Of a DNA stretch of 64,000 bases, positions 1-64,000 are shown piece after piece. Below the pieces are notes generated by a model that was given only the letters and a program-made list of their open reading frames with translations, had not been told where the DNA came from and made no database searches. The stretch is from assembly GCA_008933835.1 (NCBI GenBank), contig WBUG01000001.1, positions 62,001 to 126,000 on the forward strand. The letters run 5' to 3'. The position numbers and the translations under genes were made by a program. The first letter of the stretch is position 1, and each line of letters opens with the position of its first letter. The stretch is from Bacteroidota bacterium (lineage in GTDB: Bacteria; Bacteroidota; Ignavibacteria; UBA10030; UBA8401).

Positions 1-614
1 CGGAGTTCGCCCGCAATGTGCTGGAAGTGATGCGCCAGCCTCTCGAGGATGGACGCGTCACCATCAGCCGTTCGAGGATGTCGGTCGACTTTCCCGCGAG
101 TTTCATGCTCGTCTGCGCGATGAACCCCTGTCCCTGCGGCAACCACGGCAATCCGGGAGCGGAATGCACCTGCACGCCGCTGCAGATCCAGAAGTACATG
201 GGGAAGATCTCCGGTCCGCTGCTGGACCGCATCGACATCCATGTCGAAGTCCCGGCGGTGAAGGTGGCGGAACTGGCGCAGAAGCGGCCGGGCGAAGCGT
301 CCGCGGCCATACGGGAGCGGGTCGTCACAGCGCGCGACGTGCAGCTGCGGCGCTTCTCGGAACGGCAGAAGCATCTCTACTCCAACGCGGCGATGCAGTC
401 CCGCGACATCCGCGAGTTCTGCCGCATCGATGCGGCGGGGGAGGAGCTGCTCAAGATGGCGATGACGAAGCTCGGGCTCTCCGCTCGGGCGTACGACCGC
501 ATCCTGAAAGTGTCGCGGACCATCGCTGACCTCGCCGGTACGGAGCATATCCGGACCGAGCACCTTAGCGAAGCGATCCAGTACCGCAGTCTCGATCGGA
601 ATCTCTGGATGTGA
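1..614 (+). CDS. comM: Mg-chelatase-like AAA ATPase, ComM/YifB family (C-terminal part, truncated by window edge)
   Basis: Reading frame open from window start; [15 protein letters not shown] and [17 protein letters not shown] motifs typical of ComM/YifB. Confidence 0.9.
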
Positions 615-703
615 CCGTTCAATCGATGAGACCACCTCTGTCGCAATCGATAAAACCCTCTTTTATCGTATTTAATATTGAAAAGACAGAATTATCCGCT
701 TAT

Positions 704-734
704 CGGTTTTGCGGATCGAATATTCGAAAAACCG
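704..734. promoter_or_regulatory. Inverted repeat CGGTTTT...AAAACCG with inner CGAATATTCG, upstream of rrf2-cydAB
   Basis: Arms 704-710 and 728-734 read directly; function not established. Confidence 0.4.
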
Positions 735-751
735 CTGAAATGATGCCGTTT

Positions 752-778
752 CAAATGTGACAAAAGGAGTCACATTTG
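752..778. promoter_or_regulatory. Perfect 10-bp inverted repeat CAAATGTGAC-N7-GTCACATTTG, candidate operator upstream of rrf2-cydAB
   Basis: Dyad read directly; position about 50 bp upstream of the Rrf2 ORF. Confidence 0.5.
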
Positions 779-830
779 GCATTAAGATTGTAATGATGTC
801 GTCGGTTCTTATGATTGAGAGGGAAATGGA

Positions 831-1262
831 ATGACGATGACATTGATGATCGAATACGCCGTCCGGATGCTCATGGCGATGGGAACCGCCGAACCGGGGG
901 CCATCTTCAACATCCGCGCCATCGCCCAGCTGTACGGAATTCCGGAAAAGTATCTCCGGAAGATCGTTCCGCTGCTGACGAAGCAGGGGATCCTTCTCTC
1001 GAAGAAAGGGAACCGGGGCGGTATTGCGCTGGCACGTCCGGCGGATTCCATATCGCTCCTGGACATCATCATGGCGGTCGACGGCGACATCTTCCTGAAC
1101 CGCTGCACGTTCTCGGAGACCTTCTGCCACCGCACCCCCTGGTGCGCGGTCCATTCCGTCTGGGTGGAAGCGCAGGAACATCTGAAGTCGTTCCTTGCGA
1201 AGAAATCCATTCGGCACCTCGCAGCGCAAACTGCGTACAATAAACTGCACCACACCGCATAA
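831..1262 (+). CDS. Rrf2-family transcriptional regulator with three-cysteine (CX6CX5C) putative Fe-S site
   Basis: 143 aa; winged-helix Rrf2 pattern (IRAIAQLYGIPEKYLRKIVPLLTKQGIL...KKGNRGG); CTFSETFCHRTPWC. Confidence 0.88.
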   Translation: MTMTLMIEYAVRMLMAMGTAEPGAIFNIRAIAQLYGIPEKYLRKIVPLLTKQGILLSKKGNRGGIALARPADSISLLDIIMAVDGDIFLNRCTFSETFCHRTPWCAVHSVWVEAQEHLKSFLAKKSIRHLAAQTAYNKLHHTA

Positions 1263-1274
1263 AGGAGAACATCT

Positions 1275-2606
1275 ATGGATGCATTGCTCTTGGCCAGGAT
1301 CCAGTTCGCCATGACGGTGGGATTCCACTTCATCTTTCCGCCGCTCTCCATCGGACTGGCATGGCTGCTGGTCATCATCGAGGGACTGGGATGGAGGACG
1401 AAGAATCCCGTCTACACCGTCATCGGCAAGTTTTACGGCAGGATCCTCGGCATCATTTTCGCCGTGGGCGTGGCGACGGGCATCGTGATGGAGTTCCAGT
1501 TCGGCACCAACTGGGCCGAATATTCCAAGTTCGTCGGCGATATCTTCGGCGCTCCGCTCGCGGCCGAAGGGCTCTTCGCCTTTTTCCTCGAGTCGACCTT
1601 CCTCGGACTGTACCTGCTCGGCCGCAACCGCGTCTCGGCCGGCGTGCACTGGTTCTCCATTCTGATGGTCGCGGTCGGTTCCACCATCTCCGCCTTCTGG
1701 ATCCTCGTCGCCAATTCGTGGCAGCAGACGCCGGCGGGGTTCACGCTGCGTAACGGCCGGGCGGAGCTCACGGACTTCTGGGCTGCGGTCTTCAATCCCT
1801 CGACCATGGTCCGTTTCTTCCACACCGTCGATGCCGCGCTCATCGCGGGTTCCTTCCTCGTCGCCGGTACGGCGGCCTACCTCATCGTGAAGGGGATCCA
1901 GACCGAGACCGCCAAGAAGGCGCTCACGATCGGCATCGTGACCGGTCTCGCCGTTTCGCTGCTGGAAGTCTTTCCGTTCGGCCACGAACACGGCCGCCAG
2001 GTGGCGCAGACGCAGCCGGAGAAGTTCGCCGCCATTCAGGGGCTGTACACGTCGCAGTCCGGCGCGCCGGTCGCCCTCTTCGCGCTTCCCACGGACCGTC
2101 CGCCGGAACTGAAGGCGAAGGTGGAGATCCCCGGTCTGCTGAGCTGGCTCGCGTTCGGCGACGTCAACGCGACCATCAAGGGCATCAATGAGTTCCCGGC
2201 GGACGAGGTGCCGCCCCTGTGGCTCACCTTCGTTTCGTACCACAACATGGTGGCGCTGGGGATGTACTTCATCCTAGTGATGGCCGTCGCGGTGTTCCTG
2301 CGCTGGCGCGGGACGCTGTGGAACAGTCCTCGCTTCCTCAAACTCCTCTTCTGGTCCATCCCGCTGCCGGTGGCCGCCTGTCAGTTCGGGTGGGTGGCGG
2401 CGGAGGTGGGACGGCAGCCGTGGATCGTCTATAAACTGATGCGCACCGCCGATGCGGCGTCCGTCGTCGTGGGGGCAGGGGAGATCCTCTTCTCCATCAT
2501 CCTGTTCGCGCTCATTGACGTGTTGCTGTTCACGCTGCTCGTTCACTTCATCATGAAACAGCTTCGCCGCGGTCCGGAACCGCTGCATCTGAAGGAGGCC
2601 GTATGA
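1275..2606 (+). CDS. cydA: Cytochrome bd ubiquinol oxidase subunit I (short Q-loop type)
   Basis: ARIQFAMTVGFHFIFPPLSIG, GWVAAEVGRQPW; followed directly by cydB. Confidence 0.97.
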   Translation: MDALLLARIQFAMTVGFHFIFPPLSIGLAWLLVIIEGLGWRTKNPVYTVIGKFYGRILGIIFAVGVATGIVMEFQFGTNWAEYSKFVGDIFGAPLAAEGLFAFFLESTFLGLYLLGRNRVSAGVHWFSILMVAVGSTISAFWILVANSWQQTPAGFTLRNGRAELTDFWAAVFNPSTMVRFFHTVDAALIAGSFLVAGTAAYLIVKGIQTETAKKALTIGIVTGLAVSLLEVFPFGHEHGRQVAQTQPEKFAAIQGLYTSQSGAPVALFALPTDRPPELKAKVEIPGLLSWLAFGDVNATIKGINEFPADEVPPLWLTFVSYHNMVALGMYFILVMAVAVFLRWRGTLWNSPRFLKLLFWSIPLPVAACQFGWVAAEVGRQPWIVYKLMRTADAASVVVGAGEILFSIILFALIDVLLFTLLVHFIMKQLRRGPEPLHLKEAV

Positions 2607-3622
2607 TCGATCTTAATGCCATCTGGTTCGTGCTCGTCGCCGTCCTCATCGTCGGTTATGCCGTGCTCGACGGCTTCGACCTCGGCGTCGGTATGCTCCA
2701 TCTCTTCGCGAAGGACGAGACGGAGCGCCGGAAGAACTTCAACGCCATCGGTCCGGTGTGGGACGGCAACGAAGTGTGGCTGCTGACGGGTGGCGGCGCG
2801 CTCTTCGCCGCGTTCCCGGTCGTGTACGCCACGGTCTTCAGCGGCTTCTACATGGCGCTCATGCTGCTGCTGGCCGCGCTCATCTTCCGCGCGGTGTCGT
2901 TCGAGTTCCGCAGCAAGTCCGAGACCCCGGGGGCGAAACGGGCGTGGGACGCCGCCTTCGGCGTATCGAGCTTCCTCATCGCGCTGCTCCTCTCGGTCGC
3001 GTTCGGCAACATCCTCAGCGGCGTTCCGCTGACGGCGGACGGGACGTACACCGGCACCTTCTTCGGTCTGCTCGATCCGTACTCCGTCCTCGTCGGTCTG
3101 CTCGGCGTGTCGCTCTTCGTGATGCACGGAGCGGTGTACATGATGATGAAGTGCGACGGCGCGCAGCACGAACGGATGACCCGCACCGCCACCGGAGCGT
3201 GGGTCGCGGTCATCGTCCTCTTCCTGGCCGCCACCATGGCGACCTATTTCGCGGCGCCGTACCTGCTGGAAGACTCGCTCGGGAACCCGCTCATCTGGCT
3301 CTTCCTCGTTCTGCTGCTCGGCTCCATGGCGTACCTTCCGGTGGGCATCAAAGCCGGCCGTGGGGGATGGTCGTTCACGGCGTCGTCGGCGGTCATCGCG
3401 TCGCTGCTCGGCCTCAGCGCGGTGAGCCTTTTCCCGCGCCTGGTCCCGTCCAGTCTGGACCTCGCATACAGCCTCACTGTGTATAACTCCTCCTCGTCGC
3501 CGTACACCCTCAACGCGATGCTCATCATCGCGCTCATCGGCGTTCCCATCGTCCTCGCGTACACCATCTTCATCTACCGGGTGTTCAAAGGGAAGGTGGT
3601 CTTCGACGAAGAGAGCTATTGA
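2603..3622 (+). CDS. cydB: Cytochrome bd ubiquinol oxidase subunit II
   Basis: YAVLDGFDLGVGMLHLF...GPVWDGNEVWLLTGGGALFAAFP; overlaps cydA stop. Confidence 0.97.
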   Translation: MIDLNAIWFVLVAVLIVGYAVLDGFDLGVGMLHLFAKDETERRKNFNAIGPVWDGNEVWLLTGGGALFAAFPVVYATVFSGFYMALMLLLAALIFRAVSFEFRSKSETPGAKRAWDAAFGVSSFLIALLLSVAFGNILSGVPLTADGTYTGTFFGLLDPYSVLVGLLGVSLFVMHGAVYMMMKCDGAQHERMTRTATGAWVAVIVLFLAATMATYFAAPYLLEDSLGNPLIWLFLVLLLGSMAYLPVGIKAGRGGWSFTASSAVIASLLGLSAVSLFPRLVPSSLDLAYSLTVYNSSSSPYTLNAMLIIALIGVPIVLAYTIFIYRVFKGKVVFDEESY

Positions 3623-3650
3623 GACGGCCCGTCCGTCCGCGTCACAATAT

Positions 3651-3687
3651 GCGCCTCCCGAGCGTTCAGCCGGAGGCGCTTTTTTTT
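3651..3687 (+). terminator. Intrinsic terminator after cydB
   Basis: GCGCCTCC ... GGAGGCGC followed by T8. Confidence 0.85.
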
Positions 3688-3718
3688 CCTGCGATGCGCA
3701 TTATGGGCGGCTTCCCGC

Positions 3719-3746
3719 TTGACATCGCCGTAGAATTGTGTATATT
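3719..3746 (+). promoter_or_regulatory. Sigma70-like promoter TTGACA-N16-TATATT for the SAM riboswitch/met transcript
   Basis: Consensus -35 and near-consensus -10 just upstream of the riboswitch. Confidence 0.7.
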
Positions 3747-3770
3747 ACAGATAGTTCTTTCAAACGAGCA

Positions 3771-3881
3771 TTTCATCAAGAGTGGACGAGGGACTGACCC
3801 GACGACTCCACAGCAACCGGTTCCGATGGCGATCGGAATGTCAGGTGCTCCATTCAGAAACCCCCACGGGTGAAGATGAAC
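3771..3881 (+). ncRNA. SAM-I-type (S-box) riboswitch aptamer upstream of metY-metX
   Basis: GAGGGACTGACCCG...CAGCAACC...AGGTGCTCC core; P1 TTCATC (3772-3777)/GATGAA (3875-3880); located before methionine genes. Confidence 0.85.
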
Positions 3882-3895
3882 AAAGGACCGCACAC

Positions 3896-3931
3896 GACCC
3901 CTTTCTGTTCATCCACGGAAAGGGGTCTTTT
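3896..3931 (+). terminator. Riboswitch-controlled intrinsic terminator
   Basis: GACCCCTTTC (3896-3905)/GAAAGGGGTC (3918-3927) 10-bp stem then TTTT. Confidence 0.85.
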
Positions 3932-3983
3932 CGTTTCCATCGCTCCGGACGGTGCACCGGTCTTCGCACCCGAAACCCGATGA

Positions 3984-5492
<1,509 letters not shown>

Positions 5493-5551
5493 TCACCGAA
5501 CCTTGACGGCCGCGGACGGGGACCATTTCCCCCGTCCGCACGTCATCTTCC

Positions 5552-6652
5552 ATGAACGATGCTATGATCGTCGAAACACGATACCAGGACCTCTACACGC
5601 CGGACGACCCGTTCACCATGGAGTCCGGAGCGACGCTCCCGAACGTCACGGTCGCCTACGAGACGTACGGAACGCTCGACGCGTCCGGAACGAACGCTGT
5701 ACTGGTGTGCCATGCCTTGACCGGCAGCGCACATGCCGCGGGGCTTCATCCCGGCGAATCGACGCCGGGCGGCTGGTGGGATTCGTTCATCGGCCCCGGC
5801 AAGCCGCTCGATACGGAACGCTTCTTCGTCATCTGTTCCAACTTCCTCGGAAGCTGCTACGGGACCACCGGTCCGCTCTCCATCGACCCGTCGACAGGAC
5901 GGCCGTACGGGATGACCTTTCCGCAGATGACCGTGCGCGACATGGTGACCGTGCAGAAGCGTCTCATCGACCAGCTGGGGGTGCGTCAGCTCCGCACGGT
6001 CATCGGCGGTTCGCTCGGCGGAATGCAGGTGCTCGAATGGGGAGTGATGTTCCCGGACTCGGTCGCATCCCTCATCCCCATCGCGACGTCAGCGCAGCAT
6101 TCCGCCTGGAGCGTCGGACTGAACGATATCGGCCGCCAGGCGATCATGAACGATCCCGATTGGCGCGGAGGGGAGTACCATGGACACGGCCAGCCGCGCC
6201 GCGGTCTCTCCCTCGCTCGGCAGGTGGCGATGATGTCGTACCGGAGCGAACGGGAGTTCGCCGGCCGTTTCGGACGCGCGAAGCGGCAGGAGAACGGTGA
6301 CCGGTTCGATCCGGAGAACATCTTTCAGGTGGAAAGCTACCTCCGGCATCAGGGGAAGAAACTGGTGGACCGGTTCGACGCGAACACCTACCTGTACATC
6401 ACCCGTGCGATGGACCTGCACGACGTCGCGTACGGCCGGGGAGCGCTCCCGGACGTGCTTGCCTCGGTCCGTCATCCCGCCCTCTGCATCGGCATCGATT
6501 CGGACATCCTGTATCCCGCCCACGAGCAGCGCTCCATCGCCGAAGCCCTTCTCTCGGCCGAATACCGCGAGATCGCCTCCCCGTACGGCCACGATGCGTT
6601 CCTCATCGAGTTCGAACAGATGGCCTCCTTCGTCCGGGAGTTCCTCCGGTAA
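5552..6652 (+). CDS. metX: Homoserine O-acetyltransferase
   Basis: alpha/beta hydrolase with VIGGSLGGMQVLEW, CHALTGSAHA; follows metY. Confidence 0.94.
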   Translation: MNDAMIVETRYQDLYTPDDPFTMESGATLPNVTVAYETYGTLDASGTNAVLVCHALTGSAHAAGLHPGESTPGGWWDSFIGPGKPLDTERFFVICSNFLGSCYGTTGPLSIDPSTGRPYGMTFPQMTVRDMVTVQKRLIDQLGVRQLRTVIGGSLGGMQVLEWGVMFPDSVASLIPIATSAQHSAWSVGLNDIGRQAIMNDPDWRGGEYHGHGQPRRGLSLARQVAMMSYRSEREFAGRFGRAKRQENGDRFDPENIFQVESYLRHQGKKLVDRFDANTYLYITRAMDLHDVAYGRGALPDVLASVRHPALCIGIDSDILYPAHEQRSIAEALLSAEYREIASPYGHDAFLIEFEQMASFVREFLR

Positions 6653-6660
6653 CGATCCTC

Positions 6661-6685
6661 TTTCCCGTCCAGCGGGATTTTTTTT
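6661..6685 (+). terminator. Probable intrinsic terminator after metX
   Basis: TCCCGtccagCGGGA followed by T8 (short stem). Confidence 0.5.
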
Positions 6686-6728
6686 CTCCCGTAAATTCTT
6701 TATTTTGAAGGAGAAAGAGAGTGCCCGC

Positions 6729-8045
6729 ATGCCTGTTCCCTTAGTGGCCATCGTCGGACGGCCCAACGTCGGTAAATCAACGCTGTTCAACCGCATCATC
6801 GGTGCCCAGACCGCCATCGTTCACGATGAGCCCGGGGTCACCCGCGACCGTCATTACGGTACGGCGGAGTGGACAGGGAAGCGGTTCATGCTCATCGACA
6901 CCGGCGGGTTCGTCCCCGATTCGGACGAAGTGTTCGAGAAGGCCATCCGCGAACAGTCGCACATCGCCATCAACGAGGCGGACAAGGTCCTCTTCGTCGC
7001 CGACGGACGGGAAGGACTGACCCCCATCGACCGGGAGATCGCTCTCATCCTCCGCAAGGCGAACAAGAAGGTGCTGCTGGTGGTGAACAAGGTCGACGCG
7101 GCGAAGGACGAACACACCGGCGCGGTGTTCCACCGGCTCGGTCTCGGCGACCCGTACACCATCGGCGCGCTCGGCGGACGGAAGATCGGCGATTTCCTCG
7201 ATGACCTCACCGCTGACTTCGCGCTGCAGGAGGGGGACGGGCCGGACGACCAGCAGCTGCGTATCGCCGTCATCGGCAAACCGAACGTCGGAAAGTCCTC
7301 CCTCGTCAACGCGCTGCTCGGCGAAGAGCGCGCCATCGTCACTCCCGTCGCCGGCACCACGCGGGACCCCATCGACTCCGTCATCCGGCACTTCGGCGAG
7401 GACATCCTCCTCGTCGACACCGCCGGCCTCATGCGCAAGAGCCGCATCCGCGAGAACGTCGATTTCTATTCCACCATCCGCACCATGAAGGCCATCGACC
7501 GCTGCAACCTCGCGGTGGTGATGCTCGACGCCAGCGAACCGCTGGAGAAGCAGGACCTGCGCATCGTACAGACCGCCGTGGAGAAGAACATCGGCATCGT
7601 CGTGGCGGTGAACAAATGGGACGCGGTGGAGAAGGACCCGACGACCGCCAAGCTGTACGAGGAGACCCTCCGTACGAAGCTCCGCACCTACGGGTACATT
7701 CCCGTCATCTTCATCTCCGCCAAATCGAAGCAGCGCATCTTCAAATTGCTCGACCTGGCGAAGAAGGTGCACGCCAACCGCGGCATGCGCATCCCGACCA
7801 GTTCCGTGAACGAACGGCTGCTGGCGGACATCCAGCGGTACCCGCCCTCCACCAAGACCGGCAAGGACATCCGGCTCAACTACGTCACCCAGGTGAAGTC
7901 CGCGCCGCCGGTCTTCGCCTTCTTCGCCAACGAACCGCAGCTCGTCACGGAAGTGTACAAACGCTACCTCGAGAACCGCATCCGCGAGCACTTCGGGTTC
8001 GACGGCGTTCCCCTGACGCTCGTCTTCAAACGCAAACGAAAATGA
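6729..8045 (+). CDS. der: Ribosome-biogenesis GTPase Der (EngA)
   Basis: Two tandem GTPase domains (GRPNVGKSTLFNRI; GKPNVGKSSLVNALLGEERAIV), KH-like C-terminus; start set at MPVPLVAIVGRPN inside the longer ORF. Confidence 0.96.
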   Translation: MPVPLVAIVGRPNVGKSTLFNRIIGAQTAIVHDEPGVTRDRHYGTAEWTGKRFMLIDTGGFVPDSDEVFEKAIREQSHIAINEADKVLFVADGREGLTPIDREIALILRKANKKVLLVVNKVDAAKDEHTGAVFHRLGLGDPYTIGALGGRKIGDFLDDLTADFALQEGDGPDDQQLRIAVIGKPNVGKSSLVNALLGEERAIVTPVAGTTRDPIDSVIRHFGEDILLVDTAGLMRKSRIRENVDFYSTIRTMKAIDRCNLAVVMLDASEPLEKQDLRIVQTAVEKNIGIVVAVNKWDAVEKDPTTAKLYEETLRTKLRTYGYIPVIFISAKSKQRIFKLLDLAKKVHANRGMRIPTSSVNERLLADIQRYPPSTKTGKDIRLNYVTQVKSAPPVFAFFANEPQLVTEVYKRYLENRIREHFGFDGVPLTLVFKRKRK

Positions 8046-8064
8046 ACACCATCCGCGAGGACCT

Positions 8065-8691
8065 ATGGGCAATGTGACCGTCATCGACCACCCGCTCGTA
8101 CAGCGCGACCTCGCCATCCTCCGGGACCGGAACACGCCCAACCAGCTCTTCCGCACCGTGCTCTCCCGCGTCGCCGGTATGATGGCCTTCGTCGTCACCC
8201 ACGATTTCGCCGTCACGACCTATCAGCTCGAGACGCCGCTCGAACGGACCAAGGGCCTGCGGCTCAAGAACGACATCGTCATCGTTCCGGTGCTCCGCGC
8301 CGGTCTCGGGATGGTGGAAGGCTTCATGAACGTGCTTCCCGAAGCGCGCGTAGGTCACGTCGGACTGTACCGGGACGAGGAGACGCTCGAGCCGGTGGAC
8401 TACTACTCCAAGTTCCCCAAGACGCTCGCCAAGAGCCTCGTCCTCCTCATCGATCCGATGCTCGCCACCGGCGGCAGCGGCAAAGCGGCGCTCACCTTCC
8501 TGAAGACGAAAGGGGCGAAGAACATCCGCTTCGTGTGTCTGGTCGCCTCGCCCGCCGGCATCAAGATCGTGGAGAAGAACCATCCGGACGTTCCCATCTA
8601 CTGCGCGTCGGTGGACCGCGGACTGAACCGTCGCGGCTACATCCTGCCCGGACTGGGTGACGCCGGCGACCGCGTCTTCGGAACGGAGTGA
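8065..8691 (+). CDS. upp: Uracil phosphoribosyltransferase
   Basis: VTVIDHPLVQRDLAILRD...; PRPP motif LIDPMLATGGS; PGLGDAGDRVFGT C-terminus. Confidence 0.96.
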   Translation: MGNVTVIDHPLVQRDLAILRDRNTPNQLFRTVLSRVAGMMAFVVTHDFAVTTYQLETPLERTKGLRLKNDIVIVPVLRAGLGMVEGFMNVLPEARVGHVGLYRDEETLEPVDYYSKFPKTLAKSLVLLIDPMLATGGSGKAALTFLKTKGAKNIRFVCLVASPAGIKIVEKNHPDVPIYCASVDRGLNRRGYILPGLGDAGDRVFGTE

Positions 8692-8695
8692 ACCG

Positions 8696-9694
8696 GTGAG
8701 ATCGCTGGTCATCGCCGCCGTCCTGTTCGTCTCGACGGCATCCGGGCAGTTGCTTCCGGACCAGCGCCAGCACGGGCTCCTCGTCACCGGCATCCGCCTC
8801 ACGCTGGAACAGCGGTACGATTCTGCCGAAACCGTCTTCCGTTCCATGATCCGGGAGTGGCCCGCGCACCCTTCCGGGTACCTCTACCTGGCCGGCATGA
8901 TGCAGGCGCGCACCACCGATTACGGCGACACGTTCAACGAGCGGCGGTACGATTCGCTCCTCTCCGCCGCGGCGGAGCTCGGCGAACGGATGGCGGAGCA
9001 GGAGGGGGGGGAGGCCGCCGGTCTCTACTACCAGGGGGCGTCCGATGCGTTCCGCTCCTTCACCGCGTCCGAAGGGGGGAATCTCCCGACCGGATTCTAT
9101 TACGGCGTGAGCGCCGGCGGACTCCTCGAGCGTTGTCTTGAGGCGGACCCGTCGTACACGCAGGCGCGGAACATCCTCGGCGCCTACTACTACTGGCGCA
9201 GCAAACTGGCCTGGATCCCGTTCGTGACCGACCGGACGGAAGAGGGGATCTCGTTCATCAAGCAGACGCTCTCCCATCCGTACGAGCGGCACCTCGCCTC
9301 GCACAACCTGATGCTGGTGCTCATCGACGAGGAACGGTACGCCGATGCGGAGTCGTACGGTCTGGCGATGCTCGCGCAGTATCCGGACAACCGCTCCTTC
9401 CTCTGGAACATGGTGACGGTCTATGAACGCTGGGGCCGCCGCCGCGAGCTCGACGCCGTCGTCCGCCGCCTGCTGGACAGCGCGCTCCGGGCGCCGGTCG
9501 TCAACCGGTACACCGAGGCGATGTGCCGGCTGAAGATGGCGCAGTACGCCTTCTCCCTCGGCGACCGCGGCACAGCGCGGCGCGAATGCCGGGCCGTGCT
9601 CGATCTGCGGCCGTACATCGGCCGCACGCGGGGCGACCTCCGGGCGAAGGTCTCGGCGGCCGAACGGCTCCTCTCCGACATGGACGAACGATAA
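8696..9694 (+). CDS. Secreted TPR-like hypothetical protein
   Basis: GTG start with signal-peptide-like VRSLVIAAVLFVSTASGQ; helical repeats; stop overlaps next start (TAATG). Confidence 0.7.
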   Translation: MRSLVIAAVLFVSTASGQLLPDQRQHGLLVTGIRLTLEQRYDSAETVFRSMIREWPAHPSGYLYLAGMMQARTTDYGDTFNERRYDSLLSAAAELGERMAEQEGGEAAGLYYQGASDAFRSFTASEGGNLPTGFYYGVSAGGLLERCLEADPSYTQARNILGAYYYWRSKLAWIPFVTDRTEEGISFIKQTLSHPYERHLASHNLMLVLIDEERYADAESYGLAMLAQYPDNRSFLWNMVTVYERWGRRRELDAVVRRLLDSALRAPVVNRYTEAMCRLKMAQYAFSLGDRGTARRECRAVLDLRPYIGRTRGDLRAKVSAAERLLSDMDER

Positions 9695-11883
9695 TGCTGC
9701 AGGCGAAGTACAAGAAGAAGCTCGACGACCTCCTGGCGGTGTGCCACAAGAACCTCCGGAAGGTCAACGACGACCTCATCATCCGCGCGTTCGAAATGAG
9801 CGTGGAGGCGCACAAGCACGACCTCCGCAGTTCCGGCGAACCGTACTTCGGCCATCCGTTCGAGGTGGCGATGGTGGTGGCGAAGGAGATCGCGCTGGAC
9901 GACGTCACCGTCGCCTCGGCGCTGCTCCACGATGTGGTGGAGGACACCGAGATCGAGATCGACGGCATCCGGCGGGAGTTCGGCGACACCATCGCCGAGA
10001 TCGTGGACGGCGCGACCAAGATCAGCAACATCTTCGAGAGCCACGAGATCACCCAGGCGGAGAACTACCGGAAGCTCCTCCTCTCCATGGTGAACGACAT
10101 CCGCGTGATGATCGTGAAGTTCGCCGACCGCCTCCACAACATGCGGACCCTCGAGTACCTTCCCGCCGAGAAACAGCAGCGCATCGCCAAGGAGACGCTC
10201 GACATCTACGCGCCGTTCGCCCACCGCTTCGGTCTGGCGAAGATCAAGTGGGAGCTGGAGGACCTCGCGTTCAAGCACCTCCACCGCAGCGAGTATGAAG
10301 AGATCTCCCATTCGCTCAACGCCAAACGGCGCGAGCGGGAGCATTATATCCGCAAGTTCATCGTCCCCATCGAGAACCGCCTCCGGCAGGAGGGGCTGCA
10401 GTTCACCATCGAAGGACGGCCGAAACACTTCTACAGCATCTACAACAAGATGATGAAGCGCAACAAGCCGTTCGACGAGATCTACGATATGTTCGCCGTG
10501 CGCGTCATCCTCGACACCGAGGAGAACAACGCCTGCTTCACCGTGTACGGCATCGTCTCCGAGATCTACAAGCCCATCCCGGAGCGGTTCAAGAACTACA
10601 TCTCCATCCCGAAGAAGAACGGCTACCAGTCCCTCCACACCACCGTGGTGGGTCCGGAGGGGAAGATGGTGGAGGTGCAGATACGCACCCGGCAGATGCA
10701 CGAGATCGCCGAACGCGGCGTGGCCGCGCACTGGTACTATAAAGAGAACGGCTCGCAGGCGCCGCTGGACCGCGAACTCGAGAACTGGATCAACTGGGTG
10801 CGCGAGATGTTCGACCAGAAGCAGGGGGAGGACGTCTCGCCGAAGGAGCTCATCGAGAGCTTCAAACTGAACCTGTACCAGGACGAGATCTACGTCTTCA
10901 CGCCGAAGGGGGACCTGAAGATCCTTCCGAAGAACGCCACGGCGATCGACTTCGCCTTCGAGATCCATTCGGACGTCGGGTTCCACACCATCGGCGCCAA
11001 GGTGAACGGCCGCATCGTCCCGCTCAACACCATCCTCCGCAGCGGCGACCAGGTGGAGATCATCACCTCCAAGAAACAGAAGCCGAACCGGGACTGGGAC
11101 AAGTTCGCCATCACCCACAAGGCGAAGGCGCACATCCGCCGCTACTTCAAGGAGGAGGAACGCCGGCTGGCGGAGCAGGGGCGGGAGGTGTGGGAGAAGA
11201 AGGCGCGCAAGGCGAAGCTGCACATCAACGACGACGAGCTCACGAAGTTCGTCCATACCAGGCGGTTCGACAACCTCACGGCGTTCTTCCTCGCCATCCA
11301 GATGGAGCAGATCGACGTGGACATCGTCATCGCCGAGATCATGGACGCCGGCAAGAGCGCGCTCCCGGAACAGCGGCCGGAGGAGACCGGCTCCCTCTTC
11401 AACAAGTTCGTCGACACCGCCCGCAGCATCACGAGCGGCATCTCCATCTTCGGCACCAAGGGTGACCTGCTCTACAACTACGCGAAGTGCTGCAACCCCA
11501 TCCCGGGGGACGACATCATCGGTTACGTCACCACCGGCGAAGGCATCAAGATCCACCGCCGTTCGTGCCGGAACATGCAGTCCATGCTCAACAATGGTGA
11601 GGAGCGCATCGTCCACGTCGAATGGCCGGACGCCACCTCCAGCGACTACATCGCCGGCATCCGCATCTCGGGGGAGGACCGCAAAGGTCTTCTCACCGAG
11701 GTCACGGACGCCATCTCGAACTATGACAACACCAACATCCGGAGCGTGAACATCAGCACCAAGGACACGATGTTCGACGGACAGTTCGTCGTGTACGTCC
11801 GGAACATCGAACACCTGAACGGCATCATCGAACGGCTGCGCCGGGTGCGGAACGTCTCCAAAGTGGAGCGCTTCGATGAGTGA
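9694..11883 (+). CDS. spoT: Bifunctional (p)ppGpp synthetase/hydrolase, RelA/SpoT family
   Basis: HD domain (LLHDVVEDTEIE), synthetase (NGYQSLHTTVVGPEG), TGS and ACT domains; start at MLQAKYKKKL. Confidence 0.95.
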   Translation: MLQAKYKKKLDDLLAVCHKNLRKVNDDLIIRAFEMSVEAHKHDLRSSGEPYFGHPFEVAMVVAKEIALDDVTVASALLHDVVEDTEIEIDGIRREFGDTIAEIVDGATKISNIFESHEITQAENYRKLLLSMVNDIRVMIVKFADRLHNMRTLEYLPAEKQQRIAKETLDIYAPFAHRFGLAKIKWELEDLAFKHLHRSEYEEISHSLNAKRREREHYIRKFIVPIENRLRQEGLQFTIEGRPKHFYSIYNKMMKRNKPFDEIYDMFAVRVILDTEENNACFTVYGIVSEIYKPIPERFKNYISIPKKNGYQSLHTTVVGPEGKMVEVQIRTRQMHEIAERGVAAHWYYKENGSQAPLDRELENWINWVREMFDQKQGEDVSPKELIESFKLNLYQDEIYVFTPKGDLKILPKNATAIDFAFEIHSDVGFHTIGAKVNGRIVPLNTILRSGDQVEIITSKKQKPNRDWDKFAITHKAKAHIRRYFKEEERRLAEQGREVWEKKARKAKLHINDDELTKFVHTRRFDNLTAFFLAIQMEQIDVDIVIAEIMDAGKSALPEQRPEETGSLFNKFVDTARSITSGISIFGTKGDLLYNYAKCCNPIPGDDIIGYVTTGEGIKIHRRSCRNMQSMLNNGEERIVHVEWPDATSSDYIAGIRISGEDRKGLLTEVTDAISNYDNTNIRSVNISTKDTMFDGQFVVYVRNIEHLNGIIERLRRVRNVSKVERFDE

Positions 11884-12310
11884 ACCCCTCTCCCGGGCGA
11901 TGGGCATCGACTACGGCGCTGTGCGCGTCGGCGTTTCCCTCAGCGATCCGCTCCGCATCATCGCGCAGGGCCTCACCACGCTCCCCAACGACGGCCGGCT
12001 CCTCGACGAGCTCGTCCGCCTCATCGGCGAACACGGTGTCGGCACCGTCGTCATCGGCAATCCGCTCCACCTCAGCGGCCGCGAGAGCGAATCGTCCGTC
12101 GCCGCCGTCCGCTTCGCCGACGCGCTCCGTGCCCGCACACAGGCCGAATGCGTGCTCGTCGACGAGCGCTTCACCTCCGTCATCGCCCATCAGACCCTCC
12201 GCACCATGGGCACCACCCGGAAACAGCGCCGCGACAAGGGGCGCGTGGACGAGATGGCCTCCGCCATCCTGCTGCAGGGGTATCTGGACCGTTCCTCCCG
12301 CCATGGATGA
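11876..12310 (+). CDS. ruvX: Putative Holliday junction resolvase / pre-16S rRNA nuclease RuvX (YqgF)
   Basis: MGIDYGAVRVGVSLSDP, DERFTSVIAHQTL, KGRVDEMASAILLQGYL. Confidence 0.93.
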   Translation: MSEPLSRAMGIDYGAVRVGVSLSDPLRIIAQGLTTLPNDGRLLDELVRLIGEHGVGTVVIGNPLHLSGRESESSVAAVRFADALRARTQAECVLVDERFTSVIAHQTLRTMGTTRKQRRDKGRVDEMASAILLQGYLDRSSRHG

Positions 12311-13046
12311 ACTGAAGGCCGTCATCGTGCAGCGGTTCCGCGACGGACGGACGTGGGCGAACCGACACCGTGTGGCCGCCGCCGGCATCGCGCTGGCGTC
12401 GCTCCTCTTCCTGCAGTACCTCTTCCTTCCGAACAACAGCCTGCAGTCGCTCCGGAAACAGAATCCGAAACGGACCGCGATGATGGAGCAGCGCATCGAA
12501 GAGGCGGAGGAGGCCGGCAAACCGTTCGCCATCGCGCAGCAGTGGGTCCCGCTTTCGCGCATATCGCGGCATCTCGTCAACGCGGTCATCGTTTCGGAGG
12601 ACGGTACGTTCTACGAACACGAGGGAGTGGACTGGTACGAACTGGAAGAGTCCATCAGGAAGAACCTCGCGAAAGGGAAGGCGGCGCGCGGCGGCTCCAC
12701 CATCTCGCAGCAGCTCGCCAAGAACCTCTTCCTCTCCACCTCCAAGGACCCGGTGCGCAAGTTCAAGGAGCTCGTCATCACGCTCCGGATGGAGCGCACC
12801 CTGTCCAAACGGCGTATCCTGGAACTGTACCTCAATCTCATCGAATGGGGGGACGGCGTCTTCGGCGCCGAAGCGGCCGCGAAGCGGTACTTCGGCAAGT
12901 CCGCCGCGAACCTCACGCGCGAAGAGGCGGCGCGGATGGCCGCGGTCATCCCGAGTCCGCGCCGTCACCGGCCCGATGCCGCGTCGCGCTACGTCCTTCG
13001 CCGCACCTCCGTCATCCTGGAACGGATGTCGGCCCGGGGGTATTGA
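12303..13046 (+). CDS. mtgA: Monofunctional biosynthetic peptidoglycan transglycosylase
   Basis: VIVSEDGTFYEHEGVDW, GGSTISQQLAKNLFLS, RILELYLNLIEWGDGVFGAEAAA; start inside longer ORF. Confidence 0.92.
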   Translation: MDELKAVIVQRFRDGRTWANRHRVAAAGIALASLLFLQYLFLPNNSLQSLRKQNPKRTAMMEQRIEEAEEAGKPFAIAQQWVPLSRISRHLVNAVIVSEDGTFYEHEGVDWYELEESIRKNLAKGKAARGGSTISQQLAKNLFLSTSKDPVRKFKELVITLRMERTLSKRRILELYLNLIEWGDGVFGAEAAAKRYFGKSAANLTREEAARMAAVIPSPRRHRPDAASRYVLRRTSVILERMSARGY

Positions 13047-13738
13047 TGCGTCTGCGCGATGTGGTGAACCTCGTGGAGGAGGGGGAAGGTTTCGAACTGG
13101 AGTTCAAGCGGAAGGTATCGTCGCCGGAGAAGATCGCCCGGACCCTCTCCGCGTTCGCCAACACCGGCGGGGGCATCATCCTCTTCGGCGTGGACGACGA
13201 CGGGTCCCTCGTGGGTGTGGACAGCGAGAAGACCGAAGCGGACCTGCTCCGTCACGCGGCCGACCATCACTGCGATCCCCCTGTCCCCATCAGCGTCGAG
13301 TACGTACCGTACCATCACCGGGACATCATCGTGGTGTCGGTGGAGGAGAGCGGGGAGAAGCCGCACTTCGTCGTCAACGATGGGGAGGAGGACCGTGCGT
13401 ACATCCGTGTGAAGGATACCACCGTCATCGCGAGCCGCGAGGTGGTGAAGGTGCTGCGGGACGAACGGGCGGAGAGGGGATTGACCGTCTCCATCGGCGA
13501 GAACGAGAAGCGTCTGTTCGCATACCTTGAGACGCACGACCGCATCACGGTGAAGGAGTTCGCTTCCGCCGTCAACGTGTCCGAGCGGAGGGCATCGCGC
13601 ATCCTCACCACGCTCGTGCGGGCGGGGGTCATCCGCATCCATACGCTCGAAAAGACCGACTACTTCACGCTCGCATCCCCTGCCGAAGGATCCGCACCGC
13701 GTCGTACATCACCACGCCATACGCCACCGCGACGTTGA
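13046..13738 (+). CDS. AlbA_2/Schlafen-type ATP-binding domain protein with C-terminal winged-helix-like segment
   Basis: EGFELEFKRKVSSPEKIARTLSAFANTGGGIILFGVDDDGSLVG; overlaps mtgA stop. Confidence 0.8.
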   Translation: MRLRDVVNLVEEGEGFELEFKRKVSSPEKIARTLSAFANTGGGIILFGVDDDGSLVGVDSEKTEADLLRHAADHHCDPPVPISVEYVPYHHRDIIVVSVEESGEKPHFVVNDGEEDRAYIRVKDTTVIASREVVKVLRDERAERGLTVSIGENEKRLFAYLETHDRITVKEFASAVNVSERRASRILTTLVRAGVIRIHTLEKTDYFTLASPAEGSAPRRTSPRHTPPRR

Positions 13739-14210
13739 GAGACTGCTTGTGGCCGTACATCGGTATCTCCACCGCCATGTCCGCCGCCGCCATCACGTCC
13801 TTTGAGACGCCGGTGAGCTCGTTCCCGAAGGCGAAGCAGAGCGGAAAGTCCGCCGGTTGCAGTTCATAGTGCGGCCGTCCGGCATCCGTCAGTTCCACCG
13901 CACACAGCCGCACGCCGGAGGCGCGGAGCTCGCGCACCGCATCCATCGGGTCCTGATAATGCTGCCACGGAACGGTCAACGTCGCTCCCAGAGCCGTCTT
14001 GTCGATCTCCCGCCGCGGCGGGGCAGGGGTGTATCCGGTCAACAGCAGTTTCCGGACAAGCGCGCCGTCCGAACTGCGGAAGATGGAGCCGACGTTGTAG
14101 AGACTGCGGACATTGTCGATGAGGGCATAGAGGGGATGGCGGATCGCATCGCTGATTTGTTCCGGTTTCTTACGGTTTTCAGCGATTTCATCGTGGCTCA
14201 ATTTACGCAT
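13665..14210 (-). CDS. SpoU/TrmH-family RNA 2'-O-methyltransferase
   Basis: DNVRSLYNVGSIFRSSDG, FGNELTGVS, EIPMYGHKQSLNVAVAYGVVMYD motifs 1-3 of SPOUT family. Confidence 0.93.
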   Translation of the reverse strand: MRKLSHDEIAENRKKPEQISDAIRHPLYALIDNVRSLYNVGSIFRSSDGALVRKLLLTGYTPAPPRREIDKTALGATLTVPWQHYQDPMDAVRELRASGVRLCAVELTDAGRPHYELQPADFPLCFAFGNELTGVSKDVMAAADMAVEIPMYGHKQSLNVAVAYGVVMYDAVRILRQGMRA

Positions 14211-14287
14211 CGGTCGGGAGATTCTCTTTTGAAAAAAGGGACAATTTGGTTATCTTATAGTTCAATTTAAGCGAAATTATCCGAGTT

Positions 14288-14995
14288 TTGAAGAAAATTA
14301 TCATCGCCATCGACGGTCCTGCTGCTTCGGGGAAGAGCACGACAGCGAGGCTGGTCGCGCAGCGGTTGCAGTACCTTCATATCGACACCGGAGCGATGTA
14401 CCGGGCGATGGCGTTGAAGGTCCTGCGGAGCGGGATACATCCGGACGACAGGGAAGCTGTCGCACGGCTCGCCCGCACGACGACCGTCCGCCTTGTGCCG
14501 GCTGAACCCGGTTCACAGAAGGTCCGTGTGGAGCTGGACGGCGCGGCGGTGACCGATGAGATCCGGCTGCCCGAAGTGACCGGCATCGTCAGTCCGGTCA
14601 GCACCATCGCCGATGTGCGCGCACTGATGGTGAAGGAACAGCGGGCGATGGGACGGGAGGGGGGCATCGTGCTGGAAGGCCGCGACATCGGTACGGTGGT
14701 CTTCCCTCAAGCGGAACTGAAGGTCTTCATGAAGGCCGAACCCCGCGAGCGGGCGAGGCGCCGGGGGATGGAACTGAAAGAGAAAGGGCTCGATGTGCCG
14801 CTCGAATCGCTCGAAGCGGACATCATCGAACGGGACCGCATCGATTCGCAGAGGGCGCTGAGTCCGCTGCGCCGGGCCGATGATGCGGTGGAGGTGGACA
14901 CGACGGACATGACCATCGAGCAGCAGGTGGAGTTCATCGTGCGGAAAGCGGAGGAGCGCATCGCTCGCTCCAAGGACGGGAAGACGGAAGCATGA
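14288..14995 (+). CDS. cmk: Cytidylate kinase
   Basis: IIIAIDGPAASGKSTTARLVAQRL, HIDTGAMYRA, LEGRDIGTVVFP. Confidence 0.96.
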   Translation: MKKIIIAIDGPAASGKSTTARLVAQRLQYLHIDTGAMYRAMALKVLRSGIHPDDREAVARLARTTTVRLVPAEPGSQKVRVELDGAAVTDEIRLPEVTGIVSPVSTIADVRALMVKEQRAMGREGGIVLEGRDIGTVVFPQAELKVFMKAEPRERARRRGMELKEKGLDVPLESLEADIIERDRIDSQRALSPLRRADDAVEVDTTDMTIEQQVEFIVRKAEERIARSKDGKTEA

Positions 14996-15873
14996 AGGTC
15001 ACGGTCGACGGTCATTCGGGATTCTGCTGGGGCGTGGTCCGCACGGTGGACATCGCCGAACAGGAGCTCGGCGATACGGGAAAACTCTATTCGCTGGGCG
15101 AGATCATCCATAACCCGGTCGAGATCGGACGGCTGGAGGAGAAGGGACTGCGCACCATCCGGCACGGCGACCTCGCCACCGTGAAGGACGCCAAAGTGCT
15201 CATCCGCGCGCATGGGGAGCCGCCGGAGACCTTCCGGAAGATGAAGGAGCTCGGCATCACCGTCATCGACGCCACCTGTCCGGTGGTGACGAAGGTGCAG
15301 GAGCGCATCCGGAAGTTCTACGACCGGAAATACCAGATCGTCATCTTCGGTAAGAAGGACCATGCCGAGGTCATCGGCCTCGTCGGCCACACGAACGGTA
15401 CCGCCGTGGTCGTCAAATCGGTGGAGGAGCTGGACGCGCTGGACTTCACGCGGAACACCGTCCTCTTCTCCCAGACGACGATGGACAAGGAGACCTTCTA
15501 CGCCATCCGCGACGCCATCCGGGCGCGCATCCGTGCGGAGTTCGAGGTCGGCACGTTCGAGGAGATGGCGGTCGATTTCCACGCGAAGGACACCATTTGC
15601 GGACAGGTCTCCGGCCGCGAAAAGAAACTGCGCGAGTTCGCGCGGAGCAACGACGTGGTCCTCTTCGTGGCGGGCCGCATGAGCTCGAACGGCAAGGTGT
15701 TGTACGAGATCGCGCGCTCCGAGAATCCGCGGACCCATTTCATCGAGGACGAATCCGAACTGAAGGACGAGTGGTTCACCGGAGCGGCCACCGTCGGCGT
15801 CAGCGGCGCCACGTCGACCCCGCAATGGCTGATGGAGCGGGTCCGGAAGGCGGTCGAAGAGCGGTATCATTGA
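14992..15873 (+). CDS. ispH: 4-hydroxy-3-methylbut-2-enyl diphosphate reductase
   Basis: GFCWGVVRTVDIA, LGEIIHNP, IRAHGEPPE, DATCPVV, GVSGATSTPQWL. Confidence 0.95.
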   Translation: MKVTVDGHSGFCWGVVRTVDIAEQELGDTGKLYSLGEIIHNPVEIGRLEEKGLRTIRHGDLATVKDAKVLIRAHGEPPETFRKMKELGITVIDATCPVVTKVQERIRKFYDRKYQIVIFGKKDHAEVIGLVGHTNGTAVVVKSVEELDALDFTRNTVLFSQTTMDKETFYAIRDAIRARIRAEFEVGTFEEMAVDFHAKDTICGQVSGREKKLREFARSNDVVLFVAGRMSSNGKVLYEIARSENPRTHFIEDESELKDEWFTGAATVGVSGATSTPQWLMERVRKAVEERYH

Positions 15874-16045
15874 ATGTGTCCGGGCGAGCGGAACGCCCGG
15901 CAGGAACGTTTCACAGGTCATCCGCAATCACGAACCCAATCACCAAACGATATCGCCGACGTCACAGGGCGAACCGGATCCGATGACCGTCCGGGGAGAC
16001 CGGGATGACGGCGGCAGAACCCCGCAAGGGGCGCGAAAGGCTCTC

Positions 16046-17785
16046 ATGGCACAAGAGAAGGATGTACTCATCGACGAGAAGCTGTACACCGATGAGGAAA
16101 TGAAACAGATGATGGAGATGTACGAAGGAACTCTGGGGAAGATCACCCAGGGCGAGATCGTGAAAGGCCGCATCGTCTTCATCGGACAGAACGATATCTC
16201 GCTCGATATCGGCTTCAAGTCCGAAGGCACCGTTCCCGTCAACGAGTTCCCGAACATCAAGGAACTGAAGGTCGGGGACGAAGTGGAAGTGTTCCTCGAA
16301 AGCATCGAGGACAAGGACGGACAGATGGTCCTGTCCCGCAAGCGCGCCGATTTCATGCGCGTGTGGGAGAAGGTCACCCGTTCGTTCGAGACCGGCGAGG
16401 TCATCCAGGGAAAGATCATCCGCCGCATCAAGGGGGGGCTGGTGGTGGACGTGCTCGGCATCGACGCGTTCCTCCCCGGCTCGCAGATCGACGTGCGCCC
16501 CGTGCGCGACTTCGACGCCCTCATCGGCCGGGACATGGATTTTCGCGTCGTGAAGGTCAACCATCCTTCCGAGAACATCGTCGTCAGCCATAAGATCCTC
16601 GTCGAAGAGGAGCTGGCGGACCAGCGCAAGGGCATCCTCGCCGGCCTGGAGAAGGGACAGATCCTCGAGGGCATCGTGAAGGCCATCGCCGACTTCGGCG
16701 TCTTCATCGACCTCGGCGGCGTCGACGGTCTGGTGCACATCACCGACCTGTCGTGGGGCCGCATCCAGCATCCGTCCGAAGTGGTGAAGCTCGACCAGAC
16801 GGTGAACGTCGTCGTGCTCGACTTCGACCAGGAGAAGCGCCGCATCTCGCTCGGCATGAAGCAGCTGATGCCGCATCCGTGGGAGAAGATCGACGAACGC
16901 TATCCGGTCGGCACGAAGGTGTCGGGCCGCGTGGTGTCGCTCACCGACTACGGCGCGTTCATCGAGATCGAGAAGGGCATCGAAGGCCTCATCCACATCT
17001 CCGAGATGAGCTGGACGCAGCACGTGAAGCATCCGTCGCAGATGGTCTCGATGGGTCAGGTCATCGAAGCGGTCATCCTCTCGCTCGACGTGTCGGGCAA
17101 GAAGATCTCCCTCGGCATGAAGCAGCTCGAGCCCGATCCGTGGAACACCATCCTGGCGAAGTATCCCATCGGCTCGCGGCATAAGGGCTCGGTGCGCAAC
17201 CTGACCAACTTCGGCGTCTTCGTCGAACTCGAGCAGGGCATCGACGGCCTCATCCACATCTCCGATCTGTCGTGGACGAAGAAGATCCGCCACCCCGGGG
17301 AAGTGGTGAAGAAGGGCGAGCAGATCGAGGTCATCATCCTCGGCATCGACGTGGAACAGCGCCGCATCTCGCTCGGTCACAAGCAGCTGAACGACAACCC
17401 GTGGGACACCTTCTCGAGCGCGTACCGCGTCGGGACGGACATCGAAGGGAAGATCGTTCGCATCATCGAGAAGGGGGTCATCGTGGAACTGCCGGCGGGC
17501 GTTGACGGCTTCGTGCCGCTCTCGCAGCTGTCGCAGACGCCCATCAAGAACCTCGCCGAAGCGTTCCAGGTCGGCGATGCGCTTCCGATGACCGTCATCG
17601 AGTTCGACGGCGAGAGCAAGAAGATCGTGCTCTCCGTGGTCGAACATCTCCGCGGCAAGGAACAGAAGGTCATCGACGAGTACGTGGCGAAGCACAAGCT
17701 GCCTCCCATCACGCTCAAGGACGCCCTTCCGATCGCCCTGACCGCCGATGAGAAGCGCGCCATCGACGAAGAGTCGAGGAAATGA
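16046..17785 (+). CDS. rpsA: 30S ribosomal protein S1 (multiple S1 domains)
   Basis: Repeated S1 domains (G.V..I.DFGVFIDLGGVDGLVHITDLSWGR); downstream of cmk-ispH. Confidence 0.94.
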   Translation: MAQEKDVLIDEKLYTDEEMKQMMEMYEGTLGKITQGEIVKGRIVFIGQNDISLDIGFKSEGTVPVNEFPNIKELKVGDEVEVFLESIEDKDGQMVLSRKRADFMRVWEKVTRSFETGEVIQGKIIRRIKGGLVVDVLGIDAFLPGSQIDVRPVRDFDALIGRDMDFRVVKVNHPSENIVVSHKILVEEELADQRKGILAGLEKGQILEGIVKAIADFGVFIDLGGVDGLVHITDLSWGRIQHPSEVVKLDQTVNVVVLDFDQEKRRISLGMKQLMPHPWEKIDERYPVGTKVSGRVVSLTDYGAFIEIEKGIEGLIHISEMSWTQHVKHPSQMVSMGQVIEAVILSLDVSGKKISLGMKQLEPDPWNTILAKYPIGSRHKGSVRNLTNFGVFVELEQGIDGLIHISDLSWTKKIRHPGEVVKKGEQIEVIILGIDVEQRRISLGHKQLNDNPWDTFSSAYRVGTDIEGKIVRIIEKGVIVELPAGVDGFVPLSQLSQTPIKNLAEAFQVGDALPMTVIEFDGESKKIVLSVVEHLRGKEQKVIDEYVAKHKLPPITLKDALPIALTADEKRAIDEESRK

Positions 17786-17800
17786 CGCGTTGACGCACTC

Positions 17801-17843
17801 CGGTGCGGTCCGCCCCCGCGGCGGGCCGCACCGTCTTTTTTTT
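17801..17843 (+). terminator. Intrinsic terminator after rpsA
   Basis: GGTGCGG...CCGCACC followed by T-rich tract. Confidence 0.8.
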
Positions 17844-17858
17844 ACGCACACCGCACGC

Positions 17859-19211
17859 ATGAGAGCCTCGTTCTACACACTGGGATGCAAACTGAACTAC
17901 GCCGAAACGGCGGGCATGGAACGCCGGTTCCGTGACCGCGGCTTCGATGTCGTTCCGTTCGCGGAACCGGCCGACGTGTGCGTGGTGAACACCTGCTCGG
18001 TCACGGACCGGGCGGACCGCGAGGCGCGCCAGATCGTCCGTCGCGCCCTCCGCACCTCTCCCGGCGCCTTCATCGCCGTCGTCGGCTGCTACGCGCAGCT
18101 CGCGCCGGAGACCATCTCCTCCATCGACGGGGTGGACCTCGTCCTGGGGGCCAGCGAGAAGTTCCGGCTCTTCGATTATGCCGGCGACTTCCGGAAGTTC
18201 GACGTGCCGCGCATCCATGTGGGGCGCATCGACGATGCGACCGATTTCGGTCCGGCCTATTCGGCGGGGGCGGACGACCGCACCCGCGCGTACCTCAAGG
18301 TGCAGGACGGCTGCGATTTCAACTGCGCCTTCTGCACCATCCCGCTCGCCCGGGGCGGAAGCCGCAGCCAGTCGGTCGCCGCCACCGTGGAGCAGGCGCG
18401 CAGCATCGCCGCGATGGGCTATCGTGAAGTGGTACTGACCGGCGTCAACGTCGGGGATTACGGCAAAAAGGAAGGCACGACGCTGCGGGCGCTGCTGCAG
18501 GAGCTGGAAGGGGTGGAGGGGATCGAACGCATCCGCGTCAGTTCCATCGAACCGAACCTGCTCACGGACGATCTCCTCTCGTACTGGCTCTCCTCCCGAA
18601 AAGTGTGCCGGCATTTCCACATACCGCTGCAGAACGGGACGGACGGCATGCTCCGCTCGATGCGCCGGCGGTACACCGCCGAACAGTACCGGGACCTGAT
18701 CGGGTCCATCCGCAAGGCGGACCCCGATGCGGGCATCGGCGCGGACGTCATCGTCGGTTTCCCCGGTGAAACGGAGGACGTGTTCGAACGGAACTTCGAG
18801 TTCATCCACGCGCTGCCGGTGAGCTACCTGCACGTGTTCACGTACTCCGAACGCCCGAACACCCCCTCCATCGTCTTTCCCGGTCGCATCGAACCGCGGG
18901 TGCGTTTCTCGCACAGCGACAGGCTGCGCGTGCTGGGACAGATGAAACGCTCGGAGTTCGGCCGGACGCAGGCGGGCTCTGTGCGTCCCGTGCTCATCGA
19001 GGGGACCATCGAGAACAATCGGCTGTCCGGATACACCGACAATTATGTGCGTGTGGAAGTGCCGTACCATCCCTCGCTGGAGAACGCCGTGGCGGAGGTC
19101 CGCATCGGTCCGTTCAACGGCGACGCCTGTGAAGGGGAGATCGTGGCGTTGCGGACCGGCGGCGCTCCGATCCTTGCCGACATTCCCGTGGTGAACGGAC
19201 GAAACGAATGA
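17859..19211 (+). CDS. mtaB: Radical-SAM tRNA methylthiotransferase, MtaB-like
   Basis: TLGCKLNYAET, VNTCSVTDRADREARQ, DGCDFNCAFCTIPLARGGSRS. Confidence 0.93.
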   Translation: MRASFYTLGCKLNYAETAGMERRFRDRGFDVVPFAEPADVCVVNTCSVTDRADREARQIVRRALRTSPGAFIAVVGCYAQLAPETISSIDGVDLVLGASEKFRLFDYAGDFRKFDVPRIHVGRIDDATDFGPAYSAGADDRTRAYLKVQDGCDFNCAFCTIPLARGGSRSQSVAATVEQARSIAAMGYREVVLTGVNVGDYGKKEGTTLRALLQELEGVEGIERIRVSSIEPNLLTDDLLSYWLSSRKVCRHFHIPLQNGTDGMLRSMRRRYTAEQYRDLIGSIRKADPDAGIGADVIVGFPGETEDVFERNFEFIHALPVSYLHVFTYSERPNTPSIVFPGRIEPRVRFSHSDRLRVLGQMKRSEFGRTQAGSVRPVLIEGTIENNRLSGYTDNYVRVEVPYHPSLENAVAEVRIGPFNGDACEGEIVALRTGGAPILADIPVVNGRNE

Positions 19212-19266
19212 ACAGGTGAACACAGGAACCTTGCGACGGCGTTCACCATACATTCGGAGGTACTCT

Positions 19267-20004
19267 ATGACGCTCATCCGTTCCGCTCTCATCCTTATTG
19301 TCGCAGTCACCACCGGCGCGGCGCAGAACACGCTCGACCGTCTCCGTTCGGAACTGTCATCTCCGGTCCCGGCACCGCCGCTCCCGGTGGCCCAGGAGCT
19401 CGTTCCAGAGACCGGACGCCGATCACCGGCGACGGCCGCGTTCTATTCGCTCCTTGTCCCGGGCATGGGGGAATGGTACGCCGGCCGGTTCGACATCGGC
19501 CGCTATTCGCTCATCGCCGAAGGGACCTTATGGCTCTCGTATTACTCTCTCCAGCGGTACGGTTCGTGGATACGCGACGACGCGCGTTCCTTCGCCGTCA
19601 TCCACGCCGGAGCATCGCTCGCGGGGAAGGACGACCAGTACTTCGTGGACCTCGGCAACTTCATGGACACAGAGGAGTACAACGCCAAAAAGCTGACCGA
19701 CCGTACGCCGGAACTGCTCTATGACCCCGATGCGGGATATCGGTGGAGATGGGATTCGGACGTGAAGCGGCGGGAGTACCGCAGCATGCGCGTGGCGGGC
19801 GAGACGGTCTTCAACACATCAAAGTTCGTCATCGGCGCGGTGGTGGTGAACCACCTCATCAGCGCCGTGAACGCCGTACGGCTGGCGAAGCAGCACAACG
19901 ACGGTCTGACCGATGGGGCCGGCGCCTGGCGGCTCGAGTCGTCCGTCACACGGATCGGGGAGAGGCCGGACGGCATCACGGTGAGCGTGGTCCGGACGTT
20001 CTAG
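19267..20004 (+). CDS. DUF5683-like secreted/membrane hypothetical protein
   Basis: Signal peptide MTLIRSALILIVAVTTGAA; AFYSLLVPGMGEWYAGRFDIG pattern. Confidence 0.65.
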   Translation: MTLIRSALILIVAVTTGAAQNTLDRLRSELSSPVPAPPLPVAQELVPETGRRSPATAAFYSLLVPGMGEWYAGRFDIGRYSLIAEGTLWLSYYSLQRYGSWIRDDARSFAVIHAGASLAGKDDQYFVDLGNFMDTEEYNAKKLTDRTPELLYDPDAGYRWRWDSDVKRREYRSMRVAGETVFNTSKFVIGAVVVNHLISAVNAVRLAKQHNDGLTDGAGAWRLESSVTRIGERPDGITVSVVRTF

Positions 20005-20007
20005 GAC

Positions 20008-20034
20008 GAAGCCCCGACCGGTTCGGGGCTTTTT
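20008..20034 (+). terminator. Intrinsic terminator
   Basis: GCCCCGA (20011-20017)/TCGGGGC (20023-20029) then T5. Confidence 0.8.
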
Positions 20035-20038
20035 CATT

Positions 20039-20767
20039 ATGAGGAACATCAGGCTCGATATCGAATACGACGGCACCGGTTTCGTCGGCTGGCAGCGACA
20101 GCGCAACGGCCGCAGTGTGCAGCAGGAGCTGGAGGAGGCGCTCGTGCGCGTCACCAGACACCCGAGTGACGTCATCGGCGCCGGCCGGACCGACTCCGGC
20201 GTGCATGCCCGCGGACAGGTCGCGAACACGATGACACCCTCGGTGATGACGGACCGCGAACTCTTCCGCGCATTGAACGGCGTTCTGCCGGACGATATCG
20301 CCGTCCGCGCGGTCACCGAGGTGCCGGAATCGTTCTCCGCCCGGTACAGCGCAACGGCGCGGGAGTACCGGTACGTCATCCTCACCCTGCCGTCTGCGCT
20401 CGAGCGGCGGTTCGGCTGGGAATGCCGGTTCGCATTGGACATCGATATGATGAACGGCATTTCCCGTACCATCCTCGGCATTCACGATTTCACCTCCTTC
20501 TGCAAGGCCGAGGCGGAGGTGGACCACCACCGGTGCGAGGTGCTGGCGGCGGAATGGACCGCGCTGGAGGGAAAGACCGTCTTCATCATCCGCGCGAACC
20601 GGTTCCTCCACGGAATGGTACGGGCGTTGGTCGGAACGATGGTGGACATCGGCCGGGGACATCTGGCGGCATCGGCCTTCCCGGAGATCGTGGCGGCGAA
20701 AGACCGGAGCGCGGCGGGTCCCGCGGCACCGCCGCAGGGACTCTTCCTTGAACGTGTGTTTTATTGA
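20039..20767 (+). CDS. truA: tRNA pseudouridine(38-40) synthase
   Basis: IRLDIEYDGTGFVGWQRQ, GAGRTDSGVHARGQVA. Confidence 0.95.
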   Translation: MRNIRLDIEYDGTGFVGWQRQRNGRSVQQELEEALVRVTRHPSDVIGAGRTDSGVHARGQVANTMTPSVMTDRELFRALNGVLPDDIAVRAVTEVPESFSARYSATAREYRYVILTLPSALERRFGWECRFALDIDMMNGISRTILGIHDFTSFCKAEAEVDHHRCEVLAAEWTALEGKTVFIIRANRFLHGMVRALVGTMVDIGRGHLAASAFPEIVAAKDRSAAGPAAPPQGLFLERVFY

Positions 20768-20797
20768 ATCTCAGACCACTTTACGGTAAATTCTTTC

Positions 20798-21808
20798 ATG
20801 ATACGCGAAGCGCTGCACGAACTCATCGACCGGCAGAACCTGACGAAGCATGCATCGTACACCTGCTTCATGGAGATCATGTCCGGGACCGCCTCCGAAG
20901 CGGTCATTGCGGCGTTCCTCACCGCACTGCGCATCAAAGGGGAGACCGTTCCCGAGATCGCCGGTGCGGCGCAGGCGATGCGCGAGATGGCGGTGAAGAT
21001 CGCGTCGGACCGGCCGGACCTTATCGATACGTGCGGAACAGGCGGTGACGGACTTGGTACGTACAACATCTCCACCACGGCAGCCCTCATCGCCGCTGCT
21101 GCCGGTGCGGCGGTGGCCAAGCACGGCAACCGCGCGGTCTCCAGCCGGAGCGGTTCCGCCGACGTACTGAAGGCGCTCGGCGTCAATATTGAACTGCCGA
21201 AGGAGGGGGTCGAGCGGTGTTTGCAGCAGGTCGGCATCGCCTTCCTGTTCGCGCCGATGATGCACGGAGCGATGAAGTACGCGGCTCCGGTCAGAAAAGA
21301 GCTCGGCATCCGGACCATCTTCAACATCCTCGGACCGCTCACCAATCCGGCCGGTGCTCGGCGGCAGCTGCTCGGCGTCTATCGCGCGACGCTGACGGAC
21401 GTGATGGCGCAGGTGCTGCTCGACCTCGGGACGGAAAAAGCGCTCATCGTACACGGGAGCGGCGGCATGGACGAGATCTCCACCGCGGGCGAGACCAAAG
21501 TGACAGAGATCCGCGACGGACACATCGAATCGCACACGTTCGACCCGGTCTTCGTCGGCATTCCGGTGGCGGAACTGAAGGACATCATGGGCGGCGATGC
21601 CGAAGAGAACGCCCGCATCATCCGGGGGGTGCTGGAGGGACGCAAAGGGGCGCACCGCGACATCGCCCTTCTGAACGCCGGAGCGGCGCTGTACGTCGCC
21701 GGGCGCGCATCGTCCATCGCGGACGGTGTACGGCTCGCCGCCGATGCGGTGGACACCGGAGCGGCACGGCGTAAACTGAACGAACTCATCGACTTCACAC
21801 GACAATGA
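20798..21808 (+). CDS. trpD: Anthranilate phosphoribosyltransferase
   Basis: DTCGTGGDGLGTYNISTTAALIAAAAGAAVAKHGNRAVSSRSGSADVLKALGV. Confidence 0.96.
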   Translation: MIREALHELIDRQNLTKHASYTCFMEIMSGTASEAVIAAFLTALRIKGETVPEIAGAAQAMREMAVKIASDRPDLIDTCGTGGDGLGTYNISTTAALIAAAAGAAVAKHGNRAVSSRSGSADVLKALGVNIELPKEGVERCLQQVGIAFLFAPMMHGAMKYAAPVRKELGIRTIFNILGPLTNPAGARRQLLGVYRATLTDVMAQVLLDLGTEKALIVHGSGGMDEISTAGETKVTEIRDGHIESHTFDPVFVGIPVAELKDIMGGDAEENARIIRGVLEGRKGAHRDIALLNAGAALYVAGRASSIADGVRLAADAVDTGAARRKLNELIDFTRQ

Positions 21809-22704
21809 AACGACGCACACTCGGCAGGACCGGACTCCAGGTCTCTGAACTCGGTTTCGGCGCGCTGGAGATTGGCCGTCACTGGCCCTATTGGCGGCAG
21901 GACCGGGAGGACTTCACCCGGCCCGATGAAGCCTCCGCTGTCCGCGTCCTGCGCGCGGCGATCGACCACGGCATCAACTTCTTCGATACGGCGCCCGCGT
22001 ATCAGGACAGCGAGCGAATCCTCGGCAAAGCGTTCAAAGGAGTCCGCGGAGAGGTGCTCATCGGCACGAAGTGCGGCGAATGGTTCGACGGCGAACGCTC
22101 CGTCTATGACTACTCCTTTCACGAGACGAAGCGGTTCATCGAGAACAGCCTCCGGCAGCTCCAGACCGACTACGTGGACCTGCTGCAGATCCACAGCGCC
22201 TCGCTGGAGGTCGTCCGGAAGGGGGAAACGCTTGCGGCGATGCAGGAGGCGAAGCGGGAGGGGAAGACGCGTTTTCTGGGATTGAGCACGGAGGATCCGG
22301 CAGCGGCGCTGGAAGCGGTCTCGTCCGGTGCCTTTGACGCCGTGCAGGTCAGCTACAACGCGATGAATTCGCTGTTCGCCCGTGAGACCTTCGAAGCCGC
22401 CCGCGCAGCGGGTGTGGGGATCATCGTCAAAGACGCTGTCGCCCGCGGCAAGCTCTCGGCGAAACTCATTGATGTCACGGACGCCGGTGAACGCGCCGAA
22501 CTCGAACGGCTGCGCGGCATCGCTGCGGACGCGGGAATGACGGTCACCGAACTCGCGCTTCGGTTCGTGCTGTCGGACGATCGGGTCTCCACCGTCATCG
22601 CCGGCACCAAGAGCACGGAGCATCTCGCCATGAACGCGGCATCGGCCGGACGGGGTCCGTTGCCCGTCGAGGTCCTCCGACGCATCGATGAGGCGGGACG
22701 CTGA
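21805..22704 (+). CDS. Aldo/keto reductase
   Basis: GRTGLQVSELGFGALEIG, INFFDTAPAYQDSERILGKAF. Confidence 0.92.
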   Translation: MKRRTLGRTGLQVSELGFGALEIGRHWPYWRQDREDFTRPDEASAVRVLRAAIDHGINFFDTAPAYQDSERILGKAFKGVRGEVLIGTKCGEWFDGERSVYDYSFHETKRFIENSLRQLQTDYVDLLQIHSASLEVVRKGETLAAMQEAKREGKTRFLGLSTEDPAAALEAVSSGAFDAVQVSYNAMNSLFARETFEAARAAGVGIIVKDAVARGKLSAKLIDVTDAGERAELERLRGIAADAGMTVTELALRFVLSDDRVSTVIAGTKSTEHLAMNAASAGRGPLPVEVLRRIDEAGR

Positions 22705-23561
22705 TGACGCTGCACGACGGAAACGGCGGATGGTTCCGCTCCCTGCTCGAACGGCTGACCGGCAGGTCACGCTCCAAGGCGGTCTCGGAAGAGGAGATCA
22801 CCCAGATCCTTGAGGAAGGGGAGCGGAGCGGCGCCATCGACCGGACGGAGCATGAGCTCATCAAGTCCATCTTCGAGTTCACCGACACCACGGTGAAGGA
22901 GATCATGGTGCCGCGCACCGACGTGTTCGCGGTGGACATCGCCACGCCGCGCGACCGGATGATCCAGATGCTCATCGACCAGGGGTACACCCGCGTCCCG
23001 GTGTACCGCGACACCATCGACCGCATCGTCGGCATCATCTACACCAAGGACCTGCTCGGCGTACTGGAACACCGCGACCTCATCCTGCTGCAGGACATCC
23101 TGCGTCCGCCGTACATGGTGCCGGAATCGAAGAAGATCAGCGTGCTCCTCCGCGAACTGCAGAAGAACCGCCAGCATATGGCGATCGTCATCGATGAGTT
23201 CGGCGGTACCGAAGGCATCATCACCATCGAAGACATCGTCGAAGAGATCGTCGGCGAGATCCGGGACGAGTACGACGAGGAGAGCTCGGACGTGGTGACG
23301 CACGACGACGGTAGCGTCTTCGTCAACGGCGGCATCACCATCCACGATTTCAACGCGCGCTTCCGTACCGATGTGCCGGAACACGCCGATTACGACACCA
23401 TCAGCGGCTTCCTGCACACGCTGGCGGGGAGGCTCCCCGAACTGCACGAAGAGATACGGTACAAGAACGTCACGTTCATCGTGGCGAAGAAGAACGAACG
23501 GCGCATCCGCTCCCTCCGCATCAAGTTCGGGACCGCCGTTCCGGAGAAGGACCATGCATAA
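22704..23561 (+). CDS. CorC/HlyC-like CBS-domain protein (without obvious N-terminal DUF21)
   Basis: VKEIMVPRTDVFAVDI, two CBS motifs, MAIVIDEFGGTEGIITIEDIVEEIVGEI, transporter-associated C-terminal domain. Confidence 0.88.
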   Translation: MTLHDGNGGWFRSLLERLTGRSRSKAVSEEEITQILEEGERSGAIDRTEHELIKSIFEFTDTTVKEIMVPRTDVFAVDIATPRDRMIQMLIDQGYTRVPVYRDTIDRIVGIIYTKDLLGVLEHRDLILLQDILRPPYMVPESKKISVLLRELQKNRQHMAIVIDEFGGTEGIITIEDIVEEIVGEIRDEYDEESSDVVTHDDGSVFVNGGITIHDFNARFRTDVPEHADYDTISGFLHTLAGRLPELHEEIRYKNVTFIVAKKNERRIRSLRIKFGTAVPEKDHA

Positions 23562-24348
23562 CGTACTTTCCGGCATCCTGGAGAACACCCGCCGCGAAGT
23601 GGAGGAACGGAAGACCGCTGTGCCGTTCGAGACCCTCATTGAACGGGTCGGCACGATGCCCGAAACGGCCGATTTCGGAGCGGCTCTACGGGGCCGCGAG
23701 GGTCCGGTCCCCGCATGCATCGCCGAGATCAAGAAGGCCTCTCCGTCCAAAGGGACCATCACGAAGGATTTCTCCCCCGAACGCATCGCGCGGGAGTACG
23801 CCGCGGGAGGGGCCGCCGCGCTCTCCGTCCTCACGGACGAACGGTACTTCAAGGGCCGGCCGGAGTATGTGGCGCTCGCTCGCCAGCATTCCCGGCTGCC
23901 GGTGCTGCGCAAGGACTTCATCGTCGACGAGTACCAGGTCTTCGAATCGCGCGTCATCGGTGCGGACGCCATCCTGCTCATCGTCGCCGCGCTGTCGGAC
24001 GCGCAGCTGCGGGCGTACCTCGCCGCCGCCGCCGACCTTTCACTGGCCGTGCTGGTGGAATGTCATACCAAGGAGGAGATCGACCGTGCGCTCGATGCCG
24101 GCGCGGTCATCATCGGCGTCAATAACCGCGACCTCACCACCTTCGTCACGGACATCTCCGTTTCGCTCAAACTGAAGCGGTTCATCCCCAACGACCGCAT
24201 CGCGGTGAGCGAGAGCGGCATCCGGAACTTCCATACCGTGGAGCAGCTCGCGCAGGCGGGATTCGACGCTGTCCTTGTGGGGGAGCACCTGATGGCGCAG
24301 ACCGACCGGACGAAGGCGCTGAAGGAGCTGCTTGGAGGACGCCGGTGA
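23554..24348 (+). CDS. trpC: Indole-3-glycerol phosphate synthase
   Basis: IAEIKKASPSKGTI, VLRKDFIVDEYQV, GVNNRDLTTF, VSESGI. Confidence 0.95.
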   Translation: MHNVLSGILENTRREVEERKTAVPFETLIERVGTMPETADFGAALRGREGPVPACIAEIKKASPSKGTITKDFSPERIAREYAAGGAAALSVLTDERYFKGRPEYVALARQHSRLPVLRKDFIVDEYQVFESRVIGADAILLIVAALSDAQLRAYLAAAADLSLAVLVECHTKEEIDRALDAGAVIIGVNNRDLTTFVTDISVSLKLKRFIPNDRIAVSESGIRNFHTVEQLAQAGFDAVLVGEHLMAQTDRTKALKELLGGRR

Positions 24349-24349
24349 G

Positions 24350-24985
24350 ATGAAGACGCCCTACCTCATCAAGGTCTGCGGCATCACGAACCCTGCGGAC
24401 GCTGTCGCCGCCGTCGACGCCGGAGCGACCGCCATCGGCATCAATTTCTTCACCGGCAGCAAACGGTACGTCGCGCCGGAACGGGCGCGCGAGATCGCCG
24501 ATGCGGTGCGAGGCCGTGCTGCCGTCGTCGGAGTGTTCGTGAACGAACCGCTGGAGTCGGCGAAGGCCATCGCCGCTGCAGTGAAGCTCACCTACTGCCA
24601 GTTCCACGGCGACGAAACGCCGGAGTACGTCGGCCGGTTCCAGAACGCGTTCAAAGCGTTCCGCATCGACGATGCGCACCGCAGCATCGACTTCGACGAC
24701 TATCACTGCCCCGCGTTCCTGCTGGACGCATATTCGGAGCAGGAATACGGCGGCACCGGCCGGACGTTCGACTGGCTCCTCGCACGCGAAGCGAACGAGT
24801 TCGGACGCATCATCGTCGCCGGCGGTCTGACCCCCGACAACGTCGCGGAGGCGGTCGATACCGCCCAGCCGTGGGGCGTGGACGTCAGCAGCGGCGTCGA
24901 ATCCGCTCCCGGCGTCAAAGACCACAACGCGATGGCCCGTTTCATCACCGCCGCCCGCGCGGCATTCATCCGGCAGACCACATGA
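24350..24985 (+). CDS. trpF: Phosphoribosylanthranilate isomerase
   Basis: [50 protein letters not shown]. Confidence 0.94.
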
Positions 24986-26190
24986 CTACTCCCGCACACC
25001 GTCCGTATCCCGATGTCCCGGATGCCCGGGGACATTTCGGTGTGTACGGAGGGCGCTATATTCCAGAGACTCTTCTTCCCGCATCCGAAGAGCTCGCCGG
25101 ATGGTATCACAAGCTGAAGGACGACCCGGAGTTCCAGCGTGAGTTCCGGTATTACCTCCGTCACTTCGTCGGACGCGAGACGCCGCTCTATTTCGCCGAA
25201 CGGCTCACCGAACGCGCCGGCGGCGCCCGCATCTATTTGAAGCGGGAGGACCTGTGCCACACCGGCGCGCACAAGATCAACAACACCATCGGACAGGTGC
25301 TCATCGCCCGGCGGATGGGGAAGAGGCGCATCATCGCCGAGACGGGCGCCGGTCAGCACGGCGTGGCCACCGCCACCGTCTGCGCGCTCTTCGGACTGCA
25401 GTGCGTCGTGTATATGGGAGAAGAAGACATCGAACGGCAGGCCCCGAACGTCTACCGGATGAAACTCCTCGGCGCCGAAGTGCGTCCGGTCTCCTCCGGC
25501 AGCCGCACGCTCAAGGATGCGACGAGCGAGGCCATCCGCGACTGGGTCACGAACGTCTCCGATACGTTCTATATCATCGGTTCCGTCGTGGGAATGCATC
25601 CGTATCCGATGATGGTGCGCGACTTCCAATCGGTCATCGGCGAGGAGACGCGCCGGCAGATCATGGAGGCCGAGGGACGCCTCCCGGACGCCGTCGTCGC
25701 CTGTGTCGGCGGCGGGAGCAATGCAATGGGCATCTTCCATCCGTTCCTCAATGATACGACCGCGGTACGGCTCTACGGCGTGGAGGCGGCCGGACACGGC
25801 ATCGACACGGACCGTCATGCCGCGGCGCTCGCCAAAGGCTCACCCGGCGTGCTGCACGGTTCCATGCAGTACCTGCTGCAGGACGCCGACGGACAGATCG
25901 GGATCGCGCACTCCATTTCGGCGGGACTCGATTACCCCGGCGTCGGACCCGAACATTGCTACCTGAAGGATGAAGGGTACGTCACGTATGTTTCTGTGAC
26001 GGACGACCAGGCGCTCGAAGCGGTGAAGGAACTCTCCCGCCATGAGGGGATCATCCCGGCGCTCGAATCGGCTCATGCCGTCCATTTCGCGCGCACCCTC
26101 GCTTCCGGCCTGCCACCTTCGTCGGTCATCGTCGTCAACCTCTCCGGTCGCGGTGACAAGGACCTCGGAACCATCATGAAGACTCTCTGA
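24982..26190 (+). CDS. trpB: Tryptophan synthase beta chain
   Basis: [64 protein letters not shown]. Confidence 0.97.
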
Positions 26191-26201
26191 GCGATGCGCC
26201 C

Positions 26202-27311
26202 ATGCACATCCTTCATGCGTTGACGCACAGCGTGCATGGCGGCGGACAAGCGGTCCCGTACCAGCTCGTTCGCCATCTCCAGCGCCGGCGTCCGGACGTT
26301 CGCAACACGGTGATGCTGCCAGAGGGCGGGGTATATGTGGATACCTTCCGGGAGACCGGCGCATCGGTCGTCACCTTCCCGCTCAATACGCTCGCTTTCC
26401 GGAGCGCTGTCACCATCCGCGGCACTGTCAGCCGTATCGCGCCGGACATCATCCACACGCACGGCCGCGGAGCCGGTCTCTACCTCCGTACGCTCCCGGC
26501 CGGCGTCACCGCCGCCCGGCGAGTCCATTCCCACCACGGTTTCCACCTGCCGGAACATTGGCCGCACAGCACCGTTTTCCGCATCGCTGAAGAGCGATTC
26601 CTGCAAAGGACGGACGCCGTCATCGCCGTATCGGAGAGCGAGAGGGAGGTCATTCTCCGGACCAATCCCGGGTCACAGCCGAAGGTCACGGTCATCCGGA
26701 ACATCGTCGACGCCGGCGAGGTTCGTCGCCGTGCTCTGGTTCCGGACAGCGGTGCTGCGGACATTCTTCACGAGATGGAGCGATACCCGACGGTCATCAT
26801 GGTCGGCCGTGACGATCCCGTGAAGAACCATCCGCTCGCCTTCCGGGCCGCCGCGACGGTGCTGCGAGAGTCGACGGAACCGCGCTTTGTGTTCGTCGGC
26901 ATAACACCCGCCGTTCCGGGTTTCCGTTCGCTGTCGGATGATTTCCCCGGACGCGTGCATGCCGCCGGCCTCGTCGCGAATCCGCTGCCGTTCATCGCAC
27001 AGAGCGCGCTGCTCCTCATGACGTCGAAACGTGAAGGCTCTCCGCTCGCCGTGATGGAAGCGGCGGCGCTCGGTGTCCCCGCGGTGGCGGTCCGTACACG
27101 CGGTCTGGACGAAGCGGTCCGAGACGGAGAGACCGGTCTTCTTACCGGCGACAAGGCGGAGGAGGTCGCTGCGGCCGTTCTTCGCTGTCTGTCGGACTCC
27201 CGCCGGCTGAAGCGCCTGTCCGAAGGCGCCCGTGCCGCGGCGGATGCCTGGGACCTCGATGCATGGATGGAGAAGTACCTCGCCGTCTACGCCGGAGCGA
27301 CCGCATGCTGA
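26202..27311 (+). CDS. Glycosyltransferase family 4 (GT-B)
   Basis: SKREGSPLAVMEAAALGVPAVAVRTRGLDEAVRDGETGLL. Confidence 0.88.
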   Translation: MHILHALTHSVHGGGQAVPYQLVRHLQRRRPDVRNTVMLPEGGVYVDTFRETGASVVTFPLNTLAFRSAVTIRGTVSRIAPDIIHTHGRGAGLYLRTLPAGVTAARRVHSHHGFHLPEHWPHSTVFRIAEERFLQRTDAVIAVSESEREVILRTNPGSQPKVTVIRNIVDAGEVRRRALVPDSGAADILHEMERYPTVIMVGRDDPVKNHPLAFRAAATVLRESTEPRFVFVGITPAVPGFRSLSDDFPGRVHAAGLVANPLPFIAQSALLLMTSKREGSPLAVMEAAALGVPAVAVRTRGLDEAVRDGETGLLTGDKAEEVAAAVLRCLSDSRRLKRLSEGARAAADAWDLDAWMEKYLAVYAGATAC

Positions 27312-28306
27312 CCTTCTGCACATTGTTCGACAGGAACTACCTCGCCCGCGGTCTGGCGATGCACGAATCGCTGTTGCGGGTGAACGACACCGCCCGGCTC
27401 TTCGTCTTCGCGTTCGATGACCTCACCGCGGAGATCCTGGAGCGGATGGACCTCCCGAGGCTCATCGTGGTTCGGCAGCGGGAGTTCGAGAACGCCGGAC
27501 TGCTCGCTGTCAAACCGACCCGAACGGCAGCGGAGTACTGCTGGACCGCGACCCCCGCCATCGTACTGCATGTGCTCGAACGGTACGGCGCGGACCATTG
27601 CACCTATATCGACGCCGACCTGTTCTTCTTTTCCGATCCGGCACCGTTGCTGCGTGAACTCGGTCCGTCGTCGGTCCTTCTTTCCCCGCACCGCTACACG
27701 CCTCGGTACGACCTGACGCGGCTCAGCGGACGCTACTGTGTCCAGTTCAATTCCTTCCGCAACACGCCGGAAGGATTGACCGCGCTCCGATGGTGGAACG
27801 AACGATGCCTGGAATGGTGCTACGCCCGGGAAGAGGATGGGAAGTTCGGTGATCAGAAATATCTCGATGACTGGACCGTCCGGTTCCCCGGCGTCCATGA
27901 GCTGCGGCACCTCGGAGGAGGGGTCGCACCCTGGAACGTGCAGCAGTATTCGTTCTCGGAGGAGGGAGAGCGCATCCGGGGAAGGGAACGTCGCAGCGGT
28001 ACGGAGTTCGATCTTGTCTTTTATCATTTCCATTATCTGCGTTTCTACCGTTCCGGCCGGGTGGACCTCGGGGATTATCGACTCGACGGTCCCGTCCTCC
28101 GTGTACTGTATCGACGGTATCTGCAGAAGCTGGAATCGGCCGTGGAACGGCTCAGCGGACTGAAGCCTGGAGAGGATTGGTACGGACGCAGGGAAGAACC
28201 GGCGGGGTGGGAAGGGTGGAGCACCATGGTGAAACGCCGGCTGAAAGGGCAGTACAATGTACTTTCCGCTTCCGCATATCGAGCGTTCACGGGGAGGGAA
28301 CGATGA
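27305..28306 (+). CDS. GT-A-like nucleotide-sugar transferase (GT8-like)
   Basis: FCTLFDRNYLARGLAMHESLLR...CTYIDADLFFFSDPAPL (DxD); between two glycosyltransferases. Confidence 0.72.
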   Translation: MLTFCTLFDRNYLARGLAMHESLLRVNDTARLFVFAFDDLTAEILERMDLPRLIVVRQREFENAGLLAVKPTRTAAEYCWTATPAIVLHVLERYGADHCTYIDADLFFFSDPAPLLRELGPSSVLLSPHRYTPRYDLTRLSGRYCVQFNSFRNTPEGLTALRWWNERCLEWCYAREEDGKFGDQKYLDDWTVRFPGVHELRHLGGGVAPWNVQQYSFSEEGERIRGRERRSGTEFDLVFYHFHYLRFYRSGRVDLGDYRLDGPVLRVLYRRYLQKLESAVERLSGLKPGEDWYGRREEPAGWEGWSTMVKRRLKGQYNVLSASAYRAFTGRER

Positions 28307-29061
28307 ACGCCGCGCCGCTGGTCTCGGTCATCACGGTCTGCTTCAATGCGGCGGACACCATCCGCCGCACCGTGGTGTCGGTCGCTCAGCAGACCTATGC
28401 CCCGGTCGAATACATCGTGGTGGATGGCGGTTCGACCGACGGAACGCTCGACATCGTACGGCAGTACGCACCGCCGAAAACCCGCGTCATTTCCGGTCCG
28501 GATTGTGGCATCAGTGACGCGTTCAACAAGGGTGTGGCAGCAGCGAAGGGAGAGTACATCCAGTTCATCAACGCGGACGACGCGCTCGCACCGGACAAGG
28601 TGGAACGCTCCGTCGAACTGTTCCGGAAACGGCCCGATGCCGGTTTCGTGTTCGGCGATGTACTGAAAGAGCACCCCGACGGGACGGTCGAACGGGTGGC
28701 GGGAGACCCGCACTACCGCCGGCGCCTTCGGTATGTGATGACACGCGTCAATCATCCGACCATGATGGTCCCTCGTTCACTGTTCGGAGAGGTCGGCGGA
28801 TTCGATACCGTCTGGAAGGTCGCCATGGATTATGATTGGCTGCTTCGACTGGAAGCCCGCTCCATTCACGGCGTGTATTCGCCCGAGATCATCGTCATCA
28901 TGGGGGCGGGAGGAGTGTCGGATGCACAGCGGTTCAAGGCGTTCCGTGAATGCCGCGACATCTCCATCCGTCACGGTCTGGCGCCGCTGTCGGCGTACGC
29001 ATACCAGGGAGCGCGCATCATGAAACATCTCGTTCTGAGATCGTTCGGGAGGCGAACATGA
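28303..29061 (+). CDS. Glycosyltransferase family 2
   Basis: VSVITVCFNAADTIRRTVVSVAQQTYAPVEYIVVDGGSTDGTLDIV. Confidence 0.92.
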   Translation: MNAAPLVSVITVCFNAADTIRRTVVSVAQQTYAPVEYIVVDGGSTDGTLDIVRQYAPPKTRVISGPDCGISDAFNKGVAAAKGEYIQFINADDALAPDKVERSVELFRKRPDAGFVFGDVLKEHPDGTVERVAGDPHYRRRLRYVMTRVNHPTMMVPRSLFGEVGGFDTVWKVAMDYDWLLRLEARSIHGVYSPEIIVIMGAGGVSDAQRFKAFRECRDISIRHGLAPLSAYAYQGARIMKHLVLRSFGRRT

Positions 29062-29636
29062 ACCTCGGCATCTTCGGCGGCACGTTCAATCCGCCGCATG
29101 TCGGTCACCTCATCACCGCCGAACGGGTCGGTGATGCGCTGGGACTCGATTCCATCCTGTTCATCCCGTCGTTCATCTCTCCGCACAAGCAGGAAGGGGA
29201 GGAACGGACGGCGGAGCACCGTCTCGCCATGACGCGCCTGGCGGCGGCGGAAAACCCTCGGTTCGCCGTTTCCGACATCGAGATTCAGCGGCCGGAGCCG
29301 TCGTACACCATCGAGACGGTCCGTTCGCTGCGCCATGAGCGGCCGGAAGACCACCTCTTCCTCATCATTGGCATGGACAATTTTCTCACCTTTCACCTAT
29401 GGAAGGAGCCCAAAGAACTGCTTCGGTCGGCGGCATTGGTCGTCATGAACCGGCCATTGTATCCGAAGCGGGTGAACGAGGTGCTCGGAACGGAGAACGT
29501 GCAATTCGTGGATGTTCCAGGCATCGACGTATCCTCTTCAGAGATACGGCGGCGGGTACATCAGGGGGAGTCCATACGGTATCTCGTTCCGCAATCGGTC
29601 GAAGCATATATCCATCAGCACGCTCTCTATCGATGA
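29058..29636 (+). CDS. nadD: Nicotinate-nucleotide adenylyltransferase
   Basis: LGIFGGTFNPPHVGHLITAERV; SSSEIRRRVHQGESIRYLVPQSVEAYI. Confidence 0.94.
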   Translation: MNLGIFGGTFNPPHVGHLITAERVGDALGLDSILFIPSFISPHKQEGEERTAEHRLAMTRLAAAENPRFAVSDIEIQRPEPSYTIETVRSLRHERPEDHLFLIIGMDNFLTFHLWKEPKELLRSAALVVMNRPLYPKRVNEVLGTENVQFVDVPGIDVSSSEIRRRVHQGESIRYLVPQSVEAYIHQHALYR

Positions 29637-29661
29637 GGATACGGTCGTGGTATGAAAGCGA

Positions 29662-29689
29662 AAAGCCCGGTGATGCCGGGCTTTTTTAC
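29662..29689 (+). terminator. Intrinsic terminator after nadD
   Basis: AAAAGCCCGGtgatgCCGGGCTTTTTT. Confidence 0.85.
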
Positions 29690-29751
29690 TTTCCAGGATT
29701 GCAATGACGGAATCGCCCCGGCGCCGGGACGAGGATAAGCGTTGAAAATGC

Positions 29752-29777
29752 AAAACCCCGGATCGTTCCGGGGCTTT
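29752..29777 (-). terminator. Terminator for tRNA-Phe (minus strand)
   Basis: Reverse complement GCCCCGGaacgaTCCGGGGTTTT immediately 3' of tRNA CCA end. Confidence 0.7.
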
Positions 29778-29779
29778 GG

Positions 29780-29855
29780 TGGTGGACAGGGCCAGAATCG
29801 AACTGGCGACACACGGCTTTTCAGGCCGTTGCTCTACCAACTGAGCTACCTGTCC
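29780..29855 (-). tRNA. tRNA-Phe (GAA), CCA encoded
   Basis: Reverse complement GGACAGGTAGCTCAGTTGGTAGAGCAACGGCCTGAAAAGCCGTGTGTCGCCAGTTCGATTCTGGCCCTGTCCACCA forms a cloverleaf; anticodon GAA. Confidence 0.96.
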
Positions 29856-29864
29856 GAAAATTTC

Positions 29865-30053
29865 CAAACTTAGCGCCTGAGTTTTCCTAAAAGCTAAGTT
29901 TGTGAAATTTTCAGGATCCCGATGATGTTCATCGGGATCCGAAAATCTTTCGACGGATTTCAAACTTAGCGCCTGAGTTTTCCTAAAAGCTAAGTTTGTG
30001 AAATTTTCAGGATCCCGATGATGTTCATCGGGATCCGAAAATCTTTCGACGGA
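29865..30053. repeat. Two tandem near-identical 96-bp units, each with two hairpins (CAAACTTAG...CTAAGTTTG and GGATCCCGATGAtgtTCATCGGGATCC)
   Basis: Unit starts at 29865 and 29961; read directly. Confidence 0.97.
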
Positions 30054-30056
30054 ATC

Positions 30057-30154
30057 AAAACGTAGCGACCGAGTTTTTCTGGGTGATACGTTCGAAGAAT
30101 TCTCTTTTCCGATTGAAACTTGACGGTCCCGCTATCGCTAGCGGGACCGTTCCA
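30057..30154. repeat. Diverged third copy of the double-hairpin element
   Basis: AAACGTAGCGACCGAGTTTTTC...TACGTT aligns with AAACTTAGCGCCTGAGTTTTCC...TAAGTTT; followed by a second perfect hairpin ACGGTCCCGCTAtcgcTAGCGGGACCGT. Confidence 0.65.
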
Positions 30155-30208
30155 AAGCACACATCAATATACGGAAAAAATCGATTCTCCCAAAAGAAAA
30201 AATACGGC

Positions 30209-32368
30209 TCAGATGAAAAGCGGCGCCATCACCAGCGTGATGGTGGACAGCAGCTTGATGAGCACGTGCAGCGACGGGCCGGCGGTGTCCTTGAACGGAT
30301 CGCCGACGGTGTCTCCCACCACGGTGGCCTTGTGCCATTCGGTCCCCTTCTTGCTCTCCACCTCCACATACTTCTTCGCATTGTCCCACGCGCCGCCGCC
30401 GTTGTTGAGGAAGAGCGCCACCAGGATCCCGGTGATGGTACCGACCATCAACAGGCCGCCGACCACCTCGGCGCCGCTCGCGCCATGCGCAGGGCTGCCG
30501 GTGGCGATGTAGAGCCACTTGAAGAGGATGCCGACCACGATGGGCATGAGCACCACGAGCAGGCCCGGCAGCACCATTTCGCGCAGCGCCGCCCGCGTCA
30601 CGATGTCGACGCACTGGCCGTAGTCGGGCTTCGAGGTCCCCAGCATGATCCCGGGGTTGTTCTTGAACTGCTCCCGGACGTTGTTGATGACCGCGTACGC
30701 GGCGCGTCCCACCGCCTTGATGGCGAGGGAGGAGAAGAGGAACACGAGCATCGCGCCGAGCAGCGAGCCGACGAACACCGCTGGTTTGGACAGGTCGATG
30801 TGGGTCAGGTTGAAACCGTAGTTCCGCACTTCGTCGAAGTAGGCCGAGAAGAGCAGGAATGCGGCCAAAGCGGCGGAACCGACAGCGTAGCCCTTTGTGA
30901 GCGCCTTGGTGGTGTTGCCGACGGCGTCCAGACGGTCGGTCTTCCGGCGGATCTCTTCAGGCTGGTGCGACATCTCGACGATGCCGCCGGCGTTGTCCGT
31001 GATGGGACCGAAGGTGTCCATTGCCAGGATGTACGCAGCGGTGCCGAGCATACCCATGGTGGCCACGGCAGTGCCGAACAGTCCCGCATGCTGCAGGCCG
31101 GACGATTCGCCGAGGAAGTACGCCGAGATGAGCGCGGCGGAGATGACGAGCACCGGATATCCGGTGGACTCCATGCCGACCGCGATGCCCGCGATGATGT
31201 TCGTCGCCGGGCCGGTCTTGGACTGTTCGGCGATGGACTGTACCGGGCGGTACTTGTACTCGGTGTAGTACTGCGTCAGGAAGACGAACGCGAGCGAGGT
31301 GAGAACACCGATGACTCCGGCGATGAAGAAGTTGAAGTAGTACTGTTCACCGAGCAGCCAGCGCGACGCGATGAAGAATCCGACCATCGCCAGCGCTGCG
31401 GTGATGTAGAACCCGCGGTTGAGGGCGTTCATCGGGTCCTCTTTGTCGTCCGTCTTCACCATCATGATGCCGATGACCGACGCGATGATGCCGAAGGCGC
31501 GGGCGACGAGCGGGAAGAGCAGCACGCCGATGAGCGGCAGTCCGGCGGACTCGAACGTCGCCGCGTTGGCGCTGTAGAGTCCGGCGGCGAGGATCATGGC
31601 GCCGATGTTCTCGGCGGCGGTGGATTCGAAGAGGTCAGCGCCGCGGCCGGCGCAGTCGCCCACGTTATCGCCCACCAGGTCCGCGATCACCGCGGGATTG
31701 CGCGGATCGTCCTCGGGGATCCCCGCTTCCACTTTCCCCACCAGGTCGGCGCCCACATCGGCCGCCTTCGTATAGATGCCGCCGCCGAGCTGCGCGAACA
31801 GCGCGACGAACGATGCGCCGAAACCGTAGCCGACGATGAGCAGGGGGATCTTCGCGGGATCGGGGACGATGCCCATCCAGTCCACGATGGCGAAGAGACC
31901 GGCGACGCCGAGCAGGCTCATCGCCACGACGAAGAAGCCCGAGACCGCTCCGCCGCGAAGTGCCGTCTGCAGCGCGCCGTTCATTCCCACCGTCGCCGCG
32001 GCGGCGGTGCGGATGTTGGTGCGGATGGAGGTCCACATGCCCATGTAACCGGCCGCGACGGAGCAGAGCGCACCGAGCACGAACGATACGGTGGTCCACA
32101 GCGCGAGCATGGACGGGGTCGCCGGATCGTGCTCGTTCGGGGTGCGGACGAACGCGTAGAGGATATAGATGAGGGCGGCCAATGCGATGGAAAGATAGAT
32201 GATCGTCTTGTTCTGACGGCTCAGGAAGGCTTCCGCTCCCGCCTTGATGGCGTCCGAGATCTCCCGCATGGCAGGTGTGCCGGTGTCGCGGCGCATCACG
32301 TCACGGATAAGATAGAGCGCGAAGAGCAGTCCGAAGATGGAGATGGCAAGGATCAAAAAGAGTTCCAT
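30209..32368 (-). CDS. hppA: Membrane-bound proton-translocating pyrophosphatase (K+-independent type predicted)
   Basis: DVGADLVGKVEAGIPEDDPRNPAVIADLVGDNVGDCAGRGADLFES; GNTTKALTKGYAVGSAAL; DTVGDPFKDTAGPSLHVLIKLLS. Confidence 0.96.
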   Translation of the reverse strand: MELFLILAISIFGLLFALYLIRDVMRRDTGTPAMREISDAIKAGAEAFLSRQNKTIIYLSIALAALIYILYAFVRTPNEHDPATPSMLALWTTVSFVLGALCSVAAGYMGMWTSIRTNIRTAAAATVGMNGALQTALRGGAVSGFFVVAMSLLGVAGLFAIVDWMGIVPDPAKIPLLIVGYGFGASFVALFAQLGGGIYTKAADVGADLVGKVEAGIPEDDPRNPAVIADLVGDNVGDCAGRGADLFESTAAENIGAMILAAGLYSANAATFESAGLPLIGVLLFPLVARAFGIIASVIGIMMVKTDDKEDPMNALNRGFYITAALAMVGFFIASRWLLGEQYYFNFFIAGVIGVLTSLAFVFLTQYYTEYKYRPVQSIAEQSKTGPATNIIAGIAVGMESTGYPVLVISAALISAYFLGESSGLQHAGLFGTAVATMGMLGTAAYILAMDTFGPITDNAGGIVEMSHQPEEIRRKTDRLDAVGNTTKALTKGYAVGSAALAAFLLFSAYFDEVRNYGFNLTHIDLSKPAVFVGSLLGAMLVFLFSSLAIKAVGRAAYAVINNVREQFKNNPGIMLGTSKPDYGQCVDIVTRAALREMVLPGLLVVLMPIVVGILFKWLYIATGSPAHGASGAEVVGGLLMVGTITGILVALFLNNGGGAWDNAKKYVEVESKKGTEWHKATVVGDTVGDPFKDTAGPSLHVLIKLLSTITLVMAPLFI

Positions 32369-32423
32369 ACGTTCCGGCGTGTCCTTTCTGTGATGACGGT
32401 GGATGATGGGCGGTCACCGTAAT

Positions 32424-32447
32424 AAAAAGCCCCGAAATGGTCGGGGC
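32424..32447 (-). terminator. Intrinsic terminator downstream of MFS gene (minus strand)
   Basis: Reverse complement GCCCCGAccatTTCGGGGCTTTTT. Confidence 0.7.
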
Positions 32448-32596
32448 CGGTGACTCAACGATAGTGGCTCAATTTATGAAAGTGGATGCGGATTTCCAAG
32501 AGACCGAGCGAATTTCTTCCCTTTTCCTGAAAAGCCCTTTCACACACTCTTTATTCCGTAGTTGGGAGAGCCCCGGACATGGATGACGCTGTCCGC

Positions 32597-33745
32597 TCAG
32601 TTGCGATGCCATCGGATGCTCATGATGAGCGCGATGGAAGCGAACAAAGCGGAAAGAAGGAAGGGCAGCGATGGGGCGACTTCGAACAAGCGGCCGGCCA
32701 CGAGCGGTCCGAGCACCATCGCCACGGTCATTATAGAGACGTTCGTGCCGATGATCTCCCCCTTCAACTCCCGAGGAACGGCGTTCACCGCTTTGTTCGT
32801 CGTTACGACACGGAGGATGGCCTGACTCGTGCCCAGCAAGGGGAGCGCCAGGAGAAAAAGTACCACGTGCCCCGAAGCAGCGATCAGAGTTCCGGTGACG
32901 GTGAAAACGAGCATAATGCGTTCCACTTCATTCGCGGTGAACCGGTGCATCCATACTTTATTGAGAAGGTAGACCTGATTCACGAGAATCGTCAACCCCA
33001 TGATCGTGAAGAGTAGACTTGTCGAAAACGAACCAAATCCGAAGACATTTTGCGTGAAAAGGGCGAACACTGTCTGGATAGTGACGAACGAAAGGGCGAA
33101 CAAAAACCAGATCAAAAAAAGGGAACGTAGCTGCGGGAGGTTGATGGCTCGAATGATCGGCAAAAATGGGTTGAATCGCATCGCACCGGTATTTCTATGA
33201 AAATTTGATTCCTTTAATAGAAAAAGTGCCGAAATACCATTAAGCAGTGCCATGCTCCCGGCTACATAGAACGGAAATGCATGCGTAACTGTGCTCAAAA
33301 TCCCGCCAAAAAGAGGACCAAGAATGAATCCAATTCCGAACGTTGCACCGATTAAACCAAGGTTTTTAATCCGGTCCTTCTCATCGTGAGAAATGTCGAC
33401 GAGAAAGCTCTGAGCAGTCGAGAAATTTCCGGCAGCCAATCCATCGATGATTCGTCCTAAAAACAGCATTGGGATGGAAGCGGCACTGGCGAACACGAAC
33501 CATCCTGCCGAAGTAGAAAAAATACTTAATAAAATGACAGGTTTTCTACCGATTCGGTCAGATAGTGACCCGAGAATCGGACTGCTTAAAAATGCGCAAA
33601 AAGAATAGATCGAAAAAAGGATGGTGATTACAGAAGGGGAGGCGCCGAATTCATTAAGATAGAAAGGGAGGATCGGAATCACAATACCGAATCCCAGGAC
33701 ATCGACAAAAACCGTAGCCAAAATGATGATTTTTTGTGATTTCAT
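32597..33745 (-). CDS. MFS transporter, TetA-like drug:H+ antiporter family
   Basis: VFVDVLGFGIVIPILPFYLNEFG, motif A GSLSDRIGRKPVIL; start chosen at MKSQKIIILATVF. Confidence 0.87.
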   Translation of the reverse strand: MKSQKIIILATVFVDVLGFGIVIPILPFYLNEFGASPSVITILFSIYSFCAFLSSPILGSLSDRIGRKPVILLSIFSTSAGWFVFASAASIPMLFLGRIIDGLAAGNFSTAQSFLVDISHDEKDRIKNLGLIGATFGIGFILGPLFGGILSTVTHAFPFYVAGSMALLNGISALFLLKESNFHRNTGAMRFNPFLPIIRAINLPQLRSLFLIWFLFALSFVTIQTVFALFTQNVFGFGSFSTSLLFTIMGLTILVNQVYLLNKVWMHRFTANEVERIMLVFTVTGTLIAASGHVVLFLLALPLLGTSQAILRVVTTNKAVNAVPRELKGEIIGTNVSIMTVAMVLGPLVAGRLFEVAPSLPFLLSALFASIALIMSIRWHRN

Positions 33746-34188
33746 TCCAGAAAGTAGGTAAAAAATGAATGATGTCAAAGGTATCTTTTTTGAACACTCT
33801 TCAGAATGGTTGATTTTGTGAATAATTGGAAGGTATTGTTCATTTTTTAATAAATCTAACCATTGATTTTCGATGTGTATGAAGAAGTTAACCTTTTTCG
33901 GACATAAGGACATGTGAGGACTACGCTAGCGTTGATCATATTAGTTTGGATACAACTAATACTGAAAACGGCGATCTCAAAATAGTGTAACCCATGATAT
34001 TATTGATGTAAGCGATATCTCAACTTTAATTATTTTTCACATTTTTCAAATGGTGTGTTAACCGTGTCACATCATGGTGGCATCAAGGATTATTATTACA
34101 AAGTAACCTATGTTTGAGAATTATTAACGTGTTTCTACTTCTTAAGATTTCTTTAATTAAGTTCTTAAAACGTTCTAATAACTAATCC

Positions 34189-34221
34189 TTTGCATAGAAA
34201 TGCCAATAAATCGTAACTTTG
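34189..34221 (+). promoter_or_regulatory. Candidate Bacteroidota-type promoter TTTG-N21-TAACTTTG
   Basis: TTTG 34189-34192, TAACTTTG 34214-34221; spacer slightly longer than the classic about 19 nt. Confidence 0.4.
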
Positions 34222-34276
34222 AACAAGCAAAAGGGAAAACCGCTCATTCGGTTTAGATGGAAGAAAGGAAGACGTC

Positions 34277-35188
34277 ATGGGAGAAGTTCTCTTCAACACA
34301 AATGAAGTCGCCAACATGCTGCAGGTCGACAAGTCGACCGTGAAGCGTTGGACCGATGAAGGGAAGTTGAAGTGCTTCCGGACTCCGGGAGGTCACCGGA
34401 AGTTCCGTGCGGACGACGTGTACAGTTTCATGTCGAGCTTCAACTACGGCGTGTCCACGCTGCAGGTACTTCCGCAGCTCGCGAGCGATGAGGTCATCAT
34501 CAAGCGCATCGTGCAGAACAAAGAGTTCAGCGTGCTGAGTTCGGTCTGCTTCAACGCCGCCATCAAAGGGAAGAAGGACGAGATCCTCACACTCTTCATC
34601 GAAACGTACCGCGCCGGCATGTCCGTCGCCGCCGCGTTCGATCACATCCTGCGTCCCTCGCTGAAGAAGATCAACGACATGCACGCGTCCAACAAGATCT
34701 CGTTCACGGAGTACCAGCTGGCGCACAACGCGCTCTCGTCCGCCGTGGTGCAGCTGCAGGACAGCGTGCAGCGTTCCGCGAAGAACAACCGCGTCATCGT
34801 CTGTGCGTCGCTCGAGCAGGAGCGGAACGATGTGGAGAGCAAGGCGCTCGTGACGCTGTTCGAGATCGACGGGTTCACGGTGCTCAACCTCGGTACCGGC
34901 GTCAGCGCCGATGCGGTGAATCATCTGGTGTTCCGCACGAAGCCCTTCGCCGTCTGTCTGTATTCCTGCGCACCGGCGGACACGGAGAAGTTCGTGGCGG
35001 AAGTGGAGAAGGTGCTGCATGCGACGAAGGATACGATGACGCGGCTGGTGGTGGGCGGTAAGGCGTTCGAAGCGGAGGCGGTCCGCGAGAACTTCGTCGG
35101 GATCCGCATCTGCCCGTCGTTCCAGGAGTTCGCGCTCGTCCGATACCACGAGAGCGCCGAAGAAGTGAGACAGTACGACAATCAGTGA
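34277..35188 (+). CDS. MerR/excisionase-type HTH regulator with degenerate B12-binding-like C-terminal domain (regulator 1)
   Basis: FNTNEVANMLQVDKSTVKRWTDEGKLKCFRTPGGHRKF; C-terminal RVIVCASLEQERNDVESKALVTLFEIDGFTVLNLGTGVSADAV resembles CarH-type B12 domain but lacks the ligand His. Confidence 0.82.
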   Translation: MGEVLFNTNEVANMLQVDKSTVKRWTDEGKLKCFRTPGGHRKFRADDVYSFMSSFNYGVSTLQVLPQLASDEVIIKRIVQNKEFSVLSSVCFNAAIKGKKDEILTLFIETYRAGMSVAAAFDHILRPSLKKINDMHASNKISFTEYQLAHNALSSAVVQLQDSVQRSAKNNRVIVCASLEQERNDVESKALVTLFEIDGFTVLNLGTGVSADAVNHLVFRTKPFAVCLYSCAPADTEKFVAEVEKVLHATKDTMTRLVVGGKAFEAEAVRENFVGIRICPSFQEFALVRYHESAEEVRQYDNQ

Positions 35189-35239
35189 AACTATCAAGCA
35201 ACGATGACAACGAACACACAACACAAAGGAGACAGCAGC

Positions 35240-35260
35240 ATGGAACCGAAACCGCCGTAA
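35240..35260 (+). CDS. Candidate leader mini-ORF MEPKPP*
   Basis: AAAGGAGA SD 8 nt upstream of ATG; 6 codons ending CCG CCG TAA; in the leader of the next surface gene. Confidence 0.45.
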   Translation: MEPKPP

Positions 35261-35334
35261 CGTCGCTCGCACCGGACGTCCAAGTTTGTAACACACAACG
35301 AACCATTCACCTCACACACAAAGGAGCAACAACA

Positions 35335-37137
35335 ATGAAGAACACGACGATGTTCTCGCGATTGGGAGCGATGATGATCATCGCCCTCCTGATCTCCTCC
35401 GTGCAGTACGGCGTCGCCGCGGGTACCACCGCCGGTACCGCCATCACGAACTCCGCCACCGTGTCCTACATGGACGGCGTGAACCTGAAGAACAAGACCT
35501 CCAACACCGTGACGATGTACGTGGGGCACAAGGTGGCGGGCGCGTTCTCCCCGGCCTCCGGCTCGACGAACACCTACGACAACGTCACGTACTACCATGC
35601 CATCAACTTCCAGAACAGCTCCAACCGGCTGACGAAGTACACCATGTCGTTCAACTCGGTGGCGGGCTACACGTTGTCCCTCATCCAAGATGACAACCAG
35701 GACGGTATCCACCAGTCCGGCGAGACGACGGTCGTGACGACCGACTCGCTCGTCATCGATGGGTCGAAGTACTACTTCATCAAGGCGGTCGTCGGCACCA
35801 TCGCGAACGGCACGGCGAACGGCATCACCGTCACCTTCACCAACGCTTCCGGAGACAGCACGAACACCGTGGTGGTCAACCCGGCCGCATCGTTCAGCTA
35901 CACGCTCACCTCCACCATCGTGAAGCCGGTCATCAGCTACCAGGTGAGCGGAACGGCTCCGTCGCCCCTCATCCCGGGCGCGCCGTTCGACTTCACCGTC
36001 ACGCTGGACAACACCGGTACGGCGACCCCGTACAGCTATGATCTCGGTGCCTCGGATTCCTCGGTGGTTCAGATCCAGTATACAGTCCCCTCGAACTTCG
36101 AGTTCACGGGCGGTGCGTCGGGCGCCTTCACACTGAGCCCCTCCGGTTATGTGTCGTACACGTACTCGGGTGGAGTCATCACGATGCTGGTCGACACGTC
36201 GTACCTCGAACCGGCTGATGCCTCCATCAGCTTCACGCTGCCGATCCGGATCGACCAGTCCCTGAACAGCGGCACTGGTCCGGCCTCGGGTTCCTCTATT
36301 AATAGTCAGGCCGGCGACTTCTCGGTGCTGACCTACAGCAGTCCGCAGACCCAGCTCACCACCACCGCTTCCACGTCGGGAACCATCTTCACCGGCGCGA
36401 CCACCGTGGCGGCGTCGAAGGGCGGCATGTGGTCCGTGACCCCGGCGAACGACAGCACGGCGGCGAACGAGACCACCGAGTACATCCTGACCCTGAAGAA
36501 CATGGGGAACACCAGCGCGACCTTCACCATCACCGACACCGACAACGGCGGTAACGTGGTCGTGAACCACCTGGTGGCCGAGAGCTCGTACGGAACGGAC
36601 CTGACCGGAAGCACGGCTTCTGTTGCGGCCGGTTCCACCATCCAGATCTACGTCCGTCTGACGGTCCCCGGCACCGCGGTGGCGCAGGACTCCATCAAGC
36701 GCAAGCTCGCCGTCGCCTCCGACGCGGCCGGCACGCTGTACACCGGCGCGGTCGTCTCCGACTATGAGCACACCATCGTGACCTACGTCGTCGCGGCCTC
36801 GTTCAACATCACCCTGGCGGCGGAAAGCGTCGCAGGCATCGGCACCACCACGAATCCGGCTCCGGAAGACACGGTGACCTTCGCCCTCACGCTGCAAAAC
36901 ACCGGCACCACCAACATCACCAGCGTGCAGATCTCGAACCTCATCCCGGCCAACATGACGTTCCTGGCGAACGCGTATGCCGCCGGTCAGGGCATCCGGA
37001 TCGACGCGGTGAACCAATCGAACGCGAACGACGGCGACGACGCCTACTTCGACGGTTCGGCGGTGAAGACGAACAGCACCTTCAGCATCAACGCGGGCGT
37101 GACCAAGGTCCTCCGCTACAAGTGCACGGTGAACTGA
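35335..37137 (+). CDS. Secreted DUF11-type surface protein
   Basis: AAAGGAG SD; signal peptide; GTTAGTAITNSATVSYMDG N-terminal motif; DUF11-like repeats; 600 aa. Confidence 0.8.
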   Translation: MKNTTMFSRLGAMMIIALLISSVQYGVAAGTTAGTAITNSATVSYMDGVNLKNKTSNTVTMYVGHKVAGAFSPASGSTNTYDNVTYYHAINFQNSSNRLTKYTMSFNSVAGYTLSLIQDDNQDGIHQSGETTVVTTDSLVIDGSKYYFIKAVVGTIANGTANGITVTFTNASGDSTNTVVVNPAASFSYTLTSTIVKPVISYQVSGTAPSPLIPGAPFDFTVTLDNTGTATPYSYDLGASDSSVVQIQYTVPSNFEFTGGASGAFTLSPSGYVSYTYSGGVITMLVDTSYLEPADASISFTLPIRIDQSLNSGTGPASGSSINSQAGDFSVLTYSSPQTQLTTTASTSGTIFTGATTVAASKGGMWSVTPANDSTAANETTEYILTLKNMGNTSATFTITDTDNGGNVVVNHLVAESSYGTDLTGSTASVAAGSTIQIYVRLTVPGTAVAQDSIKRKLAVASDAAGTLYTGAVVSDYEHTIVTYVVAASFNITLAAESVAGIGTTTNPAPEDTVTFALTLQNTGTTNITSVQISNLIPANMTFLANAYAAGQGIRIDAVNQSNANDGDDAYFDGSAVKTNSTFSINAGVTKVLRYKCTVN

Positions 37138-37150
37138 CCGTCACTCAGGA

Positions 37151-37175
37151 CTGGCCGGGAGTGATACCCGGTCAG
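37151..37175 (+). other. Intercistronic hairpin CTGGCCGGG-agtgata-CCCGGTCAG
   Basis: 9-bp stem (one G-T), no T-tract; between two surface genes. Confidence 0.6.
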
Positions 37176-37198
37176 CCCTCTATTATAGACACGACACT

Positions 37199-40100
37199 TT
37201 GAACACCATCAACAAATACGGTCTGGCGCTCCTCGGATGGATGCTGCTGCTCGCGACGACGGTCGACGCGCAGGCGATCATCAATGAGCCGAAGGAGGGG
37301 GCGAAATCCCACTTCACCAGCCAGTTCGTCGCCGGCACCGGACCGACCAACGTCCCCGTGAAGCTGCTCGTCAACGGCACGGCGGTCGATTCCGGTTCGG
37401 TCCGTTCCGACGGTGTGTTCGAGTTCATCGGCGTCACGGTCCCGCGCGGTCCGGTCACCTTCACCGTGGTCATGAAGATGCCCGGCGGCCGGCTCGTGAG
37501 CACGGTCCGCCGCATCCACATTTATGACGTGCCGGATTCCATCGCGTTCGAACTGCCGGAGAAGGACCTTCGTGCCGACGGCCGGTCGCAGCTCACCGCG
37601 AACGTGCAGCTGCTGGACAAGTGGGGCGTACGCATCGAGGACGGATACTTCCTCACCGTGGAAGCGGACAGCCTCTCGCTCGGCATGAAGGACCTCGATC
37701 CCGCCACGCCGGGCGTTCAGGCCCGTCTTGCAGGCGGTACCGTGGCGGTTCCGGTCGTTGCACCGAAGAACGCCGGTTCCTATTCCGTGAAAGTGACGGC
37801 CTCCGGCGTCGAACGGCGCTTCCACACCCAGTTCAACACCCCCATCGAGCCCCTGATGCTCGTCGGTTCGGCCGATGTGAGCGGGCGCTACCTTTCGACC
37901 TCCGGCGACCTGTCACAGCTGAAGAGCCGATCGCTGCTCGAGGACGGTTTCCACAGCGACGGCCGCCTGGCCCTCTACGGCCGCGGTACGGTCTGGGGCG
38001 ATTACCTCCTCACCGCCTCGTTCGACAACACCCGCCGCCGCGACCGGCTGTTCCAGGAGGTCGATCCCGACGTTCTCTACGGCATCTACGGCGACAACAG
38101 CTCGGTGGACTACACCGCGCAGACGAACAATCCGTTCTTCGTGAAGCTCGAACGGAACCGTTCCTATGCGCTGTTCGGCGACTTCAACACCTCGATGAAC
38201 CTCAACGAACTGGCGCGGTACGACCGCACCTTCAACGGCGCGAAGGCGCATTACGAAGGGGCCACGGAGAACGCCGATGTCTTCGTCACGTTGACGGACC
38301 GCAAGGTGTCGGTGGACGAGATCCGCGGACAGGGCATCTCCGGATACTACTTCCTCGGCCGCAGCGACGTGGTGACGGGAACGGAGAAGGTCCGCATCGA
38401 AGTGCGCGACAAGCGGCACAGCCAGATCATCCTCTCCCGCGCGGAGAAGTCCCGCTTCAGCGACTATGAGATCGATTATGAACAGGGGACCCTCTTCTTC
38501 AAGCAGCCGGTTCCGAGCGTCGACAGCGACGGCAACCCGGTCTTCATCATCGTCACCTACGAGGCGGTCTCTTCCAATGTGGCGGACTACTCGTACGTGC
38601 TCGGCGCCCAGGGCGAGAAGGAGATCGTCTCGGGTCTGCGCATCGGCGGTACGGCGGTTCTGGACAAGTCCAACAACGACTTCACGCTCCTCGGCGGGCA
38701 TGCCAAATACGCTCCGTCGACGCGATTCGGCCTCGGCGCTGAGTTCGCCCGCGGTTACGACGACCTGAACGCCGGCGGCAACGCCTGGAAGGTGGACCTG
38801 TCCGGCGAACCGGTGGAGCGTCTGCTGCTGACCTCCTACGTCCGGAAGGTCGAATCGGGCTTCATGAACCAGACGATGGGCGCGGGCGGACTGTCGGGCG
38901 AGTCGGGTTCCACCAAGTACGGCGTCGGCGGTTCGTACGACGGCATCGCCGATACGAAGCTCGCCGCCGAGTTCTACCATCAGCTGCAGCCGGTCAACGG
39001 CACGACCGCCGAGATCACGTCGGTGAAGGGGACCGCTGACCGTTCCTTCGGCAGCGTCGCCACCATCGGTGCCCGCGTGGAGAACGTGTCGTACGAGAGC
39101 GCATTGGACACGGCGGCGAAGCGTTCCACCCTCGTGGCGCTCCGCGGCACGCTGCGCCCGGCCGACCGCCTGAACATCATCACCGAGTACGAACACAGTT
39201 TCAGCTCCTCCGCGGGCGAGCAGGTGAAGCCCTCCTCCGCGACCATCGGCGCCGAGTACCGGGTCTTCAATCCCGTGCTGCTCTCCTACAACCAGAAGTT
39301 CTACGGCAACGGCGGCAGCTCTTCCGTCTTCGGCGTCAACACCGAGCTGGGCTATGGGACGACGGCGATGGGCCGGTATCAGATCGGCAACGCCATCAGC
39401 GGTCAGAGGAACCAGTACAGCATCGGTCTGAAGAACACCCTGAAGCTGACCGACGAGCTCACTTCGAACGTGCTGGTGGAGCGGACCCGGGCGCTCGACC
39501 GGAACATCGTCGAGGCGCAGACGCCGGACAACGACGCGGTGTCGCTCGGACTCGAGTACCTTCCGAAGGCCGCCTATAAGGCTTCGGTGAAGGGTGAGAT
39601 CGGAAAGAACCGCCAGGCGCTGCGCCGTTCGTTCACCTTCGGCGGGGACCTGCGCATCGCGAACGACTTTACATTAATCGACAAATTCACGTATTATGAT
39701 GAGGCCCGCGAAGTGCCGCAGAGCACCGCGGCGACCTTCGCCGACGGCACGCTGTCGCCGGAACAGATCGGAACGGGTCTTGCGAACGGGACGATGAAGA
39801 AGTTGCACAACGCTCTCGGCCTGGCGTACCGTCCGGTGGACGTCGACTGGCTGAACGCCATCGGCAAGTACGAGAAGAAGGTGGAGTACAACGGCATGGT
39901 GCAGCCGCAGTCGTCCTACAATACGGACATCGTGTCGCTGCATACGTTCATCGAGCCGGTCATCGGTCTTGAGATCGGCACGAAGTACGCCCTGAAGATG
40001 TCGTCGGAAGAGGCGTACGGACTGACCGCCGCCACGGTGGCCGATTTTTACCTGGTCCGCGCCGAGTACGACCTGCGCTGGAACAATTTCGATGTCGCGG

Positions 40101-40339
40101 CCGAATTCCGCGTCCTCTCCAGCCGCATCGAGGGGCAGGCAGGTTCCGGCAGTGCGCGGAGCGGGTACAGCGCCGAGCTCGGGTACGTGGCGTTCCAGAA
40201 CGTCCATGTCGGGGTCGGCTACAACTTCGTCGGCACCGAGGACCGCGACCTGGTCGGCCGCGAGTACTGGTCCGCCGGCCCGTACGTCACCTTCCGGATG
40301 AAGTTCACCGAAAAGGTGCTGGAGTATTTCAACAAGTGA
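37199..40339 (+). CDS. Large outer-membrane beta-barrel protein associated with DUF11 proteins
   Basis: TTG start, signal peptide MNTINKYGLALLGWMLLLATTVDAQA; alternating barrel-like strands; LYGIYGDNSSVDYTAQTNNPFFVKLERNRSYALFGDFNT...; C-terminal F-x-M-K-F-T-E-K-V-L-E-Y-F. Confidence 0.72.
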   Translation: MNTINKYGLALLGWMLLLATTVDAQAIINEPKEGAKSHFTSQFVAGTGPTNVPVKLLVNGTAVDSGSVRSDGVFEFIGVTVPRGPVTFTVVMKMPGGRLVSTVRRIHIYDVPDSIAFELPEKDLRADGRSQLTANVQLLDKWGVRIEDGYFLTVEADSLSLGMKDLDPATPGVQARLAGGTVAVPVVAPKNAGSYSVKVTASGVERRFHTQFNTPIEPLMLVGSADVSGRYLSTSGDLSQLKSRSLLEDGFHSDGRLALYGRGTVWGDYLLTASFDNTRRRDRLFQEVDPDVLYGIYGDNSSVDYTAQTNNPFFVKLERNRSYALFGDFNTSMNLNELARYDRTFNGAKAHYEGATENADVFVTLTDRKVSVDEIRGQGISGYYFLGRSDVVTGTEKVRIEVRDKRHSQIILSRAEKSRFSDYEIDYEQGTLFFKQPVPSVDSDGNPVFIIVTYEAVSSNVADYSYVLGAQGEKEIVSGLRIGGTAVLDKSNNDFTLLGGHAKYAPSTRFGLGAEFARGYDDLNAGGNAWKVDLSGEPVERLLLTSYVRKVESGFMNQTMGAGGLSGESGSTKYGVGGSYDGIADTKLAAEFYHQLQPVNGTTAEITSVKGTADRSFGSVATIGARVENVSYESALDTAAKRSTLVALRGTLRPADRLNIITEYEHSFSSSAGEQVKPSSATIGAEYRVFNPVLLSYNQKFYGNGGSSSVFGVNTELGYGTTAMGRYQIGNAISGQRNQYSIGLKNTLKLTDELTSNVLVERTRALDRNIVEAQTPDNDAVSLGLEYLPKAAYKASVKGEIGKNRQALRRSFTFGGDLRIANDFTLIDKFTYYDEAREVPQSTAATFADGTLSPEQIGTGLANGTMKKLHNALGLAYRPVDVDWLNAIGKYEKKVEYNGMVQPQSSYNTDIVSLHTFIEPVIGLEIGTKYALKMSSEEAYGLTAATVADFYLVRAEYDLRWNNFDVAAEFRVLSSRIEGQAGSGSARSGYSAELGYVAFQNVHVGVGYNFVGTEDRDLVGREYWSAGPYVTFRMKFTEKVLEYFNK

Positions 40340-40361
40340 TGAACAGCGACCGAACGAACCC

Positions 40362-43300
40362 ATGAAGAGCACACGCCATCATATCGTACGGAGAACGGCC
40401 ATCGCCGCAATGACGGTCCTGACCGTCGTTCTGCCGTCGCTGCTTCGGGCCCAGACGCTCGCCAATTACTCCGTGAGCCGCACCACCGGCATCTCGTACA
40501 TCGGCATCAATTCCACCGGGAACTCGTTCCCGTCCTGGCGGAACAGCACGGACGGGAACTACAACGAGGACGATAACCGGAGCTATCCGGTCGACATCGG
40601 TTTCGATTTCTGGTACAACGGCGTGCGGTACACGCAGTTCTCCGTCTCCACGAACGGGTTCATGGACCTTTCCCCCTCAACGGACGACGGCGGTCCGCTG
40701 GTGCATGCGTACGGACCGTACGACGACGACATGAGCGAGGACAACACGTCGGAGAACACCACGCTCGCCATCGCCCCGTTCTATTACGATCTGACGACGT
40801 ACGGTGTGGTCGATCCGCTCGGCGAAAGCATCCATTACGAAGTCTCCGGAACGGTCGGGAACCGTGTGCTGACCGTGGAGTGGTACCGCATGGAGCCGTG
40901 GGTGAACGGGGGCGGGGGAGACCCGGACTTCACGTTCCAGGTGAAGCTGTACGAATCGACCGGACAGATCGAGTTCGTGTACGGAGCGATGAACCTGAAC
41001 GGGTTCGTCTTCGCCAATCAGGTGTACCAGGTGGCGAAAGGATACACGGCCGGCATGAACTCGGGGACCATCAGCGCTTCTCCGACGGCGGCGCAGCTCT
41101 TCCTGCAGCAGACACCGAACAGCACCACGTTCAGCAATGCGAACGCGTTCGGAAACGAAGCCGACGCCGCGCACAACCTCGGGACGGCACCGGCGTCGAA
41201 CTCCAAGATCACCATCGCTCCGCCGGCCATGACGGCTCCGACCACGCTGACCTTCACCGCGGTCTCGCAGACCGGCATGACCCTGAACTGGACCGATGCC
41301 TCCGCGAACGAGGTCGGTTTCGTCATCTACCGCTCCGATGACGGCGGTGCAACGTACAACTTCATCACCCAGACCGCTGCCAACGCCACGTCGTATGCGG
41401 TCACAGGACTCCTGGCCGGCACCACGTACTATTACCGTGTGTACGCGGTCAATGAAGGACGTCTGAGTTCCGCGCTCTCCGGGAACCAGGCCACGGCGGC
41501 CCCCGGGTCGCCGGTCACGATCGCCTCGGGCTCCTGGAAGAACAAGAACATCTGGTCCACCAACACCGTCCCGGGCATTTCGGACAACGCCACCATCGCC
41601 GACGGGCATGTGGTCACCATCGACTCCCTGGTGACGGTGAACAGCATCACGGTCGGCCAGGGGACGAGCGGAACCCTGCTCATCGGCGATAATGCCACTC
41701 CGCGCACCATCACCGTCATCGGCAACATCGACGTGAAGGCGGGAGGCATCTTCCGCGTGAACGCCAACTCGAACACGTCGTCCCACTCCATCACGACGTC
41801 GGGGAACATCCTGAACGCCGGCCGGTTCGTCATGGCGACGGACGCCGACAGCCGCTGCGCCGTGACGTTCAACAAGAGCGGCACGCAGACCATCAGCGGC
41901 AACGGCGACTCGACGATGTTCCACACCATCACCCTGAACATGGGGAGTTCCCGCACGAACGTGCTGGACGTCTTCGCCACGAACTTCAGAGCGTACGCGA
42001 CCGGATTCCTGACCATCACCAATGGAACGTTCAATCTCGCCACCGGCGCCACCGTCACGCCGTTCACGACCTCCGTCAGCGTCCCCCTCTCCGGCGGTAT
42101 CCGAGTGAACCACGCCTCGGCGGTCCTGAACACGACGGGCGGGAGCACCACGGTGCTCGGCGAGTTCAAGGTGCAGGCCGGCACGGTCAACATCGGCAGC
42201 GCCGCCGATAACAACCTCATCTCGCGCGGCGGTATCTTCGAGTTCTCCGGCGGCACCACGACCGTGGCGGGACGGTTCGAACCGTTCTCGGCGTTCGACA
42301 TCACCGATTTCACCATGTCCGGCGGTACGCTCATCGTGGGGGGGACCGGCAGCACGTCCACCACCTCGTCGCCGTTCACGATGTCGGTCGCCGGTTCCCG
42401 CTTCACCATGAGCGGCGGTACCATCGTCGTCCGGCGGGAAGGGGGCGGCGGCGGGAACGACCTCGGCTTCGTCAACACCGGATACAGCAACTACAGCGTC
42501 ACGGGCGGTACCGTGCAGATCGGCGACGGCTCGACACCGTCCGGACAGACGATGTCCGTGAACACCGCCATCCCGGTCTACAATTTCGTCGTCAACAGCG
42601 GAAACGCCACCGCATTGCTGGTCACGAACAATCTCACGGTCCTCAACGATGTCTCGATCACGCTGGGTACCTTGAACGCCAACGGCCGTGACATCGCGGT
42701 CGCGGGGAACTGGTCGAACAGCAACCAAACGTTCACGCCGGGTACAGGCACGGTGACGTTCAATGGGACCGGCGCGCAGAACGTCTCCCGCGCATTGGGC
42801 GAAACGTTCTACCGGTGGTCCATCGTGAAGACGTCGGGCACCGTGAGCCTGGTGAATCCTGTCACCGTTTCCGATGCGTTTCAGTTGACATCCGGCACTC
42901 TTGCGGTCGGCACATCCTCCCTCACGCTCAACGGTACTGTCACGGGAGGCGGTACGCTCACATCCTCCGCGTCCGGAACCGTTTCCTATAACCGCAGTGC
43001 GAACTCTCAGACGGTGCTCGAGGCGAACTACGGTGATCTCAACTTTTCAAACTTCCTGAAGGACCTGCCGGCGGCGGTCATCGGGATCGCGGGCGCCTTT
43101 AATCCCGGAAATGCGAGCGGTCATACGGTCACCGGGAACACCATCGAATACAACGGCACGGGACCGCAGAGCATCGCATCGTTCCAGTACAACGATCTTA
43201 CCCTGACGAACAACAGCACGAAGACGGTGCAGTCCGGAGCGGACACGGTGCTCGGCTCGCTCACCATCAACACCAATGCGGCGCTCGTCAACAACGGCGT

Positions 43301-46300
43301 CACGCTGCGGGTGATGGGGAACATCGTCCACAACGGTTCGCATTCCGGGACCGGTTCGCTCGTGCTGAACGGTTCATCGTCGCAGACCATCAGCGGCACA
43401 GGAACGTTCCAGAACCTGACCGTCAATAACGCCTCCGGCGCCGTCATCGTCGGCGATAAGACGGTGAACGGGACCCTTACGTTCACGAACGGCGTCATCA
43501 CGACCAACTCCGACACGCTGTACATCGCTTCCGGCGGCTCCGTCGTCAAGACGGCGGGACATGTCTTCGGCTGGCTGAAGAAGTACGTTCCGAACACCGA
43601 CGGCATCACAGTGACCTATGAGGTCGGGGATGCTGCCGTGGCGGATTCCACGCCGGTGACGTTCACCTTTACGGATATGACGTCGGCGGGGAATCTGGCC
43701 GTCACGACGGTCAACGAGGACCATCCGGACGTTTCTTCTTCGTACATCGACCAGACGGCGAATGTGAACCGGTACTGGAGGAGCATCCCTTCCGACGGAT
43801 TCGCCTACACCATCGGAACCGGGTATTCCATCACTGCACGGTTCCGGAATCCGGACGACCTCGACGCCACCGGCAATGAGACGACGTACCGGATGAACCT
43901 CTACAACGGTATCCGATGGGATTCTACGACCGCCGGTACACGGACGACGACGACCAACCAGGCGACCGGCGTCGATTCCCTCGGGGTGTATGTCGTCGGT
44001 ATCCAGGTCACCAGCGGTGCGTACCGGTCCGCCGCGACCGGCAATTGGAACGTGCTCGCGACGTGGGAGCGGTTCAATGGTGTGACGTGGGCGACACCGA
44101 CCATCGGTCAGGGTACGCCGGACTTCAACGACGGACTCATCACCATCCGGAACGGTCATACCGTGACCGTGACGGCCGCGGTGACCATCGACCAGACCGT
44201 CATCGAGTCCGGAGGACAGGTCACCATCAATGGCGGAAACCTGACCCTCAACACCGTCAACAATGCTTTGGTCGTGAATGGAACTCTCCGGTGGCAGGCG
44301 AACACGTTCTCCGGTTGGACGGCGGCCCGTTTGAAGTTCAACGCGGGGAGCGTGTATCAGCATGCGATGACCAATGCGGACCAAACGACCGTGCCGACCG
44401 CGACCTGGGCTGCGTCGTCCACCTGCGAGATCCGTGGTACGACCGGCGGCGACAATAACACTTTCCGGAACACGCTGATTCAGACGTTCGGCAATTTCAC
44501 ATGGGCACCGAGCAGCATGTCGGCTTCGGTGGTCTTCAATGGCCTGTTGACGAATGTGGCCGGTAATCTCCGGATCGCCAGTCCGAACAACAATGTTCTT
44601 GCCCTGTACAACACACAAACCGGGACGACGAATATCGGCGGCAGCCTCATCGTAGAAAGCGGATATCTGCGCATCAAGGATGGCGGTGGAACTGCCGTCG
44701 TCAACGTCGCCGGGAACGACAGTCTTGTCGCGGGTACGCTCCAATTGTCCGATAATGGTGCGATCTATCTTCGAACGGCCGGAGGACTGTATGTGCATGG
44801 TGGCACGTTGGACCTGGCGGCGGCAGGCGTGACCGATTCCCTCACGATCAAGGGGGACCTCGTCCTTGCCGGCGGAACGGTGACCGAGACGAGCACCGGA
44901 AGCGGGGTCATCGCCCTTCAAGGGACCGCGGTCCAGAGCTATACCGACGGTGCGACGATCTCCAACAACATCAATTTTGTCGTCTTCAGCAATGCCATTG
45001 CCGATCTCGGGACCGGCGTCGTGGGCGGTCAATCGTTCACGGCGGCAGCCGGCTCTACCTTGCGATTGGGGAACACAGCCGGAATCACATCAGCCGGAGC
45101 GACCGGGAACGTTCAAACGACGACGAGGACCTTCTCCACGACCGCGAACTATGTGTACAACGGCGGAGCGGCGCAGGCGACCGGCAACGGACTTCCGGCG
45201 ACCGTCAACAAGCTCGAGATCGACAATGCCGGCGGAGTGACCCTGACAACCAGCGTCAGCGTCACCGATTCGTTGAAGTTGACCAATGGGAACCTTGCCA
45301 TCGGTTCGAACACGCTCACCATCACGAACGTCGCCTCGCTCACGAGCGGTACGTTGTCGAGCGGAGCGACCGGTACGGTCATCTATAATAGAGCATCGAA
45401 CGGACAGGCAGTGTTGCCGATGCCGTACGGCAATCTGACGTTCAGCAATTTGAACAAGATCCTCCCGTCCGGAACGGTCTCCATCGCCGGGACGTTCACC
45501 CCCGGTTCTGCCACCGGACACACGACCACCGGGAACACCATCGAGTACAACGGCAGCACACCGCAGAACCTCGCCGCGTGGGCGTATTACAATAACCTCA
45601 CCGTCAGCGGCACCAATTGGAAGAAGCTCACCGGAAACACGACGGTGAACGGGAATCTGAGCGTTTCGAACGGCACGCTCAGTGACAGCATCTACACGCT
45701 CACCGTGAAGGGGAACATCGCCAACACGTCGCTCATCACCGGCACCAATTACCTCGGGAAGACGGTCCTCACGTCCGGAGCGTCGGCTCATGCGCTCAGC
45801 GGGAACGGCCGGTATTGGATCCTGGAACTGAATGACGTGAACGGTGCGACCGCATCGGCGGACATCACCATCGACAGCATCCTGGTGCTGACCTCCGGCG
45901 TGCTCACGGCCAGTTCCAATACGGTCATCTGCTCGGCACTGCCCGGCGTGTATCGTCCGGTGACGGGCGGACACGTCAATGGCCGTATCCGCAAGACCGT
46001 CAGCGCGAGCCCCGTGCCGCAGAACTATACCTTCGAAGTCGGTGATGCGGCGGCCTACACTCCAGTTGACATGACGTTCCAGTCCGTGAGCGTCGCCGGT
46101 ACCGTCACCGCATATCAGACCACGGGCGACCATCCGCTCCTGAAATGGTCCGGTCTCGACCAGACGAAGAGCGTGAACCGGTACTACACCCTCAGCGGGT
46201 CCGGACTGACCTTCACGACGTACGATGCCACGTTCAACTTCGTTTCGGGTGACATCGACGGTGGGGCGAACACGGCGTACTTCTTCGTGAAACGGTACAA

Positions 46301-49247
46301 CGCCCCTTCCTGGTATCCGTCCACCGTCAACGTACGCCAGTCCACCAGCACCCGCACGCTCGGTATCACGGCGTTCGGCGATTTCGCGGTGGGTGAAGCG
46401 GCCTCCATCTTCTACTGGACGCAGGGCGCCGGGACCTACAATTGGAGCGACGACTATAACTGGAGTTCGCACAGCGTGCCGACCGCCGGCAACACGGTGG
46501 TCTTCGACGCGGACGATACGGTGGAGGTCAACATCGCGGCGGTGTGCAAAGACCTCATTCTGCACAATGATACGCTCCGTCTCACCATCCTTGCGGGGAA
46601 GACCCTCACGGTGAACGGGGATCTGACGCAGTACAGCGGCCAGTTCAGCACGCGGGCGTCGTTCCCGGCGGTGACCGGAACCGTATCGATGCTCGGCGGT
46701 CTCTTCGGATACGACTCGTCCGGCGGCACGCAGACGGTGGCGGTCCAGACGTACCGTGAGCTTCGCCTCTCCGGCGGTGGCACCAAATCGGCTGCCGGTT
46801 CCTTCACGGTGAACCGGAACCTCACGATCGCGCCGTCGGTCACGTTCGCGGGGGGCGCGAACACCATCACCGTGAAGGACAGCCTCACGAATGACGGGGT
46901 CCATACCAGCACCGGTGCGGGCAGGATCCTGCTCGACGGAACGACACAGCACCGGCTCGGCGGCAACGGGTCCTTCGGAAATCTGGAACTGAACAATGCG
47001 TCCAATGGCGCGACGCTCGCCGGGACTCTCACCGTCAACGGAACGCTGACGCTCACCGGCGGGGTCATCACCGCGCCGAACGATACGCTCATCATCGGGA
47101 TGGGCGGCACGGTCAGCCGCACGAGCGGACATGTGAACGGGTTCCTCCGGAAACGTGTCTCGCCCGCGGCGGACTCGCTCACGTACGAGCTCGGTTCGGC
47201 GTCGGCATCGGAATATCTGCCCGTGACGGTCTCGTTCGGTACGGTCTCCACCGGCGGAAGGCTCACCGTCGGGATGCTCGCCGGAGACCATCCCGACCTC
47301 GTCAATTCGACGCTCGACCCCGACTCGACCGTGAGCCGGTACTGGACCGGCGGCAATGACAGCATCGTCTTTGATTCGTACAACATCACCGTGCAATGGC
47401 TGGCCGGTGAGAACCCGGGCATCGCCGACAATAACGATATGGCGTTCGCCATCCGTTCCAACACCGGCGTATGGGATGAACTGCTCCCCGGAACCCTGAC
47501 ATCGACGAGTTTCCGCGGGATGACCGGGACGTCGTTCAGTTCGTTCGCGGTCGGAAAGGGGATGTCACGGCGCTTCACCTCCGTTGCGACCGGCAACTGG
47601 TCCGCGAACGCGACGTGGGACCTGAACAAGGTGCCGAAGAAGCGCGATTCGGTGCTCATCGTCTCGCCGCATGTGGTGACCCTGACGGCGAACAGCCGCA
47701 TCGAACACCTCGCCGTGAACAGCGGCGGCGAACTGGCGGACGCCGGATACACCCTAGACCTGTACGGCAATATGTCGTTCAGCGGCAAGTGGAGCGGCAC
47801 CGGACAGATCCGGTGGAACGACGCCACGACCGATACGCTCACCGGTACGGGAGGGAAAGCGTCCGGCAGTTCCACGCTCTATGTGTACGGCGGGAACAAG
47901 TTCGTCAACACGTCGAACGACACGCTGGCGGCCGTCCGCATCGGTGCCGGGAACACGCTCACGAATCTCGGTTCGGTGGCGGTCGCCGGTACCATCACCG
48001 GCGACAATGCCGGTTCGACATGGGCCAATGCCGCCGGCTCGCTCGTGCGGGCGGGCGGTACGTTCCTGTCCACCGGAGCGCTCACTGCGACGGCGTCCGG
48101 AAACACCGTCGTCTACAACGGCTCCGGCGCACAGAGCGTGAAGACGACGACCTACCACCACTTGCAGACCGGCACCGGCGGTACGAAGACCATCGGCGGG
48201 AACATCACGATGAAGGGGGATGTGACGATCGGTGCGGGGACGACGCTGGCCGCGGGATCGACCACCGATACGGTCTATGGAAATTGGACAAATAACGGTA
48301 CATTCACCGCTGGTACATCCACCATCGTCATGGGCGGTTCTGCAGCAGCGGCCATGGCGGGTGCCACGACCTTTGCGACGCTGACGCTCAACAAAGCGGA
48401 CAGCATCACGACCGTCACCTTGTCCAACGGCATGCAGGCCGGAACGCTGGCGATGACGAAGGGGACGATGAACACGGGCGCCAATGTCATGACCATCACC
48501 GGCACCCGGACGGGGAACGGCGTCATCAATGGGACCGTGACCCGCACGCATACCTTCGCCGCGGCGACGGCGTACGCATTCGAATCGCCCTTCACCACGG
48601 TGACGTTCGCTGCGGGAGGGACGCTGCCGACCTCGTTCACCGTGCAGACCGTGCTGGACAGTACTCCCATTGTCAACACGACGATGGACCCCATTAATCG
48701 TTACTACGTTCTGTCGCAGACCGGCGGTTCGGGCTACAAGCACGCTCTGAGGCTCCACTATGAGGACACCGAGATCGGCGCTCCGAACTCGGAGACCGCT
48801 CCGCCGCTGAAGATGTGGCGCGACTCGAGCGGCACGTGGGTACGTCTGGGAGCCACCGGCTCCAGCACGGTGCAGAATTGGGTCGAGTTCGATTCCGTCG
48901 TGAACGTCGGTTCGTTCGGCCTGTCGAGCCGCCGCATCACGAACGTGATGCTCACGCTCTCGGCCAACGCGACACATCCGTCCCCCGGGGACGAAGTAGA
49001 GTATACGGTCGCGTACAACAACTACGGCGACGGTCCGGCGTCGAACTTCATCGTCATGGCGCCGGTCCCGTTGAACACCTCGTACGTGGCGAACAGCGTT
49101 ACGGTGAACGGTTCGCCGGCAGCGGACGGTTCGCCCGGTGTTTCGGTCGGGCCGTCGGCCCTCACCATCAATCTGTCGACCATCCTGGGGGGAGCGGTTC
49201 CGGGATCGGCATCGGGGAACTTCAAATACAAAGTCACCATCAATTAA
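40362..49247 (+). CDS. Giant (2961 aa) secreted repeat protein: N-terminal adhesin-like domain, FN3, four beta-helix/'GNW...W' super-repeats, C-terminal DUF11
   Basis: Single uninterrupted ORF; signal peptide; FN3 APTTLTFTAVSQTGMTLNWTDASANEVGFVIYRS; repeated GHVNG..YEVGDA..DHP..NRYW units; DUF11 end GDEVEYTVAYNNYGDGPASNFIV. Confidence 0.85.
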   Translation: MKSTRHHIVRRTAIAAMTVLTVVLPSLLRAQTLANYSVSRTTGISYIGINSTGNSFPSWRNSTDGNYNEDDNRSYPVDIGFDFWYNGVRYTQFSVSTNGFMDLSPSTDDGGPLVHAYGPYDDDMSEDNTSENTTLAIAPFYYDLTTYGVVDPLGESIHYEVSGTVGNRVLTVEWYRMEPWVNGGGGDPDFTFQVKLYESTGQIEFVYGAMNLNGFVFANQVYQVAKGYTAGMNSGTISASPTAAQLFLQQTPNSTTFSNANAFGNEADAAHNLGTAPASNSKITIAPPAMTAPTTLTFTAVSQTGMTLNWTDASANEVGFVIYRSDDGGATYNFITQTAANATSYAVTGLLAGTTYYYRVYAVNEGRLSSALSGNQATAAPGSPVTIASGSWKNKNIWSTNTVPGISDNATIADGHVVTIDSLVTVNSITVGQGTSGTLLIGDNATPRTITVIGNIDVKAGGIFRVNANSNTSSHSITTSGNILNAGRFVMATDADSRCAVTFNKSGTQTISGNGDSTMFHTITLNMGSSRTNVLDVFATNFRAYATGFLTITNGTFNLATGATVTPFTTSVSVPLSGGIRVNHASAVLNTTGGSTTVLGEFKVQAGTVNIGSAADNNLISRGGIFEFSGGTTTVAGRFEPFSAFDITDFTMSGGTLIVGGTGSTSTTSSPFTMSVAGSRFTMSGGTIVVRREGGGGGNDLGFVNTGYSNYSVTGGTVQIGDGSTPSGQTMSVNTAIPVYNFVVNSGNATALLVTNNLTVLNDVSITLGTLNANGRDIAVAGNWSNSNQTFTPGTGTVTFNGTGAQNVSRALGETFYRWSIVKTSGTVSLVNPVTVSDAFQLTSGTLAVGTSSLTLNGTVTGGGTLTSSASGTVSYNRSANSQTVLEANYGDLNFSNFLKDLPAAVIGIAGAFNPGNASGHTVTGNTIEYNGTGPQSIASFQYNDLTLTNNSTKTVQSGADTVLGSLTINTNAALVNNGVTLRVMGNIVHNGSHSGTGSLVLNGSSSQTISGTGTFQNLTVNNASGAVIVGDKTVNGTLTFTNGVITTNSDTLYIASGGSVVKTAGHVFGWLKKYVPNTDGITVTYEVGDAAVADSTPVTFTFTDMTSAGNLAVTTVNEDHPDVSSSYIDQTANVNRYWRSIPSDGFAYTIGTGYSITARFRNPDDLDATGNETTYRMNLYNGIRWDSTTAGTRTTTTNQATGVDSLGVYVVGIQVTSGAYRSAATGNWNVLATWERFNGVTWATPTIGQGTPDFNDGLITIRNGHTVTVTAAVTIDQTVIESGGQVTINGGNLTLNTVNNALVVNGTLRWQANTFSGWTAARLKFNAGSVYQHAMTNADQTTVPTATWAASSTCEIRGTTGGDNNTFRNTLIQTFGNFTWAPSSMSASVVFNGLLTNVAGNLRIASPNNNVLALYNTQTGTTNIGGSLIVESGYLRIKDGGGTAVVNVAGNDSLVAGTLQLSDNGAIYLRTAGGLYVHGGTLDLAAAGVTDSLTIKGDLVLAGGTVTETSTGSGVIALQGTAVQSYTDGATISNNINFVVFSNAIADLGTGVVGGQSFTAAAGSTLRLGNTAGITSAGATGNVQTTTRTFSTTANYVYNGGAAQATGNGLPATVNKLEIDNAGGVTLTTSVSVTDSLKLTNGNLAIGSNTLTITNVASLTSGTLSSGATGTVIYNRASNGQAVLPMPYGNLTFSNLNKILPSGTVSIAGTFTPGSATGHTTTGNTIEYNGSTPQNLAAWAYYNNLTVSGTNWKKLTGNTTVNGNLSVSNGTLSDSIYTLTVKGNIANTSLITGTNYLGKTVLTSGASAHALSGNGRYWILELNDVNGATASADITIDSILVLTSGVLTASSNTVICSALPGVYRPVTGGHVNGRIRKTVSASPVPQNYTFEVGDAAAYTPVDMTFQSVSVAGTVTAYQTTGDHPLLKWSGLDQTKSVNRYYTLSGSGLTFTTYDATFNFVSGDIDGGANTAYFFVKRYNAPSWYPSTVNVRQSTSTRTLGITAFGDFAVGEAASIFYWTQGAGTYNWSDDYNWSSHSVPTAGNTVVFDADDTVEVNIAAVCKDLILHNDTLRLTILAGKTLTVNGDLTQYSGQFSTRASFPAVTGTVSMLGGLFGYDSSGGTQTVAVQTYRELRLSGGGTKSAAGSFTVNRNLTIAPSVTFAGGANTITVKDSLTNDGVHTSTGAGRILLDGTTQHRLGGNGSFGNLELNNASNGATLAGTLTVNGTLTLTGGVITAPNDTLIIGMGGTVSRTSGHVNGFLRKRVSPAADSLTYELGSASASEYLPVTVSFGTVSTGGRLTVGMLAGDHPDLVNSTLDPDSTVSRYWTGGNDSIVFDSYNITVQWLAGENPGIADNNDMAFAIRSNTGVWDELLPGTLTSTSFRGMTGTSFSSFAVGKGMSRRFTSVATGNWSANATWDLNKVPKKRDSVLIVSPHVVTLTANSRIEHLAVNSGGELADAGYTLDLYGNMSFSGKWSGTGQIRWNDATTDTLTGTGGKASGSSTLYVYGGNKFVNTSNDTLAAVRIGAGNTLTNLGSVAVAGTITGDNAGSTWANAAGSLVRAGGTFLSTGALTATASGNTVVYNGSGAQSVKTTTYHHLQTGTGGTKTIGGNITMKGDVTIGAGTTLAAGSTTDTVYGNWTNNGTFTAGTSTIVMGGSAAAAMAGATTFATLTLNKADSITTVTLSNGMQAGTLAMTKGTMNTGANVMTITGTRTGNGVINGTVTRTHTFAAATAYAFESPFTTVTFAAGGTLPTSFTVQTVLDSTPIVNTTMDPINRYYVLSQTGGSGYKHALRLHYEDTEIGAPNSETAPPLKMWRDSSGTWVRLGATGSSTVQNWVEFDSVVNVGSFGLSSRRITNVMLTLSANATHPSPGDEVEYTVAYNNYGDGPASNFIVMAPVPLNTSYVANSVTVNGSPAADGSPGVSVGPSALTINLSTILGGAVPGSASGNFKYKVTIN

Positions 49248-49258
49248 TCGGAGCGGTC

Positions 49259-50314
49259 ATGAAGACTCTCACGTTCATCCTTAGTGTGTTCGTTTCGCTG
49301 CACCTCGTGTCGGCGCAGAACGCACCGGTCCGTATGGCGATGTCCGCCGGCGGACAGACCGTCCTGTTCCAGCCGAACCCTCTTGCGGATGCGAAGGACG
49401 GCGCATACATCGCCGGCAGGACGGCCGCCGGTGAGATGTACGGGTTCGCGTTCAAAGGTGTGCCGGCAGCGACGCCCATCATCGAGTTCCTCGACAAAGG
49501 AGGGAAGACCCTCAAGGCGTTGACCGTCGCCGACCTCTTCGGCGGGAAGGCCACCGCGACCGTGAAGCCGGTTCCGCTCTCCGTCGCCGGAACGAAGAAC
49601 CGTTCCGTCGCGGCGTACGATGTCACAATGCCGCAGGGGAAGAGCCGGGTGGAGATCCATTCGACGATGACCGACGGCGCCGCCGCCGGGAAGCTCATCC
49701 TGAAGGTCGGCATTACCGGTCCGCTCGCATCATCGGCATTTCTCCGTCTGACGCTTCCCTTCACGGGACAGGTCGACGCGAAGCAGAAGGGGTTCGTCAT
49801 GAGCACGGCGGACGGCCGCGCCGGTCTCTCCGGCTCGGTGCTCTCGCCCGTCGAAAAGATCTCCGTCGCGAACCGCCGGCTGAGCGTGACCGTGAAGGTG
49901 GAGGGGGCCGGTGAACAGAAGAACGCCTTCCTGGCCTCCTTCGACGCCGCACCGTCCCGCACCGAAGCGGACGCGTTGGTGAAGAAGTTCGAAACGGATA
50001 ACACCAACGATATCGTCATCGTGAACACTTCGGACCGTGAGACGGCCGAACCGAACGACACCGTCACGTACCGCATACACTGCATCAATATCGGGAAAGG
50101 TCCCGTTGCGGACGTTGTGGTGTCCAACGCCATCTCCTCCGGTACGCGGTTTCTCGAAGGTAGCGCCGCCGGCGCCGATGCGCAGGTCACGCTCGACCGG
50201 CAGCCGGCAGCTGCGCCGCAGGTCGGCGCCGTCACGTCGGTCTCCTGGAAGCTCAACGGCACGATCCTGCCAGGGGACGAGCGGACCGTCGAATTCAAAG
50301 TGATCGTACAGTAA
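49259..50314 (+). CDS. Secreted protein with C-terminal DUF11-like domain
   Basis: Signal peptide MKTLTFILSVFVSLHLVSAQ; C-terminal TAEPNDTVTYRIHCINIGKGPVADVVVSNAI. Confidence 0.75.
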   Translation: MKTLTFILSVFVSLHLVSAQNAPVRMAMSAGGQTVLFQPNPLADAKDGAYIAGRTAAGEMYGFAFKGVPAATPIIEFLDKGGKTLKALTVADLFGGKATATVKPVPLSVAGTKNRSVAAYDVTMPQGKSRVEIHSTMTDGAAAGKLILKVGITGPLASSAFLRLTLPFTGQVDAKQKGFVMSTADGRAGLSGSVLSPVEKISVANRRLSVTVKVEGAGEQKNAFLASFDAAPSRTEADALVKKFETDNTNDIVIVNTSDRETAEPNDTVTYRIHCINIGKGPVADVVVSNAISSGTRFLEGSAAGADAQVTLDRQPAAAPQVGAVTSVSWKLNGTILPGDERTVEFKVIVQ

Positions 50315-50351
50315 ACAGAACATTTCACAACAGGACTCTTCAGGGGATCGT

Positions 50352-52031
50352 ATGAATCGCATAGTATCATCCATCGCCGTCGTCATGCTGCTGGGACTGC
50401 TCGCGGCGGAGACCGCGTACGCGGTCGGAACACCGGCCGGAACCGTCATTCAGACCCGCTCCCGTATGGTGTACACCACGGCAGGAGGCGGCCAGAGCGA
50501 TACGGTCTATTCGAACTACGTCAGTTTCACGGTGGCGCAGGTCGCATCGGTCAACATGACGCCCGCCAGCAACGCCTCCACCGCGAACGCGGACAGCGTT
50601 TATGTCGCCTATCCCGTCACGGTGACCAACTCCGGCAACGGTTCGGACTACTTCACCTTCTCCGCCGTCTCCTCGAAGGGGTGGAGCGTGACGTACTACT
50701 TCGATGCCAACGGGAACGGTATCCTCGATGCCGGTGAGCTCTCCGGCGGCGCCGTCACGCAGACACCGAACTTGGCCGCTGACGCCGAGTACAAACTGAT
50801 GGTCCGCATCTTCGTCCCGCGCTCCGGCGCGCTCAACGGACAGAAGGACACGACGACGGTCACGGCAAAGTCGCATTTCGATACGACCAAGTCGAACACC
50901 GCGGCGATGGTCACGACGGTCAACACCGTCAACTTCCCGACCATCGGAACGGCGCTCACCGTGACCCCGTCTAACCCGTCGCCGGGGCAGAACGTCGTGT
51001 ACTCCATGACGCTCACGAACACCGGTGCGGTCGCAGCGACCGGCGTCACCTTCACGGACCTCATCAACACCGGCCTCTTCTCCTTCGTGAGCGCCACGAC
51101 CACCCAGGGGACCTTCGACGGCGTCGCGGTGCCTGCGACGTGGACGGTCGGGACCATCAATCCGGGCGGAAGTGTGACCGTCTCCATCACGCTGCAGGTG
51201 AAACCGGCGGTCGCACTCGGCACAACGCTGACGAACGTCATCAATGTGCACTACACCGTCGGCGGCAACACGTTCACCGTCACCACCAACAATCCGTACG
51301 CGGCGGTGGGCGTTGTCCGCGGTGTGCAGATCTCTCCGCTGAACCTCTCGGCGTCGAAAGAACCGGACGATACGCTCGTCTACGCGCTGACGGTGAAGAA
51401 CACCGGGAACTCGAAGGACGTGCTCGAACTGTCGTTCAGCTCGGACAAGGGCTTCCCCTGGACGCTCTACCGTGACGTCAACGGGAACGGCGTGTACGAC
51501 GGCGGCGATGTCGCCCTCACCGATTCTCCCGGTTCCAACACCGGCGTTGACGTGGATTCGGTGGCCTCGACCGACAGCGTGAAGATCCTCGCCCGCGTCG
51601 TCGTGCCGAACACGGAGACGGACCAGGAGCAGGACCTCACCACGGTCACCGTGAAGTCGGCGGCGGACAATGCGAAGTTCCAGAGCTCGAACCTGACCAC
51701 CACGGTGAACATCGCCGCCCTCACTCTCAGCCGTACCGTCTCCCCGTCAGGCGACCAACCTCCGGGACAGGAGATGAACTTCGAAGTGTCGTTCCAGAAC
51801 AACGGCCACGGGAAGGCATACAATGTGGTAGTGACCGAGACGGAAGGGGACAGTATGTCGTACGTCGCGAACTCCGTCACCATCAACACCGTGGCGAAGA
51901 CCGATGCGGCGGACAGCGATGAGGTGACCGTCACGACGGCGGGGGGGCGTAAGGTCATCACCGTGAATCTCGGCACCGTCAACGCCCTGTCGTCGGTCGG
52001 CATCATCCGGTACCGCGCGTCCATTCATTAA
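50352..52031 (+). CDS. Secreted DUF11-type surface protein, paralog A
   Basis: Signal peptide; GTPAGTVIQTRSRMVYTTAGG; EF-hand-like DANGNGILDAGE loops; DUF11. Confidence 0.82.
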   Translation: MNRIVSSIAVVMLLGLLAAETAYAVGTPAGTVIQTRSRMVYTTAGGGQSDTVYSNYVSFTVAQVASVNMTPASNASTANADSVYVAYPVTVTNSGNGSDYFTFSAVSSKGWSVTYYFDANGNGILDAGELSGGAVTQTPNLAADAEYKLMVRIFVPRSGALNGQKDTTTVTAKSHFDTTKSNTAAMVTTVNTVNFPTIGTALTVTPSNPSPGQNVVYSMTLTNTGAVAATGVTFTDLINTGLFSFVSATTTQGTFDGVAVPATWTVGTINPGGSVTVSITLQVKPAVALGTTLTNVINVHYTVGGNTFTVTTNNPYAAVGVVRGVQISPLNLSASKEPDDTLVYALTVKNTGNSKDVLELSFSSDKGFPWTLYRDVNGNGVYDGGDVALTDSPGSNTGVDVDSVASTDSVKILARVVVPNTETDQEQDLTTVTVKSAADNAKFQSSNLTTTVNIAALTLSRTVSPSGDQPPGQEMNFEVSFQNNGHGKAYNVVVTETEGDSMSYVANSVTINTVAKTDAADSDEVTVTTAGGRKVITVNLGTVNALSSVGIIRYRASIH

Positions 52032-52047
52032 TCGGGACAGAGACTCC

Positions 52048-53730
52048 GTGCACATCCGTTCCCTGATATCGACCTTCATCGCGGCACTGCCGTTCCTGTT
52101 CCTCGGAGCGGCCGAGACGGCGTTCGCCGCTGGAACGCCCGCCGGTACGGTCATCCAGACCCGTTCGCGGGCAGTCTATACCACCGCCGGCGGTACGGCG
52201 ACGGACACCGTCTTTTCGTCGTTCGTCTCCTTCACGGTGCGGCAGGTCGGCGCCTTCAACGTTACGCCGTCCGATGACGGCCGCTCCTCGTCGAGCGACA
52301 GCGCGTCGGTGGAATATCCGGTGACGGTGACGAACTCGGGGAACGGTACGGACGCCGGAACGCTCACGGCGGTGTCGTCGCACGGCTGGACCGTGACGGT
52401 GTACCGCGACGCGAACGGAGACGGCGTCCTCCAGCCGGCGGAGATCACGGCCGGACCGGTCTCTCAAACAGTCTCACTGCCGGCGGATGCGGCCGAACGC
52501 TTCATCGTCCGGCTGTTCGTGCCGAGGACGGAAGCGATGGACGGCCTCAAGGACACGGTCTCGTTACAGGCACGTTCGTTGTTCGATACGTCCAGACATA
52601 CGACGGGACGGTACATCACGACGGTCCGCTCGGCGGACCTTCGTTCCGTTCTCTCCGGCCTCACGGTCGACGACCCGCTTCCGTCGCCCGGTTCCACGAT
52701 CATCTATACGTTCACACTGTCCAACGCCGGCTCACTTCCTGCGCAGGGGGTGACGGTCCATGACATCCTTCCCGCCGGATTGACGCTCGTTTCCGGTAGT
52801 TCCTCGCAAGGGAGTTTTACGTCGAGCTCCGCGCCGCTCGTGTGGTCCCTCGGCACCGTTGCCTCGGCCGGCACGGCGACGATCACGCTGACGGCGACCG
52901 TGAACGCATCGGTCGCTTCCGGAACGGTCATACCGAATGCGATGACGGTCTTATACACCGTCGGTTCCAATTCCTATGTCCGCACCTCCAATTCCGTGCA
53001 GGTCACGGTCGGTGGCTCGCCGTCCTACGGTGTTTCCCTCGTCCGTGAGAACAGCTCAGCGGTGAAGGAGCCGGGAGACACCGCGGTGTACCGGTATCGA
53101 CTGACGAACACCGGAAATTACAGCGATGTCATCGAACTGACGCCCCTTTCGTCCCGCTCACTCGGCTGGGGATTGTACCGCGACTCGAACGGGAACGGTC
53201 TCTTCGACCCTGCCGATGCGGCGATGACGAACACGAACGGAGCGGGCGCAGCGGACACCGATTCCATCGCGGCGGGTGACAGCGTCCGGTTCTTCGCAAG
53301 GGCGATCGTCCCCCGCTCCTACGCTGACTTGCTGACGGATACGCTCACGGTGACGGCGGTATCGTCAGGCGACGGCACGAAATCGGCAGTGCAGAACGCT
53401 CTCACCACCATCGTTGAGCCGGTCGTCGTCCTATCAAAGAGCGTGCTCCCGGCCGGAAGCCAGCCCGCCGGCGCCGTCGTCACCTACACCATAGCGTACA
53501 GCAATACCGGCAGCGTATCGGTCGCGGCCTTCACGGTCACGGACGTGACCCCGGCGTCGACCGAGTACATTCCGAACTCCGTGAAGGTGAACGGGACCGG
53601 TGTGAATGACAATACGGGGGCGTTGTCCGTGACGGAGGACCCCGATGCGAACACGGTCATCGCCGTTTCGGTCGGCGCGCTCAGCGCCGGCGGTTCCGGT
53701 TCGGTCGAATTCAAAGTGAGGATCAAATGA
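52048..53730 (+). CDS. Secreted DUF11-type surface protein, paralog B (tandem duplicate of A)
   Basis: GTG start; GTPAGTVIQTRSRAVYTTAGGTATDTV; collinear with preceding protein. Confidence 0.82.
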   Translation: MHIRSLISTFIAALPFLFLGAAETAFAAGTPAGTVIQTRSRAVYTTAGGTATDTVFSSFVSFTVRQVGAFNVTPSDDGRSSSSDSASVEYPVTVTNSGNGTDAGTLTAVSSHGWTVTVYRDANGDGVLQPAEITAGPVSQTVSLPADAAERFIVRLFVPRTEAMDGLKDTVSLQARSLFDTSRHTTGRYITTVRSADLRSVLSGLTVDDPLPSPGSTIIYTFTLSNAGSLPAQGVTVHDILPAGLTLVSGSSSQGSFTSSSAPLVWSLGTVASAGTATITLTATVNASVASGTVIPNAMTVLYTVGSNSYVRTSNSVQVTVGGSPSYGVSLVRENSSAVKEPGDTAVYRYRLTNTGNYSDVIELTPLSSRSLGWGLYRDSNGNGLFDPADAAMTNTNGAGAADTDSIAAGDSVRFFARAIVPRSYADLLTDTLTVTAVSSGDGTKSAVQNALTTIVEPVVVLSKSVLPAGSQPAGAVVTYTIAYSNTGSVSVAAFTVTDVTPASTEYIPNSVKVNGTGVNDNTGALSVTEDPDANTVIAVSVGALSAGGSGSVEFKVRIK

Positions 53731-56700
53731 GGACCGGCACGATGATATGCCGTACCGGTCTCTTCCGGACATTGGTCTTCGTCACGGTACTCGGTGCGGT
53801 ATTCCCTGCGGCAATGACCGGGCAGACCGCCCCCGGGACCGAAGTGCGGAACCAGGCGCGCGGCCTGTACCAATACCGTTCCTTCCCGCAGGATACGGCG
53901 CGTTCCAATCCGGTTCAGTTCACCGTGCTGGCGGCTCCGAACTTCAGCATCTCGTTCGGCGCACGCGACACCATGGTCTTCGGGAAGGAGACGCTCCAGG
54001 TCCGTCTCGTCTATACGAACATCGGCAATCAGACGGCGGACAGCGCCGTTGTGACCGGTGTTCTTCCTCCCGCGGGATTGTCGTTCGTCCCCGGCTCGAC
54101 GGGCGGTTCCGTCTCCGGGAACACGGTCACGTGGCGCGTGAAGAACATCGCGGCGGGACAGAGCGATTCGGTGGGGGTGAAGGTGGTGGTGGACAGCACC
54201 CTCCTCGCCAACACCCAGCTGCAGGTGGAGGGAAACATCGAGTGGCTCTCCACGTCGACGAACGCGCTCACAACGTTCGTCGTGTCGAGCTTCCCGCGGC
54301 TCGATCTGAGCATCGTTCCGAACGCATCCTTTGTCGGCTCCGGCCGCACCATCGTGCACCAGCTCGTCGTCCGGAATTCCGGCAACCTCGCGGCCGCCGG
54401 TGTCACGGTGATGGACACCCTGTCAGCGGACGCTTCCTACGTCAGCGCCTCACCGGTGCCGGACAGCATCCGGGCGGGAGGAAAGGTGCTCGTGTGGAAA
54501 CTCGGCACGCTCGGTGCATTCCAGCAGACGGTCATCACGCTCACCGAATCCACCCCCCCGAACCTGGCATCCGGTACGGTGCGTAATTCGGCGACGGCGT
54601 TCGCCTCGAACATCGCCGCGTCGGCTGCCGCGACCTCCGTCGTGCCCATCCTTCCGGTCGCGCCGAAGAGCATCCAGATCTCGGCGGTTCCGCCCTACAT
54701 CTTCGGACAGCTCGGGCTCGACAGTGCGCTCGTCACAGTCCGATTGAAGGATTCGCTGGCCCAGTCCCTGCCGGACGGCGTGCCGGTGCAGTTCACCACC
54801 GCACGCGGTTCGTTCAGCAACGGCGCGAAGTCCCGGACCGTCACGCTGCAGAACGGCTCCGCGTCGCTCTACCTGCGTCCGGAGAACGTCACAAACGACA
54901 TCATACGCACGGCGGTGACCGCCGTGGGCGGCGCGGCCGCGTCGGGCACCGTCACCGACTCCGCCGAGGTGCTCATCTATCCCGGTGCGGTGGGCGGTAC
55001 GGTGGTCAACGGTCTGGACCGTGTTCCGTTCGCCGGCGCCATCGCGCGGGTCTACAATCAGACGTCGGCCGTCGTCGGGGCCGACACCACCGGAACGGAC
55101 GGGAAGTTCTTCGTTCCGTTGAACAAGGACGTCTCCGCGTACCGTCTGGAGATCTTTGTCGTCGACAAGTTCGGCGATACGGTCATCACGAACGCGGCCA
55201 TCGATCCGACGCAGTTCCCCAAACCGCCCATCCAGATCCCGAACACCATCTCCGGCCGCATCCAGTACCGAGTGTCGGGGCTTCCGGTCCCCGCGGAAGG
55301 TATCACCGTGTTCCTCGATTCCGTTTCTACGGCGGGCGGCAGGACGGCGCGGCGGGCCGGTCAGCGGAATCTCCCTGCCGGTGTCTACGCCCGAGTGCAG
55401 GAACAGCAGACCGACGCGCTCGGCCGATTCAAATTCGAGAACCTGAGACCGGCGCGGTACATCGTCTCGGTGGACAGCACGCAGTTCCCCAGCTATAAGG
55501 GATACAGTTTCGTCTCCGACACGGTGTCGGGCACGTTCACCATCAATCTCAGCATCGAGATCGAGCAGGATTCGACCGTGACCTTCTCGGTCACCGGTCC
55601 GTCCGCCGCCTCCGCGGGCGACACGGTGCGCTACACCGTCGGCTATACGGCCTCCGGGAATCTCAACCATTACAACGTCACGGTCACCGACACGCTGCCT
55701 CCCTTTACGTCGTTCGTCAGCGCTGAGCAGGGGGCGTTCAAGAGCGTGGCGTACGATTCGTCGTCGCGGGTGGTCCGCTGGGCTGCCGATTCCATCGTCG
55801 CATTGCAGAGCGATTCGGTGCGTCTTGCCCTCAAGATCGCCGGGAACATACCGGACAGCACGCGGCTTCGCGCCACGGCGTGGTTCAATTCGACCGTCCG
55901 GCCGTCGTTCGGCGCGACCGCGGTGACCACCGTCCGGTCGCTCGGCACGCTCGCGTTCGGGAACGTCTTCCAGCGCGATTCCATCATCGCCGGGGACAGT
56001 CTGTCGAAACGGCTCTGGTTCGTCAACACCGGCACCGACAGCCTCAAGAACCTTGTCATCGTCGATTCGCTCTTCTCGGGCGGCGGGAGCCGCATCGCGC
56101 TCTCCAAGTCGATGGCGGACAGCGTCGCGGTCGCGGACAGCATCATCACCGTCTCGGTCGGCGCGCTGGCGCCGGGGGAGGGGGACACCCTCACGTTCAC
56201 GCTTTATACGGATTTCACTCTCCCGCCAGGGACCAGGATCCGGTCGAACGCTCATGTGATGCAGGGAGCGACCATTCTGACGAGCCTTTCCGCCTCCGTC
56301 ACGATGGTGGAGAACAGCGCCATCGCGGGATACCTGAAAGTGACGAAGACCGCGAACAAGAAGTCGGCGGAGATCGGCGATGTCGTGACCTACCAGGTGC
56401 AGGTGAGCAACACGAGTCCCCTCCTCTTCCATACGCTGGCGGTCTATGACCTGATGCCGCATGCGTTCACCTATGTGAAGGGGTCGGCACGGTTCAACGG
56501 CCGTCCGTCGGAGCCGGTCATGAACCCGTCGCTGAACGGGATGACCTGGAACCTTCCCGATTCGCTCGATGCGGGGAAGAGCGGCATGCTGGTCTATCAG
56601 TTGGCGGTCGGCGCTGACGCGATGGAGAGCCAGGGGATGAACACCGCCTATGCCGGGGCGACCGCCGGTGCCGGTTTCCGTCTCCTCTCGGCAGCAGCGC

Positions 56701-58466
56701 AATGGCAGGTGACGGTCCGTCCCGGCGTCTTCACGGAGAAAGGTCTCATCATCGGCAAGGTCTTCTACGACGACAACCGGAACACCTTCCAGGAACCGGG
56801 CGAGGACGGCATCAAAGGGGTGGAACTGTGGATGGAGGACGGCACGAAGATCACCACCGGCAACGACGGCAAGTACTCGCTGCCGGAGGTCCGGCCGGGA
56901 CAGCATGTGATCCGGTTGAACGAACGCACGCTACCGCGCCGGTCGTCGCTGCTGCCGGGTTCCACGAAGTTCGCTGGTGATCCCGGTTCGCAGTTCGTCC
57001 GTCTCACCGAGAGCGGCATCGCGAAGGCGAACTTCTTCATCGCCCGGAACATCGCGGACACCGTCCGGCAGTCCGCCGGCAAGATGAACCGGCTCCTCAC
57101 GGTGGCGCAGGCCGTGCCGAAGTACGTCTACCGCGACACCGTGCAGGACGTACGGAACGACACGGTGGACATCATCGTCTCGTTCGTCTTCTCCGGCGCG
57201 CGGTACCTGCAGACCATCGAAGCCAATCAGGTGCTTCCGTCAGCGTTCCAGATCGTCCCTGGTTCTGCGACATACAACGGCCGTAAAGTGACGCCGGTGG
57301 TCTATAACAATAATGTGCAATGGAAGCTCGGCCGGGCGCAGCTCGTCTCCGGCGGAACCCTGCGGTACAAGGCGTACATCGCTTCCATGCCGAAGCCCAA
57401 CACCACGCTCCTCACCTCCACGGTCGTGAAGGTGATGACGGTCGACAGCGTCTTCGTGGAAAGCAGACCGATGGTGACCGAGAACATCGTCCGCGACGTC
57501 GAGACGAACGCCATCGAGTCATCCGAAGTGCTCACGGCGGTCACGCCTCCGTCGCCGCTCACGCAGATGGGGGACACGGTCACCGTCAGCGAGGGGGATG
57601 AGGTCATGTTCCGTATCGCGCTCTATATCGATCCCAAGAAGGAGATCCGTTCCGTCCGGATCATCGATTCGCTCGAGACGGAGTTCTTCATCAACGAGCG
57701 CTCCTTCACCCTGAACGGCATGCCCCTCCCGTCCCGCCATCTCTCGGTCCGGGTTCGGTCGTCCGGACTCTCGGCCCGGATGCTGGTCAAGAAGGAGGAG
57801 ATCGACTTCCAGCGCATCGCAAAGGTGGACATCACCGAGCTGGTGCGGAAGGGGATGAACGAGATCACGTTCACGGCGCGGCTCAATGCCGCGGTGAAGG
57901 ATACGGTCTTCCGGAAGACCGTCTATGCGTCCGTGGTGAACGTGCACAATGAAGAGACCGTCACCCGCTCCAACGACCTTGCCATCGTCGTGAACGCCAG
58001 CAAGAGGGTCCCCGCCGTGGCGGTGGAGACCAACGTCATCGACCGGCCGAAGAAGCGGACCAGGATTGAAGAGAAGGTGGCGGAAGCGGTGAAACTGGTC
58101 GAAGCGCTGAATCAGACATCTACCCGGTCGGTCGTGATGGAAGGTATCACCTTCGAGGCTGGGAAATCGCTCCTCACGGCTGATGCCAAGGTCGTTCTCG
58201 ATAACATCGCTTCGTCCCTCCAGGCGAACCCCGATATCCGCATTCAGGTCAACGGCCACACGGACAATACCGGGAACGCTGCCGCGAACCGCAGGATCTC
58301 CCTCGACCGTGCCAAGGCGGTGAGGGCATACCTCATCTCGAAGGGGGTCCAATCCGACCGGTTGTTCGCACAGGGTTTCGGTCCGGACAGACCTATCGCT
58401 ACGAATAAGACCGAAGAGGGGAGAGCCAAGAACAGACGGGTGGAGTTCAGCAGAATCCGCAAATAA
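53727..58466 (+). CDS. DUF11/SdrD-B-like repeat protein with C-terminal OmpA peptidoglycan-binding domain (1579 aa)
   Basis: ATGA overlap; DUF11 repeats; GKVFYDDNRNTFQEPGEDGIKGVELWMEDG; C-terminal IRIQVNGHTDNTGNAAANRRISLDRAKAVRAYLISKGV...GPDRPIATNKTEEGRAKNRRVEFS. Confidence 0.9.
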   Translation: MRTGTMICRTGLFRTLVFVTVLGAVFPAAMTGQTAPGTEVRNQARGLYQYRSFPQDTARSNPVQFTVLAAPNFSISFGARDTMVFGKETLQVRLVYTNIGNQTADSAVVTGVLPPAGLSFVPGSTGGSVSGNTVTWRVKNIAAGQSDSVGVKVVVDSTLLANTQLQVEGNIEWLSTSTNALTTFVVSSFPRLDLSIVPNASFVGSGRTIVHQLVVRNSGNLAAAGVTVMDTLSADASYVSASPVPDSIRAGGKVLVWKLGTLGAFQQTVITLTESTPPNLASGTVRNSATAFASNIAASAAATSVVPILPVAPKSIQISAVPPYIFGQLGLDSALVTVRLKDSLAQSLPDGVPVQFTTARGSFSNGAKSRTVTLQNGSASLYLRPENVTNDIIRTAVTAVGGAAASGTVTDSAEVLIYPGAVGGTVVNGLDRVPFAGAIARVYNQTSAVVGADTTGTDGKFFVPLNKDVSAYRLEIFVVDKFGDTVITNAAIDPTQFPKPPIQIPNTISGRIQYRVSGLPVPAEGITVFLDSVSTAGGRTARRAGQRNLPAGVYARVQEQQTDALGRFKFENLRPARYIVSVDSTQFPSYKGYSFVSDTVSGTFTINLSIEIEQDSTVTFSVTGPSAASAGDTVRYTVGYTASGNLNHYNVTVTDTLPPFTSFVSAEQGAFKSVAYDSSSRVVRWAADSIVALQSDSVRLALKIAGNIPDSTRLRATAWFNSTVRPSFGATAVTTVRSLGTLAFGNVFQRDSIIAGDSLSKRLWFVNTGTDSLKNLVIVDSLFSGGGSRIALSKSMADSVAVADSIITVSVGALAPGEGDTLTFTLYTDFTLPPGTRIRSNAHVMQGATILTSLSASVTMVENSAIAGYLKVTKTANKKSAEIGDVVTYQVQVSNTSPLLFHTLAVYDLMPHAFTYVKGSARFNGRPSEPVMNPSLNGMTWNLPDSLDAGKSGMLVYQLAVGADAMESQGMNTAYAGATAGAGFRLLSAAAQWQVTVRPGVFTEKGLIIGKVFYDDNRNTFQEPGEDGIKGVELWMEDGTKITTGNDGKYSLPEVRPGQHVIRLNERTLPRRSSLLPGSTKFAGDPGSQFVRLTESGIAKANFFIARNIADTVRQSAGKMNRLLTVAQAVPKYVYRDTVQDVRNDTVDIIVSFVFSGARYLQTIEANQVLPSAFQIVPGSATYNGRKVTPVVYNNNVQWKLGRAQLVSGGTLRYKAYIASMPKPNTTLLTSTVVKVMTVDSVFVESRPMVTENIVRDVETNAIESSEVLTAVTPPSPLTQMGDTVTVSEGDEVMFRIALYIDPKKEIRSVRIIDSLETEFFINERSFTLNGMPLPSRHLSVRVRSSGLSARMLVKKEEIDFQRIAKVDITELVRKGMNEITFTARLNAAVKDTVFRKTVYASVVNVHNEETVTRSNDLAIVVNASKRVPAVAVETNVIDRPKKRTRIEEKVAEAVKLVEALNQTSTRSVVMEGITFEAGKSLLTADAKVVLDNIASSLQANPDIRIQVNGHTDNTGNAAANRRISLDRAKAVRAYLISKGVQSDRLFAQGFGPDRPIATNKTEEGRAKNRRVEFSRIRK

Positions 58467-58493
58467 GACCTACGCATTTTTACCGTCCGTAGA

Positions 58494-58524
58494 GGGGTGA
58501 CAGTTTTGTCACCCCTTTTTTTTT
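58494..58524 (+). terminator. Intrinsic terminator closing surface module 1
   Basis: GGGGTGACagttttGTCACCCC then T9. Confidence 0.9.
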
Positions 58525-58647
58525 GCCAAATTCCCTCATTAGACCTCTCTAATGTGTTGAAAATCACTTCATTTGAGGGTGATTATGTATTACCTTGGAA
58601 CAGTCCAAATCGACCAAACCGTCCATTCCAACCTTATAGAGGTTACA

Positions 58648-59550
58648 ATGGTAGAACTCCTGTACACGACCGCCGAACTCTCCGCGATGATGCATGTGGG
58701 GATCTCTTCGATCAAACGATGGACCGATGAAGGGAAGCTCCGCTGCATCCGGACCCCTGGAGGGCACCGCAAATTCCGTGCGGCGGATGTCCACGATTTC
58801 ATTGCACAATTCCATTATTCGGTGCCGGTTCCGAAGGATGTAGCGGAAGCGGTGCTCGATGTCCGTTTCCGGCGCGATGCGGAACTGACCGCGAACGACA
58901 TCGTCCGCTCGAGCGTCGAGCATGCCGTCAGGAACGAGCACCGGTTCATCGAAAAGCAGCTTGTGGCCCGGTATGCGGCCGGTGATTCGGTCGCGTCGAT
59001 CTTCGATTCGTACCTGCTGCCGGTGCTCAAGGAGATCGAGAAAGGGAGAAGCGAGAAGAGCGTCAGCACGGTGGAGTACCAGCTCGCCAAGAACACGCTG
59101 CTGCACGCGCTCATCTTCTTCGCCGATACGCTGCCGCGGACGGCGGCGGGAATGGGTGAGCTGTACTGCCTGACGGCGAACGAACGGCTCAACGAGATCG
59201 AACTGAAGGCGGTCGAGATATTGCTCGAGCATACCGGATACCGCGTCTACAACCTCGGCACGGTGCTGACGCAGAACGATGTGAACGACCTCGTGGCGCA
59301 GTGCAAGCCGGAGGATGTCTTCGTCGTGGTGTCGCTCCGGTTCGATTCGTTCGAGGCAGGGCAGCAGTTCCACGATCTCGTTCGCGGCGTGCTCGGGTAC
59401 GGCGGAAGCGTCTGTGTATCGGACATGACCGGCGGCTCGGCCGATCCCGAGACCGAACAGGACGATCAATTCACCCGCATCCGCACGTTCGGTCACGCTC
59501 AACGGCACTTCCAATCCCTTCCGGTTCTCCACACCAATCATCAGCGCTGA
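58648..59550 (+). CDS. MerR/excisionase-type HTH regulator with degenerate B12-binding-like domain (regulator 2, paralog of 34277..35188)
   Basis: YTTAELSAMMHVGISSIKRWTDEGKLRCIRTPGGHRKFRAADVHDF; YQLAKNTL; possible upstream in-frame start at 58585. Confidence 0.82.
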   Translation: MVELLYTTAELSAMMHVGISSIKRWTDEGKLRCIRTPGGHRKFRAADVHDFIAQFHYSVPVPKDVAEAVLDVRFRRDAELTANDIVRSSVEHAVRNEHRFIEKQLVARYAAGDSVASIFDSYLLPVLKEIEKGRSEKSVSTVEYQLAKNTLLHALIFFADTLPRTAAGMGELYCLTANERLNEIELKAVEILLEHTGYRVYNLGTVLTQNDVNDLVAQCKPEDVFVVVSLRFDSFEAGQQFHDLVRGVLGYGGSVCVSDMTGGSADPETEQDDQFTRIRTFGHAQRHFQSLPVLHTNHQR

Positions 59551-59560
59551 GGAATCCATC

Positions 59561-60568
59561 ATGAACACCGTGAAGTCCGTTCTTCGCATGTTGTCCTCCG
59601 CCATGCTCCTCACTGTTCCGCTCTTCGGACAGGGGGTCGGCATCAGTGAATCACCCATCATCCCCCATACGTCCGCCATCCTGGAATTGCAGTCGACGGA
59701 CAGGGGTTTTCTCTGGCCGCGGAATAGCGCCGTTCTTGCTACGCCGGTCCAGGGTCTTTCGTTCTACAATACGGCATCGAACCGGTTTAACCTATACACC
59801 GGTTCGACGTGGCTCGAAGTGCCTGCTGCCACGGCAGGCAACTCTCTGATGTTCACGACGACCGGTGCAACGACATTGACGCTGCCGACGTCCGGTACGC
59901 TCGTGAACAGCGATGTCACGACTCTCTCGTCATTGTCGAGCATCGGTACGATAACCACCGGCACATGGAACGCCGCCACCATCGCAGTGAACCGGGGAGG
60001 GACGGGGGCGACGACGCTGACATCGAACGGTGTATTGTACGGCAATGGGACCGGAACGGTCCAAGCGACAACGGCTTCGACAGCGGCCGGTCAGGTGATG
60101 CAGACGTCGACCGCCGGGGGGGCACCGGCGTGGGCGAAGGGGGTGACCATCGTGACGCTTGGTGCGGATGTCGTCAACAATAATGCCACGGCGAACACGT
60201 TGCAGGATGTCACCGGCTTCAGTTTTAATGTGACCGCTGGAACGACGTACAATTTCCGTGCACAAATCCTTTATTCTTCAGCCGTCACAACGACGGGCTC
60301 CAGGTGGACGATCAATGGACCGGCAACGACTTTTCTTGCATACAGGTCTGTCTACACGCTCACGGCGACGACGGTCACGACGAACAATCTCAGCGCGTAC
60401 AATGTTCCGGTGGCATCGAATGCAAGCACGAATCCGACATCCGGAGTTGCGGTCATTGAAGGGGTCATTAGGCCATCAGCCAGCGGTACGGTCATCGTTC
60501 GGTTCGCATCTGAGATAGCGAGTTCCGCCATCACGGCGAGAGCCGGAAGCACCCTGATGTGGTGGTAA
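59561..60568 (+). CDS. Secreted tail-fibre-like protein
   Basis: Signal peptide; SAILELQSTDRGFLWPRN; NRGGTGATTLTSNGVLYGNGTGTVQATTASTAAGQVMQTS; C-terminus resembling phage structural C-terminal domains (TTGSRWTINGPATTFLAYRS...RFASEIASSAITARAGSTLMWW). Confidence 0.75.
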   Translation: MNTVKSVLRMLSSAMLLTVPLFGQGVGISESPIIPHTSAILELQSTDRGFLWPRNSAVLATPVQGLSFYNTASNRFNLYTGSTWLEVPAATAGNSLMFTTTGATTLTLPTSGTLVNSDVTTLSSLSSIGTITTGTWNAATIAVNRGGTGATTLTSNGVLYGNGTGTVQATTASTAAGQVMQTSTAGGAPAWAKGVTIVTLGADVVNNNATANTLQDVTGFSFNVTAGTTYNFRAQILYSSAVTTTGSRWTINGPATTFLAYRSVYTLTATTVTTNNLSAYNVPVASNASTNPTSGVAVIEGVIRPSASGTVIVRFASEIASSAITARAGSTLMWW

Positions 60569-60589
60569 AGAGGATACAGTGAAATCATA

Positions 60590-61798
60590 GTGCGTCAGGC
60601 ACCTTCCATATCGCCCAAGAGGAACACGGCAGGTCACACCATCGTCCGGTGGTTATGGTGCGCTCTGTCGCTTTCGCCGTTGATGATCGTATCCCTTACG
60701 GCGCAGGTGATCTCGACGAACGGTACCGTCTCCATCACGAACACCGCCGGAACGGTGATCTCTCTTGGAGCAAGCAGCGCGGTGGAAACGAACGCCGGTG
60801 GCACTCTGACCAATGACGGTACGCTCTCAACGGCGGCGCTCACGAATGCCGGTGCGCTCGAAGGGAACGGCACGTACACGATCACCGGTGCCTTCACGAA
60901 CTCCGGTACGTTCACTGCAGGGACTTCGACGGTGGACTACGCGAACGCTGCCGGCGGCCAGACCGTCATCCCGCTGAACTACCATAATCTTACCATCAGC
61001 AACACGAGTAACACTACCACGCTCACCGGCTCCATCGGCGTCAAAGGAACGTTCTCGCCGAGCGCCGGAGCGCTCACCTCGGCCGGCACATCCACAGTGG
61101 ATTTCAACAATGCGACCGGCGGACAAACCGTTCCTGCGTTCCTATACTACGACCTTACGGTGAGCAACGGCAGCGGCGTGACGACCTTGTCCGGAAACAT
61201 CGGTGTCGGCAACATCTTCACGCCGAGCGTGGGCGGTCTCACATCGGCCGGCACGTCGAACGTGGACCTCAACGGCTCGGCCGCGCAGTCCATTCCGTCG
61301 TTCACCTATCACGACCTGACTCTGACCTCCTCATCGGCGGTCACCAAGACCATGACCGGCGCCGTCACGGTCAACAACGACCTTACCGTCACCGCCAACA
61401 ATACGCTGGACGACGGCGGATATCAGCTCGCCGGCAACGGTTCCGGCACGTTCTCGATGGCCGCCGGCACGTCGCTCATCCTCGGCACCGCGGGAACGGC
61501 TACGCTCTTCCCGACGAACTTCATCACCGCCAACATCGCGCTGGACGCCGCCTCCGTTGTTGTCTACAATTCGGACCAGCCGCAGAGCATCTCCGCCGCG
61601 CCGGTGTACGGCTATCTCACGCTCACCGCCGGTTCGGCCGTGACGAAGACCGTCTCGGGGGCGGTGACCGTGGCGACGGACCTCACCGTCGGGACCAACA
61701 ACACTTTGAACGTCACCGGTTCGGTGCAGATCAATACCGGCGACCTCATCCTGAATGGAACATTGGACAATAGTGGCACGATCGATATAGGATTATGA
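60590..61798 (+). CDS. Secreted beta-helix-like repeat protein
   Basis: GTG start; signal anchor-like N-terminus; repeats TFSPSAGALTSAGTSTVDFNNATGGQTVPAFLYYDLTVSN; ends LDNSGTIDIGL. Confidence 0.7.
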   Translation: MRQAPSISPKRNTAGHTIVRWLWCALSLSPLMIVSLTAQVISTNGTVSITNTAGTVISLGASSAVETNAGGTLTNDGTLSTAALTNAGALEGNGTYTITGAFTNSGTFTAGTSTVDYANAAGGQTVIPLNYHNLTISNTSNTTTLTGSIGVKGTFSPSAGALTSAGTSTVDFNNATGGQTVPAFLYYDLTVSNGSGVTTLSGNIGVGNIFTPSVGGLTSAGTSNVDLNGSAAQSIPSFTYHDLTLTSSSAVTKTMTGAVTVNNDLTVTANNTLDDGGYQLAGNGSGTFSMAAGTSLILGTAGTATLFPTNFITANIALDAASVVVYNSDQPQSISAAPVYGYLTLTAGSAVTKTVSGAVTVATDLTVGTNNTLNVTGSVQINTGDLILNGTLDNSGTIDIGL

Positions 61799-61836
61799 AC
61801 GGACGAACACGATATGAATCAAGAAAGGAGGCTCAG

Positions 61837-61860
61837 ATGAACGAACGGGGTCCCCCGTGA
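61837..61860 (+). CDS. Candidate leader mini-ORF MNERGPP*
   Basis: AAAGGAGG SD 5 nt upstream of ATG; 7 codons ending CCC CCG TGA; in the leader of 62016..63593. Confidence 0.45.
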   Translation: MNERGPP

Positions 61861-62015
61861 AGTGCACGGCAGTCCCGGCAGACCACTGATCTGCCGTCAT
61901 CATCAACAACATCATCACATCATTGTTTGGAGACAGCACCATGAATACCGACAAGAAGAAAGACGGCATCACCATCATCACATCATCATTCATTCATTCC
62001 CAAAGGAGCGTTACC

Positions 62016-63593
62016 ATGGCACATCTCTCATTCCTCCGCAAGAGCATCGGCGTCATCCTTGCTCTCGTTCTCATGACCGGCGCCTTGTTCGGTCAGAACA
62101 ATCTCGTCATTTCCAACGGCAGCACCGTCACGAATTCCGGAACCATCCGGGTGAAGGGGAACATCGACAATACCGGCGTCGCCGGTGCCACGACCATCGG
62201 CGGTACGGTGGAACTGAAAGGGACCACCGGCCAGGATATCGGCACGAACGGGAACGGTGCGTTGAATTTCACCACCCTCACCGCGACGGCGGTCTCCACC
62301 AAGACGTTCAATGTGGACGCCTCGGTCGCAACGGCACTGAACATCACCTCGGCCGGCGCCACGCAGTTCGCGGTGGCCGCGAGCCAGGACCTGACCATCG
62401 GCGGCACCATCCAGAACACCGGCGGTGCGGGCACTCCGTACGACTTCGATAACAGCGGCGCGGTGGTCATCTACAATGGCGGAGCACAATCCGTCTTCAC
62501 GACGACCTATGACGGACTGACGGTCACCAATGCCGGTTCGAAGAGCCTCGGCGGCAGCATCACGGTGGTGAGCGCTCTCACGGCGAACAGCAGCAGCGAC
62601 CTGAGCATCGGTGCGAACCTGCTGACCGTGAACGGCACGTATTCCGTCAGCGGCGGCGCCACGGTCACCGGCGGTGCCACCTCCGACCTGACCCTGAACG
62701 GCAGCGGCGATATCGCTTCGTTCGAAGTGACGGGCGGGCTGAGCGATTTCATCCTGAACCGTTCGAACGTCGTCACGCTCGGTGCTGACCTGACGGTGGC
62801 AGACGGATTCACGATCACCGCCGGTACGCTGGCGGTAAACACCAGCACGCTCACGCTCAACGGCGCGGTCACGAGCAGCGGCACGCTCACCAGTGCGGCG
62901 ACCGGTACGGTCAACTACAACAAGGGCACGGATGTCCAGAACGTCCTGGCGGCCAGCTACGGCAACCTGACCTTCTCCAGCTTCGCCAAGACACTGCCGG
63001 CCGGGACGGTGACGGTGGCGGGCACCTTCACGCCCGGAGCCTCGGCGACGCACACCATCACGGGCAACACCTTCGACTTCACCGGTGCGACCCAGAACGT
63101 TCCCAGCTTCAACGGCGCGACCGGGTATAACAACCTGACCCTCTCCGGTGCGGCGAGCACCAAGACCGCGACAGGCAACCTCGAGATCGCCGGCAACTTC
63201 GACAACGGCGGCGGCAGCGACAACGCTGTCACCCTCGATATGGGTCTGAACACGCTCGTCATCGACGGTACGCGGGACAACACCGCCTCCACCATCAAGT
63301 TCGCCGGAGCGTCCAACGGTCAGCTCTTCACGACCGGTACCATCGAGTACAGCGGTACCATCACGCAGACCATCGCGGGCGGCGGCGATTACAACATCCT
63401 GACCTTCACCGGTACGGGTATCAAGAGCATCGCAGCGGCGACGACGGTCGGCACCAACAACGACCTTTCGGTTCCGGCCGGCATCACCCTGCAGCTCGCG
63501 GCGGGTTCGTCCACGCTCAACCTGAACGGCACGTCGAACCTGACGGTCGCCGGTACGCTGGACAACGCCGGTGTGATCGAGATCGGTCTGTAA
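62016..63593 (+). CDS. Secreted beta-helix-like repeat protein
   Basis: AAAGGAG SD; signal peptide MAHLSFLRKSIGVILALVLMTGALFGQ; repeat unit shared with the 2961-aa protein; ends LDNAGVIEIGL; alternative upstream start at 61941. Confidence 0.75.
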   Translation: MAHLSFLRKSIGVILALVLMTGALFGQNNLVISNGSTVTNSGTIRVKGNIDNTGVAGATTIGGTVELKGTTGQDIGTNGNGALNFTTLTATAVSTKTFNVDASVATALNITSAGATQFAVAASQDLTIGGTIQNTGGAGTPYDFDNSGAVVIYNGGAQSVFTTTYDGLTVTNAGSKSLGGSITVVSALTANSSSDLSIGANLLTVNGTYSVSGGATVTGGATSDLTLNGSGDIASFEVTGGLSDFILNRSNVVTLGADLTVADGFTITAGTLAVNTSTLTLNGAVTSSGTLTSAATGTVNYNKGTDVQNVLAASYGNLTFSSFAKTLPAGTVTVAGTFTPGASATHTITGNTFDFTGATQNVPSFNGATGYNNLTLSGAASTKTATGNLEIAGNFDNGGGSDNAVTLDMGLNTLVIDGTRDNTASTIKFAGASNGQLFTTGTIEYSGTITQTIAGGGDYNILTFTGTGIKSIAAATTVGTNNDLSVPAGITLQLAAGSSTLNLNGTSNLTVAGTLDNAGVIEIGL

Positions 63594-63685
63594 GTCAGAG
63601 GAACATCGCTGAACCGGACCGGCACGCTGTCGCCGGTGATGCTGCGCCGCTTGGGTGAGGGGAGGTGCGTTCTGGCCTCCCGTTG

Positions 63686-63722
63686 GTACGGTCCGAACGG
63701 ACAAGGCATGTCCGGTCCGTAC
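63686..63722. other. Extended hairpin GTACGG..CGGAC/GTCCG..CCGTAC in non-coding 3' region
   Basis: Outer and inner arms complementary; no convincing ORF. Confidence 0.45.
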
Positions 63723-64000
63723 ACCGCATGACGGCGGAAGGGCTCAGCGGTCTCCTCCGCGGACGCCGCGGCGTTTCAGTGACGCTGCCGGATGCGTTCG
63801 CGGAACGAACGATACAACCAAAATGAGGTTTTAGCAATGCGATCGTAACGCTCACATACGGGTGTGGAATGACACCGCGGTATTCATTCCTCCACAATGA
63901 ATGATGATGGGTCTGCTCTGCGGGGTCCCGGACACACGGGACTCCGCGGGCGGGCTGTATGATCGTTCAGTGGAACGTTCCTCATCGTTTTCGGACGGAT

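Follow-up and report, generated by a model that had tools for sequence, protein, structure and literature searches.

CarH-type proteins are best known as B12 light sensors that control carotenoid genes, and photolyase or carotenoid genes are their usual neighbors. In CarH (Thermus, Bacillus megaterium, and Myxococcus) and in CtMerR (PDB 8JBS/8JBT), a B12 regulator responding to light (PMC11796333), an HTH is followed by a B12 fold, and the operator consists of multiple repeats overlapping the promoter. CarH is defined by two motifs, Wx9EH and ExHxxG, and the repeat reported for it is 11 bp long (PMC8156234). The CarH paralog CarA of Myxococcus xanthus, which controls carotenoid genes together with the CarS antirepressor, lacks Wx9EH and works without B12, an independence that has been attributed to the loss of this motif (PMC8156234), and no binding of adenosyl- or methylcobalamin was seen for a protein that lacks the signature (PMC11796333). 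BldC of Streptomyces consists of a similar HTH only (68 residues) and binds the repeat AATTXXXX(C) in a head-to-tail arrangement (PMC5859096). For the DUF11 surface systems of Bacteroidota, the literature searched yielded no functional description, nor anything relevant on DUF11 surface loci in Kapabacteria or Ignavibacteria.

Here, we analyzed a 64,000-nucleotide window (the whole stretch of DNA under study) on contig 26 of an assembly of 163 contigs and 3.57 Mb from an uncultured bacterium of the Ignavibacteria/Bacteroidota type, based on longest-ORF gene calls and on comparison genomes that are related and partly incomplete. Positions 34277–63593 contain two surface modules on the forward strand, each led by a paralogous HTH/B12-fold regulator, regA (34277..35188) and regB (58648..59550), confirming the layout proposed in a sequence-only reading of this DNA. 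We hold it to be reasonably probable that these are two independently conserved surface operons, each led by an autoregulated, B12-independent regulator descended from CarH. This confidence rests on gene content, conservation, synteny, the loss of the B12 motifs, and conserved arrays of 9-mers.

RegA combines a BldC/MerR-type winged HTH (Pfam HTH_17) with a degenerate, CarH-derived B12 fold, passing the threshold for B12-binding_2 (PF02607) and remaining below that for B12-binding (PF02310). RegB passes neither of these and is matched by no Pfam B12 model; its HTH and B12 fold are indicated by homology and by weak matches to CarH/corrinoid models in NCBIfam, which are also seen for RegA. Unlike BldC, both proteins carry the additional B12-fold domain, and they score below the NCBIfam cut-off for HTH_BldC (E-values of 1e-17 and 3e-14, with 63 and 52 bits vs. 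a cut-off of 77); the HTH also matches the BldC structures 6amk/6ama. CtMerR and CarH are the best solved-structure matches of RegA by sequence and fold, with CtMerR (8jbs) in first place by sequence (E-value 1e-30) and the RegA model (pLDDT 77) matching CtMerR with an E-value of 1e-13 and CarH with one of 5e-11. RegA and RegB share 38% identity and are each other's best match within the genome, confirming the proposed paralogy. A tree of 30 regulators resolved four groups, namely the module-1 clade (support 81/92), the module-2 clade that contains RegB (100/100), a canonical CarH-like clade (99/97), and a fourth group (100/99). The canonical paralog of the window genome adjoins a flavin amine-oxidase-type gene, and related regulators elsewhere in the order have neighbors that, judged from their start sequences alone, resemble photolyases or a pair of phytoene desaturase and phytoene synthase. 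RegA and RegB, in contrast to CarH with its carotenoid genes, are linked to surface operons.

Both regulators appear to be CarH descendants that have lost the residues holding B12. The adenosyl-capping motif Wx9EH, including its Trp and EH, is missing in all 17 RegA and RegB orthologs, and the motif ExHxxG with the cobalt-ligating His is missing in 16 of the 17; in the window's own RegA and RegB, an N takes the place of this His. Both motifs are present in the canonical paralogs (7/7), including the copy of the window genome. The loss is not absolute, as the RegA of one relative (G079) retains ExHxxG. Functional membership of RegA and RegB in CarH was rejected on the loss of the two defining motifs, and the earlier description of the regulators as B12-like therefore applies to their fold and not to their binding residues. 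It has to be considered that RegA and RegB have remained sensors of light or B12, using other residues to bind cobalamin or mixed oligomers with the canonical paralog, in which case the surface operons would be part of a CarH-type light response. The fold that RegA shares with CtMerR and CarH, the E-H-G kept in G079, and the canonical CarH-like paralog in the same genome, whose orthologs carry a related 9-mer array, are compatible with such sensing, but the near-complete loss of the cobalt ligand and the complete loss of the cap, together with the findings cited above for CarA and for the signature-less protein, make it improbable.

The reading of B12-independent, autoregulated switches gains from the DNA upstream of the two genes. 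A candidate module-1 promoter can be read from the sequence as TTTG-N21-TAACTTTG (34189..34221, forward strand), which we take to resemble the Bacteroidota -33/-7 consensus, and an alignment of 11 orthologous upstream regions shows conservation of its TTG and TAnnTT positions. The expected transcription start is occupied by an operator-like array of head-to-tail 9-mers, CAAAAGGGA, AAACCGCTC, and ATTCGGTTT (34228..34254, forward strand). The sequence AAA(A/C)CGCT is invariant 5' of all 11 regA orthologs, with an A-tract about 9 bp earlier and the TTG...TAnnTT promoter alongside. Upstream of regB, four head-to-tail 9-mers, GAACAGTCC, AAATCGACC, AAACCGTCC, and ATTCCAACC, form a second operator-like array (58598..58633, forward strand), and four tandem 9-mers precede each of the six regB orthologs, all 24 of them with a terminal C. 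The array at regA shows less regularity than that at regB, with a terminal C in one of the four 9-mers at regA in the window. Autocorrelation, scored against mononucleotide shuffles and with the other lags as internal control, peaked at lag 9 in both sets (z = 3.9 for regA and z = 8.6 for regB). Arrays with a 9-bp period also precede the canonical and the other related regulators across the order (z = 5.1 and 6.8), suggesting that 9-bp self-operators are ancestral. These 9-bp repeats differ from the 11-bp repeats at CarH and, on sequence comparison alone, match the BldC-type repeat, with which they have the AT-rich-N4-C direct-repeat form in common. Such arrays do not feature in the earlier account of this DNA. 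A TTAG-N6-CTAA dyad also lies upstream of regB (58539..58552, forward strand; one match in the window vs. 0.03 expected), and similar dyads were seen by eye upstream of other regA and regB orthologs, while the motif GTNACCYATS upstream of the regulators was not above chance within the window.

A matrix trained on the sites of 15 relatives, with the window left out, returned the regB site as the best match in the window (32.2 bits) and the regA site as the second (25.0 bits). The next window match scored 17.3 bits and the best of 60 dinucleotide shuffles 18.1 bits (0/60 reached 25), and by this matrix arrays in the window occur only at the two regulator promoters. In a genome-wide scan with one pattern search, a composite operator pattern had three matches in the 3.57-Mb genome, two of which are the regA and regB arrays; this shows rarity rather than independent discovery, because the pattern was written after the sites had been seen. 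Across the family, matches elsewhere occurred at frequencies near those of controls in many genomes, and the others that were examined lay inside coding sequences or lacked a repeat context, and for these reasons we rejected counting every family-wide match as a site.

Downstream of regA, module 1 is made up largely of DUF11 proteins encoded on the forward strand. The secreted protein g35 (35335..37137) carries an N-terminal GTxAGTxIxNxA motif and a C-terminal DUF11 domain (TIGR01451/DUF11) and is followed by the putative barrel g37 (37199..40339) and by the giant g40 (40362..49247), a repeat protein of 2,961 aa with HMM matches to fn3 and a C-terminal DUF11 domain. Next are g49 (49259..50314), a small secreted protein with a C-terminal DUF11 domain (assigned by Pfam/NCBIfam and synteny), and the paralogous DUF11 subunits g50 (50352..52031; Pfam), with a GTPAGTVI N-terminus, and g52 (52048..53730), which scores above the cut-off for TIGR04226 (isopeptide-forming fimbrial domain). 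The last gene, g53 (53727..58466), encodes a DUF11/SdrD_B protein with a C-terminal OmpA domain of the peptidoglycan-binding type (PF00691, E-value 7e-25). The matches of g35, g40, g49, g50, g52, and g53 to DUF11 repeats in Pfam/NCBIfam agree with the earlier view of DUF11 subunits accompanied by an OmpA-anchored DUF11 protein. A homologous DUF11 domain ends flush at the C-terminus of g35, g40, g49, g50, and g52, and a GTxAGTxI-type motif is common to the N-termini of g35, g50, g52, and g53; the shared C-terminal domain may serve as an assembly or export tag. Subtraction of ORF coordinates gives gaps of 146 bp (regA–g35), 61 bp (g35–g37), 22 bp (g37–g40), 11 bp (g40–g49), 37 bp (g49–g50), and 16 bp (g50–g52), followed by a 4-bp overlap of g52 and g53, and in module 2 gaps of 10 bp (regB–g59) and 21 bp (g59–g60), so the close, same-strand packing described earlier was borne out. 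The terminator proposed after module 1 was confirmed as a terminator-like hairpin with a 12-pair stem and a T run behind it (58491..58518, forward strand); its stem is the longest found, although terminator-like sites in the region are no more common than expected by chance.

By synteny, module 1 has been conserved as an operon within the family. The order of regA-clade gene, g35-like gene, barrel, and giant is collinear with the window in seven relatives (G095, G079, G082, G081, G085, G084, and G090), with g35 orthologs holding the same position and g40 orthologs directly 3' of the barrel gene; an additional g35-like gene is found in G085, and in several genomes contig ends or gene calls truncate the giant. 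In G083 and G094, g35- and g49-like DUF11 genes come after the regA-clade gene, and the contig of G086 breaks off just behind regA. Thus, a DUF11 gene directly follows the regA-clade regulator in all ten assessable cases, including the window. Co-occurrence of regulators and surface genes in other genomes, on which the sequence-only reading depended, was found for this clade and also for the regB clade with its fiber and repeat genes. Among 22 family genomes, nine have both the barrel and a regA-clade gene, four the barrel only, two the regulator only, and seven neither (Fisher p = 0.04), an association that is weak, given the relatedness of the genomes and the incompleteness of some of them; adjacency carries more weight as evidence.

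The barrel assignment of g37 is putative. The protein has two N-terminal Ig/invasin-like domains and a beta-rich region of about 830 aa, a weak match to Invasin_D3 as its sole Pfam match, and no sequence match in the PDB. An AlphaFold model built from five sequences (pLDDT 43.5, pTM 0.29) was confident for the N-terminal Ig domains and not for the remainder and, given this low confidence, was set aside as support for a barrel. Relatives of g37 are found in 24 of the 98 genomes of the order, with 52–64% identity for same-family orthologs, and the closest named ones come from metagenome assemblies of uncultured Ignavibacteriae or Bacteroidetes bacterium. In several families, DUF11 clusters end with a second barrel type (~40% identity), and two contigs reaching far upstream showed no regulator before it. 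In more distant Bacteroidota, a single protein of about 2,400 aa, amid other DUF11 genes, combines a g53-like DUF11/SdrD_B part with the g37 region and OmpA, and this fusion speaks for g37 and g53 belonging to a single outer-membrane platform. The DUF11, SdrD_B, and OmpA clusters of Bacteroidota share the components of module 1, whereas in the window and its family these are encoded by separate genes, together with a giant repeat protein and with a regulator of their own upstream.

The surface system can exist without the regulator, as the ~40% barrel loci of other families lack it and in one family genome (G078) no regA-type regulator precedes the module-1 genes. These loci would fit an explanation in which the regulators act elsewhere, are upstream by chance, and leave the surface operons to independent or constitutive transcription, for which the 146 bp between regA and g35 would also leave room for a second promoter. 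Each regulator clade, however, stays with its own module across genera, and arrays within the window are confined to the regulator promoters, the other matches examined being coding or without repeats. We therefore assign this explanation a small probability and retain that of regulators controlling the operons they head.

In module 2, regB is followed on the forward strand by g59 (59561..60568), a secreted fiber-like protein without a match in Pfam or NCBIfam, whose conserved N-terminus is also seen after regB in G093 and G096, and by two secreted repeat proteins, g60 (60590..61798), which is similar to part of g40 and has orthologs after regB in the same two genomes, and g62 (62016..63593), which resembles g40 and g60 and has an ortholog after g60 in G093. 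The module does not end at g62, as had been proposed: past the window end, a collinear gene at window-equivalent positions 64068–68114 (L049:6068–10114) encodes a protein with six Big_1 domains, a dockerin, and a T9SS tail (HMM). Orthologs of regB (44–49% identity) were found in a single genus of the family, in five genomes. In G093, regB, a g59-like gene, g60, g62, and a gene for a Big_1/dockerin/T9SS-tail protein of 1,333 aa are collinear with the window and the gene that follows it, and in G095 and G097 regB precedes a large ORF with a hydrophobic, signal-like start.

These data also bear on the view of the sequence-only reading that both modules could together build one surface structure, and on its extension to an integrated system cross-regulated by both regulators. 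The modules are adjacent in this genome, the HTH recognition regions of the two regulators are similar and their operators related, and the g60 and g62 repeats resemble parts of g40. Among the genomes compared, however, the modules are side by side in this one only; in G095, they lie on different contigs (module 1 on C44, regB on C54), indicating that the two modules travel separately, and G093 and G097 encode regB and no module-1 barrel. Their export signals differ as well: whereas the last protein of module 2 has a T9SS tail, no T9SS C-terminal sorting domain was found in g35, g37, g40, g49, g50, g52, and g53 of module 1 or in g59, g60, and g62, in a genome with 147 matches to this domain. 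Since relatives carry the modules apart from each other, the single two-module system was rejected, and we regard its cross-regulated form as very unlikely. The idea of one extracellular structure survives for module 1, in which the shared C-terminal DUF11 domain, the N-terminal motif, and the OmpA/DUF11–barrel fusion point to joint assembly, and is not supported for both modules together.

For the favored reading of two separately conserved operons, we envisage the following mechanism. RegA and RegB would derive from CarH-type B12 photoreceptors composed of a BldC-like DNA-binding domain and a B12 fold, and each would bind the array of 9-bp direct repeats before its own gene in the form of a head-to-tail oligomer. 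With the array positioned over the transcription start, the regulator would set the expression of the whole operon, more likely by repression, and another signal may have taken the place of B12. By resemblance, RegA and RegB may work like switches of the CarA or BldC type, although CarA acts on carotenoid genes with its antirepressor. RegA would thereby control an outer-membrane platform in which the putative barrel g37 is combined with the OmpA-anchored DUF11/SdrD_B protein g53, and the DUF11-ended subunits and the giant repeat protein may build a layer or appendage at the cell surface. RegB would control a smaller fiber or adhesin set whose last protein is predicted to be exported via the type IX system. 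A further-reaching proposal, which we consider rather unlikely, is that a cofactor-less lineage derived from photoreceptors was recruited to two surface operons as a self-controlled, oligomerizing switch, and that module 1 represents a dedicated route of outer-membrane export and assembly in which the barrel/OmpA platform recognizes the shared C-terminal DUF11 domain, separate from the T9SS on which many other secreted proteins of this cell rely.

Taken together, this lineage keeps the CarH fold and the logic of repeat operators without the B12 site and ties them to cell-surface operons, suggesting that a photoreceptor-type light switch has been re-used for cell-surface control. The locus offers defined DNA sites and proteins with which the change from a photoreceptor to a light-independent switch could be studied, and its regulator, operator, barrel/OmpA platform, and shared C-terminal domain may provide a handle on the DUF11 surface systems of the Bacteroidota.

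Module 2, the surface operon headed by regB, continues directly beyond the end of the window with a gene for a 1,348-aa protein (G000:C26:126068-130114, equivalent to L049:6068-10114), in which six Big_1 domains are combined with a dockerin and a T9SS tail, and which has a counterpart in a collinear position in genome G093. Cohesin matches are found at other sites of the source genome (contigs C147 and C139), so attachment of this protein via dockerin-cohesin pairing is possible.

The surroundings of module 1, the operon headed by regA, vary between genomes. An apparent tRNA-Leu gene, or the end of one, lies a short way upstream in L058 (G081), L057 (G082), and L061 (G084), whereas an MFS transporter gene adjoins the module in the window, G095, G079, and G086. 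Judging from these differing neighbours, the locus may have been relocated. In three Bacteroidota operons (L160, L161, and L162), a single protein combines a DUF11/SdrD_B part resembling that of g53, the OmpA/DUF11 protein of module 1, with a barrel region and OmpA.

Upstream of the regA gene of G085, a second array of 9-mers (AAACCGAAC/AAACCGTTC/AAAGGGCTC) is located approximately 155 bp upstream of the first (L060, near 15735, minus strand). A TTAG-N6/7-CTAA dyad precedes regB (window 58539-58552), and such dyads are also present upstream of several regA and regB orthologs; they may be bound by another factor.

B12 motifs are likewise missing in a further group of related regulators (G000:C89:6234-7091 in L048, with others in L127 and L128), upstream of which a search for 9-bp periodicity found none. 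At L125:7982-16354 (G011 C5), a regulator that also lacks these motifs and falls outside both the regA and regB groups is immediately followed 3' by a gene for a 2,484-aa giant repeat protein; this may be a third case in which such a regulator was recruited to a surface gene.
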